This document shows positions 1 to 64,000 of a stretch of DNA of 64,000 nt, piece after piece. Source of the DNA: Cloeon dipterum (lineage: Eukaryota; Arthropoda; Insecta; Ephemeroptera; Baetidae); the NCBI RefSeq assembly GCF_949628265.1, contig NC_088788.1, forward strand, positions 6,138,001 through 6,202,000, in the 5' to 3' direction. The notes beneath the pieces were generated by a model. It searched no databases. It was not told where the DNA came from and worked only from the letters and a program-made list of their open reading frames with translations. Every line of letters starts with the position of its first letter. Position 1 is the stretch's first letter. Made by a program: the position numbers and the translations under genes.

Positions 1-188
1 AATTGTTATTCAAGGACAAAATATATTTGAGGCAGTCACTTAAAGTAGAGCTTTACATGCCAATTTTGTATGGCTCGCTGTAGCATTCAGTTCATTGCCT
101 GAGTAATCACGCAACAATTCATACCAACATTTTATCAAAAAAATCCCTACAGTAACAAAAATTAATAGTTTGCTGTAATTATTTTTAG

Positions 189-890
189 GCTAGCAAATCG
201 TATAGTATATGCCGTTTTCACGTTTTCAACTGTATTAAGCTCGATGCCAATCTACTGGAATAACTTTCCAGACGGACGAATATCGAATTTGTGTGTAAGT
301 CCAGCATTTCAACAAAGCTCCATTTGAATAATTTCTCCTTTCTCTTTCAATTAGACGCTTTTAACCCTCACCTATTCGTTTCATATTTACGTCCTCGTTC
401 CTGCATACGCATTAAACCTGGTCTGCCTGGTTTTCATCTACGTCCAGGTGCTCAGGGTCGTTGCCGCACGACTCACCAACAACGCGAAAACAATGAAGGA
501 AATTTTTTTATTGAATAAAATTAACTTAATTTATTTCAATGACGTTTTCTTTTTTAGATGGTTGCCGTGATTCTGACGTGCCAAGTTATTTGCTGGTTTC
601 CGCACATGGTGTGCACATTTTTCTTGTTGAAAGGCGCTCTCCCGAATAAGGACGACAGCCGCGAACATGAAGAATACAGAAACCCTGAGCTTTACTTTAC
701 CTACAACTGTTTCTTGCTGTTGGCCTCATCCAGCTCATTACTCAATGCTTTACTGTACTCGTGGCGCATGCCTGATTTTCATAAAGCAATTAAAGCGATG
801 ATGTTTCGCAATTATCCATCTACAGTGCCAGAGGAAAATATTGCCAAAAAAAACGCAACTCATGATGTCTTAATTCCTCATAAAAGCTAA
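189..890 (+). CDS. Class A GPCR, 3'-terminal exons (TM4-TM7)
   Basis: Three exons can be joined: 189-294, 355-498 and 558-890, all in phase 0 at the two visible junctions. Exon 1 starts after a TTTTTAG acceptor and reads a TM4/ECL2 stretch ending in SNLC. Exon 2 is a hydrophobic TM5 (YVLVPAYALNLVCLVFIYVQ) with a basic third loop. Exon 3 has TM6 with a CWFP motif, then TM7 with NALLYSW, a variant of NPxxY, followed by an MPDFHKAI helix-8-like tail. The start and TM1-3 lie upstream of the window. The loop between TM5 and TM6 is very short. The ligand class cannot be told; the end resembles receptors with NPxxY followed by W-R-x-P-D-F. The intron after 498 begins GA instead of GT, so the gene may be damaged or use a rare splice site. 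An AATAAA lies near 982. Confidence 0.72.
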
Positions 891-2570
891 AATAACCAAA
901 GAATAGGCTTTCTGAAAGAATTTATAATTTTTGAAAGTCAAATTCCGCTTTCTTGTGGTTTGAAGCATATTTCCTTTCCCCAAATAAACACTACGAAACT
1001 CAAAGCTTAATTGATTTTCATTAGTAGTTTCCGGTGAGTAATTTTTGGTGGCAGTAGGCTATTTTTTCGACCTTTTGACCAGTGTGGCTTGCACAGCTGT
1101 GCTATATTCACGGTGGCTGGCGGCTGACCATATGACCCCTGCGGCTGGTTGACAACTCTAATTTCTACAAACAATGAGAGCTAAAATTTTCCAATTTCAA
1201 ATACTAAAATGTCCTAAGTCTACCAAAAATTATAAACAAAAAATATATATAAATAACCAACCAGTTTGCTATCACATCCACCTTGCTCAGTGATTCATAC
1301 TGTGCCGTGGAGCTTCCCTTTAGCGCGGGTTGCATAATATCTACTTTTTATTTTTAACTCTTTCGACGTAATATTGTAGCTATTTTTTAATTTTTAAATG
1401 CAATGAGAAAAATCAATGCAAAAAAGGCAAATAAGGCTCTGAATAAATGGTTAAATGAGCTGCAAGAGCTTATTTTAAATATTGCCAATGCTGTTCGCCA
1501 TTTCTTGCTTTTAAATTTTATATTTAATGTATTTATTGTATTGACCATTGCAAGAATAAACAAGAATATGTAGCATGCAGATGATCGAGTTTAAAAAACA
1601 CACAAAAATATACAACTTTTGGCATAGCGGCCACAGAGACTCTACGTATTATGGAATAAATTATTCACTTAAGACTATTATCTACAACTCCATTTTGTAT
1701 TTGCTAATCTTATCCAAAATTTAAACTTGGTTGCATATTTGGGGCAAATTGAAGAATTTTTTCTACTCAAATAATTTTTAATTCAACGGTATATCTTACA
1801 AACCAGAAGCAGTTAACAATATACATGTTACAACTTTCATAGAATTTTTTCAATATCGGAAAGGATCACAATAGCGCAGGTTGTCACGACTCAGATCACA
1901 GTAGGTTGCTGCAAAACTTGATAAATAAGACATAATATATAAAACATTTATTTATTTACTAGTTGGTATAAGAAAAATAGTTAATTGCTTTGTTCAGTAT
2001 GCATTATTCAATTTAAAATACTTATTTAATTTTTTTTATTTAGATATTAATATCAATTGCAGTATTTACTACAAATTTTATGTTAGATTTGTTTATTAAT
2101 TTAAGAAAATGAAAGTGGTAATATTCAACATAATATGTTCGTTAACACCAGTTCAATTTATCAGTGCCATGGTATACTTCATAAAAATTGATGTGATTAA
2201 TTTCTTGTTAAAACAATTATTAATTAAATAATTATATCCTTTATTGACCACTCACATTTCACAGCCTGGTTAGGTGCTGGACAACTCTGTGGATTGGTAG
2301 GATATGTATTAGTAATTCTATATTAATGAAAAATCTGTTTCATACTAGTAAGACCGATTTTTTCACGCACTGCAAGAGTAAAAAGGGCTGGGTGTAGCAC
2401 GAGTCTTTTCTATACCCTCCACGCGCTCTCTTTCCACCTATAGACGCCAGCTGAAATAACAACCTTTTGGAGCTCAAATTTTGTAATACCTTTGTCAGAT
2501 TGCACTTTTTTATTCGGATGCACGACTATAGGAGAAATTTATAATAATTGTTGGCTAACAATATTTTTAT
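891..2570. other. Intergenic, AT-rich
   Basis: Apart from a likely GPCR poly(A) signal near 982, I see no exon with convincing codon structure, RNA gene or repeat in this stretch. Confidence 0.5.
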
Positions 2571-3485
2571 TCAACCAGGAATAGCAGTGGCGCAGTCATT
2601 TACTGCTGTGATAATAATCTGCTTCCATTCCTTAGCGACATTTTTGGTGATTTCATTTCCAAATCTGGCATAGTCAACCTTTCCTCTCCTGTCCAAATTC
2701 TGAGGAGAAGGAGAGATCATTAAATTAACAATAAATCATCTGAATAACGCACCAATCCTTTCCTCTTCAACAAGCACTCAGCAAAACACTGCTTATTTTA
2801 AAGACAAGTCAAAGTTGTTTCGATCATTCTGAAAAAATATTCTTACTATTGCGTTTCCGAAACGTTTTTCTTGGGAGAGGCAAATAAAGGTTAGAGTTTC
2901 GATCGTGATTAAATTCAACTCGAAATACTTGTAGAGGGTAAATTGAGGTCAATGCTTCCGGGGCCTTGAAAGCTGCCTTGCACCTGATTCAAAACATAGT
3001 CGTCTAAAATCTCCAAAAACGAGAGCGGAATGTTTTTCGCTTTGGATCCGTAGCACTGCTCCAAATCCGCCGTGGAGAACATGTAATTCCTCGGCGTTTT
3101 CGAGCAGCAATCGTCCATGTTCTGTTTAAAATTTAAAATTCAATTTGAAAGGTTTAATCTGAATATTTCTCACGACGAAACTCAGAGCGGAGCAATTATC
3201 AGGTTTTCCACTGAGAATTCGTGGTCTGATGTGTCTCGATCTGCTGATTGACGCAGACCGCGGCGCTACCACAATTTTGGCGTTTTTGGGCGTCTGGGTG
3301 GTGGTGGACAGGCTGCTTTCTATGACCTTTTTCGGCGGCTTGGTCGGCGTCACCAGACCCAAGCATTGCGCCACGCAGTAAAACTCCTGCGCGTTGTAGT
3401 TCCGATTCAACAGCAATCCATCTGCACTCATTATTAACATCTCAAACACTATTTGAAAAATGCGATCACTCGAGGTTGTTTTCAT
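2571..3485 (-). CDS. Odorant-binding-like small Cys-rich protein
   Basis: Exons on the minus strand are 3174-3485 (or from the Met at 3431), 2984-3121, 2753-2791 and 2571-2699, all phase 0. The second exon has a CC pair and a third Cys (DDCCSKTPRNYMF, then LEQC). The third is a 13-codon exon with C-x3-C (QCFAECLLKRKGL), the hallmark spacing of insect odorant-binding proteins. The last exon continues with NLDRRGKVDYARF and a Cys near the end (NDC), then TGA followed at once by an ATAAAA-rich poly(A) region. The first exon has its own C-x3-C (CVAQC) and a Ser/Thr/Pro-rich stretch, so it may belong to a second domain or to a separate neighbouring gene. The canonical fifth and sixth Cys are not seen. 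No signal peptide is visible, so the true 5' exon may be missed. The fold assignment is inference from Cys spacing. Confidence 0.5.
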
Positions 3486-3486
3486 G

Positions 3487-3824
3487 TTGAATATAATTAA
3501 AACCAGGCTTCACCCTCGTTGTCAATAAAAGAGAAATTCGTCTTTATTCCTGCGTGTTTTTAACAAAGGGGTGGCTTAGAATTTTGTACATTTGGTCTTT
3601 GGAGCTTGCCTCAACTGCCTCATGAATAGGTGGGTGTTTTAAGGAATTGTATAGAACTTTATGTGATTTTAGATGTGACATTATTGCATTGTTTGTATTT
3701 GATTGTAATTGTAACTCATGATTAGGACGTTTGTGATGACGTCGAAACTGGTCGAGGAATAAAGACGAATTTCTCTTTTATTGACAACGAGGATGAAGCC
3801 TGGTTTTAATTATATTCAACATCT
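3487..3824. repeat. Inverted repeat with about 62-bp arms (foldback/MITE-like)
   Basis: Arms at about 3487-3549 and 3762-3824 are near-perfect reverse complements, starting TTGAATATAATTAAAACCAG, with a spacer of about 210 bp. The right arm is followed by AACATCTCAAACACT, which also occurs at about 3435-3450 inside the first exon of the odorant-binding-like gene. The arm pair lies at that gene's presumed 5' end. It could be a small foldback element or an inverted duplication. Confidence 0.7.
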
Positions 3825-4495
3825 CAAACACTCTCTAATTTTTTAAGAAAATTGTGCTTCATTTACAAGTAATTTTAGAAATTTAATTTAATAGATGGTA
3901 ATAATTAATGATCTGGGATAAAATCGAAGAAGATTTTCGTAAACAAATTTAGTTAAAATGTAACAGTTCAATGTTACATATAATTTAAATGGGTTAAATT
4001 AAACATTAACAAAATTAAATTATACTTATTTAGAAGTAAAATAGTTTAGATTATTGTTTTGCGTTTTGCTCTTAAAAATTATAATTAATAAATGTTTACG
4101 CTCTGTCAGTCTGAGCTAAAATTAATTGAAGTTGTAAAATGGATTGTATTACAAGGTAACGTCTTAAAACTGTGATACAGTTACAGTTTATTGACATATT
4201 ACAGTTTTAAAAGGACGGTATTTTTTTCAAGAATGTACCCTCATATTTAAGTAAAACACAAGCAGTATTAAATTAAATTAAATTATGAGCAACTAAAGCA
4301 TTTCAAGTTTGTTTGAGCTACGCGTATATTGGTGCAATAAAGAGTAGAATCCAACTATTTTGCTTAAAAAAATTGTTTCATAAACGGGCTCCTATTTTTC
4401 GATTTTTAAAATTAATAACTGTGAAAATTGATTGATTGTCTAATTTGTAATTTAAATTTAAAATAGTAACAATCATCTCACTTTTGGTCAGTTGG
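3825..4495. other. Intergenic, AT-rich
   Basis: AT-rich sequence with no convincing exon or repeat seen. Confidence 0.5.
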
Positions 4496-5011
4496 GCGCC
4501 AGCAATGGTCAGAGTTAGAACCTTAAATCTCGATTCAAATTTAAAACAAAAGCCACATAATATTTCTCACCAAAAAGAACACCAGTCTGATGTGAAGCAT
4601 ATTTTGCTCGACATTACCAGCGAGCGCAGCGCTTCAAATCCGAGTGAAACAGGAAAAGAGAAGTGGAGCAGGAAGCCAGCCAGCACGGTGGGGAAATAAA
4701 AATCGACTCTCGGCAGTGAATTGTGAGTTGGCTCGAATTTTTATTTTCAAAGGAAAATCACAAACGTACTTTTAATATCTAAAATACTATATTTTTTCTA
4801 TCGGAATAGAATAAATGCAATTAAGGTGAGTGCGAGCGACACGAACGATGACTTGAGGGCGAAGCCGGAGCTTCTGATTCCGCAAGGCCTTGGCACTGAT
4901 CCGACTAGTTTCAAAAATTGCTCCACGTTTTTGTTATTGCTTTTGGTGGTCATCAAACTGCTCGCCGACTTCTACAAATTGGGAAACTTGTTAATTTCAA
5001 ATCAAATTTGA
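4496..5011 (+). CDS. Possible small two-exon gene with C-terminal hydrophobic helix
   Basis: A first exon follows a CTTTTGGTCAG acceptor and opens with ATG at about 4505. A second exon runs from 4826 (after ...AATTAAG) to a TGA at 5011. Joining at a weak ACG/GTGGGG donor near 4690 gives an in-frame protein of roughly 120 residues: polar, Ser/Lys-rich N-terminal half, then FLLLLLVVIKLLADFY near the end, which could be a tail anchor. Codon use is richer in G and C than the flanks. Without that weak donor the first exon stops at 4699. Family unknown; may be spurious. Confidence 0.25.
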
Positions 5012-5449
5012 ATTAAAAACGTTTCAGTCGCAAAAATCAATATGAATACGTTGATTTTTAAAGTTAAACATATGTTGAAAACTATTTGGGACTTTTAATT
5101 TCACAACAATAATAAATATTAACATAAAAATAATTTGAAAATTTGAAAATGCACCACTGTTTTCCACATTTTTCCGACTATAACCCCAAAAAGTCATATT
5201 TTGCGTCAGAAAAGTAAGAAATTTTGGAAAATCACGATGAACAACGTTAAAATTTTTGTCTTAAGATGTAAAAATCCCTATTTATGGTCTTTCATCATAA
5301 GAGTTTTTGATATGCAATAAAAATGCGCAAAATTGCAGAAAAAAAAAACAAAAATAGTTTTTGCAATGCAGTGGGGTTTTTCCGTAAAAATAGGCTTTTT
5401 GCAATCCCTGAACGTTTTTGTGTGTTTCTATTAAAAAATCTAATTTAAT

Positions 5450-8400
5450 TTATTGAACTCCTACCGGGAAAATTAGGTTCGGATTGTTTCCGAACGGGTG
5501 GTACATGTAGAAGGGTGGCTGCGGCTGAAGAGCCGTTTCCTCCAGACCGAAGAGCGAATCTAGGCCAGACAGGACGATATTCGCGTCTCTTTCGTGGTTC
5601 AGCTCGTCGTCCTGTTTGGCCAGAACCGCGTGCGATGGCACTGTCGCCAATGTACATTTCACGGCTTGTGCGTTTAGCGGAACTTTTGAGCCTTCTTTGC
5701 AGAGAACCCTGAAAAATCGAAAATAAATTAATGAAATAGCGATGTGGGTACTAAAATTGAATTTTTAGGGGATTTTCACCTATTTATGATGACAATTTCA
5801 ATATGAAAAATTTAAAAAGCTGTTCAAATAAAATTCTCATCACCGAATTTAATATTTAATGGGCATTAATCATAAGCAGCAATCAGTAAATATTTGTTCA
5901 GGTATTTTCCTTGGCCTCTGACTTTAATCAGAAGACAAATAAAGATAAGATAGCTGAAGTCATTTCCAGCGGCACTCACTCGTAATTTGCTTGGCTCGAC
6001 AATTCGAGCAAATTAGTCTCAAATGCTTTCAAAATCTCGTAGAGCCGGACAAACGAGACGTCTCCGTCTCTGGCCAAACACTTCATGGCGTTCACGTCAT
6101 TTTCTGATGAGTTCGTGGACGGAGAAGGACAGCTGAAATAAATGTTTTTATTTTTACTCCAATTCGACTAAAAATGAAAAATTCACTTCTTGTTTTCACA
6201 TGCCGCGCAAATACTGGGATTTTGCTCGCCATCGTCTTTTGCTCCAGGGATGCAAGAGTCGCCGAAAAACTCGGAAACGGATTCACCGTATGGGCAGGTG
6301 TCTTTATTGATCAACGACTGCTCCACGCCCTCTTTCAAAAACGTGCCAAACGCTGTAAGGGTGGAATTAGAAAATTTGGAATTTAATTTAAATTTTGTTG
6401 AGGCAAACCTATTCCTTCGTAGGACGGGAAGCAAGCCTTTTTGTCCTTGAGTTCACTCAGTTTGGTGACATCGCTGTCTTTCTTCACAATCGCCACGATT
6501 GACGACAGATCTGCATCTGAGGTTTCCACGAATCTTAATGTCTTCAATTTTTTAATGCTAAAATCGAATTTTTTAAATTAGGTGAATTATGTTCGATAAA
6601 ACGTACGTTTTTGTCACGTGATGAGTTATATATTTTTATAAATATCAAAAGTGTTGAAAGAAAATGGGCTAATTATAGACCAATAAATTTTTTTTTAATG
6701 CTGTGTGTAATAACTAGAGATAAATTGTAGAAATTAAATAACACAACAATTTAGTTTTATTACATATTATTTTTTAAGTTGTTGGAAATTTTATAATTCT
6801 TGTCATATATTATAAAGCGTTTATGAAGTTGTTCAGAATCCAAATTAATTGAAGATAATTTAGGCAAATAACGTCTCTATTTATGTTTACATAAAAATTT
6901 CCCGAAAATAAAATAGAGAAATGTTTCCGCATCAAACGAAAAGTCATGAATTACAAAAGAGATTTCCGGTTTGAGTAAATTTTGTCTTGTTTAAAATTAT
7001 AATAAAATAAAAATTTAACCAGTTAAAAATCAAGATTATCAATTAAAAAATTAGAGCACAGCATACATATTTACTTATATCGCATAGTGCCAACTCTAAA
7101 CTGAGAGCTGCCACTCTGATCCATCTAACCAAATTATTATTATTATAAAAAAACCGGTACAAAAATCCACACAGGCGCACGCAAACGCAACTCCCTTATC
7201 GCGATGTTCTAGAATCGGGCAGGAAAAAGCTGCGGACTTAATTACTTACCTTTTTCCATAATGCGCCAGGTCGATGTCGGCGACGGTGAGGTCGGCTTCG
7301 CTAGAGGACACCTTGTTGACGCAGTCGCGCGAACCGTTGGCGTAGACGCACTTGATCTCGGGCACGAGGCCTGCGTACCAGGCCGCCGTCGAGATCCAGC
7401 CGCACTTGGCCCGCTCTTCCTCCCTGCCCACGCACCAGCGGATTTGACGGTTGCATGCCACGTTTTCTTCTTGCTTTTGCTTCAACCGGCGCCCTTAAAA
7501 ATGAGTTCTTATTCAAAAAGCTGTACTCGCTCTAATTTAAAATGCTAAAAAACAATTTTTGGACAACCTAAAACTAAATTTAATTTTGTGTGACATTAAT
7601 AATATTTTTGAGGACTCAAATTAAATTAAATTAAGATGTAAATTTTGAATTACCTCTGCCTACGAAGGTTTTGAGCTCGATTTGCGGCAGTGGGGAGTAA
7701 AGGTGGTAGCTCTCGAGCAGCAAGTCAATCAGCGTCCTCTGCCAGCCGCCCTCCATCCGCTCCGGTACCTGCTCGATGGACAAACGCGGCTCGAGCGGCT
7801 TCAGCCACTCGTGCAGCTTTGCGCCCAGCTCGCGTGACACCTCCCTCACGGCCACGATCGAAGACCACGGCTGCCTCGCCAGAATGCACTCGTCGCTGTA
7901 GTTGGAAGACAGCTTCAGGTCCTTGCACACGTATCCAAAGTCCTTGTACGAGCCCTCAGTCGACTGCAAAAATGAAAACAAATAAGGAAATTAAAAATTT
8001 AATATTTTACCTAATTCTTAAATTTTAAATATTCATTTGTTAAATAATAAAAGCACCCATTCATTGAGAATTTGTTACATTTATTTATTAATTTAATTTA
8101 AATTTAGTTAACTAGATTTAATAATTGAAATTATTGTGATCCAAAATTAAATTTTCTGAGCAGAATTTAATGATAACTAGCAGTTTAACTCATCAATAAT
8201 TTTTAACTGGCGATTTTTTTATACTTTTTTTCCAAATTTGACGTAATTTTCAAACCATATTTTACCTGAAAGAATTCTTTGGCCTCTTGCAAAGCGACAT
8301 AAGCAACGTCCCCGCCGTTTCTGAGGCACGCGATGGTCGCTTGGTGCGTGTTTCCTGGGTCTGTATAAGCGCAGTTGGCTTTATTAGGGCACTTGGCACA

Positions 8401-10822
8401 CAGGGAATTAAAATCCTTTTTTAGAGACGCGTCTATTTCTTCATCCCAGGACCACTTTCCAGGTCTAAAAGAGCCAATAAAAAATTTACACTCTTTTAAA
8501 TTAATTAAATTATAAAAATACTCGCCTGCATGATGGGCCCCACATTTGCGAGATGGAGTAGAGTTCGTTCTGCAGGGTGGAGCGCCACTCGTCGCACTTG
8601 AGCAAACCTTTCTTGTCTAGCAAGGTCAGGTCCAGCTCCTTCAAGATCATGTCCGACCAGCCCGTGTGCACCTGGCCCATGCCAGGGTGGCACAGGGACA
8701 GGTTTTGCGCATATTGAAGGTCGTTGTTCGGCACGCTACTCCGACGGGCGATCGCCACCGCGTTGAAACTGAAATTTTCTGCAAATGAAATAATTTTTAT
8801 TAGGTGTTAAAATTTTTTGATTTGCATTAAACGGATTTTTTCATATTTTTTTTGCACGTTTCAGATATTGCTTCATATTATAGTCTCATTCGTCGTTTTG
8901 AGTGTTTTTAGTGGCCCGACGGTGCAATTAAAGATTAGATTAATATCGTAGAGATACAAAATCCTCCTCGTGCCTTTTTATGGCGGGTATATTTCCTTTT
9001 GAATTTTTGCAAAATTAATTTATAATCTTAATGCTTCAATGATTTTTCTAAGCTTGTATCATTATGAATTAGAACAATATTTGCTTTTAATTACAATCAG
9101 TGTAAAAAGTGAATAAATCTAAATAAATAAATAAATAGGAAGTATTGAAAATTCATAATTTAAAAGTTGTTTTGAGCAAATTGACAAACCATGAATGTAT
9201 TCCTCATGCCTGATGTCACCAATAACGTTGACTGCCTCGAGGATATGCGACGCAAGAAGCGCTTCTTCCGCCTTGAACATTCCAAAGTGTGCTTTTCGTT
9301 CCCGCATTTTCAGTGCGCAGTCAGTGCTGTTGAATGCGGAAAGTAATCAATTAACAATTAAATTAAACTCTGCTTGGTTTTAATTTTGTGTCATGAAATG
9401 ATTACTGATAGTATCTTAAAAGGAGCGGGAGCTGACGATTTTAATTTAGTGCTGGCAAAAACGTATCCATCAATTAGCAAAAATATTTACGGTTAAAAAG
9501 AGATTAATGCTGTTTAACATATATACTAAATTGCTAACATCCTTTAAAAATGGAATGTCATCTCTCATCACATTATGAATACTTTGTTATTGGGGGAAAT
9601 CGAAAGGAAATAAAATTTGTAAGACCGCGAGAAACAAATTTCTAGTAAATTATTTTTATAATTAAAAAAAATAGCAATTTCCTTTAAGTTGACTGATAAT
9701 CTGACGTATTTCCCGTCATGTGGACATTTTACATCCTTTTAGAGCAATTCCAGGCGAAAACGTTGGTTGATTGGTGAAAATTATATGTACTCAAAGTACC
9801 AGATTTGAAGCCTGGGAAAGGACGCGTTTCCTATTTTTTCGTAATTCCAATAAACTACTGAAAAAATAAATTACGAAAGTTTTAGACACAGAGATATCAT
9901 CATGAAACTTCCATTTACAGCCTAATTTATGATCCTGAAATCTTTTCGTTTTTATGAAAAATTGGCAGGCCAAATGTCAAGGTCACCTGCAATTTTTTGC
10001 AAAATTTTAATTTTTAGAGTGATAGCTCACTTTGGCTTATTTAATAGCAGGAAAAATGTAGCCTGTGAAAAAAAAATTTCTAGTGGCAAAATCGCGATAG
10101 TTTTCCTTTTTGCCGAGCATGAGAATAATGATCTGAATTTGTGAGGAAATCAATTCGTCGCGTCCTGTTCCGCACGCTTAAGGAAAATAGAGATTAGACC
10201 ATCTAAGGTCAATGCTGACCTTGAGAGTCTGGCCCTAAAGTGAGCCTCAGAGCCTATATGCGAAAAAAATGCTGGATATTTTTGAGTGAGTTTCGTGTTC
10301 TTTCATTTTAGATCCAATTTCGAGTGAGAAAATGTTTAGGAAATTCCGATTACGTTATGCTCTTTCAGTGAAAAGTCGCATAAGTTTTTAAGGACACGAA
10401 TAATTTCAGCAAGCTGTAGTGATAGTCAATATTTGTTCTGAAAAAATATAATCAATAATTCCCTCTCTTGAGAGAGATAAAAATTTGTCCATTTTTAGGA
10501 TTTCATATTACCTGTCCTCAACTGGCACACACTCAACACCGCTCCCAGCTCGATCGAGATTGTTGCACTCCCTTGTCTTCGTCTTCAGTACGCATATTTT
10601 AACTAAAGCAAATCACAAAATCATTTCAATTCAATTATTAATTGAAACAAATTCTCCAATTGGCATGTTTTTGGCAACAAAATTTTTTTTTCTTAATTTT
10701 GAATAATTTTAAACAAATATTATTATTTTGAAATACTCACATTTTTGGTCTGGGGCTTGCGAATAGGCCAAATTGGCCGCGACGAGGAGCAGAAATCCGG
10801 CCACAAGGGCTGGATTGGCCAT
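5450..10822 (-). CDS. Tsf1: Transferrin (insect transferrin 1-like), complete
   Basis: Eleven exons join in one frame to 680 aa: 10741-10822, 10512-10602, 9190-9326, 8526-8778, 8266-8464, 7654-7963, 7250-7493, 6409-6557, 6187-6352, 5980-6132, 5450-5708. The first exon is a signal peptide (MANPALVAGFLLLVAANLAY). The N-lobe follows with KICVLK, ECVPVEDRSTDC, the AHFGMFKAEEALLASH block, LCHPGMGQ and an ACLRNGGDVAYVALQEAKEF block. The C-lobe starts at RQIRWCV, with EADLTVADIDLA, KKACFPSYEG and CLARDGDVSFVR. Length and two-lobe order match secreted insect transferrins, which bind ferric iron in haemolymph. The C-lobe lacks the classic YYAVAV and T-x3-R motifs, so iron binding there is doubtful (inference). 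Intron 4 uses a GC donor. The TAA stop lies inside an AATAAA, so the 3'UTR is probably very short. Confidence 0.93.
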
Positions 10823-10859
10823 GGTGCTGCGGCAGCCGGTGAATAAGAAGTGAAGCTTA

Positions 10860-10976
10860 CTTATCTCGCGCCGATCCACGAAAAATCAACTGTGCGGCTT
10901 ATCAAATGAGCGACGCAACCGTTATCCTCTCCTCTCTGACTGAGTAAACATTTATTCAGCACTCGCGCCTCTTATC
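10860..10976 (-). promoter_or_regulatory. Cluster of GATAA sites upstream of transferrin
   Basis: Four GATAA(G) motifs read on the minus strand (TTATC on plus) at 10860-10865, 10898-10903, 10922-10926 and 10971-10976, within 40-155 bp upstream of the ATG. GATA factors drive fat-body and midgut genes in insects, which fits a transferrin. Function is inferred only from motif density. Confidence 0.4.
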
Positions 10977-11884
10977 AATCCGCTCTACTTACCAACGGCT
11001 CTTTTTCCTGTGCGGTGACAAATTTTCGTTTCAAAGAAGGCGAGCTGAGCAAAACCGCAGAACAAAACAGCCTCTTTGACGTCGCACCCATAAGTCATTT
11101 CCTTCTTGTTGAACTTTGTTTTGATCATTTTGCTTAAAAGGAATTTTTGAGACAAAAAAGAACCAAAATATATGCAAATTTATATTTTAAATCTTATCTC
11201 AGTAATCAAAGCGAGATTAAGACTAATTAATTCAGAATATTTTGACATATCCTGGGCCATTAGAAAAAATAATGCATGCTGAACGAAAAAATAAATATGG
11301 CAGCTAGTTTTGAAATGACGTCTCAGTACTCGGTTATGATTTTTATTGTTGCCAAATTTTAAATTTCTTTGCCAATAAGTTTCAACAACCAGCCTGAAAG
11401 GGTCACGGTACCAGATTCTTTTATCTTGATTTGTCTTGATAAGAGAAGATCAAATCACAAGCCTTAAAAGAATATATGAAAATAAGCCCCGCCAAATGGT
11501 ATTTCATTGCGGGTTGCATATCGTTGTGCTCTTTTACGACACGCAAAAAGGAAAAACACATTTTTTGTTGACATAGTATTCTGCAACAGAGGATGCACGC
11601 GCTCCAACTGGCCTCTAGTTTTTACTAAGTGAATTAATTTGTAACACGACAGCTACTTAATATATTATTTTCTCACTTTTTCATATATTTAAAAAAAGTA
11701 ATTTGCAGGAATTTTTTATTTCTGCACTTCAACCTTCAAAACACCCCATATTTCCCAGTTAAATTATAAGCAAATTATAATTTGAAATGGAAAACGTCAA
11801 ACAGACGAGAAAGATATAAAATAATTTCAATAGTGAACGTTTATTAATTTCATCCTTTTTTTATTTTTCTAGAGTCAATGTTTT
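10977..11884. other. Intergenic upstream of transferrin
   Basis: No exon, RNA gene or repeat recognised; presumably holds distal promoter sequence. Confidence 0.4.
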
Positions 11885-12490
11885 TCAGTCACTGGAGGTT
11901 GCGGTATCTGAGGAGAGCTCCAATGCCTTTTTCATTCTGCTGAAAAAGTCCCAGTCATTTAAGTGCAGGACAATTTTCTTTATTGCTTCCTAAGAAACAG
12001 AAAAAAAATACAAAGGTAATTTATTTTTAAATATTTATGTTTAATAACAATTATAATCCAAGTTCATTTTATTCGAATCAGTTTTAATTATTTTTAAGTA
12101 ATCTCTCACTTAAATGAAAGTGACGAGCATAAAAGCTCTCCAAGTCCTCCAGTTTCCAATTGTTGGAATCAAACTGAATCTTCAAAATAAAAAAATTCTG
12201 AAAAATAATCATCGCGATCATACGAAATCATAGACAGAATCCACGGTTTCGATGGCATTTCTGAAGAACTCACCCTCTTTTGGATAAGTTTAGGTCTATA
12301 GTTTAAATATGACTCCCAGCAGCATCATTTCCATGCAATGAGGATGTTTCTAAACAATATTAAGAATTTCTCCAATTCATCAAACATTTACTGCTCTAGA
12401 TATTCTAGTAATTCCAAAAATCACCGATCTGGAATATCCAAAGCCAAAATAGCATGAAGTTCTCATCACCAAGTGACACAGAAGCGTCGG
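11885..12490 (-). pseudogene. Exons of a relative of the 672-aa gene, probably decayed or incomplete
   Basis: A terminal exon at 11885-11985 ends HLNDWDFFSRMKKALELS plus a short tail and TGA. It closely resembles the end of the neighbouring 672-aa protein (LMWDFFSKMQKALNDT). Upstream, 12110-12179 reads FDSNNWKLEDLESFYARHF between a TTTTGAAG acceptor and a GTGAGA donor. About 12224-12275 reads GEFFRNAIETVDSVYDF before GTATGA, and a further coding-like block near 12420-12490 reads GDENFMLFWLWIFQ. The exons can be joined for the last three blocks, but I find no start and an in-frame stop lies just upstream of the GEFF block. It may be a small live gene or the remains of a tandem duplicate. Confidence 0.4.
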
Positions 12491-12639
12491 ATGTTTTGGA
12501 TTTTTAGCTCTCTAGAAATTAGCGCTATTAGATAGTTATTCAGCACTTCTTTTTAATGAGTAAAAGATGTATAAATTTCTTAACACACCTACAACATGGT
12601 GGAGACCGATGAGTTTAATATAAATTCACCTCCAGATAA

Positions 12640-13194
12640 CAAGGAAAAATATGCAACCCGCGCAACACGACTGCTAATCGGCACAGTTTTCCCACCGTTT
12701 AAAGGCGCTTTTATATCAGCAATTTAGTAGATTTGGGGAATTTTACTAACGGCAGTGACCTCGAATTTTACGAGACTGTGCTTAATTTAGCTTCGTCCAC
12801 TTCGAGAATAGTTTTCTAGAAGTTTCGACGGTTCACAAATGCTTCTAACCTTTGATAAATATATGCCATAAATATGTGAAATATTTTTAAAAATCTACAA
12901 AGGTCAAATTTAATGATGTGCGCGATTTTTCAAACTAATAAAATTAATTTCTGCATCTTAAATGAATGTTTTAAACCATTCAAATAGGAATTTTAATCAT
13001 AAATATTTTAAATTCACGTAAAAACCAACTGAAAATAATTTGAATATATACTAATTGAAATATTGAACTATTAAATTGATAATCAATTGGCAGCAGATTT
13101 AAAAAAAAAAAACGAAATAAAATTAACAAATCTAACGATATGGGCAGTGATTGAATGATAAAATGTTTACAAGATCATTGTGTTTTTTATTCAT
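12640..13194. other. Intergenic, AT-rich
   Basis: No supportable gene or repeat. A TTTATT (AATAAA on minus) just below 13195 suits the poly(A) site of the next gene. Confidence 0.4.
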
Positions 13195-15836
13195 TCATCG
13201 CTGATTGTGAGTTAGATACACGTATTCTGGAGTATCATTTAGCGCTTTTTGCATTTTACTGAAAAAGTCCCACATGAGCCAGTTCCAATAGAAGGACGGT
13301 TCAGTGGCGATGTCACTACTTGGCGAATGATCTTCGTTTTTGTTCTCCGTCAGAACTTCGTAGAATGGCTCAAAATTTGGGCAGAACTTAGCAATTGATG
13401 AGTTACGATCAATTCCAATCCTTTTGTTGAAGTTTTTCGAAACGTTCTTAAAGAATTTCAGCAGACGTTCGTGTTTCTTTTGATACGATTCTTTCAGAAT
13501 GGGATTTGCTTTCACATCCTTCCTAATATTCTTCCAAGTGGACGGTCTGATCCCGTCTTTCTCATACATACCAATAAGTTTGCCAATGAATCCAGAGTAC
13601 CGCTCTTTTATAGCCTTATTAACTGGCGGTGTACTTGCACAGATATCCTGGTAAGAGGCGACGAAACAAGGCAGCAAATACTGGACCACTTGCCAGTCTC
13701 TCAACACAACCTTCTCCTTTTCAAATTTATTCATTTTGAGATGAGTTTCAATGCATTTCAGCACCATATCCTTAATGCGCTTCTATAATCAACAGAAAAT
13801 ATTTCATGCGATTAAAATTTTGAATCCATCAGAGAATATGTTTTTGTTCATGAAATAAGTTCATCAGTTTATATCACGAACATTTATTATTTGATTAGAT
13901 CCGTTTGCATTTTTAAATGCGAACTAAAATTATTAAAAAAAATTCATCAACCTGGAATCCTATGACGCATTCAGGCAGGGTGTTGTCATTGATGTTTATA
14001 TTGCGAATTCTTTCCAATGCCTCTTGAAAACTAAATAGAGGATGTTCTGATATCAAAGACTTGACATCAACGGGCTCAGGGCCTTCTCGATTTTTTTGTT
14101 GTCCAAAGATCATCGGTGACTTCTCGAACTTAGTACGTATCCAGCATTTGACTTCTTTAATTGCACATTGACTATCGATTTTAGCCTTTGTAGATAAAAT
14201 GTCATACAAGATTCCACTGTCGTCATTTTCAATTATCAGGGACTGAAAGACTCCTTTGAAAAATTTTAATAAATAAATAAATAAACAAAAATAAGATACA
14301 CTTACCAATCTTACTATTCATTTTCCTCACACGCTTTTTAAAGTCTTCGCTCATCTCCAGTTCATTGAATTCGACGTCACTGAGTGATCCAGGTAACACT
14401 GAACCTAAATGTTTCTTAATTTCATCAGGTTTGACCTCTCTTGATCCATGATCATTCGTGCGTTCCTTTTTGAGTCGTTCGTTGGAGCGTCCAAAAATTT
14501 CTAGGCCAGGGTTGGGTCCTTTCCAAAAATCTAGGTTAAACAGGAAGTTTCTTTTTTTGAGTCGCATCTTTCCCTTCTTCAATTCAAAGTCGCATTTTTC
14601 CTGTTCCTTATTGCCCCAGCATTTGTTCTTCAGATCACGTAAAGCTTGAAACAGGTTGTCATTCACACCAAGTCGTACGCCAGGAATCACTTTGTTCAGT
14701 GCCATTTCAAACACTTTCAGATTTCCAACAAAGATGTTCTTTTTGCGATCAATTTGCTGCTGTAGGTAGTCAAACAGATATCCAAGTCCAACTTGCGCCT
14801 CATTTAGTAGATCGTGCAATTTCAGTAAAATGTTCTTGAATTTTCCAGGAACGGGAAACTGGTAAAAATCAGTTAGTTGATTTTCAAACACCAAGACCGT
14901 GAACAACGACGCAGAAAGCCATTGAAGAAGCAAAATGGGCTGAAACGGAAGTTGAACCAAAACAGAATCACTCAAATAGAATGATTTATCGACCACATTG
15001 TCGGAGTGGAGCAAATGCTGAAATAAAACAGTTTTAAATTATTTATGCGTTGCTTAATATTGTCTAAGCTTACGTTCAAAATGGTGTTGGTCATTTTGGT
15101 AGAAATATGCGGCCGGCACGAAAAGGTAGTATCCATCGATCTTAATTGCTTCTGGAGCTCTCTCCATAATGGAATTCCATGCGCCTTGTTGCAGAGCAGG
15201 AAATGAGTTACGTCACCCCAGTACTCTCCATTTTTATACTTTTCATTTTCCGATTTCAGCAGTGGATCCATTGTGTGGTGCCTATGTTCAAATTCAAGTT
15301 AATTTACCTACACCAAATGTTGAGTTGGAACAGCGGGGGCCAGATTCGTGCGACGCGCAGATATGGCGTCCGGTGGAGTGTCACGCGAAATAAACGGTCA
15401 CGTGAAAATGCACGAAAATAACCAAGTTTTGGTCAATATTGTGACATAATTTGCATTACTTGTACTAATTGTGTCTTTTGGATCGTAAAAGCCAACTCTT
15501 GACACCCGTACGGCAATCCAAAGACAGCTATTTGATTCCCACATTCGGACGCCATCTTGGATCTGCGCAGTGGGAGTCAATTTTATCGCACATCTGGCCC
15601 CCGCTGATTGTGAGTTGGAATACTTACGCCATTTTTATGAAGAAAGGAAACGCACTGTTCGCGAACCGGAATGCTTCCATTTGCTTCATTTGGATCTCTT
15701 TTGATGTGATGTTTACGAACATGGCCGATTTTTCCAACTTCGGAAATCTTTGTTCTCTGTCTGATTTAATTCTGGCCAGAAGTCGTTTGGGTTCGGCTGA
15801 CTTCATATTTTCAGATACAATTTTCGATGCATCCAT
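13195..15836 (-). CDS. Unrecognised 672-aa protein, five exons
   Basis: Exons 15628-15836, 15074-15281, 14306-15017, 13952-14253 and 13195-13782 join in frame to 672 aa with canonical splice sites. I do not recognise the family. Visible features are a basic N-terminal exon rich in Lys/Arg/Glu (MDASKIVSENMKSAEPK), a hydrophobic segment (QPILLLQWLSASLFTVLVF) that could be a buried helix, a strongly charged Lys/Glu-rich middle, and a helical, aromatic C-terminus (YWNWLMWDFFSKMQ). There is no signal peptide and no Cys or His cluster, suggesting an intracellular protein. The second exon also has an ATG at 15271, which would give a 599-aa form; I prefer the longer form because the 5' exon has a consensus GTAAGT donor and splices in phase. 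A hAT-like MITE sits inside intron 1. A decayed relative lies just downstream. Confidence 0.72.
15331..15606. mobile_element. hAT-like MITE, copy 1
   Basis: A 276-bp element with inverted ends CAGCGGGGGCCAGAT and ATCTGGCCCCCGCTG. It shares the whole internal sequence with copies at 24249 and 62905. The 10-mer TGAGTTGGAA abuts the left end and recurs 4 bp beyond the right end, so the target duplication looks disturbed. It lies in intron 1 of the 672-aa gene. It encodes nothing. Confidence 0.85.
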
Positions 15837-17390
15837 CTCGTGTCATCGACGATGACACACTAAAGTGGAGAATCGTCAGAGGAAACGTGCAAGAATTTTT
15901 ACAATTTTCCGAAGAAATGCTAAATATTCCAGATTCCCTGGATTGCTTGTTCCTGCTGTGAATCTTGAACATTGAGGAAAGAATCTTAGATATGATGAAT
16001 TTTACATCTATTATTCCACATATTTCAAATAATTGGACAATTTTTCGCTCTGCCGAGAGTTTTAACTAAAAAAATAAAGGAAATTAATTCGTTTTGGCTG
16101 TCTGCATTTATAATTAAAAATAAAAAAGGATAATCTTGCATTAAACTCATTATTTCTGATTTTTAAATACTGTCTATGGCGAAGTTTCTCAGCACACCAA
16201 TCGATTCTTGAGGGTCGAATTGGGTAAACTGGATATTTTTCCGACCTAAAAGTCGAGCGTGAAGTGCATAGCATAAGTAGAACTTTTTTACCGCCAAAAA
16301 AATTTGAACCTAAATGCGAGAACCACGCATGCGTCAGAGCAGATGTGGCCGATGACGTCAGCCGGTGGTTAGCGTCTGACATGCGCAGTTCTCGCTACCT
16401 AATTTGACCCCAAAAAACGATTGGTTCGTAAAATATCCGTATCCGCAGATGCTTGGGCGCCACATAAGTTTGGATTTAAATATGTAAATGGCAGCTCACT
16501 TTTCGGTATTTTATAATCTGAATTTTAGAATTTGCATTAAAAAGTAACTACTCTTAGTTGCGGCGAGAATAATTGCCTGAAAAGGATGCGGTAGACGGTA
16601 TCCGCATAGCTTGACAATTGTGTTTATGTTAAGTCCTTTTACCGCAGCAAATTAATGTGCATAGCACTACAAAACACAACCGCTGTGTGGCGATTTCCAG
16701 TGCTGCACACATTGAAACACAAATTCGAGTCGCTCTATAATTTAAACTACAATTAAAATTCAACCCTTTGGTTGTGTTTAACTGAAACACACCCATTCTC
16801 TCTCGAATTCATTGTTGCCCTTTTCTATTGCAAAAAAGTAAATTCAATTTTGCGGTTGTTGTGCTATTGTTGTCGTGTAACTTTAAAATTGTTTTTCGTG
16901 GCAATTTCTAAATCAATTTTTGAGTTATTTTCAACGTTTGCATTGAGATGAACAGGGGATGTTCACAGATAAAATTTGCATTTTTGGCCCTGTGAATTTT
17001 TAAACTCTTCCACTTCCCCAAGTCAGCTCTTGCAATTAAATAATTGCCGCAATTTTAGTTGTAATTCCAGAGGGTGAAATTTGAATAAATCAAATGAATC
17101 GCAATGTCAATATTTAGTTTATTAGACTGATCAAATACATATTGTTGCAATTAAGTACATTGCTCTGAATAATGAATTTTATGATAGCATAGCAGCGTTT
17201 TATCAAAAACAATTTCATTAAAATTTTATGCAAAAGACATTCCTAACGGAATTATTTAATTGCTTAAAATTATTACATATCAGCTCATCATCTTGAATTA
17301 TTGCAAAAATACACCAGTAAAATTAATATGAGAACCTAGATTTAAAATCCAATCACTCAAACAAATTCCCCGAGAATGTTGGCATGATCT
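15837..17390. other. Intergenic
   Basis: No supported exon. A short open frame at 16062-16382 has no coding character or family resemblance. A TGACGTCA-like site lies near 16354. Confidence 0.4.
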
Positions 17391-17951
17391 TCATTCGTTG
17401 TCTGACAACGAGCAAAGACGCATAATGCGACCATTGTATGCAAAATTTGCACAAGAACAACCGCTCTTGCAAGGCTCGTAAAATGACAAATCTTTATCAT
17501 TGGTGTGCATAGGGAGAAGTGTCTTAATCCCTTCGCGGAACACTCTTCTATAAGTCCAGTTATTGAAGTGCTCGGTGTTCCAGTGCTTGTCAACATCGTC
17601 ACACCGAAATTGGCACATGAGGCAGTATTCTTTTCCCGAGCCTTCGTCGATCGTGTCCTTTCTGCCATTGCCACATTTGTGGTTTCGAAGTCGATGCTTG
17701 TAAAAGACTCCACTGCAACTTTCGCATCGAGCCAGCTCCTTATGAAATATTCCAAATGGTGCCATGATTTGAGTTCCTTCAAAGCATTTGATGGCGTAGC
17801 AACGCCATTCTTCACCAAATAATTCATTTCGATGCTTATTGTTTGTATGATTTGAGATATTCGTAGAAAATTTTTCACAAATCACACAAAAGCCGTGTAA
17901 GGAATCTTCTGGGGGAGAATCGTTGACGGGTAATTCATACCTCCTTGCCAT
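17391..17951 (-). CDS. TF family protein 1 (three Cys/His fingers)
   Basis: A single coding exon of 186 aa; an acceptor (CACATTTCCAG) lies 39 bp upstream of the ATG, so a 5'UTR intron is likely. Finger A is C-x2-C-x9-H-x4-H starting GFCVICEKF. Finger B is C-x2-C-x6-H-x4-H-x-C (CESCSGVFYKHRLRNHKC). An IDEGSGKEYCLMCQ linker leads into finger C, C-x2-C-x9-H-x4-H ending HWNTEH. The tail is Cys-rich (CKSGCSCANF...RLC). I do not recognise the family in named databases. The residues suggest three or four zinc sites in a small soluble protein. The linker IMAPFG before finger B and the LLP after finger C recur in the other members. Confidence 0.8.
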   Translation of the reverse strand: MARRYELPVNDSPPEDSLHGFCVICEKFSTNISNHTNNKHRNELFGEEWRCYAIKCFEGTQIMAPFGIFHKELARCESCSGVFYKHRLRNHKCGNGRKDTIDEGSGKEYCLMCQFRCDDVDKHWNTEHFNNWTYRRVFREGIKTLLPMHTNDKDLSFYEPCKSGCSCANFAYNGRIMRLCSLSDNE

Positions 17952-20078
17952 ATCTCGGAATAAAAAAGGTCTCTTGAACCTGGAAATGTGAAAGGAGGAT
18001 ATAAATCAATTAAACATGTTTTGATTTAAATCAATACGCCATACCTTAACTTGGTGATAATTATCTGTATAATTATTATATAATCCAAATATTTCTCGGT
18101 TGGTTAAGCCCTAAATATATGATAAACTGTCAGGATAGGGATGAGAGTCTCTCTTAAGGCCTTGGAATGCGTTGCTGCAACATTTTTTTCATTGACGTTA
18201 AAATGAATTTCAATGCCAATCAACAAAAACATTTCGCATCCCAGTTTGAATTTTAAAGAAAATTAATTTAATGAAAAGTAAAAACGTTTTTTATTAAAGG
18301 TAAAAAATAGAACCTCTTTTTAACGTGGTATTTTACAAGCAATATCTTTTAGAGATGGAAAATGTCAAATCTATTGTTAGCTTCGATTAAAAAAAAATAA
18401 ATAAAAAATTGAATACCTATAACAATATCTGGGGGATGCAGAAGGTTTACTCGTTTTGCTCTGGTCCTTCTGTCATGGGTGGGCTCTCTGATTTGGTGGC
18501 ATTTCCTGTACGGGTGATCAATCTCACTTCTTGAGATTCATTCGGAATAAGTAAAATTTCTTGCATGAATTTCAAGAAAGTCAAGCATACCATAGAATTT
18601 CCAAATGAAAAGATTATATTTATAAATTTCCAGAATGCTCCAAAAAATATTACAAGAATTCATATCAGAAACATTGCAAGAATTGCACTCAAATCTTAAT
18701 AATTATTAATTAATAAGCTCAGTCAGTCTTGTGTAAATTTTTTCAAGATGGATAAATTTTATTCTATTTAATGTTAATTAATATTTTTCCATTCACATGC
18801 TTTTGGCGCACCTGCTGGCGCAATTAATGCAACGGACACGAGCATTCAATAGCATTCCAATTAATAGTTATTAAATACTCATTGGTTTCGATTTTTTACA
18901 ATACCATGCTTAATTTTGTCATTTTTTAATAAATATAATTATTTTCTAGAAATTTTAAGGAATTCTACTGAGAGAGAATTATCCATTGTACACATTATGA
19001 ATTTAGATACATACCCACTTGCATTTAAATATCGCGCTGTTTCCATTGGTCTCAGATTTGAATTTTTATAAAACTCTGTTTTATTCGTCGACTGAACATT
19101 ACTAAATCCAAACAAAGAGTGAGCGATAGGATCGCTGCAGGGCTTTACAAAAACCTTTCCTTCCTCGCCTCTATTTCGTAATTTTTTTATAAAACTTTTG
19201 GTGTCAAGCTCAACAAAGTAGGTAAAACTTTATTTCATAATTCAATTGAGCAATGCGGAGTCGAAATTCATGTTAACCATAACCCGTTGGCTCACTTTGT
19301 TACAACATATTCTCAGGAGGGTCAAAGGTCAAAGCAATGGGCTGCTCAATATCAGTGATGGCAAAAGGTGGTTAGTTAAATGACTCGAAAAAATAGCTCC
19401 GCGGGCTGGGAGGCGCACAGGCGCCGGCCGACTCACCACTTGCGCTGGTTTTCGCACCGTTCCAACGGCCTTATGGCGTTTCAATCAAAGACCTCGGTTC
19501 GGGAAGGCGAAAAGATGCGGCCGCATTGGGCCCCAGGTCCTCTGCGGCCACTTGAAATCCGCTCAGCGCTCATAGCCCACGGGATGTGCTGAGCAGAGGC
19601 TTAAAAAAATAAAAGGAAAGGATTTTCAACATATTCTTTATACGTTTTATTCACAAGTCTCTTTTAAATAATTGACTTTACACATAAATGCGGTAGCTAA
19701 AAAGTGGCAAAAGCAAAATTGACTGTTAATGAGGAAACTCAAGTTAAAAAGGTGCCAATTCTGCGGGTTATTTAATTTTCCAGCTGACCACCTCAGTGTA
19801 TAGCCATTTTCATTATACATTTTATTTATTGATTAAAACCTGCGTGTGTTTTATTTCTTTGATATTTTGTATCTTCTAGAAAAGAGAATCTTAGCAATGA
19901 AATACAGATGCATGTATTAAAATCTAGCTAAAAATACACATTTGGCATGACATACAAAGTGACATTATATTCACATATTCGCCTTTATATACATATTTAG
20001 CAAATCAATTTATTTATTGCGTTGAATACACAAAATCTTCCTTTATCGTAATACAACTTTTTTGAATTGGTATGAGTT
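17952..20078. other. Intergenic with one dispersed repeat
   Basis: The only structure I see is the repeat-B copy at 19278-19605. A splice-like block on the minus strand near 18440-18530 could be a non-coding 5' exon of TF1 but shows no convincing frame. Confidence 0.4.
19278..19605 (+). repeat. Dispersed repeat B, copy 1
   Basis: GC-rich block in AT-rich surroundings beginning CCGTTGGCTC. It contains TCAGGAG, a GATGGCAAAA(A)GGTGGTTRG block and CGGGCTGGGAGGCG, and ends GATGTGCTGAGCAGAGG followed by an A-rich run. Similar copies are at 45747-46152, 50310-50688, 55490-55750 and 59835-60060, with fragments near 22590-22720 and 39790-39870. The A-rich 3' end suggests a SINE-like or other retroposed element. 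Confidence 0.6.
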
Positions 20079-20627
20079 TCAGACATGACTATATGCTCCA
20101 GCGCCTAAACATGAAGCCGTTAATCGGTTTATGTATGTAAATTTTGGACAATGTCCACAATCGCAAGGCTTATAAAATAGCAGCTCTCTATAATCGGTGT
20201 ACTTGGGGAGAAGAGTCTTGACTCCGCAGATATTCTCTTTCCTGTAAGTCCAGTTCTTGAAATGCTCATTCCTCCAATGAAAGTCAACGTCATCACATTG
20301 AAATTGGCACATGAGGCAATATTCTGGTCCGAAGCCTTCATCAATAATCAGAGTTGGATTTCCGCAAATATGGTTGAGAAGCCGATGATTGTAAAAGACC
20401 CCTTTGCACGTTTCACACTTAGACAGCTCTTCTTGGCGTGTTCCGATCGGCATCATTGTGAAAATTCCGTAAAACCATTTTAGCTCGTAGCAGTGCCATA
20501 AAACGCCACATAAATCATTTCGATGCGTATTGTCCATATGGTCCGTTATATTTGAAATGAGAAGTTCGCAAACCAAACAGAAACCTAAGGAGTTGTCACC
20601 TCCTCTTAATTTATATTTTCTTTCCAT
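20079..20627 (-). CDS. TF family protein 2
   Basis: 182 aa in one coding exon; an acceptor TACTTTCAG lies about 28 bp upstream of the ATG, as in TF1. Finger A is GFCLVCELL...HMDNTH. Finger B is CETCKGVFYNHRLLNHIC. The linker is IIDEGFGPEYCLMCQ, finger C ends HFHWRNEH-like (DFHWRNEH), and the tail is PCDCGHCPKFTYINRL. All twelve Cys/His finger ligands seen in TF1 are conserved. It is close to TF1 in sequence and position, suggesting a tandem pair. The C-terminus runs on a little past the last Cys. Function unknown. Confidence 0.8.
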   Translation of the reverse strand: MERKYKLRGGDNSLGFCLVCELLISNITDHMDNTHRNDLCGVLWHCYELKWFYGIFTMMPIGTRQEELSKCETCKGVFYNHRLLNHICGNPTLIIDEGFGPEYCLMCQFQCDDVDFHWRNEHFKNWTYRKENICGVKTLLPKYTDYRELLFYKPCDCGHCPKFTYINRLTASCLGAGAYSHV

Positions 20628-21738
20628 CTCAGGACGTGCAAAGGTGTCTTGAATCTGAAAGTATAAAATGTTTAATTTAAATTACAATTGAATAATTATG
20701 CAGAGTTAACTTGGTGAATATTTTGAACTGTTAATTTTGCTGCAGCAATATCAATTTCCCGGCTGCATGGTAATTGATGGCTATTGAAATTAATTTTTTA
20801 GCAGCTTTCAGCCTATGCTAAACAGTTATTTTTATTTTAATTCAAGTTAAATTGATTGTTTGGTCTGAAACAAAGACAACGCAATTGAATCTTTTTTAAA
20901 TCTAACTCGGGAGTATCAGAAAATGTGCACATACCTGTTTTTGACAGCGTTTTTATTCTTGTTTTACTTCGAATGCTGAAAAATATGATCGGAACGCTTG
21001 TGCTCTAATAAATGCCTTTAAAATTTTTCGAGGCATCTTGTGAAGCTCCCGAAACTTCAATATCTACCGAACGGAAAGAGAATACTATTAATTTTAAGAA
21101 TACCTTTCACCTGAAAAAATTTCATGCGAGTCAGATTTTCTCCCTCAAAAGTGAAGGAAATAATAAAGTAAAAACCCCCTTTGTAATCCAAAGTCTTCTA
21201 TTTACAATTACTTTACCTTGATCTAATATTATGAAACGCATTCAATCGCAGTTTGCGCACAGGGATTCAAGAGTGCAGCAGCCGCTCTTTGGGAAGGATT
21301 GCGGCACCGTTTTTTTGCTCGACCTTGACAGAAAATGGCAACGCTGGGCATTGAACAGTGTTTCAAGATCGAGCTAAAATTCCGTGTCGTAATCCACCCC
21401 ATCGACAAAAATGCGTTCGGTTTTCCTTTCATTAAAAAGAGTGCATTGACTGTTTGGCGGCACAGTTTCCCTCCGTGTGCAAGGCGTACATGACAGCAAA
21501 AGAATTTAAAGTGTTTTTATGTCTTTGCTTTTTACGTTTTACTATAGTTTGGGCTTACATATCGGCTTTGTCCTCCTGGAAAGGGTCTTAATCTACTTGC
21601 TTACCTGAAATGTCGCCTTTTCTCATACATGTGTCTCTATGACTAATTAATGAGCGAATGAACGAATAAACAAACAACTTGTGGGTGATAGCAGATAATA
21701 AAAAAGATATGATGGATGCACTCTTATAGGTTTATTTC
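20628..21738. other. Intergenic
   Basis: AT-rich with a somewhat GC-rich patch at 21235-21430; no supported gene. Confidence 0.4.
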
Positions 21739-22860
21739 TTACTCAGTCCTTGAGAAGCATCCCATGCGTTCAGGGACAAGGGTGAGTATTTTTTCTGAAC
21801 CATTGTTAGGGTGAATATATCGAACTTTATATTTTTTACTGTAGTTGTGCACTGTGTACCAATGAATATGGATACCATCACAGTGAATTTGGCAAATTAG
21901 GCAGTAATGATGTCCGTTTCCCGCGTCGATCAAACGCTTTGGAATGCCACAAGTATGATGTAGAATGCGATGCTCGTAAAATACTCCGAGGCAAGCTTCA
22001 CACTTGATCAGTTCCGTTTCAAGACATGTTCCCCGTGGAGCCATGATTTGACTGTCTCCAAACATAATAATTTCATATTTCGGATTTGGAATGGGGTCGT
22101 ATCCATTTTGGTGTTTGTAAATCATATGGGCTTTGATGAAATTGTCTTCGGATTCGCAGACTACGCAAAATCCTTTGAGGCCGCTAGGATGAGATGAAGG
22201 CCCCTCCGCGATGGACACTGCAACTATTTTTTTAGAGTAGAACAATTACATTTATTTATATTGAGCCCTTACCGTCAGTGAAGGGCCTTTGGGCTGTTTC
22301 AGTTTCATTCTCATTGGCAGGGGCCGGTGTCTGGCCTTCGGTAAGGAATCCCTGATTACCAGATGGCCAGGAAAATAACTCTTCTGGCGGGGTAAAGCTA
22401 AATAAACAACAGTTATTATTTATTTATTGAACTTTTAATAACATGGCCAATAAATGGATAATAATATCAAAGTAGTCAAAGATTGGCTTTTAGGTCCAAT
22501 CGTGGCCGTCTTTTTGGCTACCCGCACCAAGTTCTTTCAATTTAAATGCTAGAATTTTTCTCTTACCCCGCTGGAAAGGTACGAAAGTTTTTGCGAGCTA
22601 TTTGAGCCCCCTAATTAACCACTTTTGGCCATCTGTGATATTGGGCAGCTAGGAAAATATATCCCCGAATTGCTCAAATATCTTCCATTGCCTAGCAATG
22701 CAAGCAAAACGGCCACAAGATTTTTTTACTCATTATTTAATGTAATCAATATCAAGACTTACGGATTGTTCATTTCTGTAAAGCAAGAAGGACTATCACA
22801 GAAATTGCTTCTTCCGTCACAAATGTTTCCAGAGCAGTTTTCACAGATTTGGTTTTCCAT
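21739..22860 (-). CDS. TF family protein 3, with N-terminal Cys module
   Basis: Three exons, 22763-22860, 22273-22397 and 21739-22217, join in phase to 233 aa. Exon 1 encodes an extra Cys module with C-x2-C and later C-x4-C (MENQICENC ... FCDSPSC). Exon 2 is an acidic Pro/Thr/Glu linker. Exon 3 holds fingers A (GFCVVCESED...HMIYKH), B (CEACLGVFYEHRILHHTC) and C (CLICQIHC...HWYTVH). Unlike other members it ends at VPERMGCFSRTE, lacking the Cys-rich tail, and the IDEG linker reads IDAGNGHHYCLICQ. A fragment of repeat B lies in intron 1. An upstream start reading through the last intron (Met at 22245) is rejected because the acceptor and phase support the three-exon form. Confidence 0.75.
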
Positions 22861-23573
22861 CTGCAAATGCAGCACAAATTACGCGCGCAGCCTCTCAACC
22901 CGAACACGTTTGTGATTGACTTTTCAACATTATTTGCATCGCTTTCATAGCAACTTTTGTAACACTCATTTTCTTCATTTTTAGAAGCTTATTTACTGCA
23001 TTACAATCATATTTTTGATGAGAAATAGAAACGGCATCCAGTAGGTATTTAGCTTTTGTTAAAAAATTTAAAATAAAAATTATATCTAAGGACAATTAAT
23101 TTTTATATTCACGAATTGCAGCGGTTGATTTAAAAAATTGGAACGACGCGCGTGTGTTAATTTCCGGATTTATCAGCCAAGCATCCATCATATTTTCCAT
23201 TGCGTGTTATTTTATTTTTTTGTACTGTCGGTATTTTAGTAATTACTCCAGAAAAACATATACCTTCCGACTCGCAGATAATACCTGTTCACAATATTAT
23301 ATTTTTTGGGGGTTGACAGACGCTAGAAAAAATATACTAATTTTTCTTCCTATACACAATCTAATTTATTTTTAAATTTACAGCTTTTTTTAAATCTACA
23401 TACTATATGCGCTTGAAATTTAGCTAATATTTATTTTTTCTCGCGCTAAATTAATTTCCTAATATTACCGCTATCTAAAAGAAGCAGTTGTCCTAAATAT
23501 ATTTTATGATTAAATCTATATTGCCTTATACCTATTTTCCTGTACAAATTGGAATGTCGTGCGATCATAGTTT
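22861..23573. other. Intergenic, AT-rich
   Basis: No supported gene or repeat. Confidence 0.4.
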
Positions 23574-25048
23574 TCAATCTTTGCCACACGCACGTTTGAT
23601 GCGGCCTTTGTACTTCATTTGCAGGCAAGCACCGCAGCTGCAGGGTTTAAAATACTCCAGATCCGCCGTTAAATTGGTTAGCTTGGGCAGCAGTGTTCGT
23701 ATGCCCTTTACTTCCAGGATTTCGTAAATCTGATTTCTTTCGTGCTCATCGGTCCAGTGATCGTCCAGATCATCGCAGCGCAACTGGCACATGAGACAGA
23801 ATTTCAGTCCCAGTCCCTCGTCGATCAAATTCCTTGGGTTGCCACATTCGTGGTTGAGCAGACGATGACTGTAAAATACGCCATGACAGGTTTCGCACAC
23901 GGAGAGTTCCGTTTTGAAACGTACGCCCCACGGCGCCATCAGCCGCCTTCCTTTGTACATATAAATTTCATAGCAATTTCTCTTCAGCGGCCTGATAACG
24001 TTCAAGTGCAAAGTGCTCATGTGAAATCTGAGGAATGGGAAATCCCTTTCGCAGATCACGCAGAAGCCGGATCTGTTAGTTTTCTCGACGAACATCTCGC
24101 CTGCTGGTCCTTGTATAACGGTCGGAGTCGGTTTATGCACAGGGGCATCCATTGAGTCGATAGAAACTGAAAGGATTTTTAGGGTGGTTTCTATGTAATA
24201 ATGTAAAAAATTTACTAAAAGCTAACTGAACAATAAATTAATCCAGATCAGCGGGGCCAGATTCGTGCGACGCGCAGATATGGCGTCCGGTGGAGTTTGG
24301 TGCGAAATAACGGTCACGTGAAAATGCGCGAAGCAAGTTTTCGTCAATATTGTGACGTATAATTTGCATTACTTGTACTAATTGTGCCTTTTGGATCGTA
24401 AAAACAAACTCTTGACACTCGCACGGCAATCCATAGAAAGCTTTTTGTTTCCCACATTCAGACGCCATCTTGGATCTGCGCAGTTCGAACCAATTTTATA
24501 TCGCACATCTGGTCCCCGCTGATCCAGATTGTGCTTTTCAATTTTCAGATAAAATGGCCGTTAGAGTTAGCATGTAAATCAACCGGTTGGACATTATGTC
24601 TTCAAATTAAAAATAATTTATTGCACATTCAGGAAACTCATAATTTGCACAGCATAGGATAGCTTGTGACGAGAGGAGTCGAAATTACGCTTCCTGCTTG
24701 GGAAAATAATGCATAGCTATTTGAAAGTATGTTCTTGAAATTTTCTAATTGGAAATTCATTTTACTTTAAAGGCGAGTTACGCACCTGGAATTATACTTT
24801 GGGCTCCTAGCTCAGACGAGTTTTCACTTCCTGCAGGCATGTTTTGAGCATTGTCCGGTACTTTCTCGTTTTTCGTCAAGTCCTGTCCATCTCCTTGATC
24901 AGAAATTCTGTGCGAGAGATTTGAGGATGGCTAATTTGAATTATTGAGGATTTTGTTCTTACATATCGGTGCAAAATGAATTTGAACAAAGCCCATTTTC
25001 CTTGCGAAAAAGGAAAGTGCATTTGCTGCACCTCTTGCGCTGCTTCAT
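23574..25048 (-). CDS. TF family protein 4, with N-terminal Cys module
   Basis: Three exons, 24963-25048, 24786-24907 and 23574-24166, join in phase to 266 aa. Exon 1 encodes a basic start and C-x2-C-x10-C-x4-C (MKQRKRCSKC ... LCSNSFC), matching the TF3 module in spacing. Exon 2 is an acidic, Asn/Ser-rich linker ending SIIP. Exon 3 starts VSID, parallel to VSIA in TF3. It contains fingers A (GFCVICERD...HMSTLH), B (CETCHGVFYSHRLLNHEC), C (CLMCQLRC...HWTDEH) and the tail CSCGACLQMKYKGRIKRAC. The exon just upstream of the ATG is open, so a further 5' exon is possible. MITE copy 2 sits in intron 2. Confidence 0.77.
24249..24521. mobile_element. hAT-like MITE, copy 2, with perfect 8-bp target duplication
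   Basis: A 273-bp element with ends CAGCGGGGCCAGAT and ATCTGGTCCCCGCTG, flanked by ATCCAGAT at 24241-24248 and again at 24522-24529. An 8-bp duplication with CAG-starting ends is the hAT pattern. It lies in intron 2 of TF4. Confidence 0.9.
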
Positions 25049-25267
25049 TTCAGGGAAATACTTGACTGCTCTACAAAATTCTTCCTCCAAAATGTGAAGA
25101 CGTTGGCAGAACCTGAAGCAGAAAAGAATGTGTAACATTTTTGGAGACAAAAAGTGATTTTTTACAAAAATTCACACATTCCAAAAAATGAAATTATTGA
25201 TCATGCATGGACAATCACAATTTATGTAAAAAAATTATTTACAGGAGTTAAAACTGCAAACGAATCT

Positions 25268-26377
25268 AGATGAGCCAGCGTAAAGCATTCAGATGGTGAT
25301 ACCGAATTATTTTCTTATCTCACTTGAGCTCTTCTGCTTTCCCTAAAATTCTCCCTTCAAAAAAAAAATTCGTTGACAAAGGATCGGTACAACAATACAC
25401 GTGCTGGGTTATTGATGGCCTGAAATAGGGGCGGAAATGGTCGCGCTCAGGGTCTCGACAAGATTTAACGCTTGGACAAGCAACAGATAGAGTAAAATAG
25501 AGAGATATCGGCGCGGCGCGGCGCAGGCGCAGCTCTGCTCGGCACGTCGAACAGCCTTCCCGGCTCTGCGTGGACCGGAAGTTACAGGGAACAGCCAGGC
25601 ATAACATTTTTCGTGGTGTTACGCTGATTAAAAATGCCAACAATCGGTCATAATTATTACCAACTCAGCTGCTCATGCGCGGCAGCGAGTTGGAATAATT
25701 ATGAGACTTTAGAAATATTAATTGCCTCACTGCTTGTGAGCAGTCCGAAATCCTTAGAATAAAATCTGCGTCTTGCTGGCCTGGCAAGAGCGCGCGACTA
25801 AATATTCTCAGCAACTTCTAAACTCAAATAAATAGTCCACTTTCTCCACAAATTAGCAAACTATGAAAATACCGTTACGTTAATTATTAAAACGCAGACG
25901 AGACTTTGACAAAATGCTTACTTATATTACGACGTACTGTGGCTGGCTGGCGCGTACGCTAGGTGTTGCTCGGCAGAGGTCGGAAAACCATCTCCGAGGA
26001 AGCTCAAATGCAGCCCTCTCCGATCACTCGGGGGAGGGTGAACTTGGCCGCCAGTTACACGCGTCAGCCAGTGGTTGGTTCAGACAAATCGTGCGCTGAG
26101 GGCGCGAAAATCACGTTAAAGTTAAACAGTGCTCGTCTCACGCTCAAAAGAATAAAAATGCCAATTCTGTAAAATATACGGTGCTCTTGACTGTCGATAT
26201 TGGCGCCTGGTCATGGCGCCTCTAAGGTCAGTAACAGGCCAAAGAGTGTCACAACAGCCGAGCTTTATGATCTAGATGAGCCAGCGTAAAGCATTCAGAG
26301 GGTGATACCGAAATTAGTTTCTTATCGCTTGAGCTCTTCTGCTATCCCTAAAATTCTCCTTTCAAAAAATTTCTTAC
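25268..26377. repeat. About 105-bp direct repeats bracketing a 0.9-kb segment
   Basis: TCTAGATGAGCCAGCGTAAA begins both 25268-25372 and 26271-26377, and the two copies stay alike throughout (GCATTCAGA, GGTGATACCGAA, TTGAGCTCTTCTGC, CCTAAAATTCTCC). The interior contains a very GC-rich block near 25510-25560 and a small near-palindrome near 25650-25700. No conserved gene is visible inside. It could be an old terminal-repeat element or a partial tandem duplication. Confidence 0.6.
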
Positions 26378-26937
26378 CTGAATATAGCATTCTTGGAATC
26401 CATCAAATATCAATTAATCTGGAAAATATTTACGGTGTTTTCTTGAAATTTGTGGAATATTGGCCATCCAAATCCCTAGTCCTGGGAATTTTGTCGTTAT
26501 TTATGCTAACAAGACACGATCTCAAAAGAAAAAGGGCGATCATTTTTATGACTTTTTTAATTTGCTTATTTTATTTTATGATTTTTTACTGGAAAAAATT
26601 CAATCAAACGCAACGCATTTTTGCAGCATTTATTTTCTAGATCTTTTATTGTACCTCACATTAATTATGTATACAGATGTTTTGATTACTTATAAAATTT
26701 TGGCAATGTATACATACAAGAAAGAAAATTTTAAATCAAATTGTGCCATTACACATATATTTTTGATGGAGATCTCAGCTTCCGCTTTAATTTTTAGCTT
26801 GGCTATTGAACGAACTGATTTCTATTTACATTTTTCCAACAAGTTAAAATAAATTATATTTACAAATAGCAGCCGATTATTTACCTCATCCAGTGAAAAA
26901 AAAATCCATTCACTTTGAGCAAGGTCAATTAACCTAA

Positions 26938-27114
26938 AATGCGCGAAAAGAGCTAAGTTTTTGTCAATATTGTGACATAATTTTCATCACTCGTACAAAC
27001 AAACTCTTGACACTCGTACAGGAATCCAATTAGAGCTTTTTGATTCCCACATTCAGACGCCATCTTGGATCTGCGCAGTGCGAACCAATTTTATCGCATA
27101 TCTCGCCCCCGCTG
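26938..27114. mobile_element. hAT-like MITE, copy 3, left-truncated
   Basis: Matches the right two-thirds of copies 1, 2 and 4 (AATGCGCGAA through CAGACGCCATCTTGGATCTG to GCCCCCGCTG), but the left end is missing. It lies about 150 bp downstream (transcriptionally) of the TF5 stop. Confidence 0.8.
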
Positions 27115-27266
27115 TCTAAAATTAAATCGTAAAATCTTTAAAAAAATATATATTTTCAGTATTTCTTTCGTAATAAAAATAATCGATGACGAGAATATAA
27201 TTTCTTTATTCACATACTTTTGAATTAATTCTTCTTGGAGCTATTTCTCATTTACAAATGAACTTT

Positions 27267-27827
27267 TCATTCACATTGCCGTTTAGTACGCATTTTATAA
27301 CCAAACAACACACAGGAGTTAAAATTAGAGCAGGAGTTGTATTTCATCAATTCCAAATCGTCTTTGTTATGTTTTGGGAGAAGGGTTGTCACACCATGAA
27401 TGGATCTCACCTCATAACTGGTGTTATTGCCATGCACATAAAGCCAGTGGAACGACAAATTATCAGTTAAAAGTTGACACAACAGGCAGTATTCTGGCCC
27501 CTTTCCTTCGTCGATTAAGCCTAACATATTTCTACAGCTATGGTTGAAACGGCGATGAGTGAAAAATATTCCGAGGCAAAATTCACATTGGACCAGCTCT
27601 CTTTCAAGCATTGTCCCTATCGGCACCATAATGTACTTATCTTTGAAAGCTTTGACTTCGTAGCATCGGTCTGGACTTACTTTAGGTTCATTGTGATGCA
27701 CCAAAGCCATGTGCGTCTTAACATCAACGGAATCTATCTCGCAAATCACACAAAAGCCAACTTCATTTGTCGGTTTAGATTTTTTTTCGCCTGGTCCAGG
27801 GTTGGATTTGCTTTTTCTAGTAGCCAT
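27267..27827 (-). CDS. TF family protein 5
   Basis: 186 aa in one coding exon. A TTCTTGCAG acceptor lies about 20 bp before the ATG, and the following ACCGTGTCACTTGATCA matches the 5'UTR exon start of TF6-TF9. The N-terminus is basic (MATRKSKSNPGPGEKK). Finger A is GFCVICEIDS...HMALVH, finger B CEFCLGIFFTHRRFNHSC, the linker IDEGKGPEYCLLCQ, and finger C ends HWLYVH. The tail keeps Cys residues but with altered spacing (SCSNFNSCVLFGYKM...QC). It is the last TF gene of the array and has no esterase behind it. Confidence 0.8.
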   Translation of the reverse strand: MATRKSKSNPGPGEKKSKPTNEVGFCVICEIDSVDVKTHMALVHHNEPKVSPDRCYEVKAFKDKYIMVPIGTMLERELVQCEFCLGIFFTHRRFNHSCRNMLGLIDEGKGPEYCLLCQLLTDNLSFHWLYVHGNNTSYEVRSIHGVTTLLPKHNKDDLELMKYNSCSNFNSCVLFGYKMRTKRQCE

Positions 27828-28092
27828 TGATCAAGTGACACGGTCTGCAAGAATTTTCAGTTAAAATTTATCTATTAATAAAAATATAGTGATCTTAATA
27901 TGTATATATAAATAATTTAAATACTAGTTAACGCACATGATTTTCTCTGAACTGCTTCGGTGTCTTTCGTGGTTTGACTTTCCCTCTAAAAGTCGATCAA
28001 ATGAACCTGAAATCCGAAAAGCATTTGGTTTATATAGTTCAAAAGTCAACATATTCCAGGCTAGAAAGTCTAGCTGAGAATAATTTACATAA

Positions 28093-28300
28093 TATTTCAA
28101 CGGTGGGGCAAAATATAATACCTATTATTCTTGGATATCAACGTCGACGTGTTGTTTGATTATTTTCTCCAAGACACCCACCTTACTTCAGGGCGTTCGC
28201 AGGGAAAATGATAGTAATTTTCCCTTTAGGAATATTCTTGCGCAGAGTTCATTGCTTACATTTTTTGCATTCTATCATACCACCAAAAATGATGCTCAGG
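28093..28300 (-). promoter_or_regulatory. Conserved module upstream of array TF genes (copy at TF5)
   Basis: A non-coding block containing GGATATCAA-GTCGAC, TTATTTTCTCC, CAGGGAAAATGATAGT and CATTCTATCATACCACCAAAAATGATGCT. Close copies stand in the same place upstream of TF6 (about 33490-33673), TF7 (36650-36830) and TF8 (39285-39460). Conservation outside genes suggests promoter sequence, but recent duplication alone could explain it. Confidence 0.4.
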
Positions 28301-28846
28301 ATATTTATTAAAAAATTTAAAGGATTTTTGAAAGCGAATTTTGTCGGTCTGAGCTCTCATTATCAGTGCAGCCCAAAAATCATTTTTTTTCTAATTTTTT
28401 TATTTAAATCCATTTACAATCCTTTCTGTTATTTGTTTATTGATGACTCAATAGCAGAATTTTTAATCGTACTCTTTAGGCAATGTGATACCTTTGAGCA
28501 TTTTGGGATCTATTCCTATGCAGTTGAAAAATATTACATATTGAGAGACTAATGTCTGGCGTTTAAAAAAAACGTTGCCACGGGGATCTGAAAAAAATAG
28601 CCACTTATTTGGGCCCAAAATTTTCGATTTATAATTTGATCTAGAAAGACTATATGGTATTAAATTAACGTAATTCACTGATATTTATTATAATGATAGA
28701 ATATAGGCCGCTACTAGAATTAAACTATGCATTATTGCTATTTCTTGCATGCAAAAGTGTTTGATTGATATACAAAAAATATATACGGAGCGCTTTATAT
28801 ACGCATGCTTTGATATAATTCAATAATTTTTTTTTGAATTTTCCAG

Positions 28847-29012
28847 TATGACCCAGAGGGATTTGGAGAAATTCCGTGGGATGATTCGTCGTCGCCCTCC
28901 ACTCTCCGGATTTTACTTCGCAAGTGGAGCCAAACAAACGAGAAATCCAGGCTGAAAAGGCGTAAAAGCGACTCACCTCCGCAATCACCTTTTAGAACTT
29001 TGTCATAATGTC
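28847..29012 (+). pseudogene. Exon remnant, copy 1 (RDLEKFRGMI / RRKSDSPPQSP)
   Basis: Follows a good acceptor (GAATTTTCCAG). One frame reads QRDLEKFRGMI and another, later, KRRKSDSPPQSPFRTLS. The second copy at 40145-40305 keeps both in a single frame, so this copy carries a frameshift. The parent gene is not in the window. Confidence 0.45.
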
Positions 29013-29195
29013 GTGAATACAAAAATTTCAAATTGCTTTTGAAAATGATTATTTTTATTTCAAATGGAATAGAGAGCTAATCAAAAAGACCATTAATTGA
29101 ATATTGAAAAAATAATTTAGCAACTAACGTCATTCAGAAATAATAATTTGTATGTGACTTTACAAAACATTTTCCTGTTCTTGGCTAAAGATTTT

Positions 29196-32100
29196 CTAGT
29201 TTAAATGAAACCCAGCTGCTCGTTTTACGCGGTCAGGTCTCGTAAGTTTATAGATCCAAGAATTCTCCCAGATGAGTTTGGCCCAGAACTGCATGCGTTT
29301 GTCGTTGAGACTCCTGTCGTTCATGACCAGTTTTTCTCCCAGGTCCAAGTAGCTTGTGATTAGTTTATCAGGATCGTTGCTCGATTTGCGCACCGGCAGC
29401 CACTTGACGCCGCTTGTTGCGTCCGGGGTTGGGTTCCTAAATGCGTGTTGTTATTTAAATATTCAAGGGAGGAAATATACTCGTACCCTTTCTCTGCGAA
29501 GTTGGCCCACAGGGTCGTGATCTGGCTGATGAAGGCTCTGTCCCGGGCCGGAGCGCGCTGCCACGAGTCGGAAATGTTCATCGTGAACAGATAGCCCAGG
29601 TCGTCGCCGTGGGAAGTTCCTATAATTATTTTATCATTTTTCACAATTGGTTTTTGTAAAATGAAAATATTCAAAATACAAATTTACACTCTGAAATGAA
29701 TATTGTTTTTCAGAAATTAATTAAAATTTGGATCATCAGTTTTCATTTCTAACCAAATTCAGATTGGGCACGGAAAATAGCTTTCTTGAGAGTTATTTGT
29801 CCTTTTTGTTCATTTTTTATTTAATTAATTTTTCATTTAAAAACGAATGCGAACCTGTCCTGTTGGTTGGCACGCGGCTCTTAATCAAACTAGTGATAGA
29901 GCCGTTGTACGATAGCTGATAATAGAAAACCGGACTCTTCCTGTTCTCTTTGGCAACCGTTTCTCTCACCAACTGGTCCACTCCAAGCGTGAATTGTGCG
30001 TCTGAAGCCATCTGTTGAATTTAATTAATTCAACTTAAATTATTTGAAATTAAAAAAAAATATACCAGGAGATATTGCTCCATTTCATCAACAGGCATGG
30101 ATTTGTAGTAAGCTGATATTTGTTTCCACGCATTTTCAAACTGGGAAGTGTTTCTCTTCAGTCCTAACAAGCGAGGAACATAGAAGTCCCTGTTTTCGGT
30201 GAATTCCTTTGTCACGTTGAGCGGACGAAGCACTATAACATCACTTTTTTATCAATACATTGGTAGGAAATTTTCAATAAATACCGAAATTTGTGTTTTT
30301 ATTGTGTAATTTTAAATTTCCCAAAATTCTATTGCATTATAATTATTATAAGTTTATCTGTGTTTATATTGAAACAAATTTTTCTCCCTAACATTTCTTG
30401 CTGTATTCGTGTGTAAAATTTTAATTTTATCAATCAAGAATTCGTCCCAATTTTAGGTAATCTGAATTAATTTCCACCTCCAGCCTAGTATTTCATTTAA
30501 TTTATTAATTAAAAAATAATTATCATAAAATACTCACAAATCATGTTGAGCATGGCCTCATGAGTGGTGACTCCGGTCATGATGGGCACGTCTGGCAATA
30601 GCATTTTATCATTTCTGAAAAGCTCGGGTGCTCGGGTACTCTCGAGCGAGACAGCCAGGTATCTGCGTCTCTCGCGAACGGTCAGGGCGCTCGCCTCGTC
30701 CACCAATTTCTGAATGTCCAAACCGCGCAGGCATTTCGCCTTTTCTTCATAACTACCATTTCCGCAGCCCAGGTTTTCCACAGCTCGCCCATAAACCTTG
30801 AAGCCGTCCGCCTGGAATGCCCAGTTGTGAAACACAGAGCCACTTTGCAAAATCGCCTTGTGGTACAACCCTGAAATATTATATTTGGCTCAAAAAACAT
30901 AAGCATCAATTTGAGAAAATGAATTTCTCAGAAATTCCAGATAAATTCTCAGTTATTGAGTATATAAAAATTCTAGAGAGTCTTATTGGACCGAAAATAA
31001 GAAATAATTCGAGGGTTGTATTACCTTTGGCCAGGGGTGAAATAAGAATGTAATGAATGCTTGATGCTCCAGTATTCCACCCAAACAGTGTCACAGAATT
31101 CGGGTCTCCGCCAAATGCCGCAATGTTTTCCTGAACCCACTTCAAAGCGTGAATTTGGTCCCTAATTGCATAATTGCCGTGCAGCTCTTTACTACCCACG
31201 TTCAACAGACCTATATTGGAGGGAAAAAATAGTTTTAGCTGGAAATATTGCTTCTCTTTGTATTCAAATGCCAACAACACAGACGGAGGCTCGGATCAAT
31301 ACAAAATTATTTTGCTGACGGCTCTCCATTTTTTCTCCTGATGGATTGGAGAAACTTGACCGAGCTTTGACTGCACATTTTTGACATGCAGAACAAATAT
31401 ATAAAATATTTATTAAACTTTTCCTCCCTTAGAAAATAAATTCATGTACGTTACATAACCAAAAACGATTGTTTTAGTGGGGAAACCTTATGTTAAATTA
31501 TATTTTAATAGTTTCATTTTTTCTTCAAATAACCCATAAATAAATTTTGACGCACCAAGGAGTCCGAGTCTGTAGTTTAGAGTGACGAGGACAATGTCCT
31601 TGTCCATCAAAATCTCCGGACCTGTGAGTTGGACGCTGCTCGACCCTTCGACCATTCCTCCACCGTGGATCCACACCATCACCGGCAGTGCCCGTTTTGA
31701 GTTGATCTGCGACGGTTGATTAAATTTTAAAATTAAACAAATCATGAATTAAATTCTGAATTCACTTGAGGTGTGTACACATTGAGAAAGAGGCAGTCTT
31801 CAGAGCCAGAAAAGAGTCGGGTGATTTGGTCGTACTGCGGACAGTCACTTCCTTCTTTCGTGGCCATCAAGGTGCCGTTCCATCCTGCGTGCTCAACTGG
31901 GCTCTAATTTAAAAAATATATGCATTTTTCCCTTAAATTGTGAAATATTATTTTGATTTATTATTTTTTAATATATAATTTGATATCTTGGTTAATTTTG
32001 GTGAGGAAAGCATTGGTCCGGATTCGTTTATAGACGTTAATTTGATGTTAAAATTGTGGTTTTCTTATAATTCCAAACTAAACATCAACCAAAATCTTTT

Positions 32101-32344
32101 TTGATTATGTATTTGCTGTTGGTGCACTAACCATGAATCTGAGATTTCCAACCGGCGGCGCCGCATACGGGATTCCTTGGAATGCAGAAAAGTCTCGTTT
32201 GTTGAGTAACGACTGCATGACCTTTCCGGTCAGGGTGCCCTGCTTAATGGTCACCGTCAGGGACTGCGTTGGCCTTGGACTCTGCTGCGTTGAGAGCTGC
32301 AGCAGAGAAAATAAGACGACCAGGATCGACCCGTGTAGCTTCAT
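29196..32344 (-). CDS. Carboxylesterase-like protein Est1, catalytic Ser replaced by Asn
   Basis: Nine exons (32132-32344, 31766-31903, 31556-31706, 31025-31210, 30538-30870, 30066-30232, 29855-30011, 29487-29619, 29196-29436) join in frame to 572 aa. It has a signal peptide ([20 protein letters not shown]) and the type-B signature [12 protein letters not shown] at about residues 105-116. The oxyanion motif HGGG is at 131-134, the acid Glu at about 334 (TTHEAM), and the catalytic-His block GTSHGDD has its His at about 452. The nucleophile elbow reads GWNTG at 211-215, where active enzymes have G-x-S-x-G; Asn213 replaces the Ser. The frame is otherwise intact with clean splice sites, so this looks like a secreted pseudoenzyme rather than a dead gene. 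The length is normal for the family. It lies 298 bp downstream of TF6 on the same strand. Confidence 0.9.
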
Positions 32345-32641
32345 TTTCGATCAGAAGCTAACTACTGGTCGTTGACCGGAAAAATCAAAATCCTTTATAA
32401 ACTGAGTGGCTTCCGATTTTATTTTTAAATGCGGTTCACCGCACTGACCGCGTCCAAAGCTTAATGACGGTTTAACAATAACAAAATTCCCAAAGTGGTC
32501 AAAAAATTATATAGGGTGTGCAGCCAAGAATTAAAATCTCACATTTAAAAGTTAATTTCAATTTTAATGTTTCAAAAATCATTTGGAGCTGATAAATCTT
32601 TGAAATGATATTTTTCAGTAGCTCATGCCACTTGATCTTCC

Positions 32642-33223
32642 TTATTTTAAACAATTACGTCTCATGCGGTTGATGTAGGTAAATCGCTGACAAGAGCCAC
32701 ATTTGCATGGCGGAATTAGTTTCAAATCACAGTTCTGTGTGAATCTCGGAAGAAGGGTTAAAATTCCATTGATCGTCTTTTTTTGATATGAATAATTATC
32801 AAAATGGGATCCAATCCAATGGAATTCAAGCTCGTCAGTGCGGTATTGACAGAGCAGACAGTAATCTGGCCCACTTCCTTCGTCGATCGCGCCATCAGAA
32901 TTGCCGCATCTGTGGTTTTCAAGCCGGTGATTGTAATAGACTCCCTTGCATAATCCGCATTTTGACAGTTCACTGTCGAGATAAACTCCCACCGGTGCCA
33001 TTATTTTTCTACCTTCAAAGTGATTAAGTCTGTAGCAGCATGGTGTAAAATTTTGTTCATTTTGATGCACGAGATCCATATGTTGTTCGATGTCCGGCGA
33101 TTCTTCTTCACAAATCACACAGAAGCCAGTGTCATCATCAAGCTCGTCTGCGTACAAATTCTTTTCTAGCATCTCCCTTTTATCCTCGTTTATTCTTCTC
33201 AAAAAATAATGCATTGCATTCAT
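32642..33223 (-). CDS. TF family protein 6
   Basis: 193 aa. The open frame extends to 33277, but a TTTCAG acceptor at 33234-33235 and a conserved 5'UTR exon (about 33320-33415, ending CATTTCAG/GTAATT) place the start at the MNAMH ATG. The N-terminal leader is charged. Finger A is GFCVICEEES...HMDLVH, finger B CGLCKGVYYNHRLENHRC, the linker IDEGSGPDYCLLCQ, finger C ends HWIGSH, and the tail is PCKCGSCQRFTYINRMRRNC. It is nearly identical to TF7-TF9 from finger B onward. It heads the Est1 unit. Confidence 0.83.
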   Translation of the reverse strand: MNAMHYFLRRINEDKREMLEKNLYADELDDDTGFCVICEEESPDIEQHMDLVHQNEQNFTPCCYRLNHFEGRKIMAPVGVYLDSELSKCGLCKGVYYNHRLENHRCGNSDGAIDEGSGPDYCLLCQYRTDELEFHWIGSHFDNYSYQKKTINGILTLLPRFTQNCDLKLIPPCKCGSCQRFTYINRMRRNCLK

Positions 33224-33659
33224 ATTGAATACTCTGAAACTATTTTTAATACAATTAATAGAGGACAATAAACTCATCTATACACCACCTGGTGATTTTC
33301 AAATCATATAAAAATTACCTGAAATGTGTGAGTTTTTTCCCAGAAGAAGTTCTTTCAAGAGGTAAAAATCCCCGGAATTTTCTATTTGACGTTGAACCAG
33401 TGATACGGTCTGCAAGAATTATAAAAAAAGTCAGAAAGTCGAGCTGATTAAGAGAATAATTTACATAAATATTTCAATGACGTTCAAAAATTAATTTCTG
33501 TACCTATTCTTGGCTATCAATGTCGACGTAGTGCTGGGTTATTTTCTCCTTACTTCAGCTCTCTCGCAGGGAAAATGATAGTGATTCCTTCCTTTTAGAA
33601 ATATATCTGTTACGCAAAGTTCATTGCTTGAATTTGTTGCATTCTATCATGCCACCAAA

Positions 33660-35444
33660 AATGATGCTAGGGAATAATTTAGTGTTTCTTTTCAATCCCA
33701 GCAAGCGAGGAACGTAGAAGTCCATGTTTCCGGTGAATTCCTTTGTCACGTTGAGCGGACGAAGCACTATAACATCACAAATTTGATTTTTTAATCAGTA
33801 ACGGAATTTGATTTTTAGTAATTAATATTGAGGGAATTTTAAATAAATTCCTATGTGTGTATTTTTCATATCATCTTCTATTTCTCAAAAAATTATAGCA
33901 AATATAATACCAACAATAACATACATTATCAAATTTATTTGTGTTTGATTTGTCGCATAAATACTCGGTCTGAACTGCCCCAAACGGGTGCCTGCAGACC
34001 CAAGGCGCAACGCGCGGCCACTACCGGGTGTCGGGGCGCGCGACAGTGTTCGCCGCATAATCAAACAAAATTTTCTCCCAAAAATAATTTTGTAAATATT
34101 ACAATTTTATTAATGAAGAATTTCGTCCCTATTATTTTGTTTTTCTAAATTAGTTTCCAAACATGATTTTTAAAGAACGCATTTAGCCAAACAATTATCA
34201 TAAAGTAGACTCACAAATCATGTTGAGCATGCCCTCGTGAGTGGTGACCCCGGTCATGATGGGCACGTCTGGCAATAGCATTTTATCATTTCTGAAAAGC
34301 TCGGGTGCTCGGGTACTCTCGAGCGAGACAGCCAGGTATCTGCGTCTCTCGCGAACGGTCAGGGCGCTCGCCTCGTCCACCAGTTTCTGGACGTCTAGAT
34401 CGCGCAGTCATTTCATCTTTTCTTCATCCCAACTGTCCCCGCAGCCCAGGTTTTCCACAGTTCGCCCATAGACCTCGAAGCCGTACTCCTGGAATACCCA
34501 GTTGTTCAACGCAAAAAAATAAATTTCATCCGTTTGCTGAAAATAACAAGTATTTCAGACAGAAACCTGGTTTAAAAATGTATTTTAATTAATAGAAACC
34601 TTTTATATTTTGATAGTTTCAACTTATTTAAAATCACCGACTGATATAATTTAAAAAATTTGACGCACCAAGGAGTCCGAGTCTGTAATTTAAAGTGACG
34701 AGGACAATGTCCTTGTCCATCAAAATCTCCGGACCCGTGAGTTGGACGCTGCTTGACCCTTCGACCATTCCTCCACCGTGGATCCACACCATCACCGGCA
34801 GTGCCCGTTTTGAGTTGATCTGCGACGGTTGATTAAATTTTAAAATTAAACAAATCATGAATATAATTCTGAATTCACTTGGGGTGTGTAGACGTTGAGA
34901 AAGAGGCAGTCTTCAGAGCCAGAAAAGAGTCGGGTAATGTGTTCGTACTGCGGACAGTCACTTCCTTCCTGCGTGGCCATCAAGGTGCCGTTCCAACCTG
35001 CGTGCTCAACTGGGTTCTAGTTAAAAAACATCACCTGGTCAGCTTCCTTGATATTGTAATATCTTAAGAAATTTTTAAATATATAATTTGATATCTTTGG
35101 TTATTATTATAATTTCAAACTTCAAGGAGATAGTGTTTTTTTGTTTAATCAAAACAAAAACAAAAGTAAATATTTATATTTTGATTAAATCAATGTTTTA
35201 AATTTCTTGTTTGCTGTAGGTGCACTAACCGTGAATCTGAGTTTTCCAACCGGCGGCCCCGCATACGGACTTCCTTGGAATGCAGAAAAGTCTCGTTTGT
35301 TGAGTAAAGACTGCGCATGACCTTTCCGGTCAGGGTGCCCTGCTGAATGGTCACCGTAAGGGAGTTCCTCGGCTTTGGTCTCTGCTGCGTAGAAAGCCGC
35401 AGCAGAGAAAATAAGACGACCAGAATCGACCCATGTAGCTTCAT
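33660..35444 (-). pseudogene. Carboxylesterase pseudogene Est2
   Basis: Recognisable exon 1 (35232-35444) has a 2-bp insertion that shifts the frame within the SLLNKRDF block. Exon 2 (about 34880-35018) and exon 3 (about 34670-34820) are well kept. Exon 4, with the nucleophile elbow, is absent. Exon 5 (about 34213-34509) lacks its 5' end and has an in-frame TGA near 34408. Only the start of exon 6 (about 33680-33774) remains before sequence jumps straight to the upstream module of the next TF gene. Exons 7-9 are gone. Confidence 0.88.
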
Positions 35445-35758
35445 TTTCGATCAGAAGCTAACTACTGAGTTGACCGGGAAAAAAAACGAAAATCCTTCTT
35501 AAGCCGAGTGGCTGCCGATTTTTTTTTTAAATGCGGTTCACCGCACTGACCGCGTACAAAGCTTAATGACTATTTGACAATAACTAAATTCCCAAAGTGG
35601 TCAAAAAAGTATATATAGGGTGTGCAGCCAAGAATTAAAATCTCACATTTAAAAGTTCATATCATTTTTAATGTTTCAAATATCATTTGGACTTGATAAA
35701 TCTTTAAAAAAAAATTTTTTTTTTCAGTAGCTCATGCCACTTTTGATCTTCCTTATTT

Positions 35759-36340
35759 TTAACATTTACGTCTCAAGCGGTTGATGTAGGTAAATCGCTG
35801 ACAAGAGCCACATTTGCATGGCGGAATTAGTTTCAAATCACAGTTCTGTGTGAATCTCGGAAGAAGGGTTAAAATTCCATTGATCGTCTTTTTTTGATAT
35901 GAATGATTATCAAAATGGGATCCAATCCAATGGAATTCAAGCTCGTCAGTGCGGTATTGACACAGTAGACAGTATTGTGACCCGCTTCCTTCGTCGATCG
36001 CGCCATTAAAGTTGACGCATTTGTGGTTTTCAAGCCGGTGATTATAAAAGACTCCTTTACATAATCTGCATTTGGACAGTTCACTGTCGAGATAAACTCC
36101 CACCGGTGCCATTATTTTTCTACCTTCAAAGTGATTAATGCTGTAGCAGCATGGTGTATCATTGTGTTGATTGTGATGCACGAGATTTATGTGCTCTTTG
36201 ATCTCCATCGAGTTTTCTTCACAAATCACACAAAAGCCAGTGGCATCATTAAGCTCGTCTGAGTACTCACTCTTTTCTAGCATCTCCCTTTTAGCTATAT
36301 CCTCGTTTATTCTTCTCAAAAAAGAATCCATTGCATTCAT
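35759..36340 (-). CDS. TF family protein 7
   Basis: 193 aa from the ATG after the TTTCAG acceptor, as in TF6. Finger A is GFCVICEENS...HINLVH, finger B CRLCKGVFYNHRLENHKC, the linker IDEGSGSQYCLLCQ, finger C ends HWIGSH, and the tail is PCKCGSCQRFTYINRLRRKC. The frame is intact although the esterase behind it (Est2) is destroyed, which suggests selection on the TF gene independent of the esterase. Confidence 0.83.
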   Translation of the reverse strand: MNAMDSFLRRINEDIAKREMLEKSEYSDELNDATGFCVICEENSMEIKEHINLVHHNQHNDTPCCYSINHFEGRKIMAPVGVYLDSELSKCRLCKGVFYNHRLENHKCVNFNGAIDEGSGSQYCLLCQYRTDELEFHWIGSHFDNHSYQKKTINGILTLLPRFTQNCDLKLIPPCKCGSCQRFTYINRLRRKC

Positions 36341-36837
36341 ATTGAATACTCTGAAACAATTTTTAATACAATTAATAGAGGACAATAAACTCATCTATAC
36401 ACCACCTGGTGATTTTCAAATCTTATAAAAATTACCTGAAATGTGTGAGTTTTTCCCCAGAAGAAGTTCTTTCAGGAGGTAAAAATCCCCGGAATTTCCT
36501 ATTTGACGTTGATCCAGTGATACGGTCTGCAAGAATTATCAATTATTAAAATGTATCTCATTAGTGTGATCAAAGTTCAAAAGTCAGAAAGTCGAGCTGT
36601 TGGTAAGAATATTTTACATAAATATTTCTATGACGTTCAAAAATTAATTTCTCTACCTATTCTTGGATATCAATGTCGACGTAGTGCTGGGTTATTTTCT
36701 CCTTACTTCAGCTCTCTCGCAGGGAAAATGATAGTGATTCCTTCCTTTTAGAAATATATCTGTTACGGAACGTTCATTGCTTGAATTTGTTGCATTCTAT
36801 CATACCACCAAAAATGATGCTAGGGAATAATTTAGTG

Positions 36838-38107
36838 TTCCTTTTCAATCCCAGCAAGCGAGGAACGTAGAAGTGTAGGTACCCTACAAATCAGTAACGG
36901 AATTTGATTTTTAATAATTAATATTGAGGGAATTTTAAAAAAATTCCAATGTGTGTTTTTTTCGTATCATCTTATTTCTCAAAAAATTATAGCAAATATA
37001 ATACCAACAATAATATAAAATAAATTTTTTTGTGTTTAATTTGTCGCATAAATACTCGGTCTGAACTGCCCAAACGGGTGCCTGCAGACCCAAATGTGGT
37101 GGTGTAGGCACCATCAAGCGCGACAGCAGGGTCTCTGCGTCTCTCGCGAACGGTCAGGGCGCTCGCCTCGTCCACCAGTTTCTGGATGTCTATAGATCTT
37201 TTCTTCATCCCAACTGTCCCCGCAGCCCAGGTTTTCCACAGCTCGCCCATAGACCTCGAAACCGTATTCCTGGAATGGCCAGTCGTTCAACGCACAGCCA
37301 CTTTGCAAAATCGCCTTGTGATATAGTCCTGAAAAATTACGTTTGGTTCGAAGAACTCGTAGAATTTAAATAGCATCGACTAATAATCATTTTTTCAATT
37401 GTTATATGTAAGAGGAAATAAATTTGTAGAAATTCCAGATAAGATTTTTAAACATTTTGATTATGAAAAAAATTTAGCAAGTCCTCGTGACCATATATAG
37501 AAAGGAAATTATGCAGGGATTGTATTACCTTTTGCCAGGCGTGCAGTAAGCATGAAATGAATGCTTGCTGCTCCAGCATTCCACCCAAACAGTTTCACAG
37601 AATTCGTGTTGCCACCAAATGACGCAATATTTTTCTAAACCCACTTCAAAGCATGGCTTTGGTCCCTAATTGCATAATTGCCTTGCAGCAAGTTCAACAG
37701 ACCTATATTGAGTAAAAAATACGCTGGTAATATTGCTCAAATTTGTACCTAAATGCCACCAGCACTTAAAAGAGCCTCAATTTAAATTATATATTTATAA
37801 AATATTGATCAAAACAAAAACAAAAGTAAATATTTATATTTTGTTTAAATCAATGTTTTAAATTTCTGGTTTGCTGTAGATCTGATGCACTAATCGTGAA
37901 TCTGAGATTTCCAACCGGCGGCACCGCATACGGAATTCCTTGGAATGCAGAAAAGTCTCGTTTGTTGAGTAAAGACTGCATGACCTTTCCGGTCAGGGTG
38001 CCCTGCTTAATGGCCACCGTAAGGGAGTTCCTCGGCTTTGGTCTCTGCTGCGTAGAAAGCTGCAGCAGAGAAAATAAGACGACCAGGACCGACCCATGTA
38101 GCTTCAT
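36838..38107 (-). pseudogene. Carboxylesterase pseudogene Est3
   Basis: Exon 1 (about 37895-38107) is open, but its donor reads ATTAGT instead of GTTAGT. Exons 2 and 3 are missing. Exon 4 (about 37528-37712) has an in-frame TAG at 37635-37637 and a GWNAG elbow, again Asn in place of Ser. Exon 5 is partial (about 37114-37330) with an internal deletion. A stub of exon 6 (about 36840-36873) joins the TF7 upstream module at the same breakpoint as in Est2. Confidence 0.88.
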
Positions 38108-38416
38108 TTTCGATCAGAAAGCTATTAACTACTGAGTTGACCGGAAAAAACGAAAATCCTTCTTAAGCCGAGTGGCTCCCGATTTTATTTTTGAATGCGG
38201 TTCACCACTGACCTTGAGCAAAGCCTAATGACGAATTGACAATAACAAAATACCCAGGAAGAGGTTAAAACAGTGCATAGTGTGCGGCCACGAATTAAAA
38301 TCTCACATTTACAAGATCATTTCGTTTTTAATTTATTTTTAATATATCATATATTATAGACTTGATAATTCTTTGAAATGAAATTTTTCAGTAGATCATG
38401 CCACTTTTGATCTTCC

Positions 38417-39004
38417 TTATTTTTTACATTTACGTCTCATGCGGTTGATGTAGGTAAATCGCTGACAAGAGCCACATTCGCAAGACAGAATTAGTTCCAA
38501 ATCGCAGTCCTGTGTGAATCTCGGAAGAAGGGTTAAAATTCCATTGATCGTCTTTTTTTGATATGAATAATTATCAAAATGGGATCCAATCCAATGGAAT
38601 TCAAGCTCGTCAGTGCGGTATTGACACAGTAGACAGTATTGTGACCCACTTCCTTCGTCGATCGCGCCATCAGAATTGCCGCATCTGTGGTTTTCAAGCC
38701 GGTGATTGTAATAGACTCCCTTGCATAATCCGCATTTTGACAGTTCACTGTCGAGATAAACTCCCACCGGTGCCATTATTCTTCTATCTTCAAACTGATT
38801 AATGCTGTAGCAGCATGGTGTATCATAGTGTTCATTGTGATGCACGATAGCAATGTGTTCTTCGATGTTCGTCGAGTTTTCTTCACAAATCACACAAAAG
38901 CCAGAGTCATCATTGAATTCGTCCGAGTTCACATACTTTTCTAGCATCTGCCTTTTATTTATACCCTCGTTTATTCTTTCGAAAAAAGAATGCATTGCAT
39001 TCAT
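38417..39004 (-). CDS. TF family protein 8
   Basis: 195 aa from the ATG after the TTTCAG acceptor. Finger A is GFCVICEENS...HIAIVH, finger B CGLCKGVYYNHRLENHRC, the linker IDEGSGSQYCLLCQ, finger C ends HWIGSH, and the tail is SCECGSCQRFTYINRMRRKC. All finger ligands are intact. It heads the Est3 pseudogene unit, and its upstream module is at 39285-39460. Confidence 0.83.
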   Translation of the reverse strand: MNAMHSFFERINEGINKRQMLEKYVNSDEFNDDSGFCVICEENSTNIEEHIAIVHHNEHYDTPCCYSINQFEDRRIMAPVGVYLDSELSKCGLCKGVYYNHRLENHRCGNSDGAIDEGSGSQYCLLCQYRTDELEFHWIGSHFDNYSYQKKTINGILTLLPRFTQDCDLELILSCECGSCQRFTYINRMRRKCKK

Positions 39005-40144
39005 CTTGAATACTCTGAAACAATTTTTAATACAATTAATAGAGGACAATAAACTCATCTATACACCACCTGGTGATTTTCAAATCATTTAAAAATTACC
39101 TGAAAAGTGTGAGTTTTTTCCCAGAAGAAGTTCTTTCAAGAGGTAAAAATCCCCGGAATTTTCTAGTTGACGTTGATCCAGTGATACGGTCTGCAAGAAT
39201 TATCAAAAAAAGTCAGAAAGTCGAGCTGATTGTGAGAATAATTTACATAAATATTTCAATGACGTTCAAAAATTAATTTCTGTACCTATTCTTGGATATC
39301 AATGTCGACGTAGTGCTGGGTTATTTTCTCCTTACTTCAGCTCTCTTGCAGGGAAAATGATAGTGATTCCTCCCTTTAGAAAAATACCTGTTACGCAAAG
39401 TCCATTGCTTAAATTTGTTGCATTCTATCATACCACCAAAAATGATGCTAGGGAATAATTTAGGAATTTCGATCGAATTAGGAAAGCGATTTTTGTCGGT
39501 CTTTGCTCTTATTATCAGCGCAGAAGGCACTGCCAAAAATTGTATTATCTTTTTTTTTATTTATTTATTTTCAATCCTTTAACTGTGTTATTTAATAGTA
39601 GAACGTTGGCTCATGCTGTTAAAGGCATTCTTAGAACGGTGTCGTGAAATTATACTCGGCTTGAACTGCCCCAACGCGCGCCTTAAGTTCTGCTGTGATA
39701 TATTTGAGTACTTTTTAAATCTATTCCTCTATGGTTGCCAAATGCTAGTGATAGCTAAAGGGGACTAATCGTTCGACTGTTTCAAAACGCTAGAATATAA
39801 TATAGCTCAATGGACTTGGCACTTGCTGGTTTTCGCACCTTTTCAGCGGCTTTAGGGACAAATGTCTGGCGTTTAAATAAAAGTTGTTGGCGCGGGGAAG
39901 AGAAAAATATCCACTTTGGGCTCAGAGTTGTTGATAAATATATAGTTTGATCTGGAAAGACTATATGGCACTAAATTTACGTGATTCACTGATATTTTTA
40001 TTAATGATAAAATAAATAAGCCACTAGAATGAAACTATGCATAATTGCTATTTTTATGCATGCAATCGTTTATTAGTTTGATTAATATAAAAATATTAAC
40101 GGAGAGTTCACCTGCTTTGATTTAATTTTATAAATTTTTACCTA

Positions 40145-40305
40145 ATGGCCTATCGGGATTTGGAGAAATTCCGTGGGATGATTTCATCGTCGCTCTCCAT
40201 GCACTCTCCGGATTTTGTTTCGCAATCGGAGCCGAACAAACCCTGGCTGCAAAGGCGTAAAAGCGACTCACCTCCGCAATCACCTCTCAGGACTTTGTCA
40301 ATGTG
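40145..40305 (+). pseudogene. Exon remnant, copy 2
   Basis: One open frame reads MAYRDLEKFRGMISSS ... LQRRKSDSPPQSPLRTLS and ends at a good donor (ATGTG/GTGAGT). The counterpart at 28847 has the acceptor but no donor, so together they outline one internal exon of an unknown gene. It was carried along when the esterase unit was duplicated. The surrounding 39855-40320 matches 28553-29030. Confidence 0.45.
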
Positions 40306-40502
40306 GTGAGTACAAAAACTTCAAATTATTATAATGCTCTAGAAATATTTATTTTTATTTGAAATGGAATAGAAAAAGCTAATCTAAAAGACCGTTTTTT
40401 AAAATTAAAAAAATTATTTAACAATAAACGACATTCAGAAAAAATAATTTGCATATGACTTTATAATACATTTTCCTGTTCTTGGCTAAAGATTTACTAG
40501 TT

Positions 40503-43500
40503 TTAATGAAACCCAGCTGTTCGTTTTACGCGTTTAGGGACATCATATACGCTGTCAGAGACATCTGCGTGGCCTTTAAAGTACACGGAATATTCCCTGA
40601 TGAGTTTGATCCAGAACTGCATGCGTTTGTCGTTGAGACTCCTGTCGTTCATGACCAGCTTTTCTCCCAGGTCCAAGTAGCTTGTGACTATTTTTTCTGG
40701 CGCGTTGCTCGATTTGCGCACCGGCAGCCACTTGACGCCGCTTGTTGCGTCCGGAGTCGGGTTCCTAAATGCGTGTTGTTATTTAAATATTCAAGGGAGG
40801 AAATATACTCGTACCCTTTCTCTGCGAAGTTGGCCCACAGGGTCGTGATCTGGCTGATGAAGGCTCTGTCCCGGGCAGGAGCGCGCTGCCACGAGTCGGA
40901 AATGTTCATCGTGAACAGATAGCCCAGGTCGTCGCCGTGGGAAATTCCTATAATTATTTAATCATTTTTCACAATTGGTTTTTGAAAATTAAAAAATATT
41001 CAAAATACAAATTTACACTCTTAAATGAATTATTATTTTTGAGAAATTAATTAAAATTTGGATAACCAGTTTTCATTCAAAACCAAATTTAGATAGTGCA
41101 CGTAAAATAGCTTAATTGAGATTTATCTGTCCTCTTTTTCATTTTATTTGGATTAATTTTTCATTTAAAATCGATACGAACCTGTCCTGTTGGTTGGCAC
41201 GCGGCTCTTGATCAAACTAGTGATAGAGCCGTTGAACGATAACTGATAATAGAAAACCGGACTCTTCCTGTTCTTTTTGGTAACCAAGTCTCTCACCAGC
41301 CAGTCCACTCCAAGCGTGTATTCAGCGTCTGAAGCCATCTGTTGAATTTAATTAATTTAACTTCAATTATTAGAAATTAAAAATATATACCAGGAGATAT
41401 TGCTCCGTTTCATCAACAGGCATGGATTTGTAGTAAGTTGATATTTGTTTCCACGCATTTTCAAACTGGGAAGTGTTTCTCTTTAGTCCTAACAAGCGAG
41501 GAACATAGAAGTCCCTGTTTTCGGTGAATTCCTTTGTCAGGTCGAGCGGACGAAGCACTAAAATTTCACAAATTTGATTTATTTAATCAACATTGGGAGG
41601 AAATTTTAAATAAATACTAAAATTTGTGTTTGTCATGTTCCATTCGAAATTTCTCAAAAATCTATTGCAATATAATCCCACGAAATAAACTTATTTAACA
41701 TGTTTATATTGAAACAAATTTTTCTCCCAAAATTTTCTTACTATATTATATTATTGTGTAAAAATTAAAATTTTATGAATGAGTTGTCCGTCCTAATTTT
41801 AGGCAATTTTAATTAATATCAAACGTCAAACTAAGAAACTCATTTCACTTCATTTAGTAAAAAATTACTATCATAAAATAGACTCACAAATCATGTTGAG
41901 CATGCCCTCGCGAGTGGTGACCCCGGCCATGATGGGCACGTCTGGCAGGGCAAGCATGTCATGGTTTTTGAAAAGCACTTCTCGCTTGTTGGCACTCTCG
42001 AGCGAGACAGCAGGGTCTCTGCGTCTCTCGCGAACGGTCAGGGCGCTCGCCTCGTCCACCAGTTTCTGAATGTCTAAACCGCGCAGGCATTTCAGCTTTT
42101 CTTCATTCCCACCTTTCCCGCAGCCCAGATTTTCCACAGCTCGCGCATAAACCTGGAAGCCGTTCGCCTGGAATGCCCAGTCGTTCAACGCACAGCCACT
42201 TTGCAAAATCGCCTTGTGGTATAGTCCTGAAAAATTACAGTAGGCTCAAAAAACACAAAATCTTTAACCAATTCATTAATCAATAATTTAGAGACGATAA
42301 ATTTCTCAGAAATCTAGATAAAATCTCAATTTTTGATATTTTAAACCTTTTTGAGTATATAAAAATTCTAGAGAGTCTAATTTGACCGTAATAATGGAAG
42401 GAAATGATGCGTGGATTGTATTACCTTTGGCCAGGGGTGAAATAAGCATGAAATGAATGCTTGCTGCTCCAGCACTCCACCCAAACAGTGTTACAGAATT
42501 CGGGTCGCCACCAAATGCCGCAATGTTTTTCTGAACCCACTTCAAAGCTAGGATTTGGTCCCTAATTAAGTAATTACCGTGCAGATCTTTAGTGCCCAGG
42601 TTCAACAGACCTAAATTGAGTAAAAAAACATGAATTTTAGCTGGAAATATTGCTTCTTTTTGTATTCAAATACTCCCAGTACAAACGGAGCCTTCAAGAT
42701 CAATACAAAATTATTTTGCTGACTCTTAATTTTTTTTCTCTTGAAGGAATGAAGAAACTCGAACGAGATTTGCATAAGAAAAAAAATTTAAAAGATTCTT
42801 GAAACTTTTCATCCCTTAGAAAATAAAAAATGCACCCAAACAAATAAATTTCATCCGTTAAACGAATATTTTAGAGGGTATAAACTCTATTTTTTAATTA
42901 TTGCAATCCTTTATTTTTGAATAATTTCATTTTTCCAACCACCCATTAATAAAATTTAACGTACCAACGAGTCCGAGTCTGTAGTTTAGAGTGACGAGGA
43001 CAATGTCCTTGTCCATCAAAATCTCCGGACCCGTGAGTTGGGCGCTGCTCGACTCTGCCACCATTCCACCGCCGTGGATCCACACCATCACCGGCAGCGG
43101 CCGTTTAGATTTTATCTACAGACTTTAAAATTAATAAATGATGCGGGCGGTGATTCTGAACTCACTTGGGGTGTGTAGACGTTGAGAAAAAGGCAGTCTT
43201 CAGAGCCAGAAAAGATTCGGGTAATGTGGTTGTACTGCGAACAGTCATTACCCTCCTGCGTGGCCATCAAGGTGCCTTTCCATCCCTTATGCTCAACCGG
43301 GTCCTAAATTTAAAAATATCAGCTTCCTTGATTTCTTGGTTAATTGTGAAAAGGGTTAAAGACGTTCATTTTATTTTACGAATGTGGTTTTCATATAATT
43401 TCAAAGCCAAAAGGGCGGTTAATAGTGTTTTCATGTTTAAGCTTTGTTTTATTTTTAATTATTTATTCACTAACCGTGAATCTGAGATTTCCAACCGGCG

Positions 43501-43687
43501 GCACCGCATACGGGATTCCTTGGAATGCAGAAAAGTCTCGTTTGTTGAGTAAAGACTGCATGACCTTTCCGGTCAGGGTGCCCTGCTTAATGGTCACCGT
43601 AAGGGAGTTCCTCGGCTTTGGTCTCTGCTGCGTAGAAAGCTGCAGCAGAGAAAATAAGGCGACCAGGACCGACCCATGTAGCTTCAT
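40503..43687 (-). CDS. Carboxylesterase Est4, catalytic residues intact
   Basis: Nine exons (43475-43687, 43166-43303, 42965-43115, 42425-42610, 41888-42226, 41391-41557, 41182-41338, 40815-40947, 40503-40764) join in frame to 581 aa. It has a signal peptide ([20 protein letters not shown]), [12 protein letters not shown], an HGGG oxyanion hole, a GWSAG nucleophile elbow with Ser213, Glu at about 336 (TTREGM) and His at about 454 (GISHGDD). This is a complete catalytic set for a secreted serine carboxylesterase. GWSAG is an unusual elbow; most insect esterases have GESAG or GQSAG. The substrate cannot be told. The last exon has a different C-terminus from Est1. It lies 303 bp downstream of TF9. 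Confidence 0.92.
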
Positions 43688-43989
43688 TTTCGATCAGAAG
43701 CCAACTACTGAGTTGACCGGAAAAAAAACAACAATCCTTTATATGCTGATTGTGAGTGGCTCCGGATTTTAATTTTGAATGCGGTTCACCGCACTGACCT
43801 TGTACAAAGCTAAACGTCGAATTGACAAAAACAAAATTCCCGAGTGGTTAAAAAAGTGTATAATATGGTGTGCAGCCAAGAATTAAAATATAAAATTTAC
43901 AAGTTTCGTTTTAATATTTTAAATATCACTTGGACCTGATAATTTATAAAATGAAATTTTTAAGTAGCCCCTCCCCCACTCGATCTTCC

Positions 43990-44577
43990 TTATTTTTTAC
44001 ATTTACGTCTCATGCGTTTGATGTAGGTAAATCGCTGACATGAGCCACATTCGCAAGACGGAATTAGTTCCAAGTCACAATCTTGTGTGAATCTCGGAAG
44101 AAGGGTTAAAATTCCATTGATGATTCGTATGTGATATGAATAATTATCAAAATGAGATCCAATCCAATGGAATTCAAGCTCGTCAGTGCGGTATTGACAA
44201 AGTAGACAGTATTGTGACCCGCTTCCTTCGTCGATCGCGCCACCAGGATTGCCGCATCTGTGGTTTTCAAGCCGGTGATTGTAATAGACTCCTTTACATA
44301 ATCTGCATTTGGAAAGTTCACTGTCGAGATACACTCCCACCGGTGCCATTATTCTTCTATCTTCAAACTGATTAATGCTGTAGCAGCATGGTGTATCATT
44401 GTGTTTGTTGTGATGCACGAGATTCATGTGCTCTTCGATCTCCATCGAGTTTTCTTCACAAATCACACAAAAGCCAGAGTCATCATTGAATTCGTCTGAG
44501 TTCACATACTTTTCTAGCATCTTCCTTTTAGCTATTTCCTCTGCAATTTTTTCGAAAACAGGATGCATAAGAATCAT
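43990..44577 (-). CDS. TF family protein 9
   Basis: 195 aa from the ATG after GTTTCAG. Finger A is GFCVICEENS...HMNLVH, finger B CRLCKGVYYNHRLENHRC, the linker IDEGSGSQYCLLCQ, finger C ends HWIGSH, and the tail is SCECGSCQRFTYIKRMRRKC. The leader (MILMHPVFEKIAEE) differs from TF6-TF8, while the finger region is nearly the same. It heads the unit with the active-looking Est4, and its 5' flank lacks most of the conserved upstream module. Confidence 0.83.
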   Translation of the reverse strand: MILMHPVFEKIAEEIAKRKMLEKYVNSDEFNDDSGFCVICEENSMEIEEHMNLVHHNKHNDTPCCYSINQFEDRRIMAPVGVYLDSELSKCRLCKGVYYNHRLENHRCGNPGGAIDEGSGSQYCLLCQYRTDELEFHWIGSHFDNYSYHIRIINGILTLLPRFTQDCDLELIPSCECGSCQRFTYIKRMRRKCKK

Positions 44578-44639
44578 CTTGAATGCTGAAACAAATTTAA
44601 TAAAATTTATACAAGACCATAATAAACTCAACTACCCAG

Positions 44640-47123
44640 GGGATTTTCAAATCATATAAATATATTACCTGAAAGTGTGAGTTTGTTTCCAGAAGAATTC
44701 AAGAGGCAAAAATCCCTGGGGTGGAATCAAGGGAATATACCTGTTGAAAATAAATAAAAATTAAATAGTTTCAATAAATTAACAAACGACAGGAAAAGCA
44801 TATTGGTTTCTTAAAATGTTCCTCCTCGTGATTCAAATCGCACTGCAGGAATATTCGGACGGCATCTGGGAATCGCTCTTTCCTACCTTTGAAGCAAAGT
44901 TGCCTAGTTTTTTTCCACATTTACATCCTCATATTTAACTCAAGACAGAAAATTGATTCGTTTTTTTTTAATTTTTGTTTAATTGACACGATTTAATCCA
45001 ATTACAAATATTTATGTAAAGTCGTGATGGAATTTTTTTGAAAACCATCAATTCATTTCCCAGCAAAAAGTAAGAGCTTCCCTTTGTAGAAAATTAAGAA
45101 GTGTGTGATTCTGAATTCTTCAGTCTCATCTCTCAGTTGTTGATGGCATAGCGTTGCATACTGCAAAAATCAAAACAAACATTTTGTATCATGGGATTTT
45201 CTAAAATGTAATTAATCCTTGATTTAAATTTGAACAAGTTAAATTCAATTAAATTTTGTTTTACTCAAAGCTATCGTCCAGATTATTAATAACATTAGAA
45301 TATTCCTAATCAAATCTATTTGTTGTCTAAAAATGTGAACAATTAAATGTATAATTCAGCTTTGCTTTATTTTCACACAAAAATCGCCCGAAAAAGAAGT
45401 CCAAATCTTGTGTAAATGGTTCATATACACCAAAAAGTTCATGTCAATAAAAAATACTTTAAAGAGCGAGTCTCTGGCAATAGGTCCTAATATATAGAGT
45501 CGCGCTGTTCAGCAGACCAACGCGCGTTCGCCCTGCGCAGATCCACGTCCATATCTTTTCCCATGTTAAATGAGTTTCTATTAGCGGCTCTGTGTCAATA
45601 TTACTGAAAAGCTATCCACGTCTGTTGGTTATAAGTCGAAACCAAGGCCAAATGCAATGAAAAATTGCGTTCAAAAAGTGTCTGGGATAAAAGCTCACTT
45701 GGCTCCATCCCGCAATCTCATTTCAATGAAAACAGTTCTTTTTTTTGCTCTTTTTATCCCTGTCCGAGGACCGGAGGACCGGGAAGGGCGCGCACTGCAC
45801 TAGCACGAATGCTGAAACCCGGGTCCCAATAACACCGCGAACGGATTGAATGGGCGCACCAGGCCGCACAGGGACCCAGCCCACTCAAGGGCCACTTGCC
45901 TCCGCACCGAGGACTGCTGCTTGAAACGCTAGACATTCGTCCCGTGAAGCCAAATCACGCATGCTGGAAAGGTGCAAACCAGCCCGTTGAGCAATTTGAG
46001 CAATTCGAGTAAATAAACCAACCACTTTTTGCCATTTCTGACATTGGGTAGCCGGTATTAGATCTCCAAACTGCTCAAATACCTCACATTGCTTTTACAC
46101 TCCTGAGAATGCCTTAACAATGCGAGCCAATAACGGGCTGGTTTAACATTCTTCATAACATTATCTCGTTTTCTGCCTTTCCCACTGGTTTTCAATTTGA
46201 TTAATCACGATAGCATATTATTGAGGTTATTTTAAACTAAATGGTGTGTGGTGCATAAATATTGTTCGTTATAATTATTTCACATATATGCGTCAAAAAT
46301 TAAATGGAATATATAATTTCTGGTATTTAAATTTAATAAAATGAAAAGTTGTAAGTCAATGAATTCAGTTTTTTTGTCAGATTCAGATAAAGAATATAGT
46401 TACAAGCGAGACAAAAGGTTTTTGTATCAGTATAAAATAATTTTACCAATAGAGCTCTCGTAAGATAAAAAGAGCCTTGTTAAGATGCCAACACAAGCGG
46501 ATCCTCGGTTATGATTTAGTCTGACTTTGAAATTTCCCTGGATCTCTCTATATGCTGCTTTTCTATTATCATTCCACCCACTAAAACTTAAAGCAATTCG
46601 AGTTCGTTTAACAGTGCAGAACCCGATTCAAAGGGGTGAGTCCAGCTGTCATTCATTATTTTAAAACAATTTCAAACCTAGTATTTGATTAAAATCCGAT
46701 CGGATTACAACTGTAAAAATTAAATTACCTAAATTCTTAACACGGATTTTGGTCGGTCTTCAATATATCTACCCTCCTCTTTTCCCCCACACCAACGATA
46801 TCAATTTATTATTGTTATAAAATATTAATTGTTTTTTGTTTTACACGCATTCCTCTTGTACACGAGTTTTTCTAAAATTATTAATTCAATATGAGTGTAA
46901 TTAAAAACCAAAAATATGTTTTGTACAAATTTTAATAATAAGTTTAGTGGCGGTTTTCAAAATGTGCATGGAAATAATACGTAATCGTGTGGCAAGGGGA
47001 AAACGTTTTAAGGAAATTGATTGACACATTTCTTGGCATTTGAATACATCAATTCTGTGGAATTTCCGCACAATTTTTAACTTGCTCTGTTATTGCTCGA
47101 CATTTGAACATTTCTCTACAATA
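44640..47123. other. Intergenic between array and first LRR gene
   Basis: Contains repeat B copy 2 and a palindromic GAGTCGCGCTG / CAACGCGCGTTCGC patch near 45495-45560, which recurs inverted at 49920-49990. From about 46170 to 46280 there is a block shared with the 5' flanks of the other LRR copies (58858-58960 and 61838-61950). No other gene is supported. Confidence 0.5.
45747..46152 (-). repeat. Dispersed repeat B, copy 2
   Basis: Reverse complement of 50310-50688 over about 400 bp, starting CCCGTTATTGGCTCGCATT and ending CAGGGATAAAAAGAGC plus an A-run. It forms an inverted pair with that copy around the first LRR gene. Confidence 0.8.
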
Positions 47124-49114
47124 ATGGCTGAGGTGGACAAGTTGCACCTGACGAAGAAGCGTCTACAAAATCTCCGAGGGAGAAGCCTCGGTTTGCAGCA
47201 ACTCGCAGTTCGAGTGATTTCCAAGCAACTGACATTTTATACTTCACAACATGATGAGCTGGAGAAACTCAAGAGTTTGCGTGAGTTATCATTTTCATTC
47301 GAATATTACGAGAACGGAACGATATCGAGGTAATTTATAGCTGGCGTTTTACGAGAAAAAATTTTGCAAGTTTTAATGAAGAAGAAGTGTTTGGACATTC
47401 AGGGTCGGGAAATGGAGTTTGAAAATTTGAAAGTGGTCTTCCCATTGCTTCTGAGCCCAAGAACCCGCTACATAGAGTTGAACAGCATTTTGTCCTTTTG
47501 TCCTGACTCTTTTGAAGACAGTAAAAATGATAAGGTAACCGTATTATCAGTAATAAACGTGAAGTGAAAATAAAAACATTTAATTTCAGGTGACACCATG
47601 GGTCGTCGAACTTTTAAAACATATCGAAACACGTGCTCCGCAAGTGGAGAATCTCGTCATAAAACGAAACAATTATTTTTACAAAAACGGCCTTTCCTTT
47701 TTTGCAACAAGTGTCGCGTTCAATCGGGATATGGTGCAATCACTCATGAAAATGCGAAAATTGAACAGGCTTACAGTTACCTTGTATTACTTTGATTCCA
47801 CCAGTTTTCTTAAAATATGCAAAAATCTTCCGAGTCTACAGTACATCAATGTCGAGTTTTTATATAACAGAGGCAATGTCAGGCCAGCCACTGAAGACGT
47901 ATCAAGCAGCCTTTGCAATGTGAAAGAAATTATATACCAAAGCATTCCTTATACCGACGATTACTTGGCTATTTTTTGCACCCAAAATCTTCCAAACATT
48001 GAGGTAGTTGGATATGATCCGAACAAACTAGTGGACATATTCAGCATCAGAAGAGATGCCAATAGATATCATAGTTTGGAATTCCATGGAGCCTCAAATC
48101 TGCGAAACATTTCTGTGGACCTCTCAACGGATAGTAAAGAAGAAGTTGAATCAATGCCCGATTTATTTCCAAACGTCACCTGTCTCATGGTGAGTATTTG
48201 CTATTTTTGGAATTATCTAATTAATTTTAGATTTTTAATCCTAATTTAAACATACGCACCTATCACATATATTATGCGTCACCTAATTAAGCACTATTTT
48301 TTTTTAATTTTAAAGGTTAACAACATTAAGCGTTCATCTTTGGGAGAGAATGTAATGCCAAAATTCCACAATATTAGACAGCTTCATTTGTTGGATCCTT
48401 ACTACAGCGGAGTTTTTGAGAAGTATTTGATCACCTACGGACAAAAGTTGCAATCACTCTACTTGGGATATTATGGTGGAGATATAACAATAGACTTAAA
48501 ATTGATTTTCAAGTACTGTCCGAAACTTGAAAAATTGTCACTGCTCAATGTGTTTTTAAAAACGCCATTATCAAAAATAGAATATTTTGCGGAGCTGAAG
48601 GAATTCGAATGGGCAATTATCTAGTAAGTATTACAGACTTCATTTGTAATTAATTAACTGAGTTCTTAAATATATAGTTATAGAAGCACTCCTGATGGAA
48701 TACCTGATCCACACAGCAAGGATTTGTCCAACATTTTATCAGCTCCAAAACTAGAAAAAGTCAAGCTCGAATCGAGTGTTCTTAAGCAAAATGATCTTTT
48801 GAATCTCAACTCTTTGATTCAAGCAAATCGAATTTTAAACAACCTAAACACTTTGCACGTCTATTTTAAAGATCCCATCGATGAAGCTTTGGCTAATGTT
48901 TTGAAGAGTGCGTGTGCATATCTTCCGAAGTTAACTGATTTCAAGTAAGTGGCAAATTGATTTGATCGTACTTTGATGAAAACATTTTTGTCTTTGCAGA
49001 TTCGGAAAAAGATATAATTTTGAAGACCCGCTCCTGGCAATCCGATTGACTCCACTCAGTGTTATCGATGAAAGTGTTTGTCAGATGATTGGTGTTTTTG
49101 AAAACGAAAATTAA
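47124..49114 (+). CDS. Leucine-rich-repeat protein, F-box-like N-terminus (LRR1)
   Basis: Six exons (47124-47280, 47341-47534, 47590-48189, 48316-48623, 48678-48944, 49000-49114) join in frame to 546 aa. The N-terminus has paired basic helices (MAEVDKLHLTKKRLQNL) and then LPGVLREKILQVLMKK, which resembles the start of an F-box. It is followed by repeating units such as APQVENLVI, LNRLTVTLYYF, LPSLQYINVEF, IRQLHLLD, LQSLYLGYY and LEKLSLLNV, typical of leucine-rich repeats. Such proteins often act as substrate receptors of ubiquitin ligases, but the F-box is not certain. Start at the MAEV ATG because the upstream frame lacks an ATG. Introns are 54-126 bp. AATAAA follows the stop within 10 bp. 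Confidence 0.82.
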
Positions 49115-49154
49115 CCAAATAAACCTGGATTTCTCCTTACCTAATTTTTGTTTG

Positions 49155-49640
49155 AAAACACTAGCGGATGAATAAATATTTTAACTGTATAATAATGTTA
49201 TTGAACTTTGTAAGTGCAATTAAAGCTTTTGTGCCTCTTGAGAGCAGTCCATATAGAGCTAAATAATTTTCTGCATTTTATTGTTAGTGTTTTCCTTTAC
49301 CTTGAGGTAAAAACGGAGCTAATTTTTGAGCCAGCTGCAGGCAGCAGTTTTTGCTGAACATATTATTTATTTAGGGCCCTTAAGTATTAATCCATCATTT
49401 AGCAAGCTGTCAAAATGAGCGTCCGCCTCCATCATCATTGAGGTGGTTTTTCACGTTAGCAGCCGACAAGAGAGATCAACCCACGAGGGACCCTTTTTAA
49501 CCGCGATGCAGCCAAGCAGCCTCTCTCGCACAACAGATATTGCATTCTCAACAGTAGAGAGGAGAGTTTTGATTGTATCTATGCACATGTGAACTCTCGC
49601 CAGCAGCAAAGTTTTTTTTATCGCAAGAGTTTGAAAAAAA
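49155..49640 (+). repeat. Repeat R, copy 1
   Basis: About 480 bp containing GCAATTAAAGCTTTTGTGCC, TCTGCATTTTATTG, GCAGTTTTTGCTG, AATCCATCATT, CGACA-GAGA-ATCAACC, CTCGCACAACAG and CGCCAGCAGCAAAGTTTTT. It recurs inverted at 55975-56430 and direct at 58985-59410. It starts right after the LRR1 poly(A) site. Nature unknown. Confidence 0.7.
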
Positions 49641-50309
49641 TGGTTGATTATTGACCAAATATATCTGCCTTAATATATGCATCGACTCATTTGCAAAGAG
49701 AGCAGGCACGCACTCCATTCCACTTCCTCCTGTAGCTTTCTTCGCAGACTCTTTCCGAACGCGAAGATCTCGGTTGATTGTTAATTATATTCCCCGCGGT
49801 CATGGTTTCGACTTTTGTTGTAATTCAACTTGTGCGCTTTCGTTGACACCAACTGAGACGCGGATGGCTTCAGTAATTCCGACACTGAGCAGCTAACAAA
49901 AACTTTAATAAACATGGGAAAAGATAGAGTCGCTGATCTGTGCAGTGCGAACGCGCGTGGTTGGTCCGCTGATCAGCGCGACTCTCTAAATATAAAATAC
50001 TTTATCTGGCAATGGCATGTCGGGCGTAACAAGTTAGCCTCTTTTAATTAGTTTCTTTGACACTGGTTATTGATGAGACCCTTTGGCCCAGCAGGTACAC
50101 AAAAGACCTTGGCCTCTAAAACGTTGTATATGCAATATAATTTTTTCCCTGTTTCTGCTCCAACACGTTTTAAAACTAGAGGTTGGGTTTTAAAATTGCA
50201 TAAGCAGTTCCCTTATAAAATGTTGCATTTGATTTATTGGCTTTTGACGAAATGAACTAATAAATTGTTCAAACAGACGGGTAATTTAAATTTAATTTCG
50301 CAGGCATTG

Positions 50310-50688
50310 AGCGGCCCGTTGGCTCGCATTTTGTTAAGGCACTCTCAGGAGTGTCAAAGCAATGAGAGGTATTTGAGCAGTTCGGAGATCTAATACCGGC
50401 TACCCAATGTCAGAGATGGCAAAAAGTGGTTGGTTTATTGACTCGAATTGCTCAAACTGTTCAACGGGCTGGGAGGCGACTCGCTACTTGCTGCTTTGCA
50501 CCTTTCCAGCGTGCGTGATTTGGCTTCACGGTGCGGAGGCAAGTGGCCCTTGAGTGGGCTGGGTCCCTGTGCGGCCTGCTTCGCCCATGTTATCCGTTCG
50601 CGGTGTTATTGGGACCCGGGTTCCAGCATTCGTGCTAGTGCAGTGCGCGCCCTTCCCGCTCCGAGAGGACAGGGATAAAAAGAGCAAA
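50310..50688 (+). repeat. Dispersed repeat B, copy 3
   Basis: Begins CCCGTTGGCTCGCATTTTG and ends GACAGGGATAAAAAGAGC plus an A-rich run. It is the inverted partner of 45747-46152; an internal segment around GACGAATGTCTAGCGTTTC present in copy 2 is missing here. Confidence 0.8.
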
Positions 50689-51039
50689 AAAAATTATATG
50701 GGGCATCGCTGTGGATGACTGCTATAAGTAAGAAGTACGATGATGACTAATAAGTCATGTTCATTTCGTCAAAAGCCAATAAATTCTTGAAATTTAATCG
50801 GAAAAACTTTTTGGCGCCAAAATAATAATTATTTTCACTGTTTTTTAAGTATTTAATGCCAATAACCCCTATTTCGAGCAGCTAAAAACTTCCTACCTTG
50901 TAAGTGGTGAAAAGTGTCCAAATTGAAGAAATAAATCGGAGTAATCACAAGATTTGAGCCACTGACAATTTTACACAGCCGCTCCATCCAATTCGTAAAG
51001 CCAACTGATGCGCGATGCGCTCCCCCAAACCGAATTCTG

Positions 51040-51323
51040 TTAGAGCGACACCCAAATTTGTTCCAGATACAAGGTCGGTGGGTTAAATGTGTGTGTGTGA
51101 CTCAGTAGCTTTAGAGTGTCGCAAGGGCACATATCGTGCTTCATTGTGCCTTTTGTATTGAACAGCAAATGCGAGGAAAAAATGTCGAACCTGCTGTGCT
51201 GGGATTGGACACAGGCCTTCAATTTATCAAACTCAGGCACAAAGAGCGGCAACTGCAAGGAAATAGAATAAAATCGAGCATTTCTGTATAACACTAAATT
51301 ATTCTCACAGCAAGCCAAAATTC
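51040..51323 (-). CDS. Possible terminal exon of an unknown gene
   Basis: An open stretch of about 90 codons following an AATTTTTAATTTCAG acceptor and ending in TAA. It reads ACCENNLVLYRNARF, LFVPEFDKLKACV and HDMCPCDTLKLL. Codon texture looks coding, but no upstream exon or start is recognised and the family is unknown. A 75-bp stretch just upstream (51322-51402) recurs at 60240-60312. Confidence 0.3.
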
Positions 51324-51403
51324 CTGAAATTAAAAATTATTTGCTCATCTTTAAAAAAATTTATTAATACTGAGCTCCAACTGAATCAAACTAATGATAT
51401 AAC

Positions 51404-53067
51404 TTTGTCATATTTCACAACTTATGCAAGCCATGAAAAGTGATGTGGCAAGAATAAAGGCCAGCAACACCTTTTTCTGAGGAGAGGGGGAAAATGGTGT
51501 GGACAATAATTATAAAACCCACAGGCGGGAAATTTTTTAATTCGAATAAAAATATATTTGATGTATTGCAAATCGTTTTTTACATTTTTAAAAGGTAAGA
51601 CTTAAATATGACACGTGCTCTACCACCGAAAATTTTCTCCAAAACAAAAATTCAACGTGTCTTCTAAATTTCATTAAAAAAAATTCTCTTCACATTCGAC
51701 TAGATTACTTTAAGCGGTTCTGTCACGTGTCTCAAATTTAAATTCTTTAAAGTAAATAATTTAATATAAAATAAATGAGCAGCGCTATTTTTCTCGAGCC
51801 TCGCAGTTGCTCTCCTTCATTATTTTATTAGTACTGAACATTTTTTTACAATATAGTGTATGTAATTTACTTATCAATTAATCTAACCATTAGGTTTTTT
51901 TTTAAAAATAATCTTGGAACAAATATCGTGCACGGGAAAAATTTGAATTTTACAAAAAAAATAGACATTTTGTCATTATTTGAGAGGCGGCCTTTGCTGC
52001 TCGCGTTACATCCGCACCCGCGGCGATTTCATTGTATCGCTCACATAGAGAACCGAGTGGCCGTGAATGAGAGGCTTGACAGCTTTATGAGGGAGGGCAG
52101 TAAAGAAAATTCGAAAGAAAGCGCATTGTTTGCTTAATTTAGCGTTGCTGGACGGTGCCGGAATGAAAAGCTGCCAAAGAAGCTAAATTTCCGAAAATAT
52201 TTAAAAAAAGCATGACTGCAGTTAAGACATATTCCTGTGTCACAACTTTAAAGCAGGTTTCATAATTTATGACTCGTTTTTTTTGTGATTTACTTATCTT
52301 TGAATTAAAATAAAAGTTCTGTTCCCCTGAGTTGTCTTTTTTAATGCAATTTATTTTCTTTATGTCGTAATGACCAAAATTTTAAAGTTTTAACTGTGCA
52401 ACATTCCCTTCTTAAATTAAATTATCATTTTTTGGCCAGAATACTAATCATCAATTAAAGAAAAAAATTGAATTTCCGCAGGATTTAGAGCAGGAATTTT
52501 TTTATAATAAAAAATTGCTAAAAGGATATTTACTGTTTAAAAAATTGATGACAGAAGAAAGGCAAAGGCAAAGGTAGATTAAAAAATAACAAAGGCCCTG
52601 TGTTCCACGCAATTTCAAGCTGAGCTTAAATTTCTACAATTTAATTTTAAATTATTTTTGTCCTTTTATCTTGTAAGGATGCCTCTATTCCATCAAACTA
52701 CAACACTCAAATCACTTAAAAGACCCATCATATTGTTTGTCATTAGAATTAAATAGGGTTCTGCTTGATCCAAGCGGCGCGATATTCGGCAGGACGCGTG
52801 CTCGCTGTGTGTGTAGCATCGGCAACGATGAGTTTACGCTGCGGCTTCAGTTCTTCTTAGCCTAAAAATAAAAATTTTGTTGAAGAAATAGATTTTTTGC
52901 CACCTTGCCTTTGTTCTAACCTTCAACGTACGAGATTTGCATACAAACGGCGCATTCGCCACATTTGTGAAAAAGTGCAGGGACAAATTTCTTACAATTT
53001 ACAATCCATCGACCGAGAAGATACTGCACACAGATTTTTCCGATCCTATTAGAAACGGTTTTTGCAA
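51404..53067. other. Intergenic
   Basis: AT-rich. A frame at 51856-52137 has a basic, His-rich part but no splice support. The block at about 52920-53040 resembles the 3'UTR region of TF10. No gene called. Confidence 0.4.
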
Positions 53068-53217
53068 TGTGTCGTGACATTACTCAGCCTCATTCGCCCT
53101 GGCTTGTGTAGCTCTTGGGTGACGGCCGTGGCGGCCGGCGGCCGCGCCTTCGACCTCCAACGCGTCTTGGGGCGAAAGAAAGCCAGGGCGAATGAGGCTG
53201 AGTAATGTCACGACACA
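53068..53217. repeat. Perfect foldback, 38-bp arms
   Basis: The arm TGTGTCGTGACATTACTCAG (continuing to 53105) is repeated as an exact reverse complement ending at 53217. The spacer of about 74 bp is GC-rich and contains CGGCCGGCGGCCGCG. The 150-bp unit stands out from the AT-rich flanks. Transcribed, it would form a strong hairpin. It may be a MITE or a foldback element; no clear target duplication is seen. Confidence 0.85.
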
Positions 53218-54005
53218 GTGTAATTTATCTTATACATATTTGCGTAATTTGATGAATTTTTTCCAACAGAATCATTTAAAAAAAATAAAAACTCAAAATA
53301 ATATTAAGTTTTTGCTTATATCATTTATGAAACGAACCTCTAATCTGGAGTTGAATTTTTAAACTCCTTAGAGTTTTTTTTTCTCACAATCAGTCTTCAA
53401 CGATGGGAATAATTTGAAAGCTAAATTCCAAAAATGTTTATCTCTTTTCTTTTATTCATCGCATATCAAGAGACAAAGTTATGCGAAACGCACGAAATTC
53501 TGGCAATTCAAGGTATCCATTTTTGAAATAACGAGGAGACATTCCAATAGGAAATTCAATCATTCTTGCCTTGCACTCAGTAGCGGACGGCCGCGATATA
53601 TGTAAAAGGAGCGATCCGACAGCCGTATAATCTTTGTGTTTGTAAGTATGTGCGCATATTTTTTTAAATAACCTGATAAAAACGCTGAATTTGCCTTTTT
53701 CCGACTTTCTTTATAAAAACAATAATAATTTGCGATGATTTATATTAGTGATTAATCTTAAAATGATTCTAACTCTTGGGGGAATGGTTTCATTTTGATA
53801 AAAAAAATGATGATACCAATACCATTCTATTTTTTTAGAAATTCATCTCTACACAAAATTCGTATGCAAATTAAAAAAAAAATATGAAGATTATCATGAC
53901 TACTACCCGAAACTTCTGCTCATCGCATTTTCTTTCACATTCCACACAGGTTCAGGCATTTGCAGAGACCACTCATTAGAGGCCCGAAAAACAAATTCCA
54001 TTGAG
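53218..54005. other. Intergenic upstream of TF10
   Basis: 53218-53400 resembles the region downstream of TF10 (54811-54940), sharing AATAAAAACT and AAGTTTTTGC blocks, and so looks like part of an old tandem duplication. No gene seen. Confidence 0.4.
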
Positions 54006-54730
54006 ATGTCTTTTCCTTCCACATCATCAAACCAAATGCAAGGTGCGTTTTAAAATGAAAATAAAATTTCATATTGTAACATTGCTCTGTTGGCATAAAG
54101 CTAAAAGTCATTTTAATTCTTTTCTAAATGTTAAAATTTGATTTTATTTTTAAATAAATGTTTTCAGGTCTTCCTAGCAGTCCAGGACTTTCAAGAGGCC
54201 ATTTGCGCCCCGTAACGAATGGAACTTCATATGGCTTCTGTGTGTTTTGTGAAAAGCATTTTGGTAATATCTACGCACACAAGGTGAATTATCACAGAAA
54301 TAGCAGTATCTACCAAGTGCATCTTTTTGATGGCATGAAGATTATGGCCACACGCCAAATATATACTGACTTGGAACTGAGCAAATGCCGTGAGTGTGAA
54401 GGTGTGTTCTATAAGCATCGATTGTACAATCATGAATGCCGCAACACACCATCAATTATCAGCGAGGGATCTGGAGAACATCTCTGCCTAATGTGTCAAT
54501 TGTACAACCATGACATATATGGCCATTGGAGAGTGACCCACGCCAACAATAACTCTTATAAGGTTATTGAACTGTTAAACTCGCTATCGTTAGTACCTCA
54601 TGACCCTGAAGTTTTGTCAGAAGTTATTACAAGACCCGAATGCATTTATTGCCCTTTTTTTAAAAAAATATTTATGAGAGTAATATTGAGAAATCGTATT
54701 TATCACAACTGTTTAGATTTAAATGATTAA
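54006..54730 (+). CDS. TF family protein 10 (plus strand)
   Basis: Two exons, 54006-54042 and 54168-54730, join in phase to 199 aa, starting MSFPSTSSNQMQ. Finger A is GFCVFCEKHF...HKVNYH, finger B CRECEGVFYKHRLYNHEC, and finger C CLMCQLYN...HWRVTH. The IDEG linker has diverged to ISEGSGEHLCLMCQ, and the tail is C-x2-C followed by a basic stretch and a last Cys (CIYCPFF ... YHNC). It is the only member on the plus strand and the most diverged in its tail, and it lies between the two LRR genes. Confidence 0.8.
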
Positions 54731-54955
54731 CCATCGACCGGCAGTGCAAGTTTGTAAAAACCTTAGATCAAAAAGAGAAATATATACTCTTAAGAGAAAC
54801 TATTAAAGCAATGTATTTACATGTGAAATTTTGTGATTTGATGGATTTTTTTCCATTTAATCATCAGAAAAATAAAAACTAAACATACGTTATTCACAAT
54901 AAGTTTTTGCCTATCATTTTTTACACGAACTCTCCGAAATACCTTAATTCCTGCA

Positions 54956-55075
54956 GGTGATACAAATCTTTATTCAGAAATAGTTTCTGTACTACGATGC
55001 CCTAATTGTACTCATCTTCCCATATTTAGATTGTTGTTTAGACGGCGTGTTTTTCATTATTGTGTACATTAATCC
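54956..55075 (+). pseudogene. Duplicate of the TF10 C-terminal exon
   Basis: After an ATTCCTGCAG acceptor, a frame reads SEIVSVLRCPNCTHLPIFRL ... FHYCVH and stops. This parallels the TF10 end (SEVITRPECIYCPFFKKI ... YHNC). The 3' flank also resembles the TF10 3'UTR. Either an alternative last exon or a relic of a tandem copy. Confidence 0.5.
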
Positions 55076-55253
55076 ACCTGCTGTGACAAATTTCTTTCAA
55101 ACCATAGACTGAAAAGAGAACTGTATTACTAAGAACTACAATCTTATGAGAAACGATTTTATATTCAGCTCCCATTTTTTATTACAGAACGTAATTAACA
55201 ATAAAAATGTAGGTATGTAGTACGCATATAATCTTTTTACATTATTTTAAACA

Positions 55254-55323
55254 GAATCAAAAACCCATCAAAAGTTTCACTAGCTCTTTGAATATTTCAA
55301 GGGTATTGATGTAGGGCAAAAGT
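55254..55323 (+). repeat. Outer inverted end, left
   Basis: AATCAAAAACCCATCAAAAG ... AGCTCTTTGAATATTTCAAG is found inverted at about 61970-62033. The two ends bracket the 6.8-kb segment that holds the palindrome, LRR2 and the truncated LRR3. Confidence 0.55.
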
Positions 55324-55399
55324 TGAATCAATTTGGTGGCATCAATTTCGTCGGAAGGACAAATTAAATATTTATAATAACTGTAAAAGAATTTAACAA

Positions 55400-56430
55400 A
55401 AAACAGGGTTAACAATATCAGCTGGCATTGTTTAGGAATTCCTAAAAGTTAGAATGCAGTGTAAGATATTTGATTACTTCGAGAATTTATTTGCTGGCGG
55501 CCCAATGTCAAGGATGTGTCAAAGGTAAATTTGGAGATTCGAAATGATCAAATAGCTCAGCGGGATGCGAGGCGCTTGCTGTGCTTTTCACACCTTTCAG
55601 CGGGCTTACAATTAAATACCTCGCTGTGGGGAGGCGAAAAGATGCGACTACATTGAGCCTCTGCGGTTATTTTATCCACTTGGTAATGTTTTTCGCACGC
55701 GGTGAGCAGGCATACCCAGTTCACGGGATGTGCTGAGCAGAGGTTGGAAAATGCATTTTCTGACAAATTATTTACCTTGCTATATTTTTAATTAATATAA
55801 TCCACCAAAATAATCGAAAAATCCTGTGATTAAGGATTCAAACATAATTGATTTGCCGCTCTACGTACCGCGCTCCTTTTAACATATTTATAAAAAATAA
55901 ATACACGTATGATCTCGTGGCTGACAGTAACAAAAAAAATCCTGTTTTTACGAGCAAACTTTTAATCAAAAAATAAAAATAAATAAACAAAACTTTGCTG
56001 CTGGCGATGGTGCAGATGTGCAGATAAACTCAAAACTCTCCTGTTGAGAAAGCAATAACTGTTGTGCGAGTGCCTGCTGGCTGCTTCGCGGTTAAGAAGG
56101 ATCTGTCGTTTGTTGATCTCTCTGTCAGCTGCTTAACGCGAAACCACCTCAATAATTGACAGCTTGCTAAATGATGGATTGTGTACTTAAGAGTTCCAAA
56201 TCATTTGTCCAGTACAAACTGTTGGCTGGCTCAAAATTTGGCAAAAAACGCGGCACGGCTTCGATCATACTCCTAAGCATATTATATATGGAAACACTAT
56301 AGCAATAAAATGCATTAAATTATTTTGCTCTATGGTTTGCTCTCAAGAAGCAACAAATCTTTAATTGCAAATACAAAGCTCAATGACATTATTGTACAGT
56401 TATATTGTTTAATCATCTCCGCTAAAGTGT
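55400..56430. repeat. Left arm of large palindrome around LRR2
   Basis: Matches the reverse complement of 58985-60125 over about 1 kb, in order: the ATATCAGC-GGCATT-TTTAGGAATTC block, a repeat-B-like segment (55490-55750), then repeat R (55975-56430). Identity is good but not perfect, so the arms have diverged. Confidence 0.75.
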
Positions 56431-56473
56431 TTTCAAACAAAAATGAGGTAAGGAGAAATCCAGGTTTATTTGG

Positions 56474-58473
56474 TTAATTTTCGTTTTCAAAAACACCAAT
56501 CATCTCACAAACACTTTCATCGATAACACTGAGTGGAGTCGATTGGATTGGCAGGAGCGGGTCTTCAAATTTAAATCTTTTTCCGAATCTGCAAAGAAAA
56601 AATGTTTCATCAAAGTACGATCAAATCAACTTGCCACTTACTTGAAATCAGTTAACTTCGGAAGATATGCACACGCACTCTTCAAAACATTAGCCAAAGC
56701 TTCATCGATGGGATTTTTAAAATAGACGTGCAAAGTGTTTAGGTTATTTAAAATTCGATTTTCTTGAATCAAAGAGTTGAGATTCAAAAGATCATTTTGG
56801 TTAAAAACATTCGACTCCAGCTTGACTATTTCTAGTTTTGGAGCTGATAAAATGTTGGACAAATCCTTGCTGTGTGGATCAGGTATTCCATCAAGAGCGC
56901 TTCTGTCACTATATATGTATTTATGAAATCAGTTAGTTAATTACAAAAAGGAAGTATGTAATACTTACTAAACATTTACCCATTCGAATTCCTTCAGCTC
57001 CGCAAAAAATTCTATTTTTGATGATGACGCTTCAAGGTACACGTTCAGCAGTGACAATTTTTCTAGTTTCGGACAGTTCTTGAAAATCAATTTGAAATCT
57101 ATCGTTATTTTTTCAGCCCAATGTCCCAAATAAAGGGATTGCAAATTTTGTCCGTAGGTGTTCAAATACTTCTCAAAGACTCCGCTGTAGTGAGGATCCA
57201 ACAAATGAAGCTGTCTAATATTGTCAAATTTTGGCATCAAAATGTTTGTCAAATTCTCTCGAAATCTTGAACACTTAGTGTTGTTAACCTTTAAAATTAA
57301 ATAAAAATACTGCTTAAATAGGTGACGCAAAATTTTTGCAATAGGTGCGTATGTTTAAATTAGGATTAATCAATCACATAATTCCAAAAAAAGCAAAAAA
57401 TACTCACCATGAGACAGGTGACGTTTGGAAATAATTTGGGCATTGATTTAACTTCTTCTGCACTATCCGTAAAGAGGTCCACAGAAATATTTCGCAGATT
57501 TGAGGCTCCATGGAATTCCAAATTATGATATCTATTAGCATCTCTTCTGATGCTGAATATGTCAACTAGTTTGTTCGGATCATATCCAACTATTTCAATG
57601 TTTGGAAGATTTTGGGTGCACAAAATAGCCAAGTAATCGTCGTCGGTATAAGGAGGGTTTTGGTATATAATTTCTTTCACGTTGCAAAGGCTGCTTGATA
57701 CGTCTTCAATGGCTGGCATGTCCTTGCCCCTGTTAAAAATCGACTCGACATTGATGTACTGTAGACTCGGAAGATTTTTGCATATTTTAAGAAAACTGGT
57801 GGAATCAAAGTAATACAAGGTAACTGTAAGCCTGTTCAATTTCCGCATTTTCATCAGTGATTGCACCATTTCCAGATTGAACTCGACACCTGTTGCAAAA
57901 AAGGAAATCCCCTTTTTGTAAAAATAATTGTTTCGTTTTATGACGAGAGTCTCCACTTGCGGAGCACGTGTTTCGATATGTTTTAAAAGTTCGACGACCC
58001 ATCGTGTCACCTGAAATTAAAGGTTTTTTTCACTTCACGTATATTACTGGTTATACGGTTACCTCATCATTTTTACAGTCTTCAAAAGAGTCAGGACAAA
58101 AGGACAAAATGCTGTTCAACTCTATGTAGCGGGTTCTTGAGCTCAGAAGCAATGGGAAGACCACTTTCAAATTTTCAAACTCCATTTCCCGACCCTGAAT
58201 GTCCAAACACTTCTTCTTCATTAAAACTTGCAAAATTTTTTCTCGTAAAACGTCAGCTGTAAATTACATCGACATCGTTCCGTTCTCTAAATATTCAATT
58301 GAAAATGATAACTCACGCAAACTCTTGAGTTTCTCGAGCTCGTCATGTTGTGAAGTATAAAATGTCAGTTGCTTCAAAATCACTCGAACAGCGAGTTGCT
58401 GCAAACCATGGCTTCTCCTTCGCAGATTTTGTAGCCGCTTCTTGGTCAGGTGCAACTTGTCCACCTCAGCCAT
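56474..58473 (-). CDS. Leucine-rich-repeat protein, F-box-like N-terminus (LRR2)
   Basis: Six exons (58317-58473, 58063-58256, 57408-58010, 56969-57288, 56642-56908, 56474-56588) join in frame to 551 aa, colinear with LRR1. Exons 3 and 4 are longer by 3 and 12 bp (1 and 4 codons). It has the same N-terminus (MAEVDKLHLTKKRLQNLRR), LPDVLREKILQVLMKK, and the same leucine-rich units. All splice sites are canonical. It faces LRR1 tail to tail and sits in the middle of a palindrome. The high similarity to LRR1 includes introns and about 900 bp of 5' flank, which points to recent duplication or gene conversion. Confidence 0.83.
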
Positions 58474-58984
58474 TGTAGAGAAATGTTCAAATGTCAAACA
58501 ATAACAGAGAGCTCAAAATTGTGCGGAAATTCCACAGAATTGATGTGTTCAAATGCCAAGAAATGTGTGAATCAATTTCCTTTTATACGTTTTTCCCTTG
58601 CCACATGATTACTTATTATTTCCGTAAATATTTTGAAAACCTCTACAAAACCTGTTATTAAAACTTGTAAAAACATATTTTTGTTTTTAAATTACGTTTG
58701 TATTGAATGAATAATTTTTGAAAAACACGTACAAGAGTAAGATAATGTAATTCAAAAAACAATGATATTTTATTGATATTGGTGGTTTAGGGGAAAATAG
58801 AAGGTTAGAAATATTGAAGAACAACCAAATTAATTCCATTTATTTGTTATAACGAACAATATTTTTGCTGAGATTATGCACCACACACCATTTAGTTTAA
58901 AATAACCTCAATAATATGCTATCTCGTTATAAATAAAATTGAAAACCAGTGGGAAAGGCAAAATTTGAATTTGGAAACACTTTA

Positions 58985-60125
58985 GCGGAGATGAATAAAT
59001 ATTTTAACTCTATAGAGCAATGTCATTGAGCTTTATATTTGCAATTAAAGCTTTTGTGCCTCTTGATAGCAAAAATAGAGCAAAATACATTCATGCATTT
59101 TATTGTAGTGTTTTCATAAGCCTACAGGTACGAATGGAGCTGAGCCAGCAGCCGGCTACAGTTTTTGCTGGACAAACGATTTGGAGCTCTTATAAGTACT
59201 AATCCATCATTGAGGCGGTTTCGCGCTAAGCAGCCGACAGAGAAATCAACCAACGAGAGACCCGGCCTTTTTAACCGCGAAGCAACCAGCATCCGCTCGC
59301 ACAACAGTTATTGCTTTCTCAACGCAGGAGAGTTTTGAGTGTATCTGCACATCTGCACCCTCGCCAGCAGCAAAGTTTTTGCTCGCAATAGTTTGCAAAA
59401 GAGGAAGGTAGATTTTATTGACCAAATATCTGCCTCTATGCATGCATCATTAGGGTTTTGCAAAACCGACTATCGATTATTTTTTTTCTCGTGCCTCTAT
59501 ATCATGTCCAAACTATCGAATGAGTGCGAATTATCAATATTTAACCATTTTGACATAATTTCGAAGTCGATTATTTCATCCAAAACGACCATTTATCGAT
59601 TGCCTTCAATATTAAAAACGATTATTTTTTATATTTAGATTTTCTCATTATTTTGTCGGAAAACACGAAATCCACGAACGTGCAGAAATGATTAAAGCTG
59701 CAGAGTGGTTTCCATAGCCATTTTATTAAAGGAATATTAACAAACATTCATTGATTAATTAAATTATACTGGTTTTCATGGCTCAAATTTTAATATTGAT
59801 GGTTTGTTGTTTTTTCTTTTAACAGTTAATGTCGATAATATGTATGAGCGCAGAGGCTCAATATAGCCGCATCTTATCGCCTCGCCACAGCGAGGTGTTT
59901 CATTGAAACGCCATAGATATTTGTCTGTAAGGCCGCTGGAAAGGTGTGAAACCCACAGCAAGCGTCTCGCAACCCGCTGAGCTCTTTGAACATTTCGAAT
60001 TTCCAAATTTACCTTTGCCATCTTTGGCTGCTAGCAAATATAGATTCTTGAAGTATGAAATATCTCACATCACATTCTATTCTAACTTTTAAGAATTCCT
60101 AAATAATGCCGGCTGATATTGCATA
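58985..60125. repeat. Right arm of large palindrome around LRR2
   Basis: Repeat R direct (58985-59410), then repeat-B-like sequence inverted (59835-60060), then the GGAATTC block near 60095. The mirror image is at 55400-56430. A 300-bp segment at 59430-59700 appears only in this arm. Confidence 0.75.
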
Positions 60126-60789
60126 CCCTAATTTTATTTTTTTAAATTCCTTTAAATTGAGAGGGCAAATAATTTGTTTAATTTATTATAAACGATATCT
60201 TATTATTTTTCCTTCCGATGTTCTCACAAACAGCACAAATTTTCTGAAAAAAAAATATTTGCTCATCTTTAAAAAAAAGTATTTAAATGGTGCTCCAACT
60301 GAATCAAACTAGAGCGTTCATCGGGAGAGCAAAACTGTTCCCGCTCCTGTCTTGTCCCGCATTATTACTCCCGGTTTTGACCCGCCTCCCGAGATTTGGT
60401 GAACACTCGCTCTCGGTCTTGTCCCGGTTCTCAATTTCATAGGTGCACTCCCGGTGACTCCCGGTCTTTTAAAATAGCATTTATAACATTGGGTGATTTT
60501 AAGACCAACAAAATTTGTAAAAAAAATAGTGCACTTTGGCAAGTTTCTTAAAAGAGGTTTTGCAGCTTGTTTAATTGTTTTATTTTCTAATCGCTGCTAT
60601 TATAATTACAAGATGCCTATGTAGCATCCAGCGCATTAAACCAAAATTTCAAAAGTCAGAAGATAATACATATGATAAAAAAGGCATTTTTAATATATCA
60701 TAAATATAAACTACATACGGATTAAATTGGTTTAAATTACAGATGATTTCCAAACTATTATAAATTTCGGTGAAATCCCTGGAAAATGC
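60126..60789. other. Between palindrome and LRR3
   Basis: 60240-60312 repeats 51322-51402. A CCCGGT/CCCG-rich patch of loosely repeated units lies at 60330-60470. No gene seen. Confidence 0.4.
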
Positions 60790-61383
60790 AAGTAGACCTA
60801 TTGCAAAAAGGATATACCCTTTTTGAAAAAATAATTGTTTCGTTTTATGACGAGAGTCTCCACTTGCGGAGCACGTGTTTCGATATGTTTTAAAAGTTCG
60901 ACGACCCATCGTGTCACCTGAAATTAAAGGTTTTTATTTTCACTTCACGTTTATTACTGATAATACGGTTACCTCATCATTTTTACTGTCTTCAACAGAG
61001 TCAGGAAAAAAGGACAAAATGCTGTTCAACTCTATGTAGCGGGTTCTTGAGCTCAGAAGCAATGGGAAGACCACTTTCAAATTTTCAAACTCCATTTCCC
61101 GATCCTGCAAGTCCAAACACTTCTTCTTCATTAAAACTTGCAAAATTTTGTCACGCAAATCGTCAGCTGTAAATTACCTCGATATCGTTCCGTTCTCTAA
61201 ATATTCAATTTAAAATGATAACTCACGCAAACTCTTGAGTTTCTCAAGCTCGTCATGTTGTGAAGTATAAAATGTCAGTTGCTTCGAAATCACTCGAACT
61301 GCGAGTTGCTGCAAATCGAGGCTTCTCCTTCGCAGATTTTGTAGCCGCTTCTTGGTCAGGTGCAACTTGTCCACCTCAGCCAT
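60790..61383 (-). pseudogene. Truncated LRR paralogue (LRR3)
   Basis: Exon 1 (61227-61383) and exon 2 (60973-61166) match LRR1 and LRR2 closely. Exon 3 starts at 60917 and runs in frame for about 35 codons, then similarity stops near 60800. The remaining leucine-rich repeats are missing. About 600 bp of 5' flank is also shared with LRR2. Confidence 0.85.
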
Positions 61384-61969
61384 TGTAGAAAAATGTTCAA
61401 ATGTCAAACAATAACAGAGCGAGTTAAAAATTGTGCGGAAATTCCACAGAATTGATGTGTTCAAATGCCAAGAAATGTGTGAATCAATTTCCTTTTATAC
61501 GTTTTTCCCTTGCCACATGATTACTTATTATTTCCGTAAATATTTTGAAAACCCCTACAAAACCTATTATTAAAATTTGAAAAAACATATTTTTGTTTTT
61601 AAATTACTTTTGTATTGAATGAATAATTTTTGAAAAACACTTACAAGAGTATGATAATGTAATTCAAAAACAATGATATTTTATTGATATTGGTGGTTTG
61701 GGGGAAAATAGAAGGGTAGAAATATTGAAGAGCGACCAAATTCCATTAAGAATTTAGTTAATGTTTCAATTCTAATCAAATACTAGATTTGAAATTGATT
61801 TACAATAATTCATGAATATTTCTTTTGAAATAGTTATAACGAACAATATTTTTGCTGAGATTATGCACCACACACCATTTAGTTTAAAATAACCTCAATA
61901 ATATGCTATCTCGTGATAAATAAATTTAAAAACCAGTGGGAAAGGCAAAATTTGAATTTGGAAAACTCT

Positions 61970-62033
61970 TGACATATCTCAATATTCTTGAAATATTCAA
62001 AGAGCTATAGAGAAACTTTTGATAGGTTTTTGA
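61970..62033 (-). repeat. Outer inverted end, right
   Basis: Reverse complement of 55254-55323 (CTTGAAATATTCAAAGAGCT ... GATAGGTTTTTGATT). It marks where similarity to the LRR 5' flank ends. Confidence 0.55.
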
Positions 62034-62281
62034 TTTTTTTTTTAATAAAAGAAATTATCATTTGCGCTTACTTATCCTAGATTTTTTTATTTTGAAAATG
62101 GTTCTTTCTAAAAATTGTTACATCAAATCACAAGTTGAGTTTGTTGATTGGCACGAAATTGCCAAAGCACTCTTTGGAAATGTTGAATTTCAAATCTAAT
62201 CTAATTTGTTTCTAAAGTGGGTAAAATCTTTTCTTGGACTGTAAATTTTGTCACCAAGTATAAAATTCTGTCCTTATTGGC

Positions 62282-63309
62282 CTAAGTTTTAATACATGAG
62301 CGAATCAAACGCATTTTGTATGTAAATTTCAGACGGCAACCGCATTTGCACGGATCTAAAACACTTATGTCAACTCTAAAATCGGTATAACGAGGGACAA
62401 GTGTTGCCATTTCAAATAACATTCTAATCTCATAGCTCGGATTACAATAATGCTCATTTTTCCAATGGGTCAGAATTTTATCAGTGCGGTATTGACACAT
62501 CAAGCAGTATTGTAATCCTTTTCCTTCGTCGATCATGCCTTGATGATTGCCACATCCGTGGTTGTGGTTGAGAATGCGATGCTTGTAGAAAACACCGGGA
62601 CACCACTTGCATTTTTCCAGCTCGCGATCGAGATAAACGTTGCTTGGTGCCAATATTTGAGTGTCCCCGAACCACTGAATACTGTAGCAAGATGTATATC
62701 TGTATTTGGAAAATTGGTGCCTCTCGCCCAAGTGTTCCACGAGATCATCGCACGTGCATTCGCAAATTACGCAGAATCCACGACGAACAAATAATCTTTT
62801 AAATCGTATCCATTTGCTTGTAATGGCGTTGTAAATTCTTCCCCAAATACCATCTTCTGCAAAAATGTTCAAAAAATTAATATCTTTTTTATCGGAATCG
62901 GAATCAGCGGGGGCCGGATGAGCGATACAATTGGTTCCCACTGCGCAGATCCAAGATGGCGTCTGACTGTGGGAAACAATATAATATACTCTCTTTGGAT
63001 TCCCGTTCAAATGTCAAGAGTTTGTTTTTACGATTTAAAAGACACAATTAGCAAATTATCTCCAAATATTGACCAAAACTTGCTTCTTTTCGCGCATTTT
63101 CATACGTGACCGCTTTTCGCGCATTTTCACGTGACTGCTTTTCGCGCCATATACTCCACCGGACGCCATATCTACGCGTCGCACGAATCTAGCCCCCGCT
63201 GATCGGAATAATATAATGCTGTACTGCTATATAATGATAAGTTTTTATCAAACAAACCTGGTATAATTTGGTTTTCTTCCTCCTCATTAGATGAATCAAA
63301 TTCGGACAT
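62282..63309 (-). CDS. TF family protein 11
   Basis: Two exons, 63258-63309 and 62282-62856, join in phase to 208 aa. Exon 1 is short and acidic (MSEFDSSNEEEENQIIP). Exon 2 opens EDGIWGRIYNAITSKW and a basic stretch, then finger A (GFCVICECTC...HLGERH), finger B with a small insertion (CKWCPGVFYKHRILNHNHGC), the linker IDEGKGLQYCLMCQ, finger C (HWKNEH) and the tail PCKCGCRLKFTYKMRLIRSC. A longer open frame to 63010 reads into MITE copy 4 and is rejected because TTTTTGCAG at 62857 splices in phase. The intron contains the MITE. Confidence 0.8.
62905..63201. mobile_element. hAT-like MITE, copy 4, with perfect 8-bp target duplication
   Basis: A 297-bp element, inverted relative to copies 1 and 2, with ends CAGCGGGGGCCGGAT and TAGCCCCCGCTG, flanked on both sides by ATCGGAAT (62897-62904 and 63202-63209). 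A short internal unit (CGCGCATTTTCA-ACGTGAC) is tandemly doubled, explaining the extra length. It lies in the TF11 intron. Confidence 0.92.
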
Positions 63310-64000
63310 TATCTCGAACCGTCGATAGAGTTTGTGCGCCTGGGCCTATAAATAGAAATGGAAAATAGTCATTCCGATGTTGAAGAAATGATCATAAATT
63401 TTACAATCACGAAGATTTAAAAGTTAATTAAAAATAATTTACATTTTTTAAAATGAACAATCAGAACTTATTAAAACTCAAACAAATTAAAATCAATTCA
63501 ATCGTTTCTTATGGTAATAATCAAGGGGTGAAAGTTAGTAAATTCCAGAGAATCAAATAAAAACCTGATTCAAATAAAAACTTTGTAAAGTTAAAAAAAC
63601 AGGCATTAAGTATGTGTTCAGGCAGCTATTGTTGTGTCACAATCAAAATAGTTTGGAACATAACTGGAAATGTATACACGACGATCGTCCTTTCCTTCAG
63701 ATATCTACCGTCTGTTTCAGAGAGTAAGGCACGAATGATTGGATTTCAAATCCGATAGCAGCTCTTCTTTCCTTCCTAAAATGTTTAACGTTTTATATAC
63801 CTTTTAAATCCAATATAACATTACTTGTACATCTAGGGATATAAATTGGTATTAGATAAATGCGTCTTTTCTTTCATATCTCCAATTCCAAGCTATTTAC
63901 TTCAAAACGATGATAATATATTATTGCTCACATCATCAGAGAAGAAAATTCACTTCATTATTTTTTACTCGGTATCTGCTCCGTGGCGCTCTTATTTGAA
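63310..64000. other. Intergenic to window end
   Basis: AT-rich; no exon or repeat supported. TF11 promoter sequence is expected here. Confidence 0.4.

Follow-up and report, generated by a model that had tools for sequence, protein, structure and literature searches.

The classical C2H2 zinc finger has the spacing C-x2,4-C-x12-H-x3,5-H, and clustered recognition families occur in vertebrates and nematodes. Several described systems resemble the mayfly family reported here. CEP104 carries four C2HC fingers that pack as one globular protein-binding domain (PMC5222566). The ZAD-ZNF genes of insects are lineage-specific and duplicated, with some members evolving fast (PMC7655104), and the zinc-finger genes of the KRAB-ZNF and fish FZNF groups are young and stand clustered in tandem (PMC10547256).

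We describe tandem arrays of short-fingered proteins in the mayfly Cloeon dipterum. As in CEP104, four short fingers make up one globular domain, which is shown in CEP104 and predicted here. In contrast to the C2HC fingers of CEP104, fingers A and C of the mayfly proteins are C2H2; in addition, the mayfly unit has an extra beta hairpin inside, a Pfam search finds no TOG match, and the proteins belong to a fast-evolving multigene family. Like the ZAD-ZNF genes, they form a lineage-specific duplicated zinc-finger family; unlike them, they have no C-terminal classical C2H2 array, and a search at E values up to 5 found no N-terminal ZAD in the frames of ten of the eleven window members. With the KRAB-ZNF and FZNF genes they share the young tandem clusters, but those genes encode classical DNA-reading C2H2 arrays, whereas the mayfly proteins are predicted to have two or three packed units.

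Members of the array

The window, the whole stretch of DNA analysed, comprises 64,000 nt of C. dipterum contig NC_088788.1 (forward strand, 6,138,001 to 6,202,000), and positions are given from its first base. An earlier note, made from the letters alone, listed eleven frames with the finger block; all are present, 10 on the minus strand and 1 on the plus strand. There are 22 occurrences of the motif C-x2-C-x9-H-x4-H and 11 of the ordered A-B-C block, against a mean of 0.025 motifs per window and 0 blocks in 40 first-order Markov random windows. Across the eleven members (TF1 to TF11), 30 columns are invariant.

Member 1 (17391-17951, minus strand, 186 residues) consists of units A-B and C-D and has a splice-acceptor-like site directly upstream of its frame; nearby pieces at 18395-18537 match gene model P0001 from another assembly. 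Member 2 (20079-20627, minus strand, 182 residues) comprises unit A-B (20322-20594, also modelled alone) and unit C-D (20082-20330), the latter being finger C and a degenerate finger D. Member 3 is a minus-strand gene of three coding exons: the first (22763-22773) starts MNN and is directly followed by GTAAGT; the second (22273-22397) encodes an N-terminal segment and is flanked by AG and GT; and the last (21739-22217) carries fingers A, B, and C, with finger D missing. Since its open frame (21739-22245) has two coding exons upstream, the end of a frame is not always the end of a protein. Member 4 (23574-24152, minus strand, 192 residues) is 80% identical to P0002 from another assembly, and member 5 (27267-27827, minus strand) has 186 residues.

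Members 6 (32642-33277) and 7 (35759-36394), of 211 residues each, and members 8 (38417-39058) and 9 (43990-44631), of 213 residues each, all lie on the minus strand inside duplicated esterase-plus-finger segments; the frame of member 9 opens with TTG. Member 10 (54158-54730, 190 residues), the sole plus-strand member, has an insertion in finger D. The plus strand also holds a relic fragment of finger D (52861-52974) and, downstream of member 10, a relic C-D fragment (54938-55063). The frame of member 11 (62282-63010, minus strand, 242 residues) opens with TTG; it ends at 63010 and not at 63309, where the end had been placed, and in-frame stops lie just upstream of the frame.

Architecture of the repeating unit

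The stretch first read as three fingers with a cysteine tail turns out to be a two-finger unit of about 80 residues, present twice in tandem, (A-B)(C-D). An hhalign comparison of A-B with C-D gives a probability of 98.7% and a score of 78.0, the maximum among 30 column-shuffled decoys being 18.3. Aligned against finger B, the C-x-C-x2-C...C tail proves to be a fourth, degenerate finger (D). Three units are present in 21 fetched relatives.

The loops are indeed shorter than classical ones: in all eleven members, fingers A and C have nine residues between Cys and His and fall outside the classical C2H2 spacing. Across 76 modules, the finger A loop has nine residues in 63 and twelve in one. Ten ligand columns are invariant in 51 diverse modules, and the second His of finger A is missing in 3/76. 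For finger B, the ligands are C-x2-C-x11-H-x-C, and the first His, previously counted among them, is not one. That residue is invariant in the eleven members; it is His in only 47/76 modules, and among 28 sister pairs its site changed amino acid 11 times. Judged by this ligand pattern, each unit would hold two zinc ions.

A compact fold is predicted for the single unit as well as for the whole protein. The model of the whole of member 2 reaches a pLDDT of 82.4 and a pTM of 0.79; its A-B unit alone reaches 82.3 and 0.71, with five models at 78.6-82.3. CEP104 is absent among the structural matches listed for the models, which are part of all matches.

Relatives in sequence databases

The earlier note could match the family to no named one, and profile searches agree: the whole block has no significant match to a described family in Pfam, PDB sequences, NCBIfam, or protein sets. 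In a set of 5.8 billion proteins, the only relatives found were three C. dipterum proteins, a result that may reflect mayfly coverage. No Pfam model reached its cut-off with the 51 diverse modules or with the eleven window members. The nearest was zf-DBF (PF07535), at 23.2 bits against a cut-off of 24.8 for module L038; 11/51 modules matched it weakly, to finger A or C, the others at no more than 19.3 bits where bits are shown, and only one finger per unit resembles the Dbf4-type finger. CEP104_ZnF (PF21039) was matched below threshold by 11/51 modules, at best with 17.5 bits against 27.4; in member 2, the match (16.6 bits) covers the A-B unit and the start of C (residues 17-120). Two of the 51 modules matched zf-C2H2_4 (best E 0.021), and in the tables that give bits no C2H2 model reached the Pfam cut-off.

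Profile searches of PDB sequences gave nothing significant, and one returned no match; designed Pizza proteins (E 0.061 or worse) and SPT6 (E 0.24) were taken as chance matches. NCBIfam yielded a single, nonsignificant row (E 0.091). Titles and abstracts of the open-licence mayfly literature, in the part covered, hold no prior description of the family, and the term "zinc finger" is absent from the main text of PMC7250882. The suggestion of a lineage-specific zinc-binding family is supported as far as the databases reach, and the ligand codons are under near-absolute constraint.

Family size and arrangement

The eleven members are a part of the family, which has at least 152 loci in the genome, 150 of them on two contigs and mostly arrayed, and two on a third. 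This lower bound is merged from four genome searches, each of which scored at most 150 candidates, and includes fragments. For 40/76 modules the nearest relative lies within 20 kb, compared with a mean of 4.5 and a maximum of 14 in 200 label shuffles. One genome search gave 155 matches; among those listed, 10 have an internal stop, including member 7, whose stop is only its own terminator.

Rates of change

Rates were estimated by simple counting of the Nei-Gojobori type on fetched loci, where 84 full modules became 76 after removal of 8 identical duplicates; 56 of these form 28 disjoint sister pairs, and the remaining 20 were set aside. In this scoring, finger A's second His counted as a loop residue, not as a ligand. 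In the 28 pairs, dN/dS is 0.02 at the 14 ligand columns, 0.94 at all other codons, and 0.82 overall, and the ligand value implies that the copies sampled have been retained as zinc proteins. Members 8 and 9 of the array, compared as a pair, give 0.36. Frozen metal residues in a freely changing remainder would be what one expects, by analogy, of a diversifying set of binding proteins.

Amino-acid changes total 1314 over 160 sites, below the neutral expectation of 1605. Excess change is found at 5/160 sites (BH < 0.05), of which 3 lie ahead of finger A in a segment whose alignment is loose. Positive selection was considered and is not claimed, given the loose alignment of these three and the fast change of neighbouring genes. 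Adjoining duplicated esterase and LRR exons run at 0.53-0.72, so that relaxed constraint of the usual kind following duplication may explain the fast change. Among the fastest sites is D29, on the finger A helix beside the first ligand His. The earlier remark that the linkers are better conserved than helices contacting DNA would be is only partly borne out: the segment preceding finger A ranks among the fastest to change.

Function and competing explanations

We put at about one in two the probability that this is a mayfly-expanded intracellular recognition family scaffolded by zinc, which probably binds protein and possibly serves as a conflict repertoire. The proteins are small, with no apparent secretion signal, and built of two, sometimes three, tandem units of about 80 residues. 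Each unit would run from a short C2H2 finger (C-x2-C-x9-H-x4-H) through a beta hairpin to a C2HC finger, and the units are predicted to pack as a compact body rather than as beads on a string. Helix and loop residues change at about the synonymous rate around a zinc core that stays the same, and copies arise and vanish through tandem duplication. The likeliest way for such a packed body to act would be to recognise protein, as the packed four-finger domain of CEP104 does, and many copies would offer many binding surfaces. A role in host-parasite or genome conflict would account for both copy number and turnover.

We infer the intracellular site and the protein binding; the conflict role is a guess. 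None of the eleven frames has a strongly hydrophobic leader in a hydropathy scan (best 15-residue means 0.51-1.82); only for member 3 is the start exon known, and upstream exons of the others may encode one. The helix region of finger C is net acidic in 59/76 modules, which fits protein better than DNA. The finger B loop (69/76 modules) and hairpin A-B (49/76) are net basic, as is finger D; such charge would suit nucleic acid.

These basic regions, with the rapid change of D29, speak for regulators that bind nucleic acid, a mayfly counterpart of ZAD-ZNF and KRAB-ZNF genes in which fingers read DNA or RNA and arrays track transposons; in other animals, young zinc-finger families that lie in clusters act so (PMC10547256, PMC7655104). 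Against such a role stand the acidic finger C helix region, a median net charge of just +2.7 per 100 residues (76 modules, that of member 2 being net negative), finger A and C loops that in the eleven members have nine residues rather than twelve, the lack of any Pfam C2H2 model at cut-off, and a model that predicts one packed body; we consider it possible though rather unlikely. Alternatively, the genes may drift under relaxed constraint, keeping the fold with no repertoire function while many copies are redundant or dying. The overall dN/dS, the similar values of the esterase and LRR neighbours, the truncated members, and the two relics agree with such drift, but the ligand codons show maintenance, and internal stops are few among the listed genome matches; we judge it distinctly unlikely.

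A transposable element, of which the frames would be parts, could explain the high copy number, and window members are joined in pairs by four short matches in their flanks (72-206 bases, 75-82%) outside the duplicated esterase segments. Yet the loci are mostly in tandem arrays rather than scattered, and member 3 has three exons. In the eleven members taken together with 1 kb flanks, no ends common to all copies were seen, and other similarity spans whole duplicated segments, some with esterase exons, or the coding block only. Nor was a relative found in viral contigs (19 pattern matches, none confirmed), prokaryote contigs (7, none confirmed), phages (query member 9), or plasmids (query member 2). 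We rejected this origin on the arrays, the flanks, and the exons of member 3, and regard it as highly improbable. The many Cys and His per protein and the freshwater habit of mayfly nymphs would suit metal buffering or zinc storage in the aquatic nymph. Metallothionein, however, is short and Cys-rich, unlike these proteins, whose ligands sit within a predicted ordered fold alongside other strongly constrained core residues, so that such storage seems far-fetched.

The recognition family may be read more boldly, as an undescribed animal zinc domain multiplied in mayflies into more than 150 copies that form an intracellular recognition repertoire, their metal cores frozen and their surfaces changing, in conflict with viruses, parasites, or transposons; this extension is tentative, and we would not wager on it.

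Implications for mayfly biology

At least 152 loci in a 190-Mb genome would rank the family among the larger mayfly gene families, and with only three protein records against that number, public annotation may lack most members. The family provides a testable zinc domain with more than 100 natural surface variants. Should the family prove to be a conflict repertoire, insects would have in it a counterpart to the clustered recognition families of vertebrates and nematodes.

Architecture of the finger protein

The finger block reported in the earlier note is borne out: it is present in eleven frames of the window (contig C3, 6138001-6202000; members 1 to 11, 17391-63010), and absent from 40 randomized windows that share its first-order base statistics. 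We cut 51 diverse modules, each a full finger block, before finger C and aligned the two halves as profiles. The A-B half matched the C-D half with 98.7% probability and a score of 78.0, against a best score of 18.3 among 30 column-shuffled decoys; the protein is therefore (A-B)(C-D). By this alignment, finger D is the counterpart of finger B with its regular spacing lost, and it is missing in some members (member 3, for example, ends before it). A longer form, with A-B twice and then C-D, occurs in 21 fetched proteins, 20 from contig C3 at 5.33-5.42 Mb and one from contig C5 at 29.99 Mb.

The columns that never vary across the 51 modules are two Cys and one His of finger A, three Cys and one His of finger B (in the order C, C, H, C), and one Cys and both His of finger C. 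The remaining Cys of finger C is retained in 75 of the 76 non-identical modules of the full set. In 73 of these 76 a second His of finger A lies 2-5 residues after the first, and it is absent from three close relatives; the His-81 position of finger B holds His in 47. A divergent subfamily (L045, L046, L048, and the database protein P0003) has 140-220 frame residues before finger A, in which no Pfam domain scored above cut-off.

AlphaFold2 gave a pLDDT of 82.4 and a pTM of 0.79 for the whole protein (13 sequences; three of five models at 80-82, two near 69), and 82.3 and 0.71 for the single unit (20 sequences; all five models at 78.6-82.3). In both predictions, finger A is a pair of strands plus a helix, a hairpin whose two strands are six residues each lies between fingers A and B, and finger B consists of short strands with a short helix. 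The strand-strand-helix and hairpin pattern recurs in the finger C half of the whole-protein model, where finger D is predicted as two short strands, with the terminal residues poorly predicted.

Gene models

The proteins nearest to the window members in protein databases are P0001, P0002, and P0003, each a "Hypothetical predicted protein [Cloeon dipterum]". P0001 is collinear with members 3 (83% identity over 98 residues) and 2 (87% over 142), plus pieces upstream of member 1, and P0002 is 80% identical to member 4 over 173 residues. These matches place the window in Cloeon or very close to it, and at 80-87% identity the finger proteins, the only ones compared, differ strongly between the two assemblies. 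The public model of P0001 appears to be mis-annotated: it joins two finger genes and also takes in pieces lying upstream of a third. For member 3, GT/AG borders and agreement with P0001 support a structure of three coding exons. In members 5-8, though not in member 9, a shared splice-acceptor-like TTGCAG|ACCGT precedes the frame by 23 or 138 bases, which makes upstream exons likely for some of the other members as well. A simple hydropathy scan, which is not a signal-peptide predictor, found no strong hydrophobic leader in the eleven frames.

Relation to known families

None of the 51 diverse modules reached a Pfam cut-off (bits were examined for rows at E up to 0.02-0.1). The nearest entries were zf-DBF (L038, 23.2 bits against 24.8) and Ephrin_rec_like (L031, 21.3 against 23.1), the second presumably a coincidence of Cys spacing. 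CEP104_ZnF, the packed four-finger domain of CEP104, matched 11 of the 51, all at 17.5 bits or less against a cut-off of 27.4, a profile likeness that is recurrent yet sub-threshold. No curated family exceeded its own threshold, and no description of the family appeared among the matches listed from titles and abstracts of open-licence literature. We file it as an undescribed, mayfly-expanded, putative zinc-domain family, of a kind already known, the lineage-specific zinc-finger multigene family.

Expansion by tandem duplication

Four protein searches of the genome (190 Mb, ten contigs), once merged, gave a lower bound of at least 152 loci, fragments counted: 77 on C3 (clusters of 23, 2, 11, 27, 13, and 1), 2 on C4, and 73 on C5 (1, 6, 1, 54, 9, and 2). 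In the module tree, the nearest relative lies less than 20 kb away for 40 of 76 modules, against 4.5 expected with shuffled labels. Within the window, segments of 1.3-3.6 kb and about 80-90% identity are duplicated, each containing a finger gene, esterase exons, or the two together; carboxylesterase exons (PF00135; 28541-44719) were duplicated along with finger genes 6-9, some copies seemingly incomplete. The family has spread by tandem duplication. Transposition was rejected as the copying mode, the loci being clustered, nearest relatives nearby, and window segments duplicated instead. Two relic finger fragments (52861-52974 and 54938-55063) remain, so copies also die.

An inverted pair of LRR-like genes, at 47040-48624 (+) and 56968-61464 (-), is 88% identical in its best piece and matches Pfam weakly (LRR_14, E 0.087). 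The pair is part of another very large family, for which scoring 150 of 347 candidates gave at least 131 matches at E <= 0.001; among the matches listed, the strongest lie mostly in the C3 and C5 regions that carry the finger loci. Long frames adjoin the finger array at 13195-15271 (-); two scanned against Pfam had no convincing match.

Selection and possible gene conversion

Across 28 disjoint sister pairs, dN/dS was 0.02 at the 14 putative ligand columns (N 5, S 30), 0.94 at all non-ligand columns (bootstrap 0.83-1.05), and 0.82 at all columns together; by class it was 1.02 for helix, 1.00 for loop, and 0.75 for strand. Five of 160 sites exceeded neutral expectation (BH < 0.05). Three of them precede finger A (S13, G10, and L14), one is on the finger A helix (D29), and one falls within the second hairpin (N132). 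Summed over the 160 sites, amino-acid changes (1314) fell below the neutral expectation of 1605. Three finger gene pairs of the window gave 0.36, 0.73, and 1.16; its esterase exons (0.56, 0.58, and 0.71) and LRR exons (0.72 and 0.53) are also fast, which counts against a special role. The proportion of synonymous differences is 0.40 in finger A and 0.20 in finger C (315 non-independent pairs), a twofold gap that hints at possible gene conversion in the second half of the protein and urges caution on simple dN/dS readings.

Predicted function

We favor protein binding as the predicted function, given the predicted ordered body, a finger C helix region that is net negative in 59 of 76 modules, the weak net charge of the module (+2.7 per 100 residues as the median), and the protein-binding precedent of CEP104. 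Nucleic acid is the alternative target, which the basic finger B, hairpin A-B, and finger D would suit. Copy number and turnover fit a putative repertoire in conflict with something.
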